From NCBI GenBank assembly GCA_922989275.2, contig OV277867.1:37750070-37814069 (forward strand): a DNA stretch of 64,000 bases, given 5' to 3'. A model generated the notes under the pieces. It had not been told where the DNA came from and did not search any database. It saw only the letters and a list, made by a program, of their open reading frames with translations. Every line of letters begins with the position of its first letter. Within the stretch, counting starts at the first letter, position 1. Position numbers and translations under genes: made by a program. Source of the stretch: Gari tellinella (lineage: Eukaryota; Mollusca; Bivalvia; Cardiida; Psammobiidae). This document shows, piece by piece, positions 1 through 64,000 of this stretch.

Positions 1-118
1 CATTTGTTGGGTATATTTTTTGTTTAAAAGTACCCAACAGTACACTAATATACCCAACAATAACAATAGGGCAATCACGGAATGAATGGAATCTATTGAT
101 CTCCCTACCCAACAAAGG
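1..118. repeat. Small inverted-repeat element at window start
   Basis: TTTGTTGGGTA near position 3 is matched by TACCCAACAAA near 106-116, and two further CCCAACA copies lie between. It looks like a short palindromic element, but the left edge is cut by the window. Confidence 0.4.
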
Positions 119-231
119 ACCTTTCGTGCGCTCGGACAGACAGGACGATTACTATATGCCTCCGCATCTGTCGATGCCGGGGGCATAAAAATTATGAAAT
201 AATATTCTATTGAAAAAACTTAAAATAACTA

Positions 232-467
232 TTAACTCATTCACCCTTGAAACATTTAATGAAAAATTCCAATTCAAAAATAAGTCTAGGCCATTTTTTA
301 CTTTTTAGGGAAGATTTTTACAATATATTTTAAAATAACAAACAGTGTAGACCCTTAAGGAGCCCTCCGATCTGGGTCTACACTGTATGGGACAAGTGTA
401 TTCCTCACATGTACACTATTTGTAAATGACGAGTATACTCGTCGCTAGGGTTGAATGAATGTGTTAA
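232..467. repeat. Family C MITE
   Basis: Bounded by TTAA at both ends. It contains the family framework (ACTTTTTAGGG, then AACAGTGTAGACCC, then GGGTCTACACTGT) and the trailing segment with GTATACTCGTCGCTAGGGTT. The central palindrome is shortened compared with the 8353-8612 copy. Confidence 0.75.
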
Positions 468-540
468 AATTTACAAAAATAGCTGCAATTCTAAAAGCCT
501 TTTTTGTCTAAATGTTGATGATTTATTATAATCTCCGAGT

Positions 541-618
541 TGCAAACAGTTTCCAGCTTGATCCGATGCAGAGTGACTTGGCGTCTGATCTGGCTCCAAA
601 CTGTTTGCATTTGACATC
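541..618. repeat. Family D palindrome core (degenerate)
   Basis: TGCAAACAGTTTCCAGC and its complement GGCTCCAAACTGTTTGCA flank a GATCCGATG..CGTCTGATC centre. The arms have diverged from each other, so this is an old copy. Confidence 0.6.
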
Positions 619-654
619 ACCTGTTGTAGATCAATTCTGGTGGTATAAAAAAGC

Positions 655-1146
655 CTCTGACCCATAGATATCTTAAAATAACCTAGATGGGCTATTGGCC
701 AATCAGCGACGGTCATCGAGAAGCCATCTTGATGCGTGTATGCTACTCATCCTCCAATGGTCTGGTGCACGTCGTATTACGTTAGATTAATGACGTTACA
801 TGCTGTGCGCAGTAGTCCCGTCTACGTTGATGGTGCGTCATTGACTACAGAAGTTGCTAAGAACCGTTCCATAGTTGCTATGATTAACCGATGATTTTAT
901 TCAGTTAAAGAAGAATTACCATCATTTTGTGCTTATTATCGTTTGATTGTCGTTTCACGGTGCATTTTTATGTTACAAGATGTATGTAGTACAAATTCAT
1001 TCTGAAATGAAAGTAAATCCTATTATGTCGCCGGAGGGAAAGTGTATGATACACTCATCAAAATAGTGTCTTTCTGACCGTCGACCAATGGGAGCTCAGC
1101 GCTAGGTGGCCGATCTAGTCTCTTAAGATATCTATGCTCTGACCCT
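655..1146. repeat. MITE with about 45-bp imperfect TIRs
   Basis: CATAGATATCTTAA near 663 and TTAAGATATCTATG near 1123 are complementary, and the similarity continues inward over GACCGTC / GACGGTC. The interior has no coding potential. Family not recognised. Confidence 0.55.
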
Positions 1147-1364
1147 CTTAACAATCATACCGGTAATATTCTGTGATCAAAAGTGCATGATTGACAGAAT
1201 TTGTTAAACGCTCCGTCAACTTTTTTCATTGGTCTATAGCTTCAGACAGCAGAATATAAGTTTAATATCTTTTATTGAGCTATACACGAGTAGCTTTCAC
1301 TCTACATTCACATAGCTGCACATAGAAAAATAAAGCAATAACAAAACAAGGACAGATTCAACAT

Positions 1365-1619
1365 TTAACCCAATACCCCATTATCACTTTTGAGTTTTGA
1401 AAACATGTGACCACTTAAAGCAGGTTGAAAGTAAAGCAGAATGTGACTTAAGGCACATTCTGCTTTACTTTCAGCCTGCTTTAAGCCATAATCTGCTAGG
1501 ATGTCGAAAATATTTATTATGGTACATATTCATGACTGTATAAAGTTAAAATATTTTCTTCACAATGGAGGAATATATTAAAGGCGTAAAAAGGCGTATT
1601 TATGGGGGTAATGGGTTAA
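1365..1619. repeat. Family A MITE
   Basis: Starts TTAACCCAATACCCCAT and ends ATGGGGGTAATGGGTTAA. The centre is the A palindrome, with arms AAAGCAGGTTGAAAGTAAAG and CTTTACTTTCAGCCTGCTTT around a GTGACTTAAGGCAC loop region. TTAA ends followed by CCC suggest piggyBac-type mobilisation (inference). Confidence 0.85.
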
Positions 1620-1844
1620 AACATATATACATAAACTATAAAATTCTGCCACCTTCTTAAACCTTTTCACCATATAAAAATTAGTTTTATAACTCTATTG
1701 TACAATATATTTTCTTCTAAATTTAAGCCTGGAATGCAATAAACATTCCTTGCTTCTTGCTGGAAGGTTCCATTTTAGATGTACAAGGGTGATTCAAAGA
1801 GACACGTCTGCGTTGTTCCATACAGCTGAACATTTCACCTGAAG

Positions 1845-2048
1845 TAGCAAACAGTGCAGACCTTGATGAGACACCGCATTACCCAGCATCTCATCAGCGT
1901 CTACACTATTTGTCATTGACTTAAATGGGTTAATCCATTTGACTTCAAATAAACAGTTCCAATCACATTTCATCCATTCTTCATAATCTAGGTTTATTTC
2001 TAACAATATTTCAAAAGGAAAAACAGTGCAGACTGTCTACACTGTTTG
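1845..2048. repeat. Two C/D-lineage palindrome remnants
   Basis: Position 1845-1918 has AACAGTGCAGACC and GTCTACACTATTTG arms around GATGAGAC. Position 2018-2048 is a minimal hairpin, AACAGTGCAGAC followed at once by GTCTACACTGTTT, with the whole loop region missing. Confidence 0.55.
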
Positions 2049-2059
2049 GATACATATTA

Positions 2060-2415
2060 CAGCACTCCCTCTCTACAGCGACATCCAATGGGAGACAACA
2101 ATTGTGTACGTTGTTCGGAGGGAGTCGTTAGAGGGAGGGAAATCGGCTTACATTTGCTAACAGCTTGAATCCAGATCAGACGCCGCGTAAGCGGCGTCTG
2201 ATCTGGATTCAAGCTGTTTGTCACTCATTATTAAGTATTTTTCTGTCAAAATGTTGAATATGTAATTTTGAGAAAAACAGCAGACGACAACTTTAAGCAG
2301 ACGATATTAAAGCAGTAAAGGCGTTAGACATAATTGTCTTGTTTAGGGAACTGCGACAAGATGGAGGGAAGGAGGGAAGCGTTGTTGGGAGGGCCGTTGT
2401 AGAGAGGGAACACTG
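2060..2415. repeat. Family D1a composite MITE, TA-flanked
   Basis: Ends CAGCACTCCCTCTCTACA and TGTAGAGAGGGAACACTG, each flanked by TA. The interior contains a D palindrome (GAATCCAGATCAGACGCCGC and complement), then CAGACGACAA and GCAGACGATATTAAAGCAGT, the sequence typical of the TTAA-type D1b element. It appears to be one MITE carried inside another. Confidence 0.75.
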
Positions 2416-2424
2416 TAGATGTCA

Positions 2425-2692
2425 AGTATAACTCTGCATCTCATCTTACCCCTGAAAGTTTCATTGAACAATTCCATTTTTAAATAAAATTTACCGGTAG
2501 TCCTTTTTTTACTTTTTAGGGTTGTGTTTTGCCATATATATTGCAAAATGACAAAAAGTGCAAACCCTGATCAGAGGGTTCCTTTAGTAGCCCTCGGATC
2601 TGGGTCTTCACTTTGCATAGGACAAGTGTTCTCTACATGTGAATACTGTTTGTACATGACAAGTACACTTGTGGCTAGGGTTTAATGTGTTA
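2425..2692. repeat. Family C MITE
   Basis: Shares ACTTTTTAGGGTTG, AATGACAAAAAGTGCA, GATCAGAGGG and the CTAGGGTTTAATGTGTTA end with other C copies. The left edge is diverged. Confidence 0.65.
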
Positions 2693-2783
2693 GCACTCAG
2701 ATTGAACTTCTGCAGCATTAGGTGTGGAACAATATTTTTCAGAAATGTAGACAATAAGATAACTTGTTTCAAGTGAGCAAGAA

Positions 2784-2985
2784 CAGGGCTGCCATAAGCT
2801 GTTCTTGAAAAATCCTAAGATTTCCAAATTTACTATATTTCAAGTGTATTACTTAAAGCATGTTGAAAGTAAAGCAGAATGCGCCTTAATGCGTATTCTG
2901 CTTTACTTTCAACATGCTTTACGCTACAATCTGCTAAGATAAAAATCCGAAGATTTCGGAACAAGCCAGAGAAATGGCAGCCCTG
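2784..2985. repeat. CAGGGCTGCCAT MITE carrying an A-type palindrome
   Basis: TIRs CAGGGCTGCCAT and ATGGCAGCCCTG are flanked on both sides by the same six bases, CAAGAA, a target-site duplication. Inside is the family A palindrome (AAAGCATGTTGAAAGTAAAG and complement). CAGGG ends resemble hAT elements; a 6-bp duplication is shorter than the usual 8 bp. A second copy lies at 50570-50821. Confidence 0.85.
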
Positions 2986-3482
2986 CAAGAAATCAACATG
3001 TTTCAGTATTAGAAGGATTCTCACCTGAATAATCATAAATAAAACGGTGTCTACAATTAACATCTATTATCTGAACTATAACCTTGGCTAAAATGAAAAT
3101 ATTCCCAAGGAAAGGAATATAAACTGATGTCAACAAATTCCCATCCGAAAATAGTGAGGCCCTGATCATACAGACCCTTTAGAAGCTGTCTAATCTGGGT
3201 CTACATTGTTTTCAAAAAGCGTACATATATGCTTATAACAGGAGAATGAGTATATAGTATTTAAAATATCTGACAACATAATTTCAAATGATAAAGCAAT
3301 AATCAGATTATATAGCACCTATAGAAAATAAAATGATGAAAAAGTTATGTTACTTCATATGAAAATTCAGAACCGGCACTATATCCCATCAGAAAAAAAT
3401 GCTTGGTGGTATTAAAGACAGGTGGCATCTTAAAGCAACATGAAGCTTCAAGCTGCCACCAATAAGTACATGTACCTACATT

Positions 3483-3732
3483 TTAACCCCTTACCCCTTG
3501 AATACTTCTTTTTACATCTTAAATTTATTCCCCCATGGAAGAATATAGTTCTTATTTATAGTCAAACATTTATATGTGAATATATATTTGCTATATTCTA
3601 GTAGATGGTAGCTTAAAGCAGGCTGAAAGTAAAGCAGAATGTGCCATAAGGTGCATTCTGCTTTACTTTCAACCTGTTTTAAGTGGTCACCTATCTTCAA
3701 AACTAGAAACAGGCTATAGGGTAATGGGTTAA
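3483..3732. repeat. Family A MITE
   Basis: TTAACCCCTTACCCC at the left end and GGGTAATGGGTTAA at the right. Central palindrome with a GTGCCATAAGGTGC loop region. Confidence 0.85.
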
Positions 3733-3859
3733 ACAATCATTCTTGTGAGAGGTTGAAAGCATGATGATGTTAAACTTTACATTAGGAATCCTCTTGCAAA
3801 CAGGAACATGGACAAATCTTAACCAATGGTAACAGCATACCTATCAAACATCGTAAGTT

Positions 3860-3943
3860 ATAGAGGATTTATTTTCTTTAGAATGGCTGCAAAACTATAT
3901 GTGATAGAGGATTTATTTTCTTTAGAATGGCTGCAAAACTATG
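3860..3943. repeat. Short tandem duplication (period 44 bp)
   Basis: The unit beginning ATAGAGGATTTATTTTCTTT is present twice in direct succession, nearly identical. It is a recent local duplication of unknown sequence. Confidence 0.8.
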
Positions 3944-3993
3944 TAACCTTTTAAAACCAAATGTTCATTTTGGTTTTAAAACAATTTACTGTA

Positions 3994-4197
3994 CAGTACA
4001 ACCTCTCTTTTACTACCACTAAACTGTGTTAATTGTAAGGTGATTCAGACAGGTGACTGCTTAAAGCAAGGTGACAGTAATGCAGAAAGCTCCTTTAGGA
4101 GCTTTCTGTTTTACTGATACCTTTCTTTAAGCTGTCACCTGTCTTTTACATAAACAGTTAGCCATATTTGTATTGGTTTAATAGAGAGATTTTACTG
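3994..4197. repeat. Family B MITE, TA-flanked
   Basis: Ends CAGTACAACCTCTCTTTTAC and AGAGAGATTTTACTG, each next to TA, as in mariner-type insertion. The centre is the B palindrome: AAAGCAAGGTGACAGTAA, AGAAAGCTCCTTTAGGAGCT and complement. Confidence 0.85.
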
Positions 4198-4358
4198 TAC
4201 TTTTCAAATCTGTACAAGCTTCCATCATATATCTGTTATATAGTGTTCCACTGCTTCACTTTCTTGACATATACTTTACTCAAGAAATAAATCTCTACAG
4301 CATTTATGCAAAAATTAATGCGTAGTACCTAAATAGGCATAAATAAAAAAGCAACATA

Positions 4359-4586
4359 CAGTAGACAAGACGTTATTATTTCCCGTTTAAACGCATATGA
4401 AACGCAAAGCACTCAACTGTAAAAATTCACAACTTTTTGAGAGTTCTAAGTATCTATTTCAATCTGAATGGCAAACAGTTAGGAGCCCGATCAGACGCTG
4501 GGTTACCCGGCGTCTGATCTGGCTCCAAACTGTTTGCATTGGAAATAATAATTTTTGCGTAAGGAAAAAAGAACGTCTTCTCCACT
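4359..4586. repeat. Family D2 MITE, TA-flanked
   Basis: Begins TA|CAGTAGACAAGACGTTATT and ends CTTCTCCACTG|TA. Inside are AAACGCATATGAAACGC and a D palindrome with GGAGCC/GGCTCC arms and a CGCTGGGTTACCCGGCG centre. Confidence 0.8.
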
Positions 4587-4606
4587 GTAGCTCCCGATAA
4601 ATAGAG

Positions 4607-4799
4607 CAGGGCTCCAGATAAGAGGGAGTAAACTGCACAAATCCAACATTTTCTCACTTTTTTTAGCATCAAATCTTATAATGTTACTACTCCTTAGAAT
4701 CGTCTCTTCGAGACAATTCTAATGAGTAGTGACACCATAGGGTTTAAAGCAGAAATAAAGATTTTAGTTTTTTAAATACCCCCCTTATCTGGAGCTCTG
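4607..4799. repeat. Family E MITE, 6-bp target duplication
   Basis: TIRs CAGGGCTCCAGATAAG and CTTATCTGGAGCTCTG. Six identical bases (ATAGAG) sit directly outside each end. An internal palindrome contains AATCGTCTCTTCGAGACAAT. The hAT-like ends are non-coding, so mobilisation must be in trans. Confidence 0.9.
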
Positions 4800-5020
4800 A
4801 TAGAGTATTTGAAAACCATGTCTCCACCAAACACTATTCTGTGATTATTCATCATCATTGCAGGTCTTGGAGAGACTGACTATTCTGAGTACTCACAATC
4901 TCCGGTTCAGAAAGGATTTTATGTCAGAAATGATAACATTAATTACTTGGCCCTATGTATATAACCAGATCTCATCAATGTTTTAACTAATTTATTCTTC
5001 AGTACGTTATACAGATACAG

Positions 5021-5213
5021 CAGGGCTCCAGATAAGAGGGAGTAAACTGAACAAATCCAACATTTTCTCACTCATTAAGGCACCAAATCCTATGGTGTTA
5101 CTACTCATAAGTATCGTCTCTTCGAGACGATTCTAATGAGTAGTAACACCATAAGGTTTGGTGCAGAAATAAAGATTTTATTTTTTGAAACACTTCCCTT
5201 ATCTGGAGCCCTG
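5021..5213. repeat. Family E MITE, 6-bp target duplication
   Basis: Second copy, same length (193 bp) as 4607-4799. TIRs CAGGGCTCCAGATAAG and CTTATCTGGAGCCCTG, flanked on both sides by ATACAG. Confidence 0.9.
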
Positions 5214-5230
5214 ATACAGTGCAACCTCTC

Positions 5231-5350
5231 CTAACACATTCAACCCTAGTGATGTGTATACTTTCCATTAACAAACAGTGTACATGTGAAGAGTGCACTT
5301 GTCCTATGCAAATGGTATAGACCCAAATCAAAAAAAATTGGAAATGCATC
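5231..5350. repeat. Family C fragment
   Basis: CATTCAACCCTAGTGATG, AACAAACAGTGTACATGTGA and AGTGCACTTGTCCTATGCA match the outer part of family C. The core palindrome is lost. Confidence 0.55.
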
Positions 5351-5371
5351 TTGATGGGTTGTTTTTAACTA

Positions 5372-6411
5372 CAGTAGAACTTCGATGTGTCGAACTTCGA
5401 AGAGTCGAGTTTCTCGATGTGTCGATCTTTTTTTAAAGTCCCAACTTTTCTCCCTATATAACCTTATAAAAAACCTAGGTATGACTCGAGTTTTTATAAG
5501 TCGAGTTTTTCGCTATATCGACTTTATTTCTCGGTCCGTACGTACTGTTTCACTCAAAATTCACTACACATGTGTCGATGTTCGACTGTACGATGGACCG
5601 GAATATTGCGTGTCGAGTTTTTCACACCTCCGTGACCATCTTTACTCGATTGATTGTCGTGAATGAAAATTACATGACTGCCCAATTATCCAGGACAAAC
5701 AGGCCAACACCTTCTCATTGTGTCAACGGCCCTGTGTATTCCTTGATTCATCTACTCTTTTCCATATTTTATTCCTCACGGACTTTATCGTAGCGCCCTT
5801 ATTCAGTTTCGTGTAAAGTCAAATATAAACCGCATATTCGTAGATCGGTCGATGTTTTTTATGCCGGAAGAGAAATGTGTGTGTAAAAGACAAAGAACAA
5901 CTCACGCGGAACCCATCCCGAAATGTGTAGCATCAATAGTTATGCAATTATCCCTCTAAGGAGATATTGTTACTATTTTAAGAAAAGGGTTTCCCCTGAA
6001 TTTGGTTCCAGCGTTTTTCGAGAATGTATATGCTGGAATGGGTAAAAGAATTAACCGGTGCGCAGATAAAAAGCGACTTCCGTTCATACCGCAGTGTTGC
6101 TTTTTTCTGAAAATCGAGTTACGGCAAACGTATTTTCGCCTGACGATTCGTTTCAAGTTGAATTTTTTGTAAAATGAGTAAATATGCATCCAGTTTGGAT
6201 GCGATACGAGCGTTACATAATTGCGTTTTAATGTTTTTAATTTGAAATCATCGATATCAACAAGTAACATACGGACATGTCGGCTATATGGAGATCGAGT
6301 ATTTTTGAAGAAAAAAATCGAGGGAGCATAAGGTAAAACATGAGTCGAGGCTTCGATGTGTCGAGTTTTTTCTGATGGTCCCTTCAAACTCGACACATCA
6401 AAGTTCTACTG
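5372..6411. mobile_element. TA-flanked mariner/pogo-like non-autonomous element, 1.04 kb
   Basis: Left end CAGTAGAACTTCGATGTG and right end CACATCAAAGTTCTACTG, each flanked by TA. Subterminal TCGATGTGTCGA-type motifs repeat in both orientations. TA target and CAGTA..CTTCGATG ends resemble pogo/Tigger elements (family knowledge). A 146-codon minus frame (5956-6396) runs through a TIR and has no transposase motif, so the element is probably non-autonomous. Confidence 0.75.
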
Positions 6412-6531
6412 TATATAATGTAAACAGTATATATCCTGACCAGAGGGCTCTTGCAGGGTTTTTACCCTATCCTATTAAAGACATTTAAGGAATATTCCTA
6501 CATCCTGACTAGGACCTGCTAAACTGTTCCC

Positions 6532-6782
6532 TTAATCCTTTGAACCCTAGTCCCGCATATAGGCGTGCTTTTCAAACAGTGTATATGTGAATAGTACACT
6601 TGTCCTATGCACACAGTGAAGACCCAGATCAGAAGGCTCCGACAGGAGTCCTCTGATCAGGGTCTTCACTGCTTGTCATAATTCCAAACATTTACAAAAA
6701 CAACCCTTAAAGGTCAGAAATGGACTAGACTAAAATGGAAACTGGATTTGTTCATTTAAAGTTTCAGGGAGGAAAGAGTTAA
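6532..6782. repeat. Family C MITE (reverse orientation)
   Basis: TTAATCCTTTGAACCCTAGT at left and GGGAGGAAAGAGTTAA at right. The central palindrome contains GATCAGAAGGCTCC and GGAGTCCTCTGATC. Confidence 0.8.
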
Positions 6783-6854
6783 TCCCTCTGCCACCCCCAA
6801 AAAGTGCCTTGTGGCCATCAAAGAATTTACTTTTCATACTTAAACCATGTTCTG

Positions 6855-7105
6855 TTAACCCTTACCCCATAGCCTGGTATAAGTTTTGAAAACAGGTGAC
6901 CACTTTAGGTCGGTTAAAAGTAAAGCAGAATGTGCCTTAAGGCACATTCTGCTTTACTTTCAGCCTGATATAAGTTACAATCTGTTAGGATATAGAAAAT
7001 ATATGTTATAATAAATATCAATGACTCTTTGAAGTGAAACTATTTTTTTCAGTGGTGGAATAAATTAAAGGCGCAAAAAGTTGTATTTATGGGGTAATGG
7101 GTTAA
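6855..7105. repeat. Family A MITE (reverse orientation)
   Basis: TTAACCCTTACCCCATAGCC at left, ATGGGGTAATGGGTTAA at right, GTGCCTTAAGGCAC in the palindrome centre. Confidence 0.85.
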
Positions 7106-7314
7106 AGATGCATTGAAACCTTTTTTCTATATCCTGACATGTAAGTGCTAAAAGCAGGCTGATAGTAAAACTACTAAGCTTAAAGCCTGCTTTAAGCAAC
7201 GAAGTCTTAAAAAATAAAAACAAGCTATTGAGGACAGAGTTAAAGAAGGTTGAAAGTAAAGAAGAAAGGTCCTTGGAGAACTTTCTACTTTACTTCAGCT
7301 GGTATATGTCTGTC

Positions 7315-7566
7315 TTAACCCATTACTTCATAGACACTAATTTCAACACCTTCAATTTATTTCTCCATTGAAGAAGGAAGTTACAATTTATACAGTCCTG
7401 AGTGTGCACTGTAAGAAATATTTTCTTTATCCTAGCAAATGGTAGTTTAAAGCAGGTTGAAAGTAAAGCAGCATGTGCCTTTAGGCACATTCTGCTTTAC
7501 TTTCAACCTGCTCTAAGTGGTAACCTGTCTTCATAACTAGAAACAGGCCATGGGGTAAAGGGTTAA
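7315..7566. repeat. Family A MITE just beyond the DNAJC25 stop
   Basis: TTAACCCATTACTTCATAG to ATGGGGTAAAGGGTTAA. The palindrome arms are intact with TGTGCCTTTAGGCACA in the centre. On the minus strand it lies about 100-350 bases after the DNAJC25 stop codon, so it is probably in the 3' UTR. Confidence 0.85.
7356..7361 (-). terminator. Candidate polyadenylation hexamer AATAAA
   Basis: Reading the minus strand after the DNAJC25 stop, this is the first AATAAA, about 307 bases downstream. It lies inside a family A MITE, whose framework contains GGAGGAATAAATT. Use as the real signal is inference. Confidence 0.35.
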
Positions 7567-7667
7567 ACACTGAAAAAGATATGAAGGTGAGATTAAACAT
7601 AACAATGGGTTAACATTATAATGAACCTATTCAAAATAGTTATCTAGTTAAGAACACAATGATGGTA

Positions 7668-7790
7668 TCACTCTGGTCCAAATGTCATCTGGCCTGGTCC
7701 GCCCTTCTTCATGTAGCGTCTGTAACTTTTATACCTGGCACTCTCAGCTAACTTAATCTTCATCTCTTCATCCTGTTGTTCCTTCCAGTC
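7668..7790 (-). CDS. DNAJC25: DNAJC25 exon 11 (C-terminus and stop)
   Basis: Acceptor CCAAAG, then DWKEQQDEEMKIKLAE, YKSYRRYMKKGGPGQMTFGPE-like ending and TGA. Matches the conserved DNAJC25 tail (RWMKNEGPGRLTF in vertebrates). Confidence 0.92.
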   Translation of the reverse strand, partial: DWKEQQDEEMKIKLAESARYKSYRRYMKKGGPGQMTFGPE

Positions 7791-10700
7791 CTTTGGAAAA
7801 AGAGACAATAAAATTTATCATACCTCATAGATATATCAGTATCTATGATTACGTTTGTGTACTTCGAAAACACTGTATGACCGATTGACAAATGTTGTGT
7901 CTTCCTAGCAAAGTCCTCCAGAAATGAAACTTTTCAGGGTAAACAACCTCCAATATATTAACCTACTGCAAGGGCCATAAATGTTTAATGAATAGATCTA
8001 TTATAAAAGTTTTTTACTGTATTTTTCAGTAACATTGATTCAAAGACCATAAAATATTAACAAAAAATTATTTCTTATAAAAACAAAATGAAGTATTTTT
8101 CTTTTAAATTTAAGGCAGAAAACAGAATGCAGGTGCAGGCAAAAAATCTACTTGGAGCTTTCTTCGATACTTTACATTTGTTTCAAGCTGCCTCCTATTT
8201 TTCATCGCACGTAAAAGTTTCCAAAATAAGAAACCGGAGTAGCTATAGGTTTTGTGTCTATCCCTCTCGTCTTTCAGATTGAACATCAGTTACCTTTAGT
8301 TAAACCTTTTGTTATGGCTAACCATGTATTGATTCAACAATACTATACTTGTTTAACCCTTTCCTCCCTAAAACCTCAAATCGACAATTCTAATTTTCAA
8401 TTTAGTGTAGTCCATTTTTGACTTTTTAGGGTTGATTTTTACAATATATGTCAAAATGACAAACAGTGTAAACCCTGATCAGAGGGCTCCTAAAGGAGCC
8501 CTCTGATCAGGGTCTACATTGTTTGCATAGGACAAGTGTACTCCTCACATGTACGCTGTTTGCAAATGATGCATGTATGCTGCTATAATGCATGACGAGG
8601 GTTCAAAGAGTTACATTTAGTTTCGTTCATAAATGTATAGAACAAATTTTGATATACATGTAAGACTTACTTTAAATTTTTCTTTAATCCAAAGTTCTTT
8701 CTGTATATAAGTGTCCTTTTCATGATCTTCTACAGCCTGAAACAGAAGCGACAGTGAGGAATGTCAAAATACAGTGCTCCCTCTCTACAACGGCCCTCTG
8801 AACAACGACTCCCTCCTTACAACGACCTTTGACGCAATTCCCTTAACGGGATAATTATGTCTAACACTTTCACTGCTGCAATATCATCTGCTTTAAATAG
8901 TTTTTTGCTTTATATCTCAAAGTTACTAACTGGACATTTTGACAGAAGAAATATAAAGACGAGTGACAAACTGTTTGAACCCAGATCAGACGCCGTGTAA
9001 TGCAGTGTCTGATCTAGGTTCAAACTGTTTGCAAATGTAACTCTGACTGTATAAAGCTGTTCACATTCAACCTATATTGAGGCCTGAAAGTTAAATCAGT
9101 TTACAAGAGTTATCAAGTGAGGGAAATGTTTAACCTATCACCCCATAAATGATAAATATGCCTTTTATTTATTCTTACACAAAGGAAAATACTTTACAAC
9201 CTCAAAATATGTATCATATGAAATATTGTCTATATTCTAGCAGATGGTAGCTTAAAGCAGGCTGAAAGTAAAGCAGAATGCACCTTAAGGCACATTATGC
9301 TTTACTTTCAACCTGCTTAAAGTGGTAACCTATCTTCAATAATAGAAACAGGCTATGGGGTAATGGGTTAAACTACAGAATAACTGCTTAATAATGTGCC
9401 TGTTCAAGTCAGAAACAAGACTTCTAGGCAGAAAACATGGAATGTTTGTGATTTAAATATGTTTAACGTATTCAGCATTGGGAAATAAGGATTAAACTTA
9501 ACATTAATATCTGGCACTAGCATTGCGAAGATAGACAGCAGTTGAAGTGCCTTCATATGCCACCCTAAATATGAAGTTCCACATAAATATTCAATGGTTG
9601 ACTTCCCAGATATATTCTTCAAGCAAAAACACTTCCATCAGATTAATTTTGCCTTTTTGTTGGAGAGGATTTCAAACTCTGGCTTTGAGGCAATTCCGCC
9701 AAAGTATAAACAGAAGTAAACTTACAAATCTCACCACTCTATTAATCGGCATCGCTTTCCTATAATGTTCACAGTCCTGAATGATTAGCATTGATGATAA
9801 TTTTCCAAGAATGAAATCGTACAAAAATCCATTTTAATCAATGAATGAATTGAACGAGTCGAGTTAAGTCAAAGAGAATAAGAAATCTTGATCAGGGCTG
9901 AAAATGTTTGTAGATCTCAACTAAACTTCTTAGCCGAGAAACGGAGAAACATCCTGAGTTCAGCATACATAGTTAGATTTAGTGCATGAAACGTATGCGA
10001 AGCAGCACGGACATATGACTAACAAAACTCAGCAATCTGTTTAAAAACGAGAGCACCACAAACGGGTGCTGGTCGCTCCACTTTCTCATACTTCAGATGG
10101 CTACACATTCCAAACTTAAAGAATGTGTATGCGTGTTTGATGCTTTCTTGGTCATTGAAGTTTGTAAGCAACAACAACTCATACATACTTGAATATACAT
10201 AATTATGTTTACTACGTAGTAATAGGTAAATCAGTAGCCTAAACCCCAATGGTATTCCACAGAACTGCAGCTTTACACACATTTAACCCATTATCCCATA
10301 GCCTGTTTCTTGTTTTGAAGACAGGTGATCACTAAAAGCAGGTTAAAAGTAAAGCAGAATGTGCCTCAAGGCACATTCTGCTTTACTTTCAGCCTGCTTT
10401 AAACTACAATCTACTAAGATATAGAAAATATTTCTTGATTGTATAAAATGAAACTATTTTCCTTGATAGAGGAATAAATTAGAGGCGTAAAAATGCATAG
10501 TTATGGAGCAATGGGTTAAGCCAAACATATTAACTCATTTCATGCGGGATACACTTTTAGGTGTACCTCTAGGCAAACAGTTTTAATCTCAGATCAGGCC
10601 CTACACAAAAACTGAGATCAAAACTGTTTGCAGCTAAGTCAATATTCTATCAGAAACTGCTAAAATAGTTTGCAAATATTTAAGTTATACCCGCTGCAGA

Positions 10701-13700
10701 CGACATTTTAAAATGGCCGCCAAATATTACCCAGCATACAATGGGTTAAGCAGTGTTAATACTTACATCAAACTGACTAGAATTGAGTTTTAAGTTTTTC
10801 CTAATGAGATACATTTTCTCCTCTTCTCCATATTCCTGTTTCATTATAGTGAATTTCCACAGCCAAGTCATATACCATTTTATATACATCACTATATAAT
10901 ATGGACTAAACGCTAACTGAATCCACAGTACATCCTTATAGGATGGCCTTCGATAGCCTCCCCTGAAATATAACAATTCAATATCATAATTGAAACTATG
11001 ATAGCAGATTATGATAGCAGATAATACAGTAAAACCTCTCTATCACGACCACTACAATGGAGGGTAATTGATGGTATAAAAGACAGTTGACAGCTTAATC
11101 AAGATGACAGTAAACCTTGTAACCTTGCTTTAAGCATTCATCTGTCATAAAAACCTAATAATTAACACAATTAAGTAGTATTAAAAGAGAGAGTTATTCT
11201 TTCCAATTTAAACAAAACTAACCTCAAAAACATTGCAATAAAACACAGAAAGTTGTAACTATTTGAGAACTTTGAATACTTATTTTAATCGGAGTGACAA
11301 ACATTTTGGAGACTCATCAGTCCCAAGGTTGGTTACTCAGAGTTTGATCTGGCTCCAAAATATTTGTAATGGAAATGCTTGTTTTAGCATAACATGTTTA
11401 TTGGAAAAGCAAAGTGTCTTCCCCACTGTACAATATAAATCAATGAATAATAGTGCAGGTTCTATATATCTAAACTTTTGAGTAGTTTTAACAGTAATAG
11501 TAAGTGTAACCTCCACAAACTGAGCTCCTGATATACTCGATTTAATCCAAAATGTGGACAATTTCTCAATCTAAAACATTTGTTTTATTTGCTAACCAAT
11601 TTATCAACAAAGACTGTCAAGGAGGTATACAGAGCTAACACAGCATGAGCTGCTAAATGCTGAACTACAGCAATGCTGTTGACTTGCATTAAGCTACCAT
11701 CTGTCTTTAAAACCTGAACATTCATACTATTTTTAATTGCTGCTAACCCTCTTCAACCCATAGAAGCCACCTGTTAGTGTATTCAATTTATTCATAAACT
11801 GGAGATGATAGTTCCAATTGATACAAAACTTTGTAAACATGTACCAAAATATATTTTTATATGCTTAGCAGACAGTAGCTTTAAGCAGGCTGAAAGTAAA
11901 GCATAAAGAGTCTGAAGGCACATTCTGCTTTACTTTCAACCTGCTTTAAGCTGACACCTGTTTTCAAAACGAAACACAGGCTATGGGGTAACGGGTTAAG
12001 ATATCAAAATAAACTTTATAGCCAAAATTGGTTTCAACATTTACCAAAATTGAATTACAAATATCTTACCGTATATCCATATTTTCTTCGATTATAGACT
12101 TAATTATCGCCTCCTCTTCTTCTCTAACTTCTTCCTGCAAGTAGATGGCAAAGAGTTCATTAGAAACATTTAGGTATTGAAATCAGCATATGAGGGTGCT
12201 TCAAAAAGTAATGATACTTGATCAATAACTTCAATATAATAAGTACAAAATGTATGTGTGATACATCAAGCTATAATTGAAACCAATGAAGTAGATTTTT
12301 AGGCAACAAATTGCTCTTTAAAATGATGTATCACACAGGCATTTTGCACTTATTATATTGAAGTTATTGATCAAGTATCATTTCTTTTTTAAGCACCCTC
12401 ATATCTACTACTTAACCCATACCAACAGACTGGCACTTGTTTACAATTGAACCCCTCTGCAAGACAATAATTCTAAGGAGTTAACTGTCTTACCTATTCC
12501 CACTTTATCCATCTGCGCACATACTCAGACTTGATATAGCTACATTCTGAGTTTGGTTGGGGTAGCACTTATACCTTTTCAGGTAACAGATCTAACACAG
12601 AAACTTAACTTTGGAGCTAAATCCAATTGTTTGATGCTGACTACGATAGACAAACAACACCTTATGTTGTTAGTTCACTTTGGTGCCTTCATTTCTGCAA
12701 GGCATAAAATAACTTCAAGCATTGTAAACTCATACAAACTTACTTTATCTGATTGGAAATTTTAATTTTATTTATATACAATCTACCCTTGTTATCTCTG
12801 ACTCAGTTTAATAGTGACTCTATCCCAAATTTCAAGGTTAAAACATGGCTCAGCCATGTTTTAACCTTGAAATATGGATATGTTTGACTTAGTTGAGCTC
12901 AATTTGTCAAATTTCAACTGCAGTCCAAAATACACGAGTTCAAACATACCTTTTTCCTCCTTTTCTTTGAAACAGGCAGGAGGCCCCTCTCTGTTCCTAT
13001 ATTCACTGCCTTAAGTCTGTATTTCTGTTCCTTACAGAGGTAGCTAATGGCTGTCTGATAGTTGTTCCATGCTCCGTAATACTGAAATTTTACACAATAT
13101 ATTAATCAAGAAATATTTTATTCTTTTAATTTTCAGTTTCATCACTATTTTGTCCACTATTACTGCTGATCAGACATCATGTTTCTGAAACAGCAACAGA
13201 TTTACTTTTTCTGTTGTTATATTGGTGACTTGGCTTATATATGCATCTATACTTTCACGGTTTCCCAACTAATATGTGTATGTGAGGTTTAATATAGCCC
13301 CTAAAACTAATTACCCCTTGAAACTTAAATGGACAATTTCAGTTCCCGAATTCAGTCTAGTCCATTTATTATTATGTACTATACATTTTGTACATGTATG
13401 TGGGTCTATTTCTGCAATATATTGCATAATGACAAACAGTGTAGACCCTGATCAGAGAGATATTTTTTAGAACCCTCCGATCAGGGTCTACACTGTTTGC
13501 ATATAATTATGAATGCTCTTTACAGGTATACTGTTTTTAAATTTACGAGTATATTCGTAGTTAAGATTCAAAGAGTTTAATCACATATGAATATTCAGCA
13601 GGGGAAGGATTAACAATTCTTACCTGAACCACAGATATCACAGTTACTGTAACCGCTATTACAATTCTTATGTCTACTTTTGGTGCTGTCCTAGTTCTAT

Positions 13701-16700
13701 AGTACCTATAGTAGTTATAGTAGAACTCATCTGAAATTACACAACAACAGTGTCAAGATCAACAATCTTTATTAACCCATTACCCTATATATGGCATGAT
13801 TCTTGGTTTTGAAGAAACCTTACTCTCAGGACTCTCATAAGTAATGCCTGTTGACCAATCCATTTGATTATGTGACTAAAACATTGTTTAGACCAAAGCT
13901 TACTCTACTTTACTTAAAGCCTCTTTTAAGCTTCTATTTAAAACTAGAGATGTGGCTGTTGAGTGTTAAACAATTCAATTTAATCCTTTTCTTTTGAGAA
14001 TAATTTTACCAATGCTTATTCTGAAAATTGAGGTAAATTATAACTTTTCCCACATCCTGACATGTAGCTGCTTTAAGCAGGCAAAAAGTAAAAAGCAGAA
14101 AGCTCCTGCATGGGCTGCTTTATATTCTCCCTACTTAACCCATTACCCCATATATATGCCTTTGTACTCCTCTAATTTATTTCTCCATCAAAGAAAATAG
14201 TTCTGTTTAATTTAGTCATGAATATGTATCATAAGAAATATTTCTTTATTCTAGCTGATGATAGTTTAAGCAGGCTCAAAGTAAAGCAGACTGTGCATTA
14301 AGGAGTGTTCTGCTTTACTTTCAAACTACTTTAAGTAGCCACCTATCTTCAAAACTAGTAACAGACTATTGGGTAAAGGGTTAAGAATCCACCTGGCTGA
14401 AACATATTAACACCTGTCTAAAACACTGCACTATTGCCCCCTCCCCATTAGAGAATCGTGTAACCTTTCCTTTACAAATAAAATACATAATCTTACCTGG
14501 ATGGTCTAACATATAGTTGTAATCATTTCTGGAATCCTCATCTCTCAAAATCTGTTGGGAAAAAAAGAAGAATTACATTTCAGGTCCACTTGATAGCTTA
14601 CATATAACTTGTCTCCTACTAATAGTGTATATTGACACATTTTGAAAACAGTGTAGACCCAGATCAGACAGCTCCTTCAAGAGCTGTCTGATCAGGGTCT
14701 GCTCTGTTTTCTTACAGGATCGGTCTGAAATGAGTGTGCACTCTTGCCTTCAGATTAAAAAACTCCTCATTTAATAATAGTTCAGATGACACCTGTTCAA
14801 AGTGGGTAGCCTTTCAAAGTTTCATAATTCAGCAAGATTATATTCTCTTCATAAGTTCTCTTCTCTTCACAATTATTTGATGGTAAGTAAGCTAAATTCG
14901 TCCATTTAATGATACCTGTTTTAATCAATTCCTGTCTACTTTTACTTCTCAAGTTTGAATCAATCCAAATGAAAGCAAAAGTAAAAACATATCTGAAGAA
15001 AAAAAATTACCTCATAGGCATTAGCTATCTTTTGAAACATCTCGGCCGCTTCATCTTTTCTCTGGAAAAATAACAAACAAAACCTCCTTATTAACCAACC
15101 AACATGCCAGGTATAACTGTGCCATTATAACAATGAACTCTTCCAACACTAAGTAACTCTTGTGGGTTATTAGGTTCCCTTGTGGATCATTTTAATTACC
15201 AAAATATGAACCAGTCTACCTGGAATTCTGGGTTGTTTAATAAATACTACTCTAACTGTTGCAAACCGTGGAGAACCAGATCAGAGGGCTCCTACAGGAG
15301 CCCTCTGATCTGTGTCTACACTGTTTGCAAATGTAATGACTATATTTCAAATAGCTCCATGGTGTTAAAGAGTTAACTACATATAGAACATGCAATTATC
15401 TAGTCTAATAGGCTTGAACTCATTGAACCCTAGCGACGGGTATACTCATCCTTAACATACAGTGTACATGGGAGGAGTATACTTGTTCTAGCAACAGTGT
15501 AGACACTGATCAGAGGGCTCATATAGGAACCCTCTGATAATAAGGATATGTACTGTTTTGTCATTTTGCACTATACATGTATACATGTATTGCAAAACGA
15601 AAATGGACTGGTCTTAATTGGCAACTGGTATTGTCCATTTGAAGTTTCCGGGGTGAATAAATGTTTTTATGCTCAATTGTTGCAAAGAGATAAAAGCCAG
15701 GCCTTTTTCTGGTGTATCCACGGGTCCGGTAAACGGACCCATTCCCAATGGGAAATGGTAAAAAAATATTCCCAATTCTCAAAAAAAAATTCCCAATTTC
15801 CTAAAAAAAAAAATTAATTTTTAAAAACAGGTTGTTACTGATAACACAGATTGAAATAAAAACTAATAAAACAAGTGGAAAGAACTACTAAATGACATTG
15901 TTTTGGCCATTTAGCTTCAATATATGTGAAATAAGTTCTAGAAATTCTTCCCAAAATATGATTTTTTGCGCCAAAATTTCCCAAGACAGATATTGCAGTT
16001 TTTCCCAAAATGGCCAGAAAAAGGCCTGAAAGCAACTTTGCCATCTGATAAAATCTTCCAACAAATAATACGCACTAAGCAAATAAAAGTCAAGATGTTA
16101 TAAATAGCAACACAAATTATTGTAATGAAGAATTTCGAAAGCGAAAACTGAAAATGAAATGACTCAGAGAAGAAGCTTTTATACTTACATCAGCTTTATG
16201 CATGTCTGGATGCCATTTTTTGGCCAACCTTCTGTAAGCTTTGACGACATCGCTCTGAAAAAGACAAACAACTTGAGATTTGTTTTCATTGAGAAACTGA
16301 TGTCTCCCGCATCCTCTCCGCCACCACCAACCAACACATGCACTGTGAAATAGCTTCCAAAGCACATTTTAATATCCTACCGCGCTCCCTCTCTATAACG
16401 ACATCCAATGGGACACAAAAATGTGTGCGTTGTTTGGAGGGAGTTGTTATAGGGAGGGAAATTGTTTACATTTGCAAACAGCTTGAATCCAGATCAGACG
16501 CCGCGTAAAGCGGCGTCTGAACTGGATTAAAGCTGTGTGTCACTGGTCATTATGTCACTGGTCATTATGTGCTTTTTATCAAAATGTCCAATATATTGAT
16601 GCCCATCAGACTCTTTCTAGCTTTGAAATTCCGTTTCACACTAGCATCAGAAGAACTGGCACATTCTGCTTTACTCTCTGCCTGCTTTAGCTACATTGAG

Positions 16701-19700
16701 GTGCATTCTGCTTTACTCTCACTGTCTAAGCCTGCTTTAAGCTACAATCTGCTGGAATATGGAACATATTTCTAATCGATACATTTTCATGACTGTATAA
16801 AAGGACTATTTTCTTCAGTGGAGGAATAAAAGGCATTTAAAAAAGTGAAATTTTCTGAGTAATAGGTTAATCCATTTCCCAATAGCCTGCGTTTAGTTTT
16901 GAAGACAGATAACCTCTTAAAGCAGATTGAAAGAAAAGCAGAATGTGCCTCAAGATGCATTCTGCTTTACTTTCAGCCTGCTTTAAGCTACTATCTACTA
17001 GGATATAAAAACTATTTCTTATGGTACATATTCATGACTGTATAAAGTGGATATATTTTCTTCATCGGAGGAATAAATTTGATGTGTACAGGGGTACAGG
17101 GTTAACCCTTTACCCCATAGCCTGTTTCTAGTTGTGAAGATAGGTGGCTTTTTAAAGCATGTTGAAAGTAAAGCAGAATATGCCTTAAGGCGCATTCTGC
17201 TTTACTTTCAGCCTGCTTTAAGCTACTACATGTATCTACTAGGATATAAAAACTATTTCTTATGGTACATATTCATGACTGTATAAAGTGGATATATTTT
17301 CTTCAGTGGAGGAATAAATTTGAGGTGTATAAAGGTCTATTTAATCCATTACCCCATAAATACGCCTTTAATATATTCTTCCACCAAAGAAAAAAGTTTT
17401 AATTTATACAGTCATGAATATGTACCATTAGAAACATTTTCTATTATATTCTAGCAGACGGTAGCTTAAAGCAGGCTGAAGTAAAGCAGAATGTGCCTTA
17501 AGGCGCATTCTGCTTTACTTTCAACCTGCTTTAAGTAGTCACTTATCTTCAATACTAGCAACAGGCTATGGGGTAAAAGGGTTAAGGGGTACAGGGTTAA
17601 GGTAATAGAAACAGCTCATTACTGATATTACATGCATATGATAATTTTACGTCGACAAATTAATATTTTGGCTATATCACTCATCTTGTATTTGCACACA
17701 GTCTGGATCCAGATCAGATACCCAGTATCTCAGCATCTGATCAGAATCCAAACTGTTTGGCACATGTTACAATGTATTGTATGAAAATTTAGATTTTGTC
17801 AGTTAAAGACAATGAAACTTATTTGGAAAAACAAAGTCATAATTTTTTAAGCTGACATATTACAATAGGAGAAAGCTATATATTAGTGTCAAAAATATCA
17901 CTGCCTGGGGCAAACAAGAATGACAAACTAATCATGAATTGACAGCCAAACCGTAGACAGAATATATACATGGTTCTTTTTCACTAGTAAGGAATGTAGT
18001 TAACCATTTAGTTATGCCCTAGTTTGTTTTGAGTTTTGAAGACAGCTGACTTCTGAAAGCAGGTTGAAAGTAAAGCAGAATGTGCCTTAAAGCAGGCTGA
18101 AAAGTAGAAAACGGTATATGCGAAAAATTACTATGATCAATGGACAGCAATTCTTTGAGGGGTAAAACAGTATGGGACTGTACACCAACCCATACCCCGC
18201 TTATCATAGCTCAGAGTATTAGGAATAGGATGGTTCCTCTAATGACAGTCTATTGCTAGACCAAAGAAATACATCCCTTTTGTTCTGCATTAACCCATTA
18301 CCCCATAAATACGCCGTTTTACGCCTACAATTTATTCCTACACTGAAGAAAATAGTTCACTTTTGCACAGTGATGAATATAATTATATATAAGAAATAAT
18401 TTCTATATCTTAGCAGATATTAGCTTAAAGCAGGCTGAAAGTAAAGCAGAATGTGCCTTAAGGCACATTCTGCTTTACTTTCAACCTGCTTTAAGTGGTA
18501 AGCTATCTTCAATATTAGAAAAAGGCTATGGGGTAAATGGGTTAAGCTACCATATTTATAAGACTGTAAATGTATCTACCCTGGAGTAGCTACTGTACAC
18601 ATGTATGCCTTACTGTAACAGTGTAACAGGGCTCCAGATAAAGGGGAGTATTTACTGAACAAATCAACATATTCCCTCTCATCTTAGCACCAACTCCTAT
18701 TGTGTTACTACTCATTAGAATCATCTCTCCCCTTATCTGGAGCTCTGCTGTAATAAAATGTGTAATGTTAGATTTAGTATCACTTACCCTTTCAGCCTCT
18801 CTGTCAACACCAAGAACTGAAATGAAAAGGAACTAACTTTTTAAATCTGATATGTATGTAATACCCCTCTATTACAACCACTGTGTTAATTAATAATTAT
18901 TGAATGTTTACGACAGGTGACTGCGTAAAGCAACGTGACAGTAAAACAGAAAGCTCCTTAAGGAGCTTTCTTTTTTACTCACTTTACAATCACATTGCTT
19001 TAACCCATTACCCAATAGCATGATTTTAGTTTTGAAAATAGATGACCACTTAAAGCAGGTTGAACGTAAAGCAGAATGCGCCTTAAGGCGCATTCTGCTT
19101 TACATTCAGCCTGCTTTAAGTTACTATCTACTAGAATATAGAAAATATTTCTTGTAATACATATTCATGACTATATAAAATTTAACTATTTTCTTAAGTG
19201 AATGAATAAATTAAGAGGTGTAATAAGGCGTATTTATGGGGTAATGGGTTAAACTGTCAAATGTATTTTATACAATTAGCCTTTGTTTTAATGATCGTTC
19301 TATAGAGAGGTTTTACTGAATATGTGCAATTATGATAATTACATTTCTTGAGTTGAAAACTGTTTTAGCATCAACTTGCTACAGTACCAGAATTAAATAA
19401 CCCAACTAAATGTGCAGAGCAAAATATGTAGTATGATGTTCTGGTCTGCAAGCAACTACCAACTAGTGCATTGGTTCATTTACAATTTATGGAAATGTTA
19501 TTTAAAAATAGTTTATTGCAAATATTTAATTTTTTTCTTTCTTTTTCTTTTTTTAAAGTATCCACTAAATATCTGTATCTAGGGTTGAAGACAGGTAACC
19601 ACTTAAAGCAGGTTGAAAGTAAACCCTATAAATGAGCCTTAACTTAAGGTGTACCTAGTATTCTGTTGAATGATCAGCCTGCTTTAAGATACCACCTGCT

Positions 19701-22700
19701 AGAATATAGAAAAACTTTCGGTACAAACTGGAACTTAGTAATAGTATCTAAATCATAATTATTTATTTGAGCCATAAATCCTCGCTGTAGAACTTTTGAA
19801 TAACTCTTCAGTTGACAAGACTCAACCAGTGGTACAAAGCAGTCAGGTAATTAACTAAGTTTTTTTATGTTTTACTGTTAAAAACTTCACTGTAGTGTAC
19901 ATGCTTTATTTAGTTGGACTTTGGGTGAGTATTGCAGGCATGCAAATATCTCTGACATGTTGTTAAAACTAGGATGAAGGTCCTTGTGGCAGCGCCAATC
20001 GGATGCTAGACTATGTCTCTTTTACAAGATTGTTCATAGATTAGTGGCGGTCCCAGTCCCAGCTTACACATACATACAAACACTCGTCTATCAAGACTCT
20101 GTCAGTCTCTCTGTGAGTTTCAGATAGGTTCTATCTGTAAAGGAGATTCACTGTTCCATCAAACTTTATGTTTACACAATGGTATGGACTCTGTAAATAG
20201 TATGAATACTCTTTTTATCCTCTTATGGTACAGTGGAATGCTATTAAACCCATCAATGGTGTTTTTATGTACATCTTAATTTTGTTTCTTTGTTCACCCT
20301 TATATATAATCTTTTAATAGTTTTATTCTATTCTCAACTCTACTAACTTTCTTTCTTTCTTTCTTTGTATACTGCGACACCCTCTTTCGAGGATTATGCG
20401 CAGCTGCGCGTCAGTGCAGGTTAGCAAAAAGTAAAAGTATAAAAGCTTAAGAAAATAGAGCTGAGTTTGGGAAATAGTTGCTATGTTACATGAAAAGAGA
20501 ATATTTTACAGCTAAAACTTAAAAAGAGGATAAAAACACTGTTCAATTTAATAAATATGGCTAACACCGCTTACTGCCTGCTTGAAATGCTCAAGATCAG
20601 GAAGCAAGACGATGTGCGAGGGTAGACTGTTCCATAGAATGATTGTTGCCGGAAAGAAAGAGTATTTATAATAGTTCACAGAGGTGTGGATTTGTCTGTA
20701 TGAATGTGCATGACGCGTAGCTCGCATAGGGTTTTGAAGATAAAGGGGGTGGCGGAATAGCAACTTGGCCGTGGATAACTTTGTAAAACATGACCAGGCG
20801 AGAGTCTATTCTTCTGCCTTGGAGGGACCTCCAGCCTAGCTGCTCTTGCATGTGGGAGACACTATCATACGTTGAGAAATTGTTGCACGACGTCCAACGT
20901 AAAGCCCAGCGCTGTACCATCTCAACCTGTTGGATGTGTTGTTTCGTATGGGGGCTCCAAACAGTTGCTGCATATTCCAGTTGGGGACGGACAAGTGTCT
21001 TACACGCCATCTCCCTTATACCTGTATGGGTTGTTCTTATGTTGCGGCGCAGGAATCCAAGTGTACGGTTGGCTGAGAGTGTTATAATTTTTATGTGGCT
21101 GTTCCAGCTAAGGTCAGAGCTGACAGTTACTCCCAGGTACTTGGCGTCCTTGACTACCTCCAGAACCTGTCTGTGAAGAGTGTAGGAGGTACCAATTGGA
21201 CATGCAGACCTCGTAATGTGTACAACTTGGCACTTACTGGAGTTGAACCGCATGTCCCACCGGCACTCCCACTCCTGAATCTGATCAAGGTTGGCCTATA
21301 GCACGACTCTAACTCCTCGCTTGAGATGGTCAAGTACACTGCTGTATCATCGGCAAAAAGCCTGACTAAGACCTGTGATGTTAGGCTATCGGGCAGGTCA
21401 TTTATGTACAGCAGGAAGAGGATGGGGCCGAGCACAGACCCCTGCGGCACTCCAGACGTCACTGGTACTGCTGATGACGCGGACCCATCAAGAACTACGG
21501 TCTGGGTTCTATTACTGAGAAATGCCGAAATCCATGAGTTAGTGTTACCTATTAGCCCATGCAGCATGAGTTTGTGAAGAAGCTTCTGATGGTTGACGAC
21601 ATCAAAAGCCTTGCTGAAATCCAGTAAGACTAGATCTGTCTGCAACCCCTGAGATAGATTGCTTACTAACAGGCACAGATGCACACTGCCAAAAATTACA
21701 TGTGAACCTCAAACTTCAAAGGGTGTGTGACAGAATGAATACTATTACTAAGATAGATTATCTGACTATTTCTAGTATTCTACCACTGTGCCCATCTTCT
21801 TCTTCTTCCTATAAAAGGGGTTACTAGAATAACCGGAATACACCGAAATACACCTTAAATTTTGATATACCTATTATGGTTCTTAAAACAGGTTCAGATG
21901 ATGTATTTACACATTTTGTGTAACCATTTTTTATGTGTAATCCGGCAACACAGTCGAAAAACTGGACGGGTTATCAGATGTATTTTATCATGTCTATTAT
22001 CAATGTTGGGGAAAATGCCTGATTAAATGAGACACAGTCTTAGCATAGGCCTACGCATTTGTGTAGTCTGCAAATATGTCAGCTAAGTCTCAATTGACGG
22101 CCTGGTTAAGAAATAATGTGAGAGATATGAACAGTACACATTGAAACAAATAAAATAAAAATTTATCGGCGGAACTACAAATTTCCAAAGATCATTCCTG
22201 GTGCGTATCCATTGTTTGAATAACGGATTGTTTCTTTGTAATAGTTGCAGTACTGCACCTCTAGACCACGGTCTAAATCCTCAATACAGTTACGGTATCG
22301 CAACTAACTTTGTAATAGAAGAAACAGAAAAATGTTTAGAGGGTACATAATAAGCTGCACCCTCAAAAATTAAAGCCTGTGGGAAGGATTTACAGACGTT
22401 TCGGTAAATGACCAGTTCGGTAAATTGAATTTATATAGTGAAAGGTCTGGACGTTTCGGTAAAAAGGTAAATCATAGTAATTATAGGATTAAGTATATCA
22501 CACCTCTGGCGGTAACAATAAGACTGGTCATTTACCGAAACGTCCGGCACCCGTGGGAATCTAGTCCACATGTGTACAGTTAGATGATATGGAGCTATTT
22601 CTCGTCTTTGCCATATCCCTCACAGAACGGCACCTGTCAAAAGTTAACTTGTCGTCACAGGGGTTCATTGATGAGACTAGTGGGAACCCTGCTGACTATC

Positions 22701-23473
22701 GCAGGCAGCCGGTTCCAGCATCCGATGGTATCTTCGTGCAGTGGGTTGTTGATATACCTTGTGATGTTCGGGGAACTTCATAAGCCCATAACGGCTTGTC
22801 ATCCCCCTCGTCTCGTCTTCATTTTTATCTCGAATCTCCCTGATCATTGCTTATGTTCAAAAACCAGTCTGCTGACTATTTTCATCAGAACTGCGATAGT
22901 GTCCAGACATTAAAAACTACCAAATATATACATTCGATCATTATTGGAGAGTTTCTCTCAAGGATGTATAGCTCAGTGGTAGAGCGTCCGCTTGCAGTGC
23001 GGGAGGTTGCAGGTTCAATCCCCAGCCGGGTCAAACCAAAGACTTGAAAATTGGTAGTAATGGCTTGGATCCCTCCTTGGCGCTCAGGATTTCGGGTTAC
23101 CTACCTTAGCATTACGACTGGTTCGTCGGTGTCAGGATAAAGTGACCGGCCGGGTACAGTCCCATTGGTGCACCTAAAAAGTGCCCCTTCTCATAATCAT
23201 CAGAAATTGATGGCGTAGAAGTAATAATAATAAATAGAAATAGAAATAGAAAGGATGTAAACCGGTATCCTATCTATTTCATTAACGTTTACCCCACCCA
23301 CAATATGTGTACAGGATGGCAAAGAAATTTGAAGATGTGAGTGCAATCTGATACTTACTTTCATAACAGTTCTCTCTACCACAATAAAGATTTTGTACTT
23401 GTGCTGTAACATACGCCACATACAGCAGAGTATTGAAATAAATCAACAAAAACCGACAAGAGTGCGAAGCCAT
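7668..23473 (-). CDS. DNAJC25: DNAJC25, membrane J-domain co-chaperone, complete, 11 exons
   Basis: A complete gene of about 334 codons. Coding exons (minus order): 23473-23359, 18816-18788, 16254-16189, 15061-15011, 14551-14497, 13730-13624, 13081-12950, 12134-12070, 10962-10767, 8736-8671, 7790-7668. All junctions are GT/AG and the phases agree. Residues 1-24 form a signal peptide. LYCGRENCYEILGV opens the J domain, with the catalytic HPD motif intact at about 63-65 (KWHPDMHK). A transmembrane helix lies at about 123-141, a charged Lys/Arg-Glu region follows, a second hydrophobic segment is at about 218-244, then the conserved EYGEEEKMYLIRK and a C-terminal MTFGPE. Human DNAJC25 is about 360 residues with the same order. 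J proteins stimulate Hsp70 ATPase; this one is expected in the endoplasmic reticulum membrane. Introns are full of MITEs, but exons are untouched. Confidence 0.94.
8353..8612. repeat. Family C MITE (well-preserved reference copy)
   Basis: TTAACCCTTTCCTCC at left. The palindrome is almost perfect: AACAGTGTAAACCCTGATC, AGAGGGCTCC TAAA GGAGCCCTCT, then complement. The right end has CATGACGAGGGTTCAAAGAG. It is in a DNAJC25 intron. Confidence 0.85.
8671..8736 (-). CDS. DNAJC25: DNAJC25 exon 10
   Basis: 22 codons, phase 0 at both ends, TTTCAG acceptor and GTAAGT donor. It encodes EDHEKDTYIQKELWIKEKFK, the family's LEDHQKETFLKRELWIKEN segment. Confidence 0.92.
8772..9060. repeat. Family D1a composite MITE, right end lost
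   Basis: TA|CAGTGCTCCCTCTCTACAAC at left. The interior shows TCTAACACTTTCACTGCTGC (a D1b end) and a D palindrome with CAGACGCCGTG..CAGTGTCTG. The right TIR cannot be found. Confidence 0.65.
9130..9371. repeat. Family A MITE
   Basis: TTAACCTATCACCCCATAA to ATGGGGTAATGGGTTAA with the A palindrome; lies in a DNAJC25 intron. Confidence 0.85.
10283..10519. repeat. Family A MITE (reverse orientation)
   Basis: TTAACCCATTATCCCATAGC to GGAGCAATGGGTTAA; palindrome centre GTGCCTCAAGGCAC. Confidence 0.85.
10767..10962 (-). CDS. DNAJC25: DNAJC25 exon 9 (second hydrophobic segment)
   Basis: 196 nt, completing an Arg codon split from exon 8. It encodes GGYRRPSYKDVLWIQL, an aromatic membrane-like stretch, then EYGEEEKMYLIRKNLKLN and SQFD. 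This is the most diagnostic DNAJC25 exon. Confidence 0.94.
11027..11195. repeat. Family B MITE, core reduced
   Basis: TA|CAGTAAAACCTCTCTATCAC at left, AAGAGAGAGTTATT at right. The palindrome has lost its middle: AAGATGACAGTAAACC runs into TTGTAACCTTGCTTTAAG. Confidence 0.65.
11248..11431. repeat. Family D2 MITE, degenerate
   Basis: AACTATTTGAGAAC, TGACAAACATTTTGGAG, CTGGCTCCAAAATATTTG and CTTCCCCACTG|TA show the D2 order with many substitutions. Confidence 0.55.
11746..11999. repeat. Family A MITE, diverged
   Basis: CTCTTCAACCCATAGAAGC at left, CTATGGGGTAACGGGTTAA at right. The left palindrome arm has changes (AAGCATAAAGAGTCTGAAGG). Confidence 0.7.
12070..12134 (-). CDS. DNAJC25: DNAJC25 exon 8
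   Basis: 65 nt, TGCAG acceptor, GTAAGA donor. Acidic/basic EEVREEEEAIIKSIIEENMD, matching the family's EEIRDEEENIIKNIIK. Confidence 0.9.
12191..12401. mobile_element. Mariner-type MITE with about 75-bp TIRs
   Basis: TA|TGAGGGTGCTTCAAAAAGTA at left and the complement ending GCACCCTCA|TA at right. The arms continue over ATACTTGATCAATAACTTC. It is 211 bp with no coding capacity, in a DNAJC25 intron. Confidence 0.85.
12829..12873. repeat. Perfect 45-bp palindrome
   Basis: ATTTCAAGGTTAAAACATGG and its exact complement, with almost no spacer. Unlike the A-D cores; the only such copy I see. Confidence 0.8.
12950..13081 (-). CDS. DNAJC25: DNAJC25 exon 7
   Basis: 44 codons, TTTCAG acceptor, GTATGT donor. 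YYGAWNNYQTAISYL matches the family's YFSWWNSYNKAISYL; the end is a basic KKRRKK cluster. Confidence 0.92.
13308..13580. repeat. Family C MITE
   Basis: CCCCTTGAAACTTAAATGGA, AATGACAAACAGTGTAGACC, GATCAGAGAG and GATCAGGGTCTACACTG, ending AGATTCAAAGAGTTTAA. Confidence 0.75.
13624..13730 (-). CDS. DNAJC25: DNAJC25 exon 6 (first transmembrane helix)
   Basis: 107 nt. YYNYYRYYRTRTAPKVDIR, then a hydrophobic IVIAVTVTVISVVQ helix. Matches SHYYHYYSRRLAPKVDVR in vertebrates. Confidence 0.93.
14135..14384. repeat. Family A MITE
   Basis: TTAACCCATTACCCCATATA to TATTGGGTAAAGGGTTAA, A palindrome with a slightly diverged centre (GTGCATTAAGGAGTG). Confidence 0.8.
14497..14551 (-). CDS. DNAJC25: DNAJC25 exon 5 (end of J domain)
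   Basis: 55 nt. ILRDEDSRNDYNYMLDHP, matching LKDEETRKDYDYMLDHP. CAG acceptor, GTAAGA donor. Confidence 0.93.
14640..14712. repeat. Family C palindrome core
   Basis: AACAGTGTAGACCCAGATCA, GACAGCTCCTTCAAGAGCTG and complement. This centre (CAGCTC/GAGCTG) is a variant in which both arms changed. Confidence 0.75.
15011..15061 (-). CDS. DNAJC25: DNAJC25 exon 4 (J domain helix III)
   Basis: 17 codons, RKDEAAEMFQKIANAYE. CCAG acceptor, GTAATT donor. Confidence 0.9.
15240..15376. repeat. Family C MITE, partial
   Basis: GATCAGAGGGCTCC TACA GGAGCCCTCTGATC core and GTGTTAAAGAGTTAA at right; the left framework is missing. Confidence 0.6.
15416..15655. repeat. Family C MITE (reverse), diverged
   Basis: ACTCATTGAACCCTAGCGAC, GGGTATACTCATCC, GATCAGAGGGCTC and AACCCTCTGAT, then TTGCAAAACGAAAATGGACT. 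Confidence 0.65.
15697..16028. repeat. A/T-rich element with CAGGCCTTTTTCTGG ends
   Basis: CCAGGCCTTTTTCTGG at 15699 and CCAGAAAAAGGCCTG at 16014 are complementary. Inside, TTCCCAATTT-like motifs repeat. Family unknown. Confidence 0.55.
16189..16254 (-). CDS. DNAJC25: DNAJC25 exon 3 (J domain helix II and HPD)
   Basis: 22 codons with VVKAYRRLAKKWHPDMHKAD. HPD, needed for Hsp70 stimulation, is intact. TTTCAG acceptor, GTAAGT donor. Confidence 0.94.
16378..16560. repeat. Family D1a MITE, right-truncated
   Basis: GCGCTCCCTCTCTATAACGA, GGAGGGAGTTGTTATAGGG and a D palindrome with CAGACGCCGCG..CGGCGTCTG. A TCACTGGTCATTATG unit is duplicated at the right. Confidence 0.65.
16600..17585. repeat. Row of family A MITEs joined at shared TTAA sites
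   Basis: A degenerate copy (about 16600-16870) is followed by complete copies at 16867-17105, 17102-17344 and 17341-17585. Each junction is a single TTAA used by both neighbours. The first two complete copies have the same orientation and share long identical tracts (GGATATAAAAACTATTTCTT); the last is inverted. Confidence 0.8.
17690..17768. repeat. Family D palindrome core (degenerate)
   Basis: CAGTCTGGATCCAGATCAGA and TCTGATCAGAATCCAAACTG around TACCCAGTATCTCAGCA. Confidence 0.6.
18290..18545. repeat. Family A MITE (well-preserved)
   Basis: TTAACCCATTACCCCATAAA to CTATGGGGTAAATGGGTTAA. Palindrome arms nearly perfect with GTGCCTTAAGGCAC. Confidence 0.88.
18627..18747. repeat. Family E MITE, internally deleted
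   Basis: CAGGGCTCCAGATAAAG and CTTATCTGGAGCTCTG ends, flanked by GTGTAA and CTGTAA (5 of 6 match). It is 121 bp against 193 bp for the other copies. Confidence 0.75.
18788..18816 (-). CDS. DNAJC25: DNAJC25 exon 2 (29-nt microexon)
   Basis: Only 29 nt; with one base from exon 1 it gives ILGVDREAER. TTTCAG acceptor, GTAAGT donor. The join restores the J-domain frame exactly, which is the main reason to accept so short an exon. Confidence 0.88.
18862..19318. repeat. Family B MITE interrupted by a family A insertion
   Basis: Left part has CCCCTCTATTACAACCACTG and the B palindrome (AGAAAGCTCCTTAAGGAGCT); right part resumes with ACTGTCAAATG and ends GAGAGGTTTTACTG. The interruption is the family A copy at 19000-19252. 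Confidence 0.8.
19000..19252. repeat. Family A MITE nested in family B
   Basis: Starts and ends with TTAA, inserted in the TTGCTTTAA arm of the B palindrome so that TTAA is duplicated. This fixes the target duplication of family A as TTAA. Confidence 0.87.
19970..20310 (+). pseudogene. Decayed LINE C-terminal fragment
   Basis: Broken frames resemble the end of a non-LTR retrotransposon ORF2: LVAVPVPAYT in one frame and YSFYPLMVQWNAIKP in another, matching the usual SFFPRT..WN.LP segment. Stops and frameshifts throughout. Confidence 0.5.
20342..21690 (-). pseudogene. 5'-truncated LINE (Jockey/CR1-like) reverse transcriptase
   Basis: Three overlapping broken minus frames (21684-21154, 21253-20666, 20763-20548) encode LLDFSKAFDVVNHQKLL, SGVPQGSVLGPILFLLYIND, the catalytic LFADDTAVY, AKYLGVTVSSDLSW and a terminal SFFPATIILWNSLPSH. 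These are the reverse-transcriptase and thumb motifs of non-LTR retrotransposons. There is no endonuclease. The 3' end has an (AAAG)n tail at about 20342-20370. At least two frameshifts make it inactive. It sits in DNAJC25 intron 1. Confidence 0.85.
22394..22545. repeat. MITE with GACGTTTCGGTAAATGACCA ends
   Basis: 22-bp TIRs GACGTTTCGGTAAATGACCA.. at 22394 and TGGTCATTTACCGAAACGTC at 22526, plus an extra internal GGACGTTTCGGTAAA. About 150 bp, no coding capacity. Confidence 0.75.
22961..23262 (+). mobile_element. tRNA-derived SINE
   Basis: The head (22961-23036) has RNA polymerase III boxes: A box TAGCTCAGTGGT at 22969 and B box GGTTCAATCCC at 23012. The anticodon-like loop TTGCAGT gives GCA (Cys-like). 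The acceptor and T stems do not pair well, so it is not a functional tRNA. A non-tRNA body with GGCGCTCAGGATTTCGGGTT follows, ending in a TAA/AAATAG simple tail. It lies about 100 bp inside DNAJC25 intron 1. Confidence 0.75.
23359..23473 (-). CDS. DNAJC25: DNAJC25 exon 1 (signal peptide)
   Basis: Start Met at 23473. 38 codons plus one base: MASHSCRFLLIYFNTLLY... hydrophobic signal, then LYCGRENCYE. GTAAGT donor at 23358. The vertebrate protein begins its mature part with LYCG.EVCYE. Confidence 0.92.
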
Positions 23474-24078
23474 CGTCGGCTAAATTTGAGTTGACGTAAT
23501 ATGTAGAATCAACAATTGACGAAACATTTCAAGTTTATGAGAATCGCATCAATACGTTCTATGTTTTGCAATCAGCAAAAATACTATGAAATATTTAAAA
23601 CTAATAATATACATAGTTTTAAGCTCAAATAAGCAGAAATATGTTTTTGCAAATGAAAAATAATTCGTAAAAGTTAGATCTTGAAATGGGATATGATAAT
23701 ACGTGAACGCTTCGTTATTTTACACTAAAACTTCGGCGTGCCCACATACAGAATCAAGGGATAAGAAACTTTAATTTTAGACGGCGTGATAGTGATAATG
23801 AAAAAGCATTTACAATAATTAAAATAAGATGCATTAGTTACTTTTCGTAACAAAAAAAAACTCTGAAAAGAAATACAGATCTACAGTACTGTAAGCCTAC
23901 ATAAATTACTTAAATGTTGCTAATTTGTATATTGGTGCCTTACCTTTTATATAGTGATATTTTCAAACTGATAAGATACTTGTCTTTTTTCTTTTCTTAG
24001 TTTCGTAAACCCTTTCCCCGATAACACTAACACGGAGTTAAAACAGACACTAAGCAGGTTTAAAGCAAAGTATAGTTA

Positions 24079-24140
24079 ATGCGACTCGCAACCAGATGGT
24101 GCATTTGCAAAAATGAAAGAAAATACTCAAATATAATCAA
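24079..24140 (+). repeat. Left end of the TTAA/tRNA-like MITE
   Basis: TTAATGCGACTCGCAACCAG, then ATGGTGCATTTGCAAAAATG and AATACTCAAAT, matches the left end of the elements at 51140 and 52093. It is cut off where a LINE tail begins. Confidence 0.7.
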
Positions 24141-24650
24141 CATCAACATCAACTTTATACTCCCGAACAATCAAGACTGATTATGATTGGGAGGCGCTTT
24201 GTCTGGGAAAGACAGTGTTAGTAAACAGAGACATACAAACATGTTTGTATGTCTCTGTAGTAAAGTGTTACATAAAATTAAGAGATCAAAGATAAGAGAT
24301 AGATAAAACAAAAGTATACAGAATATACAGAAATAGGATGCAAAGTTAAGTTAAAAAGATAAAAGCAAGCTCTCAGTGCTTAGTATGTGACTGCTCCCAG
24401 TCACACCCTAAAGGCATCTAGCCTGGGGCTTGACTTAGTTTGACCTGGGAGGTGATTCCAATATCGTAACGTTCTAGGAAAAAAGGAGTTCATATGGTAT
24501 TGTGTACGGGACTGTGGTATCAAAAAGTGAAGGTTTCTGGTTGGGATAAGGTGGTGGTGATCTACATATACATATAACCAAAAGGGTAGCATTATCGTGC
24601 ATCTGGCCATGGAGGAATTATACGTGGAAAAGAAACGTATAATCGACAAA
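24120..24650 (-). pseudogene. LINE 3' fragment
   Basis: The minus frame 24649-24401 encodes NSFFPRTLRYWNHLPGQTKS and LDAFRV, the C-terminal end of a non-LTR ORF2. A 34-bp perfect palindrome at 24225-24258 lies in the 3' UTR, and the 3' tail reads (GTTGAT)n on the minus strand. Confidence 0.7.
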
Positions 24651-25437
24651 TTTTATGGCGAGTTAAAGAGCGATTGCCAAATGAAATAGTCGATAAACGA
24701 GAGCAGGCGATCGCGAAATATATACTACGTCCCATTTCAAAAACTTGAATTTAATCCATAATTGTCGTCCGATATATATATTATTTTTTTTTTTTAAAAA
24801 AAGAAAGGTCTTGATATAAAGCCGTGACATTTATCTTTCGGTTGTAAAAATACCAGGGTTTTTCTTGAAGCGAAAAAAGTAATGATGACCTACAAAGGTT
24901 GCTGGCTAATGAAATGACTAGACCAACTCGCGTAAGAAAAGAATTCCTTTCGTATAAAAACTTAAGCAAACTTCTAAACTTCTAAAAATGTGTTCATGCA
25001 ATGTTACAATGTTCTACATGGAGGAAATATTTCCTTGGAGGCAAAAAAAAAATCCATTTTGTATGTAAAGAGACATTTGAAAGGAGTGCGCGTCAAACGG
25101 CCAAAGTTGTAACTGTATTATTATGTCGTATGTGATCATTATTATTATTGAAAGGAAAATTAGAATTATTAACATATTACTTCAAATTTAGGAATTTAGG
25201 GTTAGTTTTACATCCAGACTAAAATATACATATTATCCGTACCATTTCTATGAAAGAGGTAACAGTTTGCATTATCTTCAGAAATTAATTACAAACATGA
25301 TAACATGAGATCTCCGTTTCTTTCTGCTTTACTTATGTCTTATATAACGGAGTAAATTATAAAGCAGTCAATGCCTTAAGCAATCTATTTTAGTGACTGC
25401 TTAACTGTTTGCCTGCTGATCACGCCTTCACTCTTTT

Positions 25438-25515
25438 TTTTGCAAACAACTTGCATCAAGATCAGATGCCGCGTAACACGGCGTCTGATCTGGATCCAGA
25501 ATGTTTGACACTCGT
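25438..25515. repeat. Family D palindrome core
   Basis: CAAACAACTTGCATCAAGAT, CAGATGCCGCGTAACACGGC and GTCTGATCTGGATCCAGAAT. Confidence 0.65.
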
Positions 25516-26040
25516 CTTTAGCTTTATTTACTTACAAAATGTACAAATCTAAATTTTAAAAAAAAATGCAGCCGACAATTTCGAGCGATAAAAACAAAAG
25601 TGTGAAAAAAATTGCTACTTTACTTAATACACATCAATAAATCAAATTAAGATAATAGACGTTTATTTAAGAATAAAATCATCAAGTAAATGTGGTTAAA
25701 TAATAAACTAGGTCTATTCATCTGTAAACTACATGTCTACCATATTACACATCACAAAGAAATGTGACACATTACGTTACCGTACACAGAACACGCACCA
25801 ATTAGCAGGACATTTATAAGCGTCATAAAACTTTCCCAGCATGAAGTCCATGTTTCTTGAACATGCCGCTTATCTATGAAGTGCATGTTAGGGAACTGGA
25901 CACCAGGGGGTTGACACTTTAATAAAAAAGATCAATGCTACCCGTGCGTGTAACTTGAACATGTGTTTTGACCTCTGTAACCGCATGATGTTTATATATT
26001 ATACAAATCACAAAAAATAAAGATAATAGAATTGAATTGA

Positions 26041-27436
26041 AACAAGAGGGCCTGAAGGCCCTGATATCGCTCACCATTTGTAATGAAGGCTGATAACTTT
26101 ACCTTTGAATTTCATCCGTTTTATTCTAAATCCATTCAAGTTTGTCGACCTACTGTAGTATAGTAGAGTACATCAAAGGCAGATAACTAGAGCCTAAACA
26201 ATACTGAAATTAAGCCTTTTTCTAGCATTTCAAAGTATATCAAGGGCAGGTAACTATTGCCGAAATGATTACATTTCAACAATAAGTGCACTCCTTCGAG
26301 AACGTATAGCTACATCCTTTGTGTACAAGTATACTCAAAATCCATTGAAAACTGTAGTTGCAAGAGTGTAAACGCTGTAAAATATGGCATTTTCAGCAAT
26401 TCAAAGGTAGATATCTCTTGATCTATTTGTCTGATTCCAAGCATAATCACCCTTTTTCCAACTCTTATGGTCATATACAATATGGGCAAGTTTGAGAGAG
26501 CTTGGATAAATATTGTGGCCTCTAGAGCGTAAACACTGTTAAATATATCATTTTCAGCAATTCAAAGGTAGATAAATCTTGACCTATTGATCCGATTACA
26601 ACCAAAATTGAACTCAAAGTCTTATGATAATATACAATCTGAGTAAGTTTGAGAAAGATTGGATAAAATTTGTGGCCTCTAGAGTGTAAACATCGTTAAA
26701 TATGGCATTTTCAGCAATTCAAAGGTATATAACGCTAGACCTATAAGTCTGCTTTCAACCATAATCAAACTCATCTGAACTCTTATAGTAATATACAATC
26801 TGAGCAAGTTTCAGAAAGATTTGATAAAAATTGTGAACTCTAGAGTGTAAACACCGTTAAAAATGGCATTTTCAGCAATTCAAAGGTAGATTACTCTTGA
26901 TCTATTTGTCCGATTTCAACCAAAATCGAACTCATCTGAACTCTTATAGTCATATACAATCTGGGCAGGTTTTAGAAAGATTGGATAAATACTGTGGCCT
27001 CTAGAGTGTAAACACCGTTAAATATGGCATTTTCAGCAATTCAAAGGTAGATAACTCTTGATCTATTTGTCCGATTTCAACCAAAATCAAACTCTTCTAA
27101 CCTCTTATGGTCATATACAATCTGGGCAGGTTTTTAGAAAGATTGGATAAATACTGTGGCCTCTAGAGTGTAAACATTGTTAAATATGGCATTTTCAGCA
27201 GTTCAAAGGTATATAACTCATGACCTATTTTTCCGATTTCAACCATAATCAAACTCATCCGAACTCTTATAGCAATATACCATCTGAGCAAGTTTGAGAA
27301 AGATTGGATAAAAATTGTGGTCTCTAGAGTGTAAACACTAAAATTGTTGACGTCGCACCCCGCACGACGCACACCGCACGACGGACGCCGGACAATCAAG
27401 GATTGCAATAGCTCATCCTGAGCTAGCTCAGGTGAG
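26041..27436. mobile_element. Helitron/pearl-like element with about 160-bp tandem units
   Basis: Starts AACAAGAGGGCCTGAAGGCC, a short hairpin, followed by ATATCGCTCACC, and ends CAATAGCTCATCC..GCTCAGGTGAGCTAAAAA after CGCACGACGGACGCCGGAC. The body has about six direct repeats (GTGTAAACACCGTTAAATAT; GGCATTTTCAGCAATTCAAA) at a spacing of about 160 bp. Bivalve genomes contain elements of this design; assignment to Helitrons is inference. Confidence 0.65.
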
Positions 27437-27671
27437 CTAAAAACAAAACAAAAAAAACCCAACATCAATGCACCTGGTTTGGTTGATGACTGGATTAACC
27501 CTGTCATTACTGAATACCAGTAACATGATGACTATTGCAATTGCAAACAGTTGTAATCCAGACCAGGCTGCAAAAATGTCGGATTCATAGAGTATGTCTC
27601 TTGAAATATAGTTTACCCCTTTTTCAAATTAAGCTCTTTATGACACATTTTACCTTTTCTCCGCATGAGGA

Positions 27672-27865
27672 TCATCAGAGAGAGAGACAGACAGACAGAC
27701 ATTCATACAGAAAGATGGAGACAGAAAAGAAGAAGCGAGAGACTGACAGACAGAGATAAGAGAAAAACAGACAGACAGAGAGACAGACAGACACAAAGAG
27801 AAACAGAGACATAAATACAAAAAAGAGGCAAACAGACAGTGGCAGAGAAATATAGACACACACAA
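27672..27865. repeat. GACA/GAGA microsatellite
   Basis: Impure runs of AGAC, AGAG and ACAG. Long Cys/Ser/Leu-rich minus frames here come only from the repeat. Confidence 0.9.
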
Positions 27866-28194
27866 ACTTCGTAGGTAAACGAAAAAATACGTTTTTCTCT
27901 CATTTTCAAAACATCACTAAACTAACAATTGATAAGCCACGGAATATCAGTGTATACTTCTGTGAATAAGCTATCGCCTCAAATTTTGTACTACGCGTAA
28001 GATCATGGTCTAATAAAACATCTGTATTAAAATTTATAACGAAAAGATAACATTAAAAGCATTTCTATTAACACCAAACTTTCGGAAAAACGTTGTTTTC
28101 TAGTCGCCAGCGAGCGCCGCTGATTGACCGATTTTCAACGACACGATAAATCGCGAGCCGGCCGGATACTTCTCCCCGTATAATTCCTCCATGA

Positions 28195-28626
28195 TCTGGC
28201 ATTGGAAAAATATGACCAGTCTAAAAAAAACTCTAGAAAAGTCTTCAAATCTTAGGTGTTTTTTTTTATATATATATTCCATCATTTTATCCATAGCGTC
28301 GAAATACCCTATAGATATAAAGTGATCACGGGCTCAGACATAAACCCGAGCCGAATTATGTAGCTGTATGTACTCTCCGTCGCTACACAGTGAAATACGT
28401 TAAATCGATCCCAGACATATGAATAGTTCCGTGGCCTAGTGACCTTATGTCCGCCCACGTCGGGTCCCGGGTTCGATTTCCACCAGAGCTCAATATTTTT
28501 TTTATTGAAATGCATTTTTAACAGAATTCCTTATCCTAAACTAATTCTTACCCGTTTATATAAGCGTTTGACACATATTTACAAATTGCTATTTTTAATG
28601 CTAAATCTGGTTGCGAGTCTCTTTAA
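28195..28626 (+). repeat. TTAA MITE with tRNA-like segment, copy with lost left end
   Basis: AAAAATATGACCAGTC, CACGGGCTCAGACATAAACC and CGAGCCGAAT match the 51140 and 52093 elements. The right end GGTTGCGAGTCTCT|TTAA is intact. The tRNA-like segment is at 28425-28490 with B box GGGTTCGATTTCC. Confidence 0.75.
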
Positions 28627-28667
28627 TACGCACTCAGTCACAACCTGCTCTGCGATACCATGTGCTA

Positions 28668-28913
28668 CAGTGGATAATCTGTTATTCTTTCCCAATAAAC
28701 GCGTTTACGCTAAAACTATTATTTGCAGTGCAAACAGTTTGGAGCCAGATCAGACGCCGGGTAACCCGGCGTCTGATCAGGCTCTAAACTGTTTGCCACC
28801 AAGATAAACAAGAAATATCAGAATTGTCCAAAAGTTGTTATTTTCTACGTTTTAGTGTTTTGCGTTTGCGTACGTTTGCGTTTAAACGGGAAAGAATAAC
28901 AGACCCTCCACTG
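28668..28913. repeat. Family D2 MITE, TA-flanked
   Basis: TA|CAGTGGATAATCTGTTATTC to AGACCCTCCACTG|TA. Palindrome GGAGCCAGATCAGACGCCGG GTAACC and complement; AAACGCGTTTACGC and GCGTTTAAACGG flank it. Confidence 0.85.
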
Positions 28914-29088
28914 TAGCTAGGATAAATAGCCTTTTTACTGATGGTGCACACTAATGACTGTATGTTTAAAGTGGCACTGATTCCTTTAGTGGTGGGACAA
29001 ATTAAAGTCGTAAAAAAGGCATTTATGGAGTAATTGATTAATTTGAAACAAACAGTACGATAATATAATTGAAAATCAGGTATGCATC

Positions 29089-29236
29089 AACACAAGAGGG
29101 CTCACAGTTCCAAATAGCAAAACCCCTTCCTTCTTTGTAAACACTATGATACAATGGAACCAACTGCCAGACAGCACAGTACATGCTGATTCCGTAGAGG
29201 CTGTTAAGACAGCCCTACGAGATCATCGCCAATAAA
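29089..29236 (+). pseudogene. LINE C-terminal fragment
   Basis: One plus frame reads TPSFFVNTMIQWNQLPDSTV, then SVEAVKTALRDHRQ and a stop, the end of a non-LTR ORF2. Confidence 0.65.
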
Positions 29237-29265
29237 ATGGCGTCTCTTTACATCCGTCGTGTAAA

Positions 29266-29667
29266 TAGAGGATCTTACATGAGTGCTCATTAATTATCAT
29301 TTTTAATAAACGAGTTGACTAAAACAATATGACGCGAGCCTTGGCGAGCGTTATATTTGTTTTAGTCAACGAGTTTATTAAGAATGATAAATAATGAGCA
29401 CGAATGTTAGATCCTATTTATCACATAAACATTTTAAAACCCTTTTAAGTGAACTGAATCCGTAGTTTTGTGTCTCTCCGCCATATGTATTTTCCGCCAA
29501 AACTTGACTTTGTTTACAGTAACGGCATGGCAAATGACGTCATTTGGCGCCCAGCGCCATGCAGCGCTCGCGGACGAACAGGTAGGGCCGGAGCCCAAAT
29601 ATTGATATTTCACTATAGTTTATTGAATGGCTTTATAACACTCCCAGAGTCGGTTTTATGTGATAAA
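29266..29667. repeat. Fold-back element, copy 1
   Basis: AGAGGATCTTACATGAGTGC begins an imperfect hairpin with about 70-bp arms (AATAAACGAGTTGACTAAAA and TTTTAGTCAACGAGTTTATT). It is followed by a body ending ACTCCCAGAGTCGGTTTTAT GTGATAAA. A second copy is at 30749; a right-end fragment is at 33232-33268. Confidence 0.75.
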
Positions 29668-29793
29668 AGCCTTTATAGGATTCTACGACGTACTTTATTC
29701 AGATTCAGAAATATTCAAAAATGAACATGTGCACGCCTTGCCCCATACACAATGAAATAAAATACTTGAAGATAAGGAATGCTGTTTTTTCGA

Positions 29794-29885
29794 CAGGGTC
29801 CGACACGATTGTTTTTTGAGAAAAAAATCATCAGAAGGTATTAAAAGATTTTTCACTAAAAAATCAATCGTGTCGGATCCCTGTG
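29794..29885. repeat. Short CAGGG-ended palindromic MITE
   Basis: CAGGGTCCGACACGATTG and CAATCGTGTCGGATCCCTG as ends of a 92-bp element with a short loop. Target duplication not clear. Confidence 0.7.
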
Positions 29886-30748
29886 GGGTTTCCATTACTG
29901 CATAAAGCAGTATTTTAGAAAACGATAAAAACGAGGCTTGCAACAAACAGAGGTGTGTAATTCATATACAAACAGTTATGACAATAAAGGTGCATTTAAA
30001 GCGGAGAAGATGTACATGTAAGTAAAGAAAAACATTAAAATTATGATTTTAGTGATATTGACCTTAGTCAGAATTGATATCACTATCACCATTATCATAA
30101 CTTAATTTTCTGAAATCAAATATTGATTATATTGGTGTTAAAATAGTGATGTTATAAGATAAAAATCTATCTTATACTAAATGTAGTAACATTAAACAAT
30201 TATTGGAACTCGAAGTTACACGAAAACATTCATTTGCATCGAAAACCTTTACACTCCAGCAAACAGACTAGGCGTAGACTGAACTACATGTACTCCAAAT
30301 AAGCAGTTCAATCTGGTACTCTCATTTAGTCATTTTGCATGTAAGTACATGCACAAAAATAACCTGTAATTATGAAGAATTTGAATCATCTTCACCATAA
30401 CTACAGTAATAGTCATCAGATCAAAGAGGGTTAGCTTGAAATGCATAGTGAACAAACATTGATAAATTTCTAAAAGTCTTAACATCATATCGTATATTTC
30501 AACATAGATCTACTTGGCCTTTTCCAATATTCTGAGATAAGTTTTATTTGTAGATCTTAAAATTGATTGAATACATTCTACGTAATACAAAGAGGAATTC
30601 ATCTTCTAATACGGAATATACAGCACATTTTCTATCATTGAATGCTATTGACAATGATTTATGTCAACTCCCTGTTTCAACTGCTAACATATGAGAAGAT
30701 AACCTAAATCTACTCAAAGATGTACAAAACTTTCCTACATTAACAATA

Positions 30749-31121
30749 TAGAGGATCTTACACGAGTGCTCATTAATTATCATTTTTAATAAACGAGTTG
30801 ACTAAAACAATATGACGCGAGCCTTGGCGAGCGTTATATTTATTTTAGTCAACGAGTTTATTAAGAATGAAAAATAATGAGCACGAATGTTAGATCCTAT
30901 TTATCACATAAACATTTTAAAACCCTTTTAAGTCAACTGAATCCGTATAGTAGTGTTTTGTCTCTCCGCCATATATATTTTCCGCCAAAACTTGACGTTG
31001 TTTACAGTAACGCCATGGTAAATGACGTCAGTTGGCGCCCCGCGCCATGCAGCGCTCGTGGACGAACAAGTAGCCGGAGCCCAAATATTGATATTTCACT
31101 ATAGTTTATTGAATGGCTTTA
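30749..31121. repeat. Fold-back element, copy 2
   Basis: Over about 370 bp it is closely similar to 29266-29635, with the same hairpin and the CCAAATATTGATATTTCACT body. It stops at GAATGGCTTTA, without the terminal CCCAGAGTCGG segment. Confidence 0.75.
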
Positions 31122-33010
31122 GGACATGTTCTGCTTTGCTTTCAGCCTATGCCAAACTTAGCTTTTGATGCTACCACCTGATCCAATATCCCTATATATG
31201 TTTTGATACATATTCATGACTGTAGGCTAGTTTCTAGCATTGAAGACAGGTGAACACTTAAAGAGGGTTTAAAGTAAAATAGTATACACCTAAACATGCG
31301 TTCTGCTTTACTTTCAACTTGCTTTACGTTAAGGTACTTCGCAGGTGCGCTTAATTTCCATACAATGTGTATGAAACTTTTCATGAAGAATGATAATAGC
31401 CTTAGAAACAATGTGTGAAAATATAGGCAAAATCTATCGTGTGGTTTGTCTTTTAGGTCTCTTTTTCTGACAAAAACCTGGAATTTTGATGATTTTATTT
31501 TTCTCAAAAATAAATAAAGCTAATGACTACAAGTCTCGCCCAATAAGTAGTCCACAACATTCTTTACAAGAAAAGCTAAAATCATTTTGAATAAAGGTAT
31601 TCAGAAATATGTTATCAGCTATTTAAATTTTGCATAATGGTAAAAAATTGAATTACAAAAAACTGACTCATTCAATGTACATTTGTTTTCATTTTATTCA
31701 AATGTATGGTTAATGAAATAGTTAGTCTGAAAAAATTAGAAAATATTACAGTCAGGATTTGTTGTAATAACAGTTTTTCTTATTAAAATGTGTGATGTTT
31801 GAAGTTGAGATACAGTTACCTTCCTTAAAGTTATAATTTTGTCATTAAAATGCATTTTTATTCATTCATGGACTTGCATACAAGGTTAATTATATTATTT
31901 AAACATAATAATAATGAGCAATATCGATCTTGAAAAGATTGACGTATTGATAAGCGTCAATGTGTGGCTTTATAGTTCGATCAAATCGTATACATGTATA
32001 CCGATTTTATTGACTTGTAAGTCATTAAACTAAAACGTGCATGTAAGTGGAAATATAATTGGACCGTACATAACATCACTTATTCTAATCAACGAAGACA
32101 AAACATAGCATGTCCCTTGATCACTGCGTTATGGATTGAGAAGTCAATATATCGGACACTTAAAAAAATATTTGGATTGCATGGGTCTCGGACCTATGGC
32201 CTTTCAATTGTTAGTCAATCACTGTACTGATTGCGCTATGAAGGATTGTACTAATTCGTATCAACATTTCCTTTATATAAATTTTCTAGTATAAGCACGT
32301 ACGGAAAAAGTCTGTGTCGTCAAGACGCATATCCGCTCGCCCGCAAGACCGACTTCCGGTAGCGAAAGGCCTTAAGAGATTTTAGGTATCACCTACTGTT
32401 TACTACGATATAGAAACTATTTGTGGTTCTAACATATTCGTGATTATATACTCGGGATAGGTTTAGATGATCATTTGATGCGGGTTTAACGCAAAGGAGC
32501 ATGCGTATTAAGGCGCATTCTGCTTTGCTTTAAACCTGAATTAAGCTTAAATAGCTAAGGCATCATATATTGTCTACTACAATGTAGACAATATTAGTTA
32601 TAATATATATTCATGATTATATAAACGGGATATGTTTAGGTGATCACTTGAAGCGGATTTAAAGTGAAGTAGAAAACGCCATAAGGCGCGTTCTGCTTTA
32701 CTTTAAGCCTGTTTTAAGTTTTAATCTCTAGGCTACCATCAACTAGAGTATAGAGATAATTTATTTTAAGAAACGTGACTGCATAAGCAGGAATTACTTC
32801 GAAATAAATACAAAAGTGTTGAATTGCGTGTTTATGGAGCAATAGGTTAACAAACGGGGGCTTTCTCCGATAGTTAACACTTTGCTCCATAGCTCGTTTT
32901 TAGAAAGTTGAATACTTGAAGCGGGTTTAAAGTAGAGTCGGAATGCGTCATAATGCGTATTCTGCCTTACTTTAAGCCAATTTTTAAGCTTAAATCTGCA
33001 AACTTCTAGA
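31122..33010. repeat. Eroded A-lineage palindromes (four remnants)
   Basis: Partial arms at about 31120-31340, 32380-32560, 32620-32850 and 32880-33010 (for example GCGGATTTAAAGTGAAGTAG with GCGTTCTGCTTTACTTTAAG). They differ in a shared way (TTTAAAGTGAAG) from the main A copies and may be an older subfamily. Confidence 0.5.
32163..32250 (-). ncRNA. tRNA-like sequence, probably pseudogene
   Basis: On the minus strand CATAGCGCAATCAGTACAG resembles an A box/D arm, GACTAACAATTG a Val(AAC)-like anticodon loop, and GGTCCGAGACCC a B box. The acceptor ends do not pair. Confidence 0.35.
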
Positions 33011-33398
33011 GTTTTGAAATAATTTTTATGCTGGAATTATTATCCTGAAGAGAAAACAAATGTGTTAAATAATCAATAGTTCATATACAAAAAATATATA
33101 ATGTGCAGATTCTAATATACTTTGCAGATTATTGTTATAAGAATGACTGCCCGTCATTACTCGTCTTTATATGTATTATATTATATAATGCTGATAGACA
33201 TGTATGTCTTTGCTGAATAAAAACATATCATATAACACTCCCAGGGTCGGTTTTATGTGATAAAATTAGGTTTATTATATACGAGAAATAAACAAAGAGT
33301 GTTATCTACCGATCGCACTGTAATAAAACGTTGTCCAATTAGCCCGTTTACTGTCATAATATTAGTGTCTCCTTAAAATGATATATATAGTCTGCTTT

Positions 33399-34018
33399 TT
33401 GTGTCGCCTGCTGTAGGCTGAGGTGACACTCAGGGATCACTTTTCCGGCGTCTGTCCGCCCGTCCGTCAATATGTCTGTCCGTCACGCTTTTTGTGTCCG
33501 GCCTCATAACTTCCGCTCTACTAAAGCTTTTAAGATGAAACTTCATTTCTGGAAAGAGCTTGACATGTGGATGCGTATTATTCAAGGGTCATAACTCTTG
33601 TATCAATATTGTGAGAGTTATTCCCCTTTTTAACATTTTCTTTTCATGCAGGTTTCTTCTGTTTTACTAAAGATTTTGAAATGAAATTTCTTTTATAGAA
33701 TGAGATTGATGAGTGAAATTGTTTTGCCTAAGGTTGATAACTCTTGCAGCAATACTGTGAGAGTTATTCCCCTTTTCCATATTTTCTATTTTCAGCATAT
33801 AACTTCTGTTCTACTCATGCTTTCCAGATAAAATTTCATTTACTTAAATAATTTGATGAATGGAAGTGTCTTACATCAATACCATGGGAGTTATTCCCAT
33901 TTTCTACACTTTCTTTTGCGGTATATTATTTCTGCTATAACAAAGTTTGTCATTTTAACATAAACTCTTGTTCGACTTATGGTTGCTGGCAGGTGACACA
34001 CGTGTTCCGAGGAACCCA
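33399..34018. repeat. Dispersed repeat with GTGTCGCCTGCTGTAGGCTG start
   Basis: A hairpin (GTGTCGCCTG..CTGAGGTGACAC) begins it and GGCAGGTGACACACGTGTTC ends it. TGAGAGTTATTCCCC recurs twice with a related form, giving internal units of about 150 bp. Confidence 0.55.
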
Positions 34019-34186
34019 ACTATTTTATTATTTCTGTTTAATTTAGATAAAGTCAGCTTGTGGAAAACATGGATAGTATATAAAGCGCAGACAAGTTGAG
34101 ATCCAGGACATTCATTGTGTCTGATCTGGATACAAATTGTGTTTGCAAACGCCAGTGCAGGCGGACAATGACAGCGGAGAGGAATA

Positions 34187-34637
34187 CAGTAACGCCTCTC
34201 TAGTACGACCCCTAAATATATATTACAATGGAGAAAACGTTATTCTTTCCCGTTTAAACGCAAACGAAACGCAAACGCAAAACACCAAAACGTACAAAAG
34301 TACAACTTTTGGACAATTCTGACGAATGATGTTTATCTTAGTGGCAAACAGTTTGGAGCCTGATCAGACGCCGGGTAACCCGGCGTCTGATCTGGCTCCA
34401 GACTGTTTGTAACAGAAATAATAGTTTTAGTGTAAACGCGTTTATTGGGGGAAGAATAACGTTGTCCCTACTTCATCTCGTGTTTACGACAGGTGACTGC
34501 TTAAAGCAAGGTGACCGTAAAACAGACCACTCCCGAATGAGCTTCTGTTTTACTGTTACCTTGCTTTAAGCTGTCGCCTGTCCGTTATACAACCAATTAG
34601 CATTCATTTTAGAGGTCGTAATAGAGAGGTTTTACTG
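34187..34637. repeat. Family B MITE interrupted by a D2 insertion
   Basis: TA|CAGTAACGCCTCTCTAGTAC at left; GAGAGGTTTTACTG|TA at right. B palindrome at 34490-34580. The D2 element occupies 34226-34473. Confidence 0.8.
34226..34473. repeat. Family D2 MITE nested in family B
   Basis: TA|CAATGGAGAAAACGTTATTC at left; AATAACGTTGTCCCTACT at right. The palindrome has CGCCGGGTAACCCGGCG and GGAGCC/GGCTCC arms. Confidence 0.8.
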
Positions 34638-35409
34638 TATAACCATTTAATGGCATTTATTACAATACATGTGACTTTATTAACGATATTAAGTCCATCC
34701 CAGTACATATATAGTGATCTCTACGAACGCATTTCAAAACTATCCAGAAAATTTAGGCGAAAATTTCCCAATTAACCCATTCTTCACCATATTATAGCAT
34801 GTTTAAAATTGTAGCCTGCTTCTGCTTTGTAAATCAAGTATTAAGCATATTTACTTAAAACATAAATAATAGCGCCAAACACTTTGTATCCTAGTCAGAT
34901 AGTGATTTTCGCGGTGTCTGATCATGATCCTAATGTGGTTGCTTGTCAAGAAAGTGTTGTATATAGATGTTAAACAATTCCTCTTTAATAATGTTTCAAT
35001 AATAATTCCAACAGCTTAAAGCCAATACACCGTATCGGCTTTCTCTCTATTGAAAGAAATAATATACCGGGTACATGTACCTTAATAGCCGTAACGGGAA
35101 AAGAGCTTTACCGGGTTGGTAGAATTGTTCGTGGTGGCTATTTTATATATTGATCACTCAGCCAACCATCCTGGCATTTAAATTGACGGTGGACAGAATG
35201 AGTCTTTTGTGTTTCTTTGTTTCCATGTTGCTATGATTCTCGTGATTCTATAATACATGTACACCACGTTTTTAGTTCACCGATCACAGTTCTGTTAACA
35301 TTGGATGCCTACTAGATTCTACATACTGACTAGGTAAGTGATCATGTATTTAAACATACGGTATATAGTTATCGATATTCTTACATGTACCCAGTATTCG
35401 CGTTTAAGC

Positions 35410-35492
35410 TTTGCTTATTTCGATTGCAAACAATATGGAGCCAGATCAGACGCCGGATTACCCGGCGTCTGATCAGGCTTCAAACTGTTTGC
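35410..35492. repeat. D2-type palindrome core without its carrier
   Basis: TGCAAACAATATGGAGCCAG, CGCCGGATTACCCGGCG and GGCTTCAAACTGTTTGC. No D2 TIR nearby. Confidence 0.65.
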
Positions 35493-35572
35493 TATTCAGA
35501 TCAAAACTTATCGTTAAAACCTGTCTTTTTAAAATTCTACTACATTCTGTTGCATTTAGTTTCGTTAGGTTA

Positions 35573-35799
35573 CAGTGGAGAATCTGTTATTCTTTCCCAA
35601 TAAACGCGTTTACGCTAAAAATATTATTTGCCGTGCAAACAGTTTGGAGCCAGATCAGACGCCGGGTAACCAAACTGTTTGCCACTAAGATAAACATGAC
35701 ATATCAGAATTGTCCAAAAGTTGTTCTTTTCTACGTTTAAGTGCTTTGCGTTTGCGTACGTTTGCGTTTAAACGGGAAATAATAACAGATTCTCCACTG
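35573..35799. repeat. Family D2 MITE with one palindrome arm deleted
   Basis: CAGTGGAGAATCTGTTATTC to AGATTCTCCACTG with TA flanks. In the core, CGCCGGGTAACC runs directly into AAACTGTTTGCC, so most of the right arm is lost. Confidence 0.85.
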
Positions 35800-35845
35800 T
35801 AAAAGTAGAACCACTCAGAGGAGATCCGTATGCCACGATCAAATT

Positions 35846-36102
35846 TTAATCCATTACTCCATTGAAACGCATTTTACTCCTCTTATTTATTCCTTCGCTG
35901 ACAAAATCGTTTCAATTTATACAGTTATAAATGTGAATCATAATAAAGTGTTCCTCTATTCTAGATGATCATGGTAGCTTTTAAAGCAGACTGAAAGCCA
36001 GTAAAGCAGAATGCGCCTTAAAACTTACTTTCAATCTGCTTTAAAGGGGTCACCTATACATGTATCTTCACCACTTGAAACAGGGTTATTGGGGAAAGTT
36101 AA
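35846..36102. repeat. Family A MITE, core partly deleted
   Basis: TTAATCCATTACTCCATTGA to GGGTTATTGGGGAAAGTTAA; AATGCGCCTTAAAACTTACT shows loss of the palindrome centre. Confidence 0.7.
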
Positions 36103-36339
36103 AGCAGGAATGGCATAAAACAGAAAGCTCATCTAGGAGCGTTTTGCTTTAAATGTTCACCTAGCTTTAAGTAGCAATATGTCTTTTTTCAAACAACATT
36201 GTAAAGTGGGTTGAATGTAAATTTGTTTTAATCAATTTCCACGCCAAATTTTACCGTCTGCTTTCACCAACTTCATAGCCATTATATCGCCTGAAAAATC
36301 AGATACATATTCAAAGTAAAGAATTAAAGTAGATCTAGT

Positions 36340-36578
36340 TTAACTCTTTCGCTGCCAAACTAATCGTGAGAATTTTACCCATTCACCGTTTCATTGTCGT
36401 CTGTTTCAATTTCAAGTAAGCTTCAATATACATGTAGTATGACTTAAAAGTTAAAACATATCGATACCAGTGTCAAACGGTTAGGATCCTGATCAGACGC
36501 CGCGTTACGCGGCGTCTGATCAGGATCCAAACTGTTTGCAAAGTCGTATTTTGGCGCCGTTGGCAGTGAAATAGTTAA
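36340..36578. repeat. Family D1b MITE
   Basis: TTAACTCTTTCGCTGCC at left and GGCAGTGAAATAGTTAA at right. Palindrome GGATCCTGATCAGACGCCGC GTTACG and complement. Confidence 0.85.
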
Positions 36579-37369
36579 CAGGAGAAATATCGATACAGTA
36601 TGAGTGTCAACATTTACCATCGTTACCAAAGTAGACTGATCGATCAACATCACTTGTTTTGAAAAGCTGTGTGTTACATGTGAGCAATATTCCTGCATCT
36701 ACTTAATTACTTTTTGCTACCGATATGGATTATTGATTCAAATAAATGATTTTTCCTCAATAGAGACTGATAAGTAAGTGAATCGTGTCTTCAGATAACA
36801 CATCACCGATCATTGGCAACAGTCTGCTACTAGGTCCGGACATAGATTTTGAAACTTTATGGTTTAGGATCTATGTACAGTTGCACTCGTTAAAATCGTT
36901 CTCAGTTAATTGTCTATCCCCGCTGCATATACATGTATAGTATATACCCTGAACAGATATCACGTTTCCATCGATTTCGTCAATACGGGTCTACAATGTG
37001 CGCGGGATCTGTTTCTCGCTACACGGTTGAGTTCATATACCAATACCGTATTACTCCTTCTACACATATATATGGCATCTATCATCTTACCGTATGAATA
37101 TTTCATACAGTCATTCATCAAATATGCTTCAATGGTGTTACAGTAAAATCTGTATTCCGCAGAAATCGCTGAATAAGGTTGGATATATCTAAATAACAAA
37201 TCACTGCTTATATATGTAATTCTGGATTAAAAGTAATGCAGAAAGCTCCTATAGGAGCTTTCTGCATCATTTTTGTCCAGCATTAATATGCAACATTTAT
37301 TTCAAACTTGCACGTTTTCTTTAATTGGTCCCTTATAAGAAGTTTTTCTATATTTACCGAAGAGTTAAT

Positions 37370-37577
37370 TTAACCCCTTCACTTCCGTAGTAAATTTCTT
37401 GTCTGTTTTTGATTTACAATTTCAGATTTTAGGCACATTAACTGAATATAGTTATATATGAATGTTAAACAGTTTGGATCCAGATAATGTCTGGGTTACT
37501 TGCATGGGACCTGGCCTTATTTTTTCAACTTGTTTGAAATATACAGTGCAGTCGGGTCAATGCAGTGAAAGGGTTAA
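37370..37577. repeat. Family D1b MITE, diverged core
   Basis: TTAACCCCTTCACTTCC to GCAGTGAAAGGGTTAA with AACAGTTTGGATCCAGATAA. Confidence 0.75.
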
Positions 37578-37619
37578 ACTTTGTCCATTATATCATGTAT
37601 ATTGAAGTCATGTAAACAA

Positions 37620-38035
37620 TGGTGTCAAATAGTTTGAACCATAATCAGTCGCCGGGTACACCTTTGAGAGAGTTAAAGTGGAAACTGAATATTTAAACAG
37701 AACATATGATCAAATGGCAAAACTTGAAATAAATGAAGCAAGAATGTATGAACCAGTGGAGTCACAGTTCTGACAAACTCTAAGTTAAACCATTTTAATA
37801 CTAAATACCGGTAGGTGACTGCATTCCACTTAAGCAAACGGTTTGGATCGTGATCGGACGCCATGTAACGCGGTGTCTGATTAGGATCCAACCTGTTTGA
37901 CAACCATTTCGACATGTCGTTAGTCAGTTTGCTTTTATTCAAGCTTTCAAAAATGTAACAAATGACAGTATTAAAGTAGGCTATATATTGACGATGAAAG
38001 GGTTTAAGCAGACGATAAAAGGGTTAAACATTTGG
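37620..38035. repeat. Two D-type remnants
   Basis: A half core at 37625-37660 (AGTTTGAACCATAATCAGTC GCC) and a fuller core at 37843-37903 (GGATCGTGATCGGACGCCAT and GTCTGATTAGGATCCAACCT), followed by GCAGACGATAAAAGGGTTAA. Confidence 0.55.
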
Positions 38036-38435
38036 ATACACAAACTATTTACTACGCTTGGAGACCAACCCTCACTCTGCAAAATATGATCTGCAAAAAA
38101 CTTTCTCAATTTAAGATGTCTCTAAACTGTAGAAACTTGATTTTGGATGTAAAACTGTTTGGACCGTAATCAGACACCGAGTGACTTTACGTTTGATCTG
38201 ATTTCTTAACTTGTGTGTTAAATGTGAACCATGTCGCGCGTAGCTGGATTAGGGTTACCAAACACATTCACAATCTTACCCTTATTGCACTGGTCTGCGC
38301 AAATAGACTGCATTCTGATCAGACATAGGGTAACTCGGCGTCTGATGGGGATATACAAGTGTTTGTTCAACCCTTTCACTCTCAATGACGCATAAAAGAG
38401 CGTTTGCAAACAGTTTGACACTCGTATCGATATGT

Positions 38436-38687
38436 TTAACCCATTACCCCTTAAAAACGCCTTTTTACGCCTCTTACTTATTCCTCCACTGAAGAAAAAA
38501 GTTCCAGTTTATACAGTAAAGAATATGTACCAAAAGAAATATTTTCCATATCCTAGAAGATGGTATCTTAAAGCAGGCTGAAAGTAAAGCAGAATGTGCC
38601 TTAAGGCACATTCTGCTTTACTTTCAACCTGCTTTAAGTGGTCACCTGTTTTCGAAGCAAGAAATAGGCTAAGAGGTAATAGGTTAA
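38436..38687. repeat. Family A MITE
   Basis: TTAACCCATTACCCCTTAAA to AGAGGTAATAGGTTAA; palindrome nearly perfect with GTGCCTTAAGGCAC. Confidence 0.85.
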
Positions 38688-38929
38688 AGTCATACAACAT
38701 TGAATCTTACTTTGAAACGATCTTGCAAACAATAAAATTGAAGCAGACGACAATGAAACGGTGAATGGGTAAATATACCTCACGAAATATTTGGCAGTGA
38801 AAGGGTTAATGTAAATGTGAGAGAAGAAACGCAGATGGTAGTTTTCAAGCAGGCGACACTCTGGCATTCAAGGCCACTAACTCTAAAACGGCTCTTTGCG
38901 ACAAGTTAACTAATTTGTTCAATCATTTT

Positions 38930-39090
38930 GGATCCAGATCAGATGCCGCGCCACACGGTGTCTGATCAGGACCTAAACTATTTGCTATCCGTGTGTATAC
39001 ATGTTTCTTAGATCAAAATGCCTAACATATGAAATTAAAGCAGACGACAATTTAGAATCAGACGATATTGCAGCGACAAAAGGGTTTAAA
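38930..39090. repeat. Family D1b, partial
   Basis: GGATCCAGATCAGATGCCGC and GTGTCTGATCAGGACCTAAA, then GCAGACGACAATTTAG and GCAGCGACAAAAGGGTTTAA. Confidence 0.6.
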
Positions 39091-39115
39091 CACTTCTATT
39101 GGGTTTACTTATATA

Positions 39116-39324
39116 GGTAAACCTCTTTACTGTGACATCTTTACTGACTTAATTATTAGACGTTTACGACAGGTGACTGCTTAAAACTAGGTGACAGCTA
39201 GTAAAACAGAAAGCTCATAAAGAGCTTTCTGTTTTACCGTCACCTTGCTTTAAGCTGTCACCTGTTTTTTTAATAATCAATTTAGCCTTATTTATAGTGG
39301 TCGTAATTAGAGAGTTTTTTCTGT
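39116..39324. repeat. Family B MITE just upstream of the NWD start codon
   Basis: GGTAAACCTCTTTACTGTGA at left, GGTCGTAATTAGAGAGTTTT at right, B palindrome with AGAAAGCTCATAAAGAGCTT. It ends about 48 bp before the start codon at 39373. Confidence 0.75.
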
Positions 39325-39372
39325 ATTGGATTTTCTTATATACCAATTACAGTATGCTCACTTACGAATAAT

Positions 39373-39774
39373 ATGGGTTGTGGGAACTCAAACCAGCGTA
39401 ACAAACATATTCTACCCGATCATTACCAACCAGTTGAACGGAAACAGCCGAGCCAACCCGTTGAACAACGGAAACAGCCGATTGACGTTAAGGACACCCC
39501 AGATATGTACAAATCGTTCAAGACTGAACAAGTCACAAGTAACGGAAACGATAAACCGAAAGCAAACAATGTTCCAGTGGATGATAACACATCAAAACAA
39601 ACGATGAAGGCTGTGTCTGGAGCGCCGGGAGTGTTACCTTGGAGACAAACGCTGGACCAAGTGTCCACTATGGAATTATGGGATGGAAAGAAGAGGGAGG
39701 AGAGAGGCAGTTGGGGAGAGTACCTGCAACGAGCAGACGAACTCGTCAAGAAACCTCGCAAAACCATTCAAAAG
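39373..39774 (+). CDS. NWD-like exon 1 (myristoylation-type N-terminus)
   Basis: 134 codons, donor GTACGA. Begins MGCGNSNQRNKH; the rest is polar and low-complexity (QPVERKQPSQPVEQRKQP), probably disordered, then PGVLPWRQTLDQ and SWGEYLQRADELVKKPRK. The start is the only Met in frame with a myristoylation motif. Confidence 0.88.
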
Positions 39775-42700
39775 GTACGAAATGAATAAATAGATACAAA
39801 AGGGTGTTATTAAGCTATGACGGCTATTGACAGTTCATTACATGTATACAGCAACACATCTCTATTAAGATCACTAAAAAAGGTTAGTTGATAGTTTAAA
39901 AGACAGGCGACAGCTTAAAGCAAGGTGAAAATAAAACAAAAAGCTCCCGAAGGAGCTTTCTGTTTTATTTTCACTTTGCTTTTAGCAATCACCTGTCTTG
40001 AACACCTACCTAATTATTATCAACATTTAGTGGTCGTAATAAAGAAGTGCTGTAGCCTACTTGTATCAATAGGCATACCCGTTATAAAGATTTGACTTTA
40101 ACCATGTACTCCATATAGGTACGCATTTTCCAATTCATACAGTCATGAACATGTCTCGTAAGAAATAGCCTACTTTCTATATTCTAGCAGATAACAGCTT
40201 AAGCGGGCTGAAAGTAAAGCAGAATGCAAAATGTTACAAAATGAGTTTTCTGCATTACCGTCGTCCTGCATTAAGATATCACATGTCATAAATAGAAGTT
40301 TTATTTTGAGTGTCGCGGGTTGAAGATTTTACTGAATTGGTAAAATGCTTGTTCGTATCGTGCACAATATGGCCTGTGATTCATTGCAAAATAATTTCAG
40401 GGGCATAGTCAAGTCATCGATCTCAACCACAACTTACTATATGTATAACAAAAGACTATTAAAAAGACGGCACACTTATTGGAACAAGTTTAATATAGAT
40501 TTATGTACAGCCAACCTTTATATTAAGTCTTACATGCAGGTGATTGCTTCGTTCAGGATTAAAATAAGTCGGAAAACTCCTAATGGGGCTTTCTGCATTA
40601 TTTTATTCCCGCATGAAGCAGCCACTTGTCTTTAGATATCTCTATACATTTGCACATAGCTGTCGCTATATACCAGATTGGTTATAAATTAACTATAGAT
40701 CTATTAACATTTTGACTATTACAATATCTGCTTAAAATGCCCCATTTGCATTTAATAGTTTTGACTATCTTTGTCAAAAATAAAATAGTTTACAGCAATT
40801 TTATTGACGAAATATCGACACTTAGTTTTCATGAGCAGACGTCTGGTCTGGATCCAAACGGGTAACGAAGTTAGTATTGTCGGAGTTTTATAGTGAAGTG
40901 GGTTAAGGTGTAGGAGTGTTCAAAACTATCTTTAATTGACAAAGGATCAATGATTATTTACACTATCGATCTGTTCTGATGTAGTTGTGTATACAGAGCA
41001 ACCCCCATTCATGATATGTAATGATGAAATATAATATTAATAATCTGTAGAATATATCCCGTTGTAGAACACCTTGCTTAACAGTTAATGAAAATGTCGT
41101 TGTTTTTATGACCTGTGACAGCCTTTTGCAGTACAAATATATCCATTGATTGCATTACTTTTACGTTGCACCAAGCGGCCATTTGCCACAGTAATTCCCC
41201 ATAAGTGTATGATGCTAAGGAAGAAATGGTTGTAGTAAGGACACCATTCAAGGCCAACACTTGTTGGGTTTACGTGTCGGTTGGTTTGAGAGTATCATCT
41301 AAACTATATGTTCACCATTCTGTAAAATCCCCTTGTCTATATTTAAATATGAGCTGCGTCGGAAGGATGAACTCATGCAGAGTCTTCATTATTTGTCAAA
41401 TATCAGCACAAAACAAGATTCTAACTAACGCTGGAGACAGTGCATTCTCTGTGTTTCTACTTCCACCACAAATCAGAAAGTATACTGTTTTCAAGCTAGT
41501 AAGGTGAATAATGTAATTTTCTTTGGGCCGTAAAAAACTATTCGTTCATTTTAAAAAATGTAAAAATTGTAATGAAAATGGTTGATATAATGTTATTTTG
41601 CAATATATGGTAAAATATATCCTAAGAAGTACAAATTAGAATATACTAAATTCAAATTTGAGTTTATGACGTCAGTGACTCAGTAGGTTAAACCACTTTC
41701 GCAGCTTATCAAATACTTTCCAGGATGTAGTCCGTTCAATCCTGGAAGGGGACATGACGTCAGTGGACCTGTCAAAGATCCCTAATGCCCAACCAAAGAT
41801 AGTCGTGTTTGTAAGCTCCACCTTTACCGACACAAAGGCAGAGAGGAACCAGCTCATGAAAGGTAAATCACTGATCGCTTCTTAACTCTTTCGTCCATAG
41901 AAACGCCTTTTAGCGCATTTAATTCATCCATTCAAGAAAATAGTTCCCATTTTTACAGTCATGAATATGATGCATGAGAACAATTTTCTAAATACTAACA
42001 GATACTATCTTAAGCAGGCTGAAAGTCAAGCAGAATGTGCCTTAAGGCACATTCTGCTTTACTTTCAACCTCTTTTAAGTGATCACCTTTCTTTCAAACT
42101 AGAAACAGTCTATGGGGTAAAGGGTTAATTCATTCGTCCATAGAAGCGCATTGTACATAACGCATTTTAATTTTTTTTATTCCTCCGTTAATAAATATAC
42201 CAATTTATACAGTTATGAACATGCACATGTACCATACGAAATGTAAGACGTTAAAATCAGAATATCTTACATACCTGTTTATTTTACATATCAGTATAAA
42301 ACAAGTTTAAAACTATGCGAGGCACCATTTTACTCGGTGGCTCAAATGGGTCCAGCTATATCAAATTTACAGTTAATGTGCTTAAATTTAATATCTTGAT
42401 GAATAAGTAGCGAAATAAATAAACTAATAGATTAATAATAAAAGGACTTAGTATCATCTTTATACCGGTACTATATGTACTATTCGAAACCATTGAAGTA
42501 TTTCAAAACTCTATAGACTGGGGTTTAACCAACTGAACCCTAGCGACGACTGTACGTGTCTTTTAAACAGGTCAAAAGGTAAAATTATATTGGGCAATAT
42601 ATGTAGACACAGATCAGATGGCACCAATAGGAACCCTCTAATCAGAGTCTGCACTGATTGTAATTTTGCAGACAACTCTACGTAGTCTAAAACGAATAAG

Positions 42701-45700
42701 CTATTTTCATGCTTATGACCATCTTGGATTCCATTGTAAATATTTGGGTCGCATTAGAAGGTTATTCATTATAACATGACTCTTTTGTAATGTTCATAGT
42801 ACATTGCCATCGCTTTTAGTCGCACTATAAGAAATCAATTGTAATAGATAGTATGTTCGGGATATTTCATGTTTGTGGTGGTCATCTTGAACGCCGTCTT
42901 GAACAGCGATGTTGGCCCACAGCTATAACAACTGCAACGAGCATTTTTAAAACCTTTGCACTCGTACGAACATTTTGATATATAGAAACCTTTATTGACA
43001 GACGGAGACCGGTTAGGTTCCCAAAGCGGCCAGCGAGTTGCAGCACCATTAATTGGAAACTTCAAATGCCCATCTGAGGTTTAAGGTCGATGAGATAACT
43101 CCAAGTATCATGACAACCATTGCAAACAGTTTGGATCCTGATGAGACGCCGCGGCGTCTCATCTGGATCCAAACTGTTTGCCACCCTGAACCTGTTTTGA
43201 AAATAATTTTGGAAAAATATATTTTTAGAACAGAAGCAGACGACAATTGTTGCAAACGAAAATATACCCATCATGCAAAGAGTTAAGCAAACTATCGCTG
43301 TGTGGTAGAGTACAAACAAAGCCAATGATCCAACTAGCCCACTCACACCAATCAATGGAAGACTCTTAGTTAACGCATTCACTGTCATGACGTTATACTT
43401 TTTAAATATTTGTCGTCTGCTTTTTTTTCTCAAATTAAAGTTTAGGTATCTAAACATAAGAAAATAATATTGGAATGAGAATCAAACAGTTAGATCATGA
43501 TCAGACGTCGCGTGACGCGGCGTCTGATCAGGATCCAAAATGTTTGCAAATAACCATTGTATTCGGGTTGAGGCAGTGAAGGGGTTACATTGTGTGTTTA
43601 TGTGAAGGGTCATTATCATTTGAAGTAATGTTTTGTGTTACTAACAAGCAATACCATATGTATCAATAAAAAAGACTTGAAAAACGACCACTGCTTGACA
43701 AAGCAACACCATCGGTTGACAGGTTTCCTATGGAATTTACTGTTAAACAGGGATACATTTCAGATATCAAACATTTAGTAAACAATAAATCATCCAAACC
43801 AATAGAAAGTCCTTTATTCAGGTTATTGTTAATTCATGATCAATATAATGCAGAAAGCTCTCACTGGAACAACCGAATGCATAAAATACAGTGGAGAATC
43901 TGTTATTCTTTCCCAATAAACGCGTTTACGCTAAAACTATTATTTGCAGTGCAAACAGTTTGGAGCCAGATCGGACGCCGGGTAACCCGGCGTCTGATCA
44001 GGCTCCAAACTGTTTGCCACCAAGATAAACAAGAATTATCAGAATTGTCCAAAAGTTGTTCTTTTCTACGTTTTAGTGTTTTGCGTTTGCGTTTTAACTG
44101 GAAATAATAACAGATTCTCCACTGTAGTTGCACAACTGATTTAAAAACTGAATCGTTTGCTTGGTGTCATGGACATATATTTCCTAATTTCAGAAGTTTG
44201 TTGTCCGTCTACATTGTTATTTGTTAAACAATGCAAATTTATATGATGCGACGCTGTCTTGTAAACTCTGATCAGGGTCGCCTCTGGTTACATGCGTCTA
44301 TTTAAGTAGGACAGTTTAGTAAAAATAAGTTAAAGGTCGCACGGAAAGGTGTCGTTTCTATGCCGTATTTAAACTATTTTCTGTAAACGGGGTAACATTT
44401 CAGAACATTCATTAGCTTACCTGAAATAGAAACCTATTAACTCATTGACCATGAAACTTCAATTTCGACATTCCAGTTTCTAATTAAAGCTACTAAATCT
44501 ATTAAATTGACTATTTAGGATTTTTGTTTGCAATTTTGCAAAATGGCAAACAGTACAAACCGTGATCAGATCCCTCTGATCTAAGTTTACACTGTTTACA
44601 TATGACACTTGTATTCTTCACAGGTACGCTGTTTGTAATTAACGCGTTATGTACATCGTCCCTGGTTTTGAATGAGTTGACAAGGTATCTCTTTACAAAA
44701 AAAATATTGTAGACCTTAAACAAGTGTTCGCCTTGAAAAAAAAACGCTGTCATTTTCATATATTTTGAAATAGTTTTTGTTATTTCCTATTACCGCATTT
44801 ATAATATATTAATAATAGTAAGCTTATTTACAAACAATTTGGGCCCGGATAATCTTTTTAAAAAAAAAAGGGGGGGGGGTACTCGTTATCTCATCTGGAT
44901 CCAATCTGTTTGTAAAAGTCGTCAATGTGCCCTATTAGCACGAGAAGGGCTTAGAAGGTCACGCTTTATGATTAACTCTTCAATTACTATGAATACTTTC
45001 GTCCCTATTAACCCGTCAACTGCTACAATATCGTCTGCTTAAGAGTTGTCGTATGCAGTTGGTTTTAAAATTTACTTTAAGCTTAAGAATTCTTAAAGTA
45101 AGAGTAAGATTCAACCGGGTTGGATCCTGACCAGGCACCGCGTTTCGAAGCGTCAGATATGGCTCCAAACTGTTTTCAAATTATAGTAATGTCGGGAATA
45201 ACAGCTGAAGGGCTTAACCCTTTAGTCGCCGAAATCGATTATTCAAAGTCAACTTTGCACACAGTTTGGATCCAGATCAGACGCCGCGTAACGCGGCGTC
45301 TGATCAGACTCCAAACTGTTTTACACTCGTATTGAAATACTGTCTTAAGTCTAACTTTTAATTGATAATGCAGACATTACTGTTGAAGCAGAGGGCAATA
45401 TAGCGGCGAACAACTGACTACATGTATTAATTTAGCGTAGAAATCGTTATTCTGTTATTCTACATTTTCAATGTTTGAAAGCAGTCATATCGTTTTATTC
45501 GAGGGGACGTCCATACATGTACTGCAAAATGTTTATATGATATCTGATGTGGCTGCCAACTATTTGTACTTTGAAATCACGTTGTTTTCTACACTCAAGT
45601 TAAAGGATGGAATATAACTCAAGCGAGTTTGCCAATTATTTAAACAAAAAATATATACAGCCAACAGTTGAATTATCAAATATACGGGAAGGTTATGATT

Positions 45701-48700
45701 TCAATAGTTGTCAAGATTAACCTTGATGTTTCTATACTATCCAAACTATGACAATTATCTCTTTCATCACCACTGGTAATATTTTTAATACATGTATTAA
45801 CATTGATTTTGCAAACGTTTGGATCCTGATCAGAAGCCGCGTAATACAGAAAACAATATTTCAGTAATGTGACAGAAGTGAAAGGGTTAAAGCAGACTAA
45901 AATACTTGGTATTGAAAGGGTTAAGTGAACACGTAGATCTATATAAGGCGATCACAATTATTTCATTCGACAAGTTTAAATCAAAATGCGATGTCCCAAA
46001 AGCTGGCACCTCATAAATACTGAGCTGTTTTACTAAATCAAACTTTAATAGTTACACTCGCCCCATATAGGAAGGTATTTTTGCTTTTTCTTCAGTTCAT
46101 TTTAAAAGAAGTAACCTGTCAATGTCTGCAAATGAAAGTGAAGAATTGTGTTGTTCTATGAAGCCGTATCTATATTAGGGACACACGTACCTGTCAGAGG
46201 AAATAAAAGTGTCGACTGTTGGTCTAAACTGCTTGGAAACATTCCCGACAGCTTTGTCCTATATTAATACTGTAACATAGTGGCTATCACACCTCATTAA
46301 ACTATTTCGCCATAAAACGCCTTTAATCCATTCCTCTACTGATACTAATGGTTCCGATTTAAACGTTCATGGATATGTACGGCAAGAAATATTTTCTATA
46401 TCCTAGCAGTTAGTAACTTAAAACAGACTGAAAGTTTAATCAGACTGTAGTCTCATGTCTTTAAAACTACAAACAGATGATGGAGGCAATGGGTTAAAAT
46501 GTTAGTATTTGTTAATGACGTCACAATGGTTGCGAATAGTTTAAAACTACTTGTTCAAACTTAAATATTCCTTTTATAAAAACTTGAACCAAATATAATA
46601 TTACTTCGCTCTGAAATACAAACAGGTAATGTTATATATATTTCAGACGTATACCCTTACCTCCGTCTGGTGTGTAGACGTCTTGGTATTGACTTTGGTA
46701 CAGTTGACATGAGATGGGGCGTCACAGAAGAAGCAACAAACGATCATATGACCACTGATATGTGCGTCAAAGAGATACACAGGTAAAACATCAAGCCTAA
46801 ATGTAATAAAGCCTTTCGGTTGAGTCTTAGCTAGTTCTCAATCAGTGACCTCAGACTCAACTCAAACGCTCTATAACCTTGGACACACCATTTCTGATAC
46901 ATGTATAACTAATTGCGGGTCACAACGGACGTAACAATATGGCATTGAAAGTGTTGATAGAAACATATGACAAACATGTAGAGAACTATAGAATATAATG
47001 GAGATAAATTGTGGCGTTCATGTCGAATTATGTTAACCAAAAAAAAAACTGTGTTTACATGAAATAGAAGCCACTATTCCATTAGGATACCCATTTTCCC
47101 ATTATGAGATTCAATATTCATTAACTTGAGATTGTCACTTGGTGAATTAAGATACATCGCCTTCTAATAGTCATTTTCATTGAAATATATTGAAACAAGG
47201 GGGAAAACAGTATACATGTACCTTTGTTCCTATCTAAGTGAGAAGTGGACCTGGTAAGAGGGACTTTCATATTATCCTGCTATATTTTTCCGTACTCAAT
47301 TCCAGGTGTATGAAGGACAGCGCAGGCCCTGCGTTCTTGTGCTTTCTCGGACACAAGTACGGATACAGACCACTTCCGGCCAAGATTGTCCAATCCGAAT
47401 TCGAGGAAATGTACGCTCATCTTAAGAATTCAGGCAGTAATGTCGCCATGATTGACAGCTATTATAACAAGGACGACAACGCCGTTCCGACAGAATATGT
47501 TCTTAGACCCATGACCAAGGAAGATAAGACATGGTGGGACGACATGGAGTCAATCCAGGCACAAATGCGAGAGGCAGCTGTCGCTTGCTTTGGTGAAATG
47601 GACGAGCGCTGTAACAAGTACCATATCTCTGTTACTGAAACAGAAGTCCACAATGGCGTCTTCCAAAATCCTAATGCCGATTACCAAACATATTTCATTC
47701 GAAGAGAATTGGTGGATTTCGGTTCTGATTTTCATAAAGACAGAAAGATCCTTGACATGAAGGGAAAAGAAGTCGACGTTTATGCCAAAGAGAAACTTAC
47801 AGAACTAAAGGATGTAAAATTACCGTCAAATGTAGGGAAAGACCAACTGTTTGATGTGCGCTACGAGCAATCGTCGTCGAAGGAGTGCGCTGATTATATT
47901 AGAGCAGTTTGTGATCACACATGTAAGTCGATGGTAGAGGGGATTCTAGATAGCTATGACCAACGTCTTCATGTTAAAGAAGATCCCGAGTTCTTAGAAG
48001 CAGTACAACATCGCTCCCATGCTCTCGAAAAGGCAAGTCTGTTCATTGGCAGAGAACATGAACTTGGACTAGTAAATGAATATCTCAGATCTGATAACCG
48101 AGCTCCACTTGTTGTTCATGGACCGTCCGGCTGTGGGAAAACTGCACTGATGGCCGTGATTACGAAAGGCATAAAAGCCTCGCATCGCAACGGGTTTCTT
48201 GTCTTGAGGTTCCTTGGGACTACAGGCCTGTCTGGTTCTGCAAGAAATGTTTTGAATAGCATATGTACTCACCTTTGCCGTGTATATGGAAAAGATGTAT
48301 CAAACATTCCTGTATCCTACAAAGAACTTCTCAAATACTTCCGTGTGTGTATGGGATTCGCAACATCTGATAGGCCACTATTTATAGTACTGGATTCACT
48401 CGATCAGTTGTCCAATGAGGATCTTGGACAAAACCTTGCTTGGCTATCATTGTCTGAGGAACTGCCAGAACATGTGAAGCTGATTGTATCCTCATTGCCG
48501 ACCAAGTGTCTAGACATTCTGAAGGCTTACGTTCGAACAGAGAACTTTGTAGAAGTCCAGCCTCTGAAGTCCAACGAAGGACCGGAAATCATATCCAAAA
48601 TGTTAAGTATTCAAAACAGAAAAATCACAGAATCTCAGGAAAAGATTATCATATCTGCATTCAACAAGTGCCCACTACCCCTGTTTCTTCGCCTGTCAGT

Positions 48701-51700
48701 AGACATTGCTCTACAATGGCATTCATACGATGAAGTCACTGCCGACGATATAGCTAACGACATGCCAGGTCTAATAACCATGTTATTCGACCGACTTGAA
48801 TCAAAATATGGCGAGATGTTTGTGCATCATGCGCTGTCTTACATCACTGCTGCAAAAGACGGGTTGTCACTGACTGAGCTAGAAGATATACTTTCCTGTG
48901 ATGACAATGTCTTGAACAGTGTGTTTGTATGGTGGGTACCTCCCATTCGTCGCATCCCTCCCCTCCTCTGGGCAAGAGTCAGAAATGACCTAGGAATATA
49001 CCTATCAGAACGAGGTACAAATGGAATAAGCGCATATGGCTGGTACCATAGGCAGTTTTGGGAAACAGCAGCGAAGCGTTACCTTGACACTACCTTTGGA
49101 AAAGAGACCGGACCTTTTCGTGAAAAGGCGCACGAGGCCATAGCAGACTATTTTGAAGGAAAATGGGAAAACGGAAAACCTTATGTAAGTTCAAAACCTG
49201 GTGCATCACAAACTCCCAAATTAGAAGATCGAAAGATTGCAAAGCAGCCAATTGTCATTAGCGGAAGCCGAGAGACGGGTAGGCAAATAAACCGCAGGAA
49301 GCTAGCGGAGCTACCATACCATTTTATACAACTAAAGCAGTGGGAGCGGTTCCAGACACTTGCTATGGACTTGAAATACATAGAGGCGGACTTTGAATCT
49401 GGGAACGGGTTCAACTGTCTAAGTGAACTTATAGAAGCTACCAAACTGTCCAAGGTCGACGATATCAAACAGATGACAAGATTCGTTGGAGCAAACCTGG
49501 GTTTCCTGATACGAGAATCACGAGGCGTGTACCAAATGGCATTCCAGATGTCACGGAGAAGTACAATACGAAAACTGTTGGAAAAAGTCGACAAGATAGA
49601 TTTGCCTTTGCCATTGATGACCAATATGCTTGAAGAAGATTTTAATGATCCGTGTGAAATGACACTACATGGGCATACAGAGACCATTCGTACCTGTGAT
49701 TACTCGCCTGCAGGTTAGTACTCTATCATACTGTCAAAATACATATAAGCCGTACCATGAGACACCTGACCTATTGCATTACAAACACTGTAGATCAAGA
49801 CCAGCCGCCACGTCAATGGAGCTGCGGCTGTCCTTGATCTACACTGTTTGACACCCACATGCATCAAAGCATTTTATCTAACAGTAGTATAAATGGTATT
49901 TGGCAGTGTAGAAGAAACTCATATACATAGCCTGAGATTACAAAGGTCTGTAAAATTTTGCAATACGGCTGGTTTTGTCATGGCACGGTTCATATGTAGG
50001 TTTTATTTGTACTGAAAGACTACTTGACGCTCCTATTTTCACAAAAGTAGCCAAGCAGATTCAGCTTAAATCAGTCTAAAACTAAAGCAGAATGAGCCTT
50101 AAGGCGCATTCTGCTTCACTCTCAACCTGCTTTAAGTGGCAACCTGTCCTGAAAATAAGACTGACCTGGCTATGGGGTAGTGGGTGAAGAGACCGCTGGT
50201 ATAAGGAAGTTTGGGTTTCAGAGTTTATACTGTTTAGATAAATGCATTTGTATATGTATGTACAGTACAACCTCTCTATTACAACCACTAACGTGTGTTG
50301 ATTATAAGGTTTTTTCGACAGGTTTATGCTTAAAGTAAAGTGACAGTAAAACAGAAAGCTCCTTTAGGAGCTTTCTGTTTTACTGTCACCTTGCTTTAAG
50401 CTGTCACCTGCTTTTTATCGAATCATTTAGTCTTCGTTTTACTGGTCGTGATAGGGAGGTTGTACTGTATATTTATCAAGGAACATGATTTTGTCTCTTA
50501 TTTTAACACTAACCGTCACAGCCCAACATGATATCAAGATTGTCGCAGAGAACAAAGTTCAGCAAACCACAGGGCTGCCATAAGTTGACGGGAAAATCCT
50601 AAGATTCCCAAATTTGCATTTTTCAAATGCGATTTTACGAAATCGTACCTTTACCCCATAGCCTGTTTCTAGTTTTGTTGACATGTGACTACTTAGAGCA
50701 GGCTGTAAGTAAAGCAGAATGCGACTGAATGCGCGTTCTGCTTTACTTTCAGCCTGCTTTAAGCTACCATGTACTGGAAAAATTCGAAGATTTAGAAAAA
50801 TCCGGAGAAATGGCAGCCCTGAAACCATCACTGCTATGGCTGTAAACAAACATTATTTTGTTGTTTGTTTTCAAGGCGACCTGATCTTGTCCTCGGCGGA
50901 TGACTCTACAATGCGAATCTGGGATTCTACAACGGGGGCAGAGCTCGTGTGTATTTCGTCTCTTCCGGAACCAGTTTGGCCCACCAAACAAGAGACAAAC
51001 CAACTTATGCTTCACCCTGTCAATCCAGCCTGCTTCTCGAGAACTGGCGAAACTATTGGCAGCGGAACTGAACAAGGGGGCGTAATGGTTTGGGACAAAA
51101 GTGGCGGTCAGGTACAGTTTAATAACTCCTCATCCTTAAAGGGACTCGCAACCGGATGGTGTACTTGTCAAAATAAAATAAAATACTCAAATAAAAGCAA
51201 ATTTGTGGCATTATTTGGCTTCTGACATTAAAAAATATGATCAGTCCAAAAAAAGTCTCAAGAATCGTCACCGAATCTTAGTTTTTTTTAGATATTTTCC
51301 ATCGTTTTTCTATAGCGTCAGCTGACGGTATAGTTGTTGTTGTTGCTTCTCTACACGGGCTCAGACATTAACCCAAGCCGAATAAAGTACTACCAATCGC
51401 TACCAGTGAAGTACGTTAATTAGCTACCATATATAGAGAGAGCGCTGGTAGCCGAGGGGGTAAAGGCGTTTCCTCATTTTTCATGTTTGTCTCCGCATGG
51501 AGGGTCACGGGTTCCAATCCCACCAGAGCTTCTTCTTCTTTTTTTAAAAGCATTTTTAACAGAATTTATTATCCTAAACTAAATCTTACCCATTTATATT
51601 TATCATTTGACATATATTTACAAATTACTATTTTTAATGCTAAATCCGGTTGCGAGCCTCTTTAAGATCATCCTATAGATGGTACTTAATCCATTTCCCC

Positions 51701-54700
51701 ATAAATAGTCATGTTATGCCTATACAAATGTAATTTATTTCTCCACGAAAGAAAAAATCCCTTTTATACAGCCATGAATATGTATCAAAAGAAGTATTTT
51801 CTATCTCCTAGCAGATAATAGCTTAAAGCAGACTAAAAGGCGCATTTTGCTTTACTTTCAATCTGCTTTAAGTGATCGTCTTTCTTTAAAACTAAAAACA
51901 GGCTATGGGGTAATGGGTTAAACCAAGTGACAGCTGATTGTAAGATGAAGGTAAAATAACGAAAAAAACCTTTAGAAACATGAGCTAACAACTGTATATT
52001 TGACAATTCTGCTGCATATTTGGCATGTGGAGACCAGTCACAATGTAAAGTTCAAACTGACATATCCCGCTGAGCCAAGTCTATGCATTTAAAGGGACTC
52101 GCAACCGGATGGTGTTCTTGTCAAAATAAAATAAAATACTCAAATAAAAGCAAATTTATGGCATTATTTAGCTTCTGACATTAAAAAAATATGATCAGTC
52201 CAAAAAAAGTCTCAAGAATCGTCACCGAATCTTAGATTTTTAGATATTTTCCATCGTTTTTCTATACCGACTAGTAGACGGTATAGTTGTTGTTGTTGCT
52301 TCTCTACACGGGCTCAGACATAAACACGAGCCGAATTACGAAGTTGTATGCACTTTCGATCGCTACACATTGAAATACGTTAAATCGACCCGAGATAAAC
52401 GGATAGTTCCGTGGTCCATTGGTCTAAGCGGTTTCCCCTATTTTGCATTCTGTCCGCCAATGCCGGGCCCCGGGTTCGAATCCCACCAGAGACCAATATT
52501 TTTTTTTTATTGAAATACATTTTTTTAAACAGAATTTCTTATCCTAAACTAATTCTTTACCATTTATATAAGCGTTTGACACATATTTACAAATTACTAT
52601 TTTTAATGCACCATCTGGTTGCGAGTCGCTTTAAGGAAGAAAACTTTTTTTATAAAGCTATGCTATTCTATAGTCTGCCTACGGATCGAAAATAAGGCTC
52701 TGGAAAATGGGTCTCATGGCATGTCGTGTAGACGGGCAACATCCACTTGATTTATATTCAGCATATGTATACGAACAATTCTAGGGGGGATGTAAAGTTC
52801 TTAGGCGCGTATTAAGGTCAGAAATAGGTCAAAGGTCATGGATACAAGTCATTTCGTACCCAAGTCATTTCGTACCCAAGACATTTCGTACCCACATCTT
52901 GGTCATTTCGTACCCAAACCATTTCGTACCCAAGACATTTCGTACCCACTATCATGGTCATTTCGTACCCACGCACGTTTGTCACTTCGTACCCATATAT
53001 AAACAACCCCATCAAATTCCCTCTATCGTGGTCATTTCGTACCCACGTACGTGGTCATTTCGTACCTATATATAAAAACCCATCAAATTCCATAATTCAA
53101 TAATTTTGGTGAATATTTTCAACGAATAAACACTATCAAAGTTATTGATTATTATTTAGTTTAGTTTAAACATATTTATTTGCATAATAACATGTGCAAA
53201 GGGATTGGGCTACAAGTTATTACAACATTATCAATGGCCCTTTCCCTAGATATATACAAAACAGTGGCATAGCATAATAAAGTAGAAATTACAATAGTTA
53301 CTTTGTTAGAATAGCAATCGATGGCACAAACGGGTGATGTTTATACTCATTTACATTAATACAAATTGTTTAACGATTTTCAAAAAAAGTTGTAATCGAC
53401 TATATAGTCATTGTATCCAGTAAAGTGTTTAATAGGATAAGTAGGATAAGTTTCAAATACTCTTTGAGGTACAACTTAATGGCAAAGTATTGGTTTTAGA
53501 GTGCCACCGGTTAAACTAAAGCAAAGCAACATAACTATATATAACAATAGCATAAACTTATTGTTGCGTGTTTGTTGAGAATCGCATGGTATCGTGGATG
53601 TACTTATGGACTGTCTGAAAGATATGCATATTAAAATCAAGAGGTTTCGATTCATCTCCAGATAATAGGAGATCTAAGGTTACTTGATTTATATGAGATA
53701 GGTTGTTTAACATAATGTTTCGTGTTTGTGTGTATAAGGGACATTCAAGAAAAAAATGAAATTAATTTTCGCATGGACTTCCGCATCTACATGATGGATC
53801 TGCAACTAGATTACAACGAAATAAATCGTAGTTTAAACAACTACATTGATGTCTTAGCCTGGTATGTAGGATATTATTCTTACGTGTTCCACATTGATAG
53901 AAAGTTGGTAATTTATCTATATTACTCCCTAGTGCGGTCTTAAAAGACTGTATGGTAGTTTTGTTTCTAACATCCTGATTTAAGGCATTCCAGCTATGTG
54001 TGGTTGACACTATAAATGCACGTTCAGTTAGACGTAAGCGTGTATTTGGGATATTATAGTCATTATTATTTCTTAGTGGATAATTAGATACTTCGCTTAC
54101 AAGAGGAGGTAGTATATTGCTAAGATATGGTGGAACAGACTGGTTGTGCATTTTATAAAACAAAACAAGTTTCTTTTTCTCTCTTCGAAATTCTAAAGTC
54201 TCAAGTTCTGCTTCTCTATAAATAAACTCTTTTTTACAAAATATCGGTAACCCACATGCTATTCTTGCTGCTTCTAATTGTATGCTTTCTAGTCGTTGCT
54301 TATCGACCTGAGAACAGCCATCCCATAATTCTGATGCGTATTCTAATACTGGAAGGATAAAACATTTGAAAATTTTTAATAAAGTTCGTCGGTTTAGAAT
54401 GTATTTAAGTTTTCTTAACACAGAGACCTTTTTCATACAAGATTGATATATACTATCTATATGGGAAGACCATTTACAATCAGAAGATAAATTTACTCCT
54501 AAATGTCTATGAGAAGAAACGGGTTCGAGTAAGTTGTCATCAAATGTTAAGTTTAAATTGAAAGAGTTAGTTGAATTTGTTATGAATAACACATTAGTTT
54601 TATTTGGGTTAAACTTTATCAACCATGTTTTGGACCAAGAAGATACCCTTTCCAAATCTCTGTTTATTACAGCTTCTATTTCATTAACGTTTTGAGAAGA

Positions 54701-57700
54701 AAATGACAATGAGGTATCGTCCGCGAATAGACGTGCTAGTGTCTCCAAGGAATCTGCAATATCATTTATGTATATAAGAAAAAGGAGAGGACCAAGTACA
54801 GATCCCTGGGGGACACCAGCATTTAGCTTATTGAAACATGATTTTTGGTTATTAACCAAAACCTGCTGTTCTCGATTATTGAGGTAATTTTCTACCCATT
54901 TTAAAAATATTCCCCTGAAACCGTATCCCTTAAGTTTTTGTATAAGACCTCTATGCCAAACCCTGTCAAAAGCTTTGGAAATATCACAAAAAATCACACA
55001 AGTATGTTGCTTTCGTTCTAAAGAATTACAAATAGAATCATACATTTCAATAAGTTGATAAACAGTTGAATGATTAGGAAGGAATCCTGATTGGTATTTA
55101 TAGATAAGATTATGTTCTACAGTAAAATTATACATATATTTGAAAACAACACGTTCAAAAACCTTCCCCACACATGACAGAAGGGAGACTGGTCTATAAT
55201 TCGACACTTCGTGTTTATCTCCCTTTTTAAAAAGAGGTAATACTATAGCTTTTTTCCATATATTAGGAAATGTTGAAGAATTAAGAGATAAGTTAAACAA
55301 AATAGAAAGAGGTTTACTAACAGAATCACGAGTGGCTTTCAACATATTATGACTAATCGTATCACAGCCTGTTGCTTTTCCTAATTTAAGATTTCCTAAG
55401 ATGTCATGAACGTCTGTTTCTAAAATAGTTAAAGAGTCAAAGGAAGCGTTAGTACGATTTATGAAGTCTGGTAAATTTGTGTTTGATTCATCAATAGTTG
55501 AAATTGAACAGAAGTATTTATTTAAGATATCCGCCTTTTTTGAGTCATCCATTATCACTGAACCAGAATTTAGATCCAAAAGAGGGGGAATTGTTGATGA
55601 GTGTCCTGACTGACGGGTGATTCTGTTAATTAATTTCCAATAAGACCTTGGATCACTAGTGTGTTTATTATTTCTGGTAGTATTTATGTGTATAAGGATT
55701 GATAGATGCATTTTTGAATTTGAATTTTGTTGCTTTGAAATGCCATCTTATCAATATTTGCCTCAATTAACCGTCTTAAATGGAATAAAGATTTTAGAAA
55801 AAAAATTACATGGTTTGTTATGATAACATTATGTTACAAACTAAACATTCCTATCACTGTATGTGTTAAAAGAAGCGCCTTTAATCTCGTCAAATCAGTT
55901 GATAAGTATGCATGTTAATTATCGGATAATGTACCAATTAATAGCCAATTAATCGCAAAAAAAGGATATTATAAGTGCAACTATACATCGTTTGTATTGT
56001 TTTACACACACTTGAAAGATCCGTACCATGTGTACTTGAGAAGTGTGTCGCTAATCCCGTCAAATCACGAGGTAATTAAGCACGCGACTAAGTGTGATAT
56101 CCCCGTGTCAAAACCCCATACAGGGACAACCAGTGTTCAGCTACAATACTATTGAAGAAACTGTCCGCAGTGTAAGCACCTTCAATTTTTTAGTGAATTC
56201 GACAGTATTTAGAGCAAATGTGTTTAACTTAGGACTACTAGGTGCAAGCCGATGTGCATGTATAAGTTCTCATAATGTTTGTATGTTTTGTTAACCCTTT
56301 ACCCAATAGACGCGCCTCTTAGCGCATTAATTTTATTCCTCCGCTGAAGAAATTAGTTCAAATTTTTACGGTCGTAAATATGAATCACCAGGAATATTTG
56401 CTTTATTTTAGCAAGTCTTAGCTTAAATCAGATTGAAAGTAAAGCAAAATGCACATTAAGCCGCATACTGCTTTACCACAGAATTATACACTGTATAATT
56501 CCGTGGCTTTACTTTCAATCTGCTTTAAGTTGTTACGTGTCTTCAAAACTAAAAACTGGCTACTGGGTGAAATGTTAAAAATGAAAACCGCTCTTGAACG
56601 ACATCAAATTTTAACATGTTTGTGGTTGTTTTAACCAGGTGACAGCTTTCTGCTTTGGAAGAGAAATGTTGAAACTCTCTAAAACTTATTAAAGAAGTGT
56701 TGAATAATTCAAGCACGATTTGTTATTGTCCCCCGCCGATAAACTTGCCAAATCAGGTGTGAAATTGGCCCATGCCGAATAAGATAATTATACTTAACTG
56801 TTATCAAAACACAATCTTAATCATTAGGCACGGGTCGACGTGCGACAATGCTTTCGATATCATAGGATTTTGACACGGTTATTAACAACTCGCGGCACAC
56901 ATAAAGATATATAAAATTACGTTTCGGTTGTTCAATAGAAAGCAAAAAAATTAAAAATTTAGAGTTAGATTTGTGAATTAGAAATACACGTTTTATGTAG
57001 ATAAGAATTCTTTTGATAAAGTGTATTACATTTAGGCATACAATATTCTACATTCTTTGTCAAACAGCTTTGTAATGAACATGATTTGAAGACAGCTGCG
57101 CTATAGTTCACATAAAACTGTTTTATACAATATCGGAGCTTGTAGTTCATAGTTGAATTTTAATTGTTTTGGTATGAAACGGGACTCCTATTGCCTATTT
57201 TCACCAGTTAAATATTTGTTTACAATACAGTCTATAAAAACCGGTAAATGTTACTGTGGGGTAGATAAATTATATGGGTACGAAATGACCAAGGTAATGG
57301 GTACGAAATGTCTTGGGTACGAAATGACCATGAGTTCAATTTGGGTACGAATTGACCAAGATGTGGGTACGAAATGTCTTGGGTACGAAATGACTTGGGT
57401 ACGAAATGACCAGTTCCCAAGGTCATTGGGTGCAGATTTTTGCATACCATAATATAAACCTAACTTTATTTACATTTCAAATATATCAAATGAACTATTA
57501 TTGGTTACAATTAGTTCACAAATGTCCGTACTTGCTAAATATTATCAAAAAAGTAAAATATTACTGTCAGTGTCCTTTTCCAGGGGCAATAACTCTGATT
57601 TTCCTCATTCTTTTTTATATTTTTTATAGTTATTCTTTCGTTATTTTTGTCTGTGTTCTTATAAATCAAATTATTTTTATGTTTCTTTACACCTTTGACA

Positions 57701-60700
57701 TAAAGTAACAATTCTAAATGCCAATAGAAGTACATATTACAGCTAATGCCCTTTTCCAGGGGCAATAACTCTGATTTTTCTCTTTCTATTTTATTTTTTA
57801 TGGGAATTCGTTTTCGTTATTTTTTGACTGTTTTCTTATAACATCAAACTTTTGTATGTTTCTTTACACCTTTGACATAAAGCAACGATTCAATATGCAA
57901 ATAAAAGTAAAACTTACAGTCAATGCTCTATTCCAGGGGCAATAACTCTGTTTTTTCTGTTCCATATCTCCTTTTTAATAGGAATTATGAAAATTAATTG
58001 TTATGCTATTTGCAATCACTCATAGATAACCTAAAACACTTTAATTTCTTGAATGTATAATTGGTCGAAAAATCTAGAAATAGAATTTTCGTGACAGAAA
58101 AAACAATAATAAGTCACAAACAAGGGCGATAACTCTTAAAATAAGCCAGTAAATCACGTATTCTGTATAGCTGGGCACATTAGAGAAAAAATCATAAACT
58201 TGATATACAATCATCAAAGTAGGTTTACATAATATACTGATATGGCCTTTCTTTCAACAAAAAGCCCTTTTGCACCGTAAACATTCAAAATGGCCGCCAT
58301 TTTTCGGTTCTCATATACCATTTCTCTTCTAACATTTGACATGTATGACCAAATTTTATACTTTTGGTGTTGAAATATATGTTTTTAAGCATTGGCAAGG
58401 TAATCAAGAAAATTTTAAATTGATATGAAGCTTACTTTAATGTATAATGACCAATGTTTGAAAAAGAAACGTGTTTGCTTTAAGATGACCGTTACCTTTT
58501 GCACTAATGATTAATTTCGTTTCTTAAATTTTCTCATACATGACCATTAGTCAAACTTTCGGAGTCGAAGGTAGTGTTAAAAATCACTAATTTTGTGATT
58601 GTATATTTATTAAAGAACTTGTTTAATTGGGTATTGACTTACTTTTGGCAAATACATATATATATATATATATGGTTTATGAATAGTAAAGTAGTAAATC
58701 CTGTTTGTTGTTGTATTATTGCTTATGATGTGTGTATATATTCATTGTCATATTCACAAATTTATTAATCTGAACAAAAGCGGCAACATCGAAAATACAG
58801 GCATCTGTCACTGCAATCAGTTTTCTTTAGCGCATACGCTTAATCTTCGCAACTATATCTATATCCAATAAATAGCAGCCTAGTCTAATGTATCAGCAAA
58901 AAATTCCGTGTGTTTAAACAATGCTGCTTGGCTTGTAGGAATTGCAAAGTAAGGTTTTTGCCACTATCAGGCAAACACGTCCAGTCCAACACAATAATTG
59001 CATTAAATACAACTTATCTAATGGCTTGTCATACATAGCAATCGCAATGTTTTCAAGACTTTACTGTTTCTACATTTTAACTAATAGTAAATAAACAAAA
59101 AATTGTAAATGTAAAATATTTTCCATGAAATGCATTCGATGTGGTCCATGCAGCCTTTTCTCTTTCCATATGAAAACCATCTAATACGAATTAACAGAAC
59201 ACGAAATATAATGCGTTGATTGTGTATGTTCAGATCTCACAGGGTCAATTAACACAAATATTAACTTCATTACGGGAAACCAGCTCAAGTTTGATTGTTG
59301 TACAAAGGAAACCAACTCTTTCTGTATACCAATATCTTTTAGCAAAGGTAATTCTAAGCCCTTGCTGCACTGGGCGGTTTGTTAGATGTATTTTGTATTT
59401 CGACAAGTTAAAAACCGAAAGACGCATCCAATGCTGTAGACCAATTTGTTTAGACAGCGTTAAAGGATGCTGAAACAAAAGACATTAGCCATCTTTTGTT
59501 GGACGCGATGTGATTGCAGAACCCTCTCATTGGTTAAGGACTTTACAAATTATTGATTCAAGGAGTGCAACACCGACTATTTGCTCCACCCAAAAAACAA
59601 AGTCAAAGACATTAGCAAGTATTTATAGAGACACGAGATCAGACAAGCAACAAGTATAGAAACAGATAAGACCTGACCTTATTAAAGCTCAAGAAAGATC
59701 TCAAGGATGTCAGACATTCGGAGAGTATGCTCAAGCATTTGTTCAGTCGGTATATTCCCATTTAACAGGCACACCTACTCGTATTGATGTCACATTTGAT
59801 ACCTTGGGAGCAGTCTATCAAAGCTGCCACTGGAAAAAATCACAGGTCCAGAAGACCCACTACCTGGACCCACTACCGCATGTCAGAGAGCCATACCTTG
59901 TGCTCGACGAGAAGTAGAAATACATGTACATTGCCGAGTTTCTATCATCTGAATGACACATTATTACCACAAGGGTTGCTTGTTGTAGCAGATGGAACGT
60001 TCGTAGGCTTTATAAATGCAAAGTCATATAGCTTCCATGCTGATAAGTTGTCGGTCGATAATAAAGAAGCTGACAATAGAATAATATTCCATGCTAAGGA
60101 TGCTGTTGCAAGCGGGTTTGATCGTCTGATTGTTATATACAGGGACACAGACGTAATACTGTTGATGCTTTGTAGGAAATGACGTGTTAATATGGATGTT
60201 ATCCGGTACAGCAAAGCAAAGGGGATGATTCCTTGTTAACAAAATATATGAGGCACTCAAGGTCGACAAAACATCATAGGTTTCCATACCTTAACTGGTA
60301 TATAGACACTTGCTGGTATAGGCAACTCATGAAAGTCAAGACAGCCTTGGACCCCATACACACACACTAATTATGTATCACCCCCAATTGGATAAGAAAT
60401 CCCTCTATCCCAATGGCATACATAACATGCAACACGCGTCTTGCTATTGCAAGACAAAGTGCAGCTCGGCAAAATGTGCTTGCTATAAAAGCCAACAAGT
60501 ATGCATGTATGAATGTGGTTGTGAGGCAACACACTGTGTAACTCAGATTAATTGGTAGCATGCGTCTTTATAAGAATCCCCACATTCTCACTTTTGCTAG
60601 ACGCGTCATTGTAAACTGAATGTATGTAGATCGATGATCTGATTGTTTCATAACGAAGCATAATGCATGTCTTAGTACATCCAATTGGTGATGAAAGTTC

Positions 60701-63700
60701 TGTAAAGTTCGCAAGTTTGGTCAAATGATACCACGAGTGTATGGTTTGTGATTGTTCTTCTTCGTTCAAATATCTCTAAAAGGATATTGATATTGTAAAT
60801 GTTCATTTGTAAAACTGTACGTATTAAAGTATGTGAATAATTATACAGAATGTTTACATCTAATTAATTTGATATGTGTTAAAATTACACGTATACAGGC
60901 TGTAAAGCACAACTTCCCGTCAAAAATTGTAAATACACCATGTTTTAGCCAGATACATAGTAATAACCCTTGGATTTGTCACAAAACCAACGATAACATT
61001 TTATAGAAATTCGAACCTAACATATTCATCCATTATGTATGTTCATGTCAATACTGTGTTCCTAAGAAAGTAATTCTTAATATAATGATACTTTCCCCAA
61101 AGTGAATTTAAGAGAAACTCATTTGGCATCGCATACAATCCAATCTTTTGGCTTTTTTATATATCGGGGTTGTCTGTATGTATACCCTAAAACGCATATT
61201 TCAGTGATGAATTTCCATAGTGAATTACTGCTTCATGTCAATGATGTTTATATACATGTACATAAAGTAGTTTGATTTTATAAAAAAACAGACGATAAAT
61301 AATAAACAAACAAACACAAAGACATAAAAAAGAAAGAGAAAAAAACAGAGTTATTGCCTACAGAAAGAACAATGACTGTAAGATTACATTTGATTTGATT
61401 ATTTAATTGCTGTTTTTATTAAAATGTACTAGGTAAACCCAAACAAATTCGATATTATAAGAAAATAGTCAAAAATAACGCAAACAATTCTCATTAATAA
61501 TTGTTTAATTTGACTCATTTTAAAAATGATTTTACAAACTTACTATAACAATTTTATAATCTTGGTAATAATATTGAAAGAATTTCCATGTTTCCATGCA
61601 TCTCAATATTGTATCATTTTTATTGTGAATGTAGTTATTTGTCTTTCTCGCTTTGTAGGTACATTGATATAATTTCATGTGAGGCGCTTTTGAACGCACA
61701 ACTCCTGTGTGAAAAGAGCGCTATATAAATCAGGTATAATAATAATAATAATAATAATTAAATATAAAATAGGAATGGAAAAACAAGAGTTATTGCCCCT
61801 GGAAAAGAGCACTGACAGTAATATTAACTTTTATTTGCATATTGAACTGCTACTTTATGTCAAAAGTGTAAACAAACATAAAACATTATAAGAAAACAGT
61901 ACAAAAAAACGAAAACTAATTCCCATTTAAAATTAAATATGGAACTGAAGATCAGAGTTATTGCCCATGGAATAGAGCATTGACTATAATATTTACTTTT
62001 ATTTGCATATTGAACTGCTCCTTTGTGTCAAAAGTGTAAACAAACATAAACACATTATAAGAAAACAGTAAAAAAAATAACGAAAACAAATTCCTATTAA
62101 AAAAGAGATATGGAACAGAAAAAACAGAGTTATTGCCCCTGGAATAGAGCATTGACTGTAATTTTTACTTTTATTTGCATATTGAATCGTTGCTTTATGT
62201 CAAAGGTGTAAAGAAACATACAAAAGTTTGATGTTATAAGAAAGCAGTCAAAAATAACGAAAACAAATTCGCATAAAAAATAAAATAGAAAGAGAAAAAT
62301 CAGAGTTATTGCCCCTGGAAAAGGGCATTGGCTGTAATATTTACTTTCATTTGCATTTAGAATTGTTACTGTATGTCAAAGGTGTAAAGAAACATAAAAA
62401 TAATTTGATGTTATAAGAACACAGACAAAAATAACGAAAAAATAACTATAAAAATATAAAATAGAATGAGGAAAATCAGAGTTATTGCCCCTGGAAAAGG
62501 ACATTGACAGTAATATTTTACTTTTTTGATAATATTAAGCAAGTACAGACATTTGTGAACTAATTGTAACCAATAATAGTTCATTTGATATATTTGAAAT
62601 GTAAATAAAGTTAGGTTTATATTATGGTATGCAAAAATCTGCACCCGTTGACCTTTGACCTCATTTCTGACCTTAATTTGAACTTTTCGACTTTACATCC
62701 CCCCTAGAATTTCTAAGATATGTTCACTGAACACGAATCAGGTGGATGTAACCCGTCTACACGACATGCCATGAGGGGTCAAAAACGGTCAAAATGTTGG
62801 TAGACTACTAAGTCTTTATTCTGTCCCAGAATCACTTGTAACATCATGCTATGCCACCGCTAAACAAAACGTTGCATGAACTAATTTACATGTACCCATG
62901 TTTCAAAAATATAACTAGATCTAACTAAAGTGAACCTCAATATATGTTGACCCATTTTGTCTAATCAAATGTCGTACTAGCTATATTATATAAAATAAAA
63001 ATATAAAACAACATGAATGATTTTAAACACTTTAAATAGAATTTACTTTTTTGCCAGACGTTGGGATCCAGATAAGATCCTGCGTTACTTGGTTCTGATC
63101 AGGACCACATAGTTTGCACATGCTATTTAACCCTTTCCCTTATAGAAGCGACTTTTAGCACATTCATTTTATTCATCCGCTGCAGAAAATAGTTCCAAAT
63201 TATACCGTAATGAATATGTGTCATATTAAATTCTTTCCTTATTCTAGCAGTTAATAGCTTAAAGCAGGCTGAAAGTAAAGCAGAATGCGCCTTAGGGCGC
63301 ATTCTGCTTTACTTTCAACCTGCTTTAAGTAGTCACATATCTTCAATACTAGAAACAATGCTATCAGGTAAAGGGTTAAGTCAATATTGATAATGAAAGG
63401 GGTAAATTACTTGAGCCGTGCCATGAGAAAACCAGACTCATTGAGATGCAATAACCGTTTTCATTTCGCATCTGTATCTGAGTTGTGTTTGTACTGTCAA
63501 ATATTGTATAAAATACTGCTACATAAAACTGCTGTGAGTGTCATATACACATCCTGACCAATCGCCGCGTCTTTGACCCGGTGGCTTGTCTGGATATACA
63601 CTGTTTGCAATGCAATAAATCTGGTTTCTGATGGTGCTGCTCATCTATCTGATAGATGCACGCAGTCAAGACAAACAATCTCGCAGTGACATCTGTAAGG

Positions 63701-63866
63701 TTTTCGCCTGACAACAAAACCCTTGCGACATCGTTCAAGAACGGCATTGTGTCATTCTGGTCAGTGGATGGTCTGGACGAACTGGGGACAATAAATGTTG
63801 GAGGGGAAACAACATGGGTAGATTTCTCACCACAAGGAGATACAGCGGCGGTCATGTGTTTGTTAG
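39373..63866 (+). CDS. NWD1/2-like NACHT and WD40 protein, 5' part (6 exons), continues past window
   Basis: Exons 39373-39774, 41724-41862, 46647-46782, 47306-49713, 50876-51111 and 63656-63866, all GT/AG with matching phases; about 1177 residues so far. MGCGNS at the N-terminus is an N-myristoylation-type motif. KIVVFVSSTFTDTKAERNQL, VDMRWGVTEEATNDHMTTD and CFLGHKYGYRPLP form the DUF4062-type domain found in NWD1, TEP1 and NPHP3. The NACHT P-loop GPSGCGKT is at about 498-505 and Walker B LFIVLDSLDQ at about 584-593. MTLHGHTETIRTCDYSPAG begins WD40 repeats. Proteins of this type are cytosolic STAND ATPases; the ligand is unknown. A lineage-specific paralogue is possible, so I give no symbol. 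Confidence 0.92.
39857..40052. repeat. Family B MITE in NWD intron 1
   Basis: CATCTCTATTAAGATCAC to GGTCGTAATAAAGAAGTG, with AAAAGCTCCCGAAGGAGCTT in the palindrome. Confidence 0.7.
41724..41862 (+). CDS. NWD-like exon 2 (start of DUF4062-type domain)
   Basis: Acceptor TTTCCAG, donor GTAAAT. DVVRSILEGD, then PKIVVFVSSTFTDTKAERNQ LMK. This is the hallmark first strand of the NWD1/TEP1/NPHP3 N-terminal domain. Confidence 0.92.
41882..42128. repeat. Family A MITE abutting a half copy
   Basis: TTAACTCTTTCGTCCATAGA to CTATGGGGTAAAGGGTTAA, only 20 bp after NWD exon 2. The right TTAA also starts a half copy (TTAATTCATTCGTCCATAG, to about 42250). Confidence 0.8.
43110..43588. repeat. D palindrome (43122-43183) and D1b MITE (43370-43588)
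   Basis: First core: CAAACAGTTTGGATCCTGAT GAGACGCCGCGGCGTCTC, without the usual loop. The second element starts TTAACGCATTCACTGTC and ends AGGCAGTGAAGGGGTTA with CAGACGTCGCGTGACGCGGC in its core. Confidence 0.75.
43889..44124. repeat. Family D2 MITE
   Basis: TA|CAGTGGAGAATCTGTTATTC to AGATTCTCCACTG|TA, with 13-bp perfect end repeats and a full palindrome. Confidence 0.88.
44437..44682. repeat. Family C MITE, shortened core
   Basis: TTAACTCATTGACCATGAAA, then AATGGCAAACAGTACAAACC GTGATCAGATCCCTCTGATC, ending TTTTGAATGAGTTGA. Confidence 0.7.
44862..44880 (+). repeat. Adjacent poly-A and poly-G runs
   Basis: Ten A followed by ten G inside a broken D core (TTGGGCCCGGATAATC.. and CATCTGGATCCAATCTG). 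Possible slippage or assembly error. Confidence 0.7.
45008..45420. repeat. Two D1b MITEs sharing one TTAA
   Basis: The first runs from TTAACCCGTCAACTGC to GCTGAAGGGCTTAA; the second starts at that same TTAA (TTAACCCTTTAGTCGCC) and ends near AGCGGCGAACAACTG. The second palindrome is almost perfect (CGCCGCGTAACGCGGCG). Confidence 0.75.
46296..46497. repeat. Family A MITE with core deleted
   Basis: TTAAACTATTTCGCCATAAA to GATGGAGGCAATGGGTTAA. AACAGACTGAAAGTTTAATC AGACTGTAG is all that remains of the palindrome. Confidence 0.65.
46647..46782 (+). CDS. NWD-like exon 3
   Basis: Acceptor TTTCAG, donor GTAAAA. DVYPYLRLVCRRLGIDFGTV DMRWGVTEEATNDHMTTDMC VKEIH, the most conserved part of the domain. 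Confidence 0.93.
47306..49713 (+). CDS. NWD-like exon 4 (NACHT domain)
   Basis: 2408 nt, acceptor TTCCAG, donor GTTAGT. The open frame begins upstream at 47238, but those codons are intronic. It encodes the end of the DUF4062-type domain, NACHT (GPSGCGKT, IVLDSLDQ), a winged-helix/helical region and the first WD40 strand (LHGHTETIRTCDYSPAG). No internal stops. Confidence 0.94.
49770..49852. repeat. Variant C/D palindrome
   Basis: CAAACACTGTAGATCAAGAC CAGCCGCCACGTCAATGGAG CTGCGGCTGTCCTTGATCTA CACTGTTTGAC. Arms complementary but with a centre not seen elsewhere here. It starts 57 bp after NWD exon 4. Confidence 0.65.
50030..50195. repeat. Family A right half
   Basis: AGCTTAAATCAGTCTAAAAC, AGAATGAGCCTTAAGGCGCA and CAACCTGCTTTAAGTGG, then GGCTATGGGGTAGTGGG. 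Confidence 0.6.
50263..50467. repeat. Family B MITE
   Basis: TA|CAGTACAACCTCTCTATTAC to GATAGGGAGGTTGTACTG|TA. Palindrome AGAAAGCTCCTTTAGGAGCT with long matching arms. Confidence 0.87.
50570..50821. repeat. CAGGGCTGCCAT MITE carrying an A-type palindrome, next to exon 5
   Basis: CAGGGCTGCCATAAG and GAAATGGCAGCCCTG ends, exact 6-bp duplication AAACCA on both sides. Inside is part of family A: TTACCCCATAGCCTGTTTCT followed by the palindrome. It ends 54 bp before NWD exon 5. Confidence 0.88.
50876..51111 (+). CDS. NWD-like exon 5 (WD40 repeat)
   Basis: Acceptor TTTTCAAG, donor GTACAG, 236 nt. LILSSADDSTMRIWDSTTGAE is a WD40 repeat; a second ends GGVMVWDKSGGQ. It is bounded by MITEs on both sides. 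Confidence 0.9.
51140..51661 (+). mobile_element. TTAA-flanked MITE with embedded tRNA-like promoter, copy 1
   Basis: TTAA|AGGGACTCGCAACCGG at left and CCGGTTGCGAGCCTCT|TTAA at right: inverted repeats of about 20 bp with a TTAA target. The interior holds CACGGGCTCAGACATTAACC and a tRNA-like segment at 51441-51530 (A box TGGTAGCCGAGGGGG, B box GGGTTCCAATCCC). No coding frame. It starts 28 bp after NWD exon 5. Confidence 0.87.
51686..51921. repeat. Family A MITE, core shortened
   Basis: TTAATCCATTTCCCCATAAA to GGCTATGGGGTAATGGGTTAA-type end; AAAGCAGACTAAAAGGCGCA shows loss of half an arm. Confidence 0.75.
52093..52630 (+). mobile_element. TTAA-flanked MITE with embedded tRNA-like promoter, copy 2
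   Basis: TTAA|AGGGACTCGCAACCGG at left and CTGGTTGCGAGTCGCT|TTAA at right. The tRNA-like segment 52405-52492 has A box TGGTCCATTGG and a canonical B box GGTTCGAATCC. Same orientation as copy 1, and the first 200 bp are nearly identical to it. Confidence 0.88.
53150..55720 (-). mobile_element. 5'-truncated LINE with near-intact reverse transcriptase
   Basis: The 3' end is at about 53150 with an A/T-rich tail (AAATAATAATC) after GCAAATAAATATG; the 5' end is near 55720, where similarity to an ORF2 starts in the pre-RT region. No endonuclease domain is present, so 5' truncation on insertion is likely. Confidence 0.8.
53558..55711 (-). pseudogene. LINE ORF2 reverse transcriptase, one frameshift near the C-terminus
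   Basis: A 649-codon open frame (55711-53762) contains [64 protein letters not shown], catalytic RLFADDTSLSF, HLGVNLSSDCKW and a terminal C.CG..CEN. It stops at 53762, but FLECPLYTQTRNIML and a further 50 residues continue in another frame to a stop at 53558, so a single small indel near 53765 broke the tail. Non-LTR clade of the Jockey/CR1/RTE-X type; exact clade uncertain. Confidence 0.85.
56291..56578. repeat. Family A MITE with a palindromic micro-insertion
   Basis: TTAACCCTTTACCCAATAGA to GGCTACTGGGTGAAATGTTAA-type end. Inside one palindrome arm is an extra 31-bp palindrome (56476-56506), beginning CCACAGAATTATACA and ending TATAATTCCGTGG, flanked by CTTTA on both sides. Confidence 0.82.
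57570..58140 (-). repeat. Tandem array of about 175-bp units, left arm
   Basis: CAGGGGCAATAACTCTG recurs at about 57579, 57756 and 57935, with a diverged one at 58121, separated by TTTCTTTACACCTTTGACAT segments. Confidence 0.8.
58655..58675. repeat. (TA)n microsatellite
   Basis: About ten TA units. Confidence 0.9.
59650..60560 (+). pseudogene. Decayed CXC-domain transposon-associated gene
   Basis: Reading across several frameshifts gives, in order: TFGEYAQAFVQSVYSHLTGT, TRIDVTFDT, EQSIKAATGKNHRSRRPTTW, IAEFLSSE, NKEADNRIIFHAKDAVASGF, YRDTDVILLMLC, WMLSGTAKQRG, VNKIYEALKVD and a Tesmin/TSO1-like CXC segment CYCKTKCSSAKCACYKS..CMYECGCEATHC. I recognise this order from multicopy uncharacterised proteins of molluscs and cnidarians with an EADTR motif and a C-terminal CXC domain (from memory, no search). 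Stops and frameshifts make this copy non-functional. An earlier frame at 59216-59473 could be a 5' piece. Confidence 0.65.
61735..61760. repeat. (ATA)n microsatellite
   Basis: About eight AAT/ATA units next to the right tandem array. Confidence 0.9.
61780..62500 (+). repeat. Tandem array of about 175-bp units, right arm
   Basis: CAGAGTTATTGCCCCTGG-type starts at about 61786, 61952, 62125, 62303 and 62478 (spacing 166-178), plus a diverged one at 61346. It is the inverted partner of 57570-58140 but with more units. Confidence 0.82.
63050..63120. repeat. D palindrome remnant
   Basis: CGTTGGGATCCAGATAAGAT CCTGCGTTACTTGG and TCTGATCAGGACCACATAGT TTGCAC. Confidence 0.5.
63127..63379. repeat. Family A MITE
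   Basis: TTAACCCTTTCCCTTATAGA to ATCAGGTAAAGGGTTAA. Palindrome centre GCGCCTTAGGGCGC, a variant with C:G pairs where other copies have T:A. Confidence 0.85.
63656..63866 (+). CDS. NWD-like exon 6 (WD40 repeats), gene continues
   Basis: Acceptor CTGATAG keeps phase 0 with exon 5; donor GTGAGT, phase 1. NLAVTSVRFSPDNKTLATSF KNGIVSFWSVDG is a WD40 repeat; VDFSPQGDTAAVMCL starts the next. An alternative acceptor 10 bases on (CACGCAG) would break the phase. Confidence 0.85.
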
Positions 63867-63883
63867 GTGAGTTTACTCATTGA

Positions 63884-64000
63884 GCCCATGTGACGCATAT
63901 ATGCGTCTCTTACCAAACGTGTAATTGTGAAGAGTACACTTGTCCATTGCAAACAGTGAAGTCCCTGATCAGAGGGCTCCTTCAGGAGCCCTCTGATCAG
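63884..64000. repeat. Family C MITE cut by the window end
   Basis: GAGCCCATGTGACGCATATA, AGAGTACACTTGTCC, then AACAGTGAAGTCCCTGATCA, GAGGGCTCCTTCAGGAGCCC TCTGATCAG to the last base. Confidence 0.7.

What the first reader, a model, noticed from the sequence alone, without database searches (positions are those of the whole stretch)
1365..63379. The same hairpin cores sit inside MITEs with unrelated ends and target sites
Two palindrome lineages recur. The A/B core occurs in TTAA-target elements (A, e.g. 18290-18545), TA-target elements (B, e.g. 50263-50467) and 6-bp-target CAGGG elements (2784-2985, 50570-50821). The C/D core occurs in TTAA elements (C, D1b) and TA elements (D2, D1a). A and B also share the flank GACAGGTGAC..CTTAAAGCA. 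TTAA, TA and 6-bp targets normally mean different transposase families, so the 60-70-bp hairpin seems to have moved between carriers and then been amplified with them. Repeated capture, hairpin-templated copying or selection for the hairpin are possible; nested insertion followed by deletion is the conservative explanation.
Basis: partly seen in the sequence, partly recalled or inferred. Interest (0 to 1): 0.88.

Follow-up and report, generated by a model that had tools for sequence, protein, structure and literature searches.

The report
Hairpins shared by nested mini-transposons
The same short DNA hairpins sit inside several unrelated kinds of tiny transposon in this large genome, mostly because one tiny transposon landed in another and the pair then multiplied, and the two halves of each hairpin have changed together in a way that plain decay would not give.

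Summary
A/B-type and C/D-type palindromes recur inside TTAA-, TA- and 6-bp-target elements. Cores are very common (232 in 200 kb of random stretches; 0 in a shuffle).

Most of the sharing is nested insertion plus truncation. The CAGGG carrier H1 contains TTAA element P1 from 5 bp inside its end through the hairpin; 1,813 exact copies of that arrangement lie genome-wide. TA carrier M2 contains TTAA element P4 from its very end through the hairpin. One TA element holds a nearly whole P1. TA carrier M3 shows only weak, post hoc traces. M1 (TA) and P1 (TTAA) share the palindrome plus about 12 bp on one side; that route is open.

Core trees put M1, M2, M3 and P3 each on one side of one branch, M2 and P3 among P4 cores and most H1 inside P1: rare captures, not a promiscuous hairpin.

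New point: between lineages the two arms differ at the same paired sites, while single copies decay mostly one arm at a time. Selection for the hairpin and slow template switching both fit; neither is shown. Transposases were not identified.

The parts
18290..18545 (+).
18424..18495 (.). A core palindrome, two 36-bp arms, 97% complementary
1365..1619 (-). P1 element with A core
3483..3732 (+). P1 element with A core
6855..7105 (-). P1 element with A core
7315..7566 (+). P1 element with A core
9130..9371 (+). P1 element with A core
10283..10519 (-). P1 element with A core
11744..11999 (+). P1 element with A core, first base of the consensus not aligned
14135..14384 (+). P1 element with A core
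16867..17585 (.). Three P1 elements end to end (16867-17105, 17102-17343, 17341-17585); the first two share a TTAA, the middle one lacks 16 bases of the consensus end
19000..19252 (-). P1 element with A core, inserted at the TTAA on the edge of a B core (18912-19011)
38436..38687 (+). P1 element with A core
41882..42128 (+). P1 element with A core
51686..51921 (+). P1 element with A core
63127..63379 (+). P1/P5 element with A core
2784..2985 (+). H1 (CAGGG) element with A core, duplication CAAGAA; lacks the P1 flank between the left end and the core
50570..50821 (+). H1 (CAGGG) element with A core and the P1 end remnant, duplication AAACCA
50263..50467 (+).
50319..50410 (.). B core palindrome, 45-bp arms, 87% complementary
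3994..4197 (+). M1 (TA) element with B core
39119..39323 (+). M1 (TA) element with B core, left end decayed
39849..40048 (-). M1 (TA) element with B core, one end decayed
2060..2415 (-). M2 (TA) element holding a truncated P4-type TTAA element with C core
4359..4587 (+). M3 (TA) element with C core
28668..28913 (-). M3 (TA) element with C core
34226..34472 (+). M3 (TA) element with C core
35573..35799 (-). M3 (TA) element with a partly deleted C core
43889..44124 (-). M3 (TA) element with C core
36340..36578 (+). P4-type (TTAA) element with C core
43370..43587 (+). P4-type (TTAA) element with C core, last base of the consensus not aligned

Best explanation
These are short non-autonomous elements in which a 66-96 bp palindrome is a standing part. 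Shown: the palindrome sits at a fixed place in each carrier and nearly every flank-defined carrier copy in the sample has it. Shown for three carriers: the palindrome lies inside a recognisable piece of a TTAA element that is nested in the outer element: P1 in the CAGGG element H1, P4 in the TA element M2, and an almost whole P1 in a TA element of L017. H1 and M2 were then multiplied as units. Suggested, not shown, for M3: a P4-like motif pair beside the core in old copies. Open for M1/P1: the palindrome plus about 12 bp on one side is shared and the direction is unknown; loss of flanks around a kept palindrome, as in the H1 copy at 2784, could give this. Inferred: captures were few and single, and the travelling hairpin is the most durable part of nested elements, durable because palindromy is kept or renewed in the lineages that multiply.
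For: Consensus comparison: H1 79-203 matches P1 247-118 reversed (130 bp, 89%), M2 91-265 matches P24 2-176 (76%). With 16 H1 copies the match starts 5 bp inside the P1 end and runs about 16 bp past the core; with 10 M2 copies it runs from P4 base 2 to 179 of 213. 883 + 930 exact H1-P1 arrangements genome-wide, 0 in the control, most listed ones with the same spacing. L017 aligns to both sides of P1. Carriers without a core hit: 0 of 6 H1, 1 of 80 M3, 1 of 27 M1, 2 of 46 P1, 3 of 14 M2. Core trees: M1, M2, M3, P3 one change each; M2 and P3 among P4 cores; 16 of 17 H1 in one fork with 3 P1.
Against: M1 and P1 share little beyond the palindrome, and M3 and P4 flanks fail the plain alignment tests (long side 1345 of 2000 shuffles as good; p 0.12-0.84); the test that succeeds was designed after seeing the sequences. 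No empty H1 or M2 was found: that search did not complete. The trees rest on about 70 columns and most forks are open; H1 needs 5 changes and P1 7. The 20 fetched H1 loci were chosen by the left junction, so only the right junction is an independent check.
Confidence: 0.72

Rival explanations
1. The hairpin is itself mobile, or is copied from carrier to carrier by hairpin-templated synthesis, independently of the ends.
For: M1 and P1 share the palindrome and about 12 bp on one side only; M3 and P4 share little beyond the palindrome.
Against: H1, M2 and the L017 element carry TTAA-element sequence beyond the hairpin. Core trees show few transfers. In the listed young M3 copies 61 single and 0 double arm changes were counted, and the T:T mismatch of M3 is kept in the listed copies except one, read by eye.
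Confidence: 0.12
2. Ends were exchanged: one element lineage kept its middle and acquired new terminal repeats.
For: Would explain why M1 and P1 share only the middle.
Against: Needs both ends replaced together; in H1 and M2 an old end still lies inside the new ones, which is nesting.
Confidence: 0.08
3. On the arms: palindromy is kept by selection on the lineages that multiply (a useful hairpin in DNA or RNA).
For: Three M1 sites agree between arms in 45, 47 and 44 of 50 elements against 28.7, 30.0 and 32.1 expected. C lineages differ at 2 to 8 paired double sites. Single copies show mostly one-arm changes: M3 161 against 9 complementary doubles, P1 164 against 21 (14 of one type), M1 121 against 12, M2 59 against 0.
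Against: One-arm changes also multiply: M1 site 15 (40 of 50 against 40.8 expected), M3 T:T, P1 C:A, and a changed left-arm base in H1. Only 7 of 50 M1 elements have fully identical 25-letter arms. The set of P2/P4-type cores shows 19 complementary doubles against 56 singles, which subfamilies may explain. No function was found; the core does not change predicted pairing of the ends in RNA.
Confidence: 0.4
4. On the arms: slow template switching during replication copies one arm from the other, with no benefit to the element.
For: A published mechanism makes such paired changes (PMC8794818, abstract, introduction and passages). In 58 M3 copies 9 complementary doubles were seen against about 2 expected.
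Against: 0 doubles against 61 singles in the listed young M3 copies; 0 against 59 in M2; P1 without its recurrent types shows few.
Confidence: 0.35

Closest known systems
Nested or chimeric MITEs (general knowledge, no paper read)
   Same: A short element inserts into another and the compound multiplies under the outer ends.
   Different: Here the nested pieces come with a palindrome whose arms co-vary, and the same palindrome lineage is found under three target types.
MADE1 and the mir-548 family, palindromic MITEs that became microRNAs (PMC1784062, start of the abstract in a listing)
   Same: Short palindromic transposons able to form hairpin RNA.
   Different: There the element is palindromic as a whole (recalled); here the palindrome lies inside elements with separate ends. 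No small-RNA evidence here.
Template switching that creates and maintains hairpins (PMC8794818, abstract, introduction and passages)
   Same: Explains paired changes in both arms of a stem.
   Different: Described for RNA genes; the word stem 'transpos' does not occur in its main text. In the MITE copies here single-arm decay dominates.
Satellite-like repeats spread by non-autonomous elements in bivalves (PMC7492417, PMC5139131, listings only)
   Same: Short repeats carried about by non-autonomous elements.
   Different: Those are tandem repeats; here the shared part is a hairpin in elements with terminal inverted repeats. That this genome is a bivalve is not established.

Membership tests
piggyBac-like MITE (P1-P5) | TTAA target duplicated at both ends | tested here: met
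   Most P elements listed begin and end with TTAA; some ends carry a changed base. The TTAACCC start as a piggyBac mark is recalled.
piggyBac-like MITE (P1-P5) | a matching autonomous element with piggyBac transposase | not tested
   The PF13843 search did not complete.
Tc1/mariner or pogo-like MITE (M1, M2, M3) | TA target duplication | tested here: met
   TA on both sides in 22 of 24 M3, 4 of 4 M2 and 6 of 9 M1 rows.
Tc1/mariner or pogo-like MITE (M1, M2, M3) | a matching autonomous element | not tested
   No search was made.
hAT-like MITE (H1) | 8-bp target duplication (recalled as typical) | tested here: not met
   13 of 16 H1 copies with both ends have an exact 6-bp duplication, 3 have none recognised; so H1 is called a CAGGG, 6-bp-target element.
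Rfam RNA family (cores as known RNA) | match above the gathering score | tested here: not met
   Only one tRNA-like match in the window.

The most novel reading that the evidence does not exclude
The palindrome is a module useful to short transposons whatever their transposase: picked up by nesting, then kept with its arms renewed together by TTAA-, TA- and 6-bp-target elements, so that on the order of a million hairpins fill the genome.
Probability: 0.27. Interest if true: 0.78.

Novelty: new variant of a known kind. Interest (0 to 1): 0.5.

Why it matters
It offers a clean case in which parts of short elements with different target sites can be traced through nested capture, with over a thousand copies of one junction. 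It also makes a question testable: why do the two arms of these hairpins differ together between lineages that multiply but decay singly in copies? If hairpins help short elements multiply whatever their transposase, that would be a general rule for the success of such elements.

Tried and rejected
A/B and C/D as one ancient core: B-D p=0.015, A against C or D not among the 30 best pairs listed; not accepted. Preferred TTAA insertion at the A-core centre: 3 of 147 P-type ends (2 elements) against 74 of 5675 TTAA sites; no enrichment, though that scan missed two insertions at core edges in the window. Core as a helper for pairing of the ends in RNA: no effect in 7 consensus elements. Rfam: one tRNA-like match. 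Plain flank alignments of M3 against P4 and M2: not significant, short side 36 of 2000. P6, a further TTAA carrier suggested by flank clusters, gave no rows for the tree. Selection of cores with perfectly palindromic queries could favour intact palindromes; the M1 set, chosen by its ends with a free interior, does not have that bias. Paper searches: of which 25, 47, 61, 62 and 80 found no paper with all terms. No claim is made that the phenomenon is absent from print. The species was not identified.
Full report
What was examined. The window lies in a 1.6-Gb genome of 80 contigs. I used the window, seven loci brought in by a core-flank pattern (an eighth overlapped and was dropped) and 20 random 10-kb stretches, 285,147 bases in all, and later 20 short H1 loci.

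The hairpins are real and very common. Three typed palindromes (A, B, C) give 328 non-overlapping hits at E<1e-2 and 250 at E<1e-5. Of these 232 lie in the 200 random kb: about 1,160 per Mb and 15,804 bases. One dinucleotide shuffle gives none. Scaled up this would be roughly 1.8 million in the genome, an extrapolation from 20 stretches. 208 strict palindromes were found, 43 of them outside A/B/C; some of these sit in further short elements.

Carriers. TTAA elements P1/P5 hold A; P2, P3 and P4 hold C. TA elements M1 hold B; M2 and M3 hold C. CAGGG elements H1 hold A. Flank-defined elements without a core hit: 0 of 6 H1, 1 of 80 M3, 1 of 27 M1, 2 of 46 P1, 3 of 14 M2. Genome-wide, M3 flanks with a free core give 25,423 + 25,585 places, and M1 ends with a free interior give 7,580 elements, of which the 50 listed all have B-type arms.

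Nesting in H1. In the sample the H1 consensus carries P1 from 5 bp inside its end through the core (130 bp, 89%); 4 of 6 H1 keep the P1 flank and 2 have lost it. Genome-wide there are 1,813 exact arrangements of the CAGGG end with the P1 flank, 0 in the control. Of 20 fetched loci 16 read to both ends; 4 were dropped for lack of a recognisable right end. 13 of the 16 have an exact 6-bp duplication. The loci were chosen by the left junction; the consensus shows a common right junction about 16 bp past the core.

Nesting in M2 and at L017. M2 carries P4 from its end through the core; the consensus used the 10 of 16 copies with both ends, against 14 P4-type elements. The TA element at L017, about 1060-1410, aligns to both sides of P1 with a gap of about 50 bp; it is a single case.

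Unsettled carriers. Old M3 copies keep a motif pair also seen beside P4 and M2 cores. Plain tests fail; only a test designed after seeing the sequences succeeds (0 of 4000 for P4 and for M2; 0.001 for P6-type flanks). M1 and P1 share the palindrome and, on P1's short side, about 12 bp (p=0.0003 and 0.0007 against two M1 left sides, 0.002 and 0.03 against two right sides); P1's long side shows nothing significant. Decayed B cores with M1-like surroundings are frequent, so that link looks old, but the direction of the exchange is not settled. The H1 copy at window 2784 has lost the P1 flank beside the core, which shows how a palindrome-only remnant can arise.

Trees. On core-only alignments (80 rows and 74 columns; 79 rows and 69 columns; most forks open) M1, M3, M2 and P3 each need one change of label; P4 needs 3, H1 5 and P1 7. 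16 of 17 H1 lie in one fork with 3 P1 (89/80), and M2 and P3 lie among P4 cores. So cores mostly follow carriers, with few captures. Cores weaker than E=1e-6 were left out, as were four H1 loci with broken cores; the M4 row duplicates a P1 row.

Arms. Each of five consensus cores has one unpaired position of 33-45, in two sets at the edge pair. Between M3, P24, M2 and P3 the paired double differences number 2 to 8. In M1 three variable sites agree between arms far beyond expectation, a fourth does not (40 of 50 against 40.8), and only 7 of 50 elements have identical 25-letter arms. Copies show mostly one-arm changes: M3 161 against 9 complementary doubles, P1 164 against 21 (14 of one type), M1 121 against 12, M2 59 against 0, the P2/P4-type set 56 against 19. 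The M3 excess (9 against about 2) leaves room for slow template switching; 0 doubles against 61 singles in listed young copies and the kept T:T mismatch speak against a fast one.

Verdict.

Noticed in passing
window 4607-4799 and 5021-5213: Two further short elements with ends CAGGGCTCCAGATAAG, identical 6-bp flanks (atagag, atacag) and another internal palindrome, related to a second palindrome found in elements with ends CAGGGGTCCGTTTCATAAAACTTC.
   Followed up: partly
window 16867-17585: Three P1 elements stand end to end, the first two sharing a TTAA.
   Followed up: no
window 18912-19252: A P1 element is inserted at the TTAA on the edge of a B core.
   Followed up: partly
L009 4301-7056: A stretch of about 500 bp holding M2-type sequence recurs three more times at about 650-700 bp spacing, 83-89% alike.
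   Followed up: no
L027 8791-9111: A P1 element sits in the central TTAA of an older A core.
   Followed up: partly
window 22969-23026: A tRNA-like match just above the Rfam cut-off (31.1 against 29 bits).
   Followed up: no
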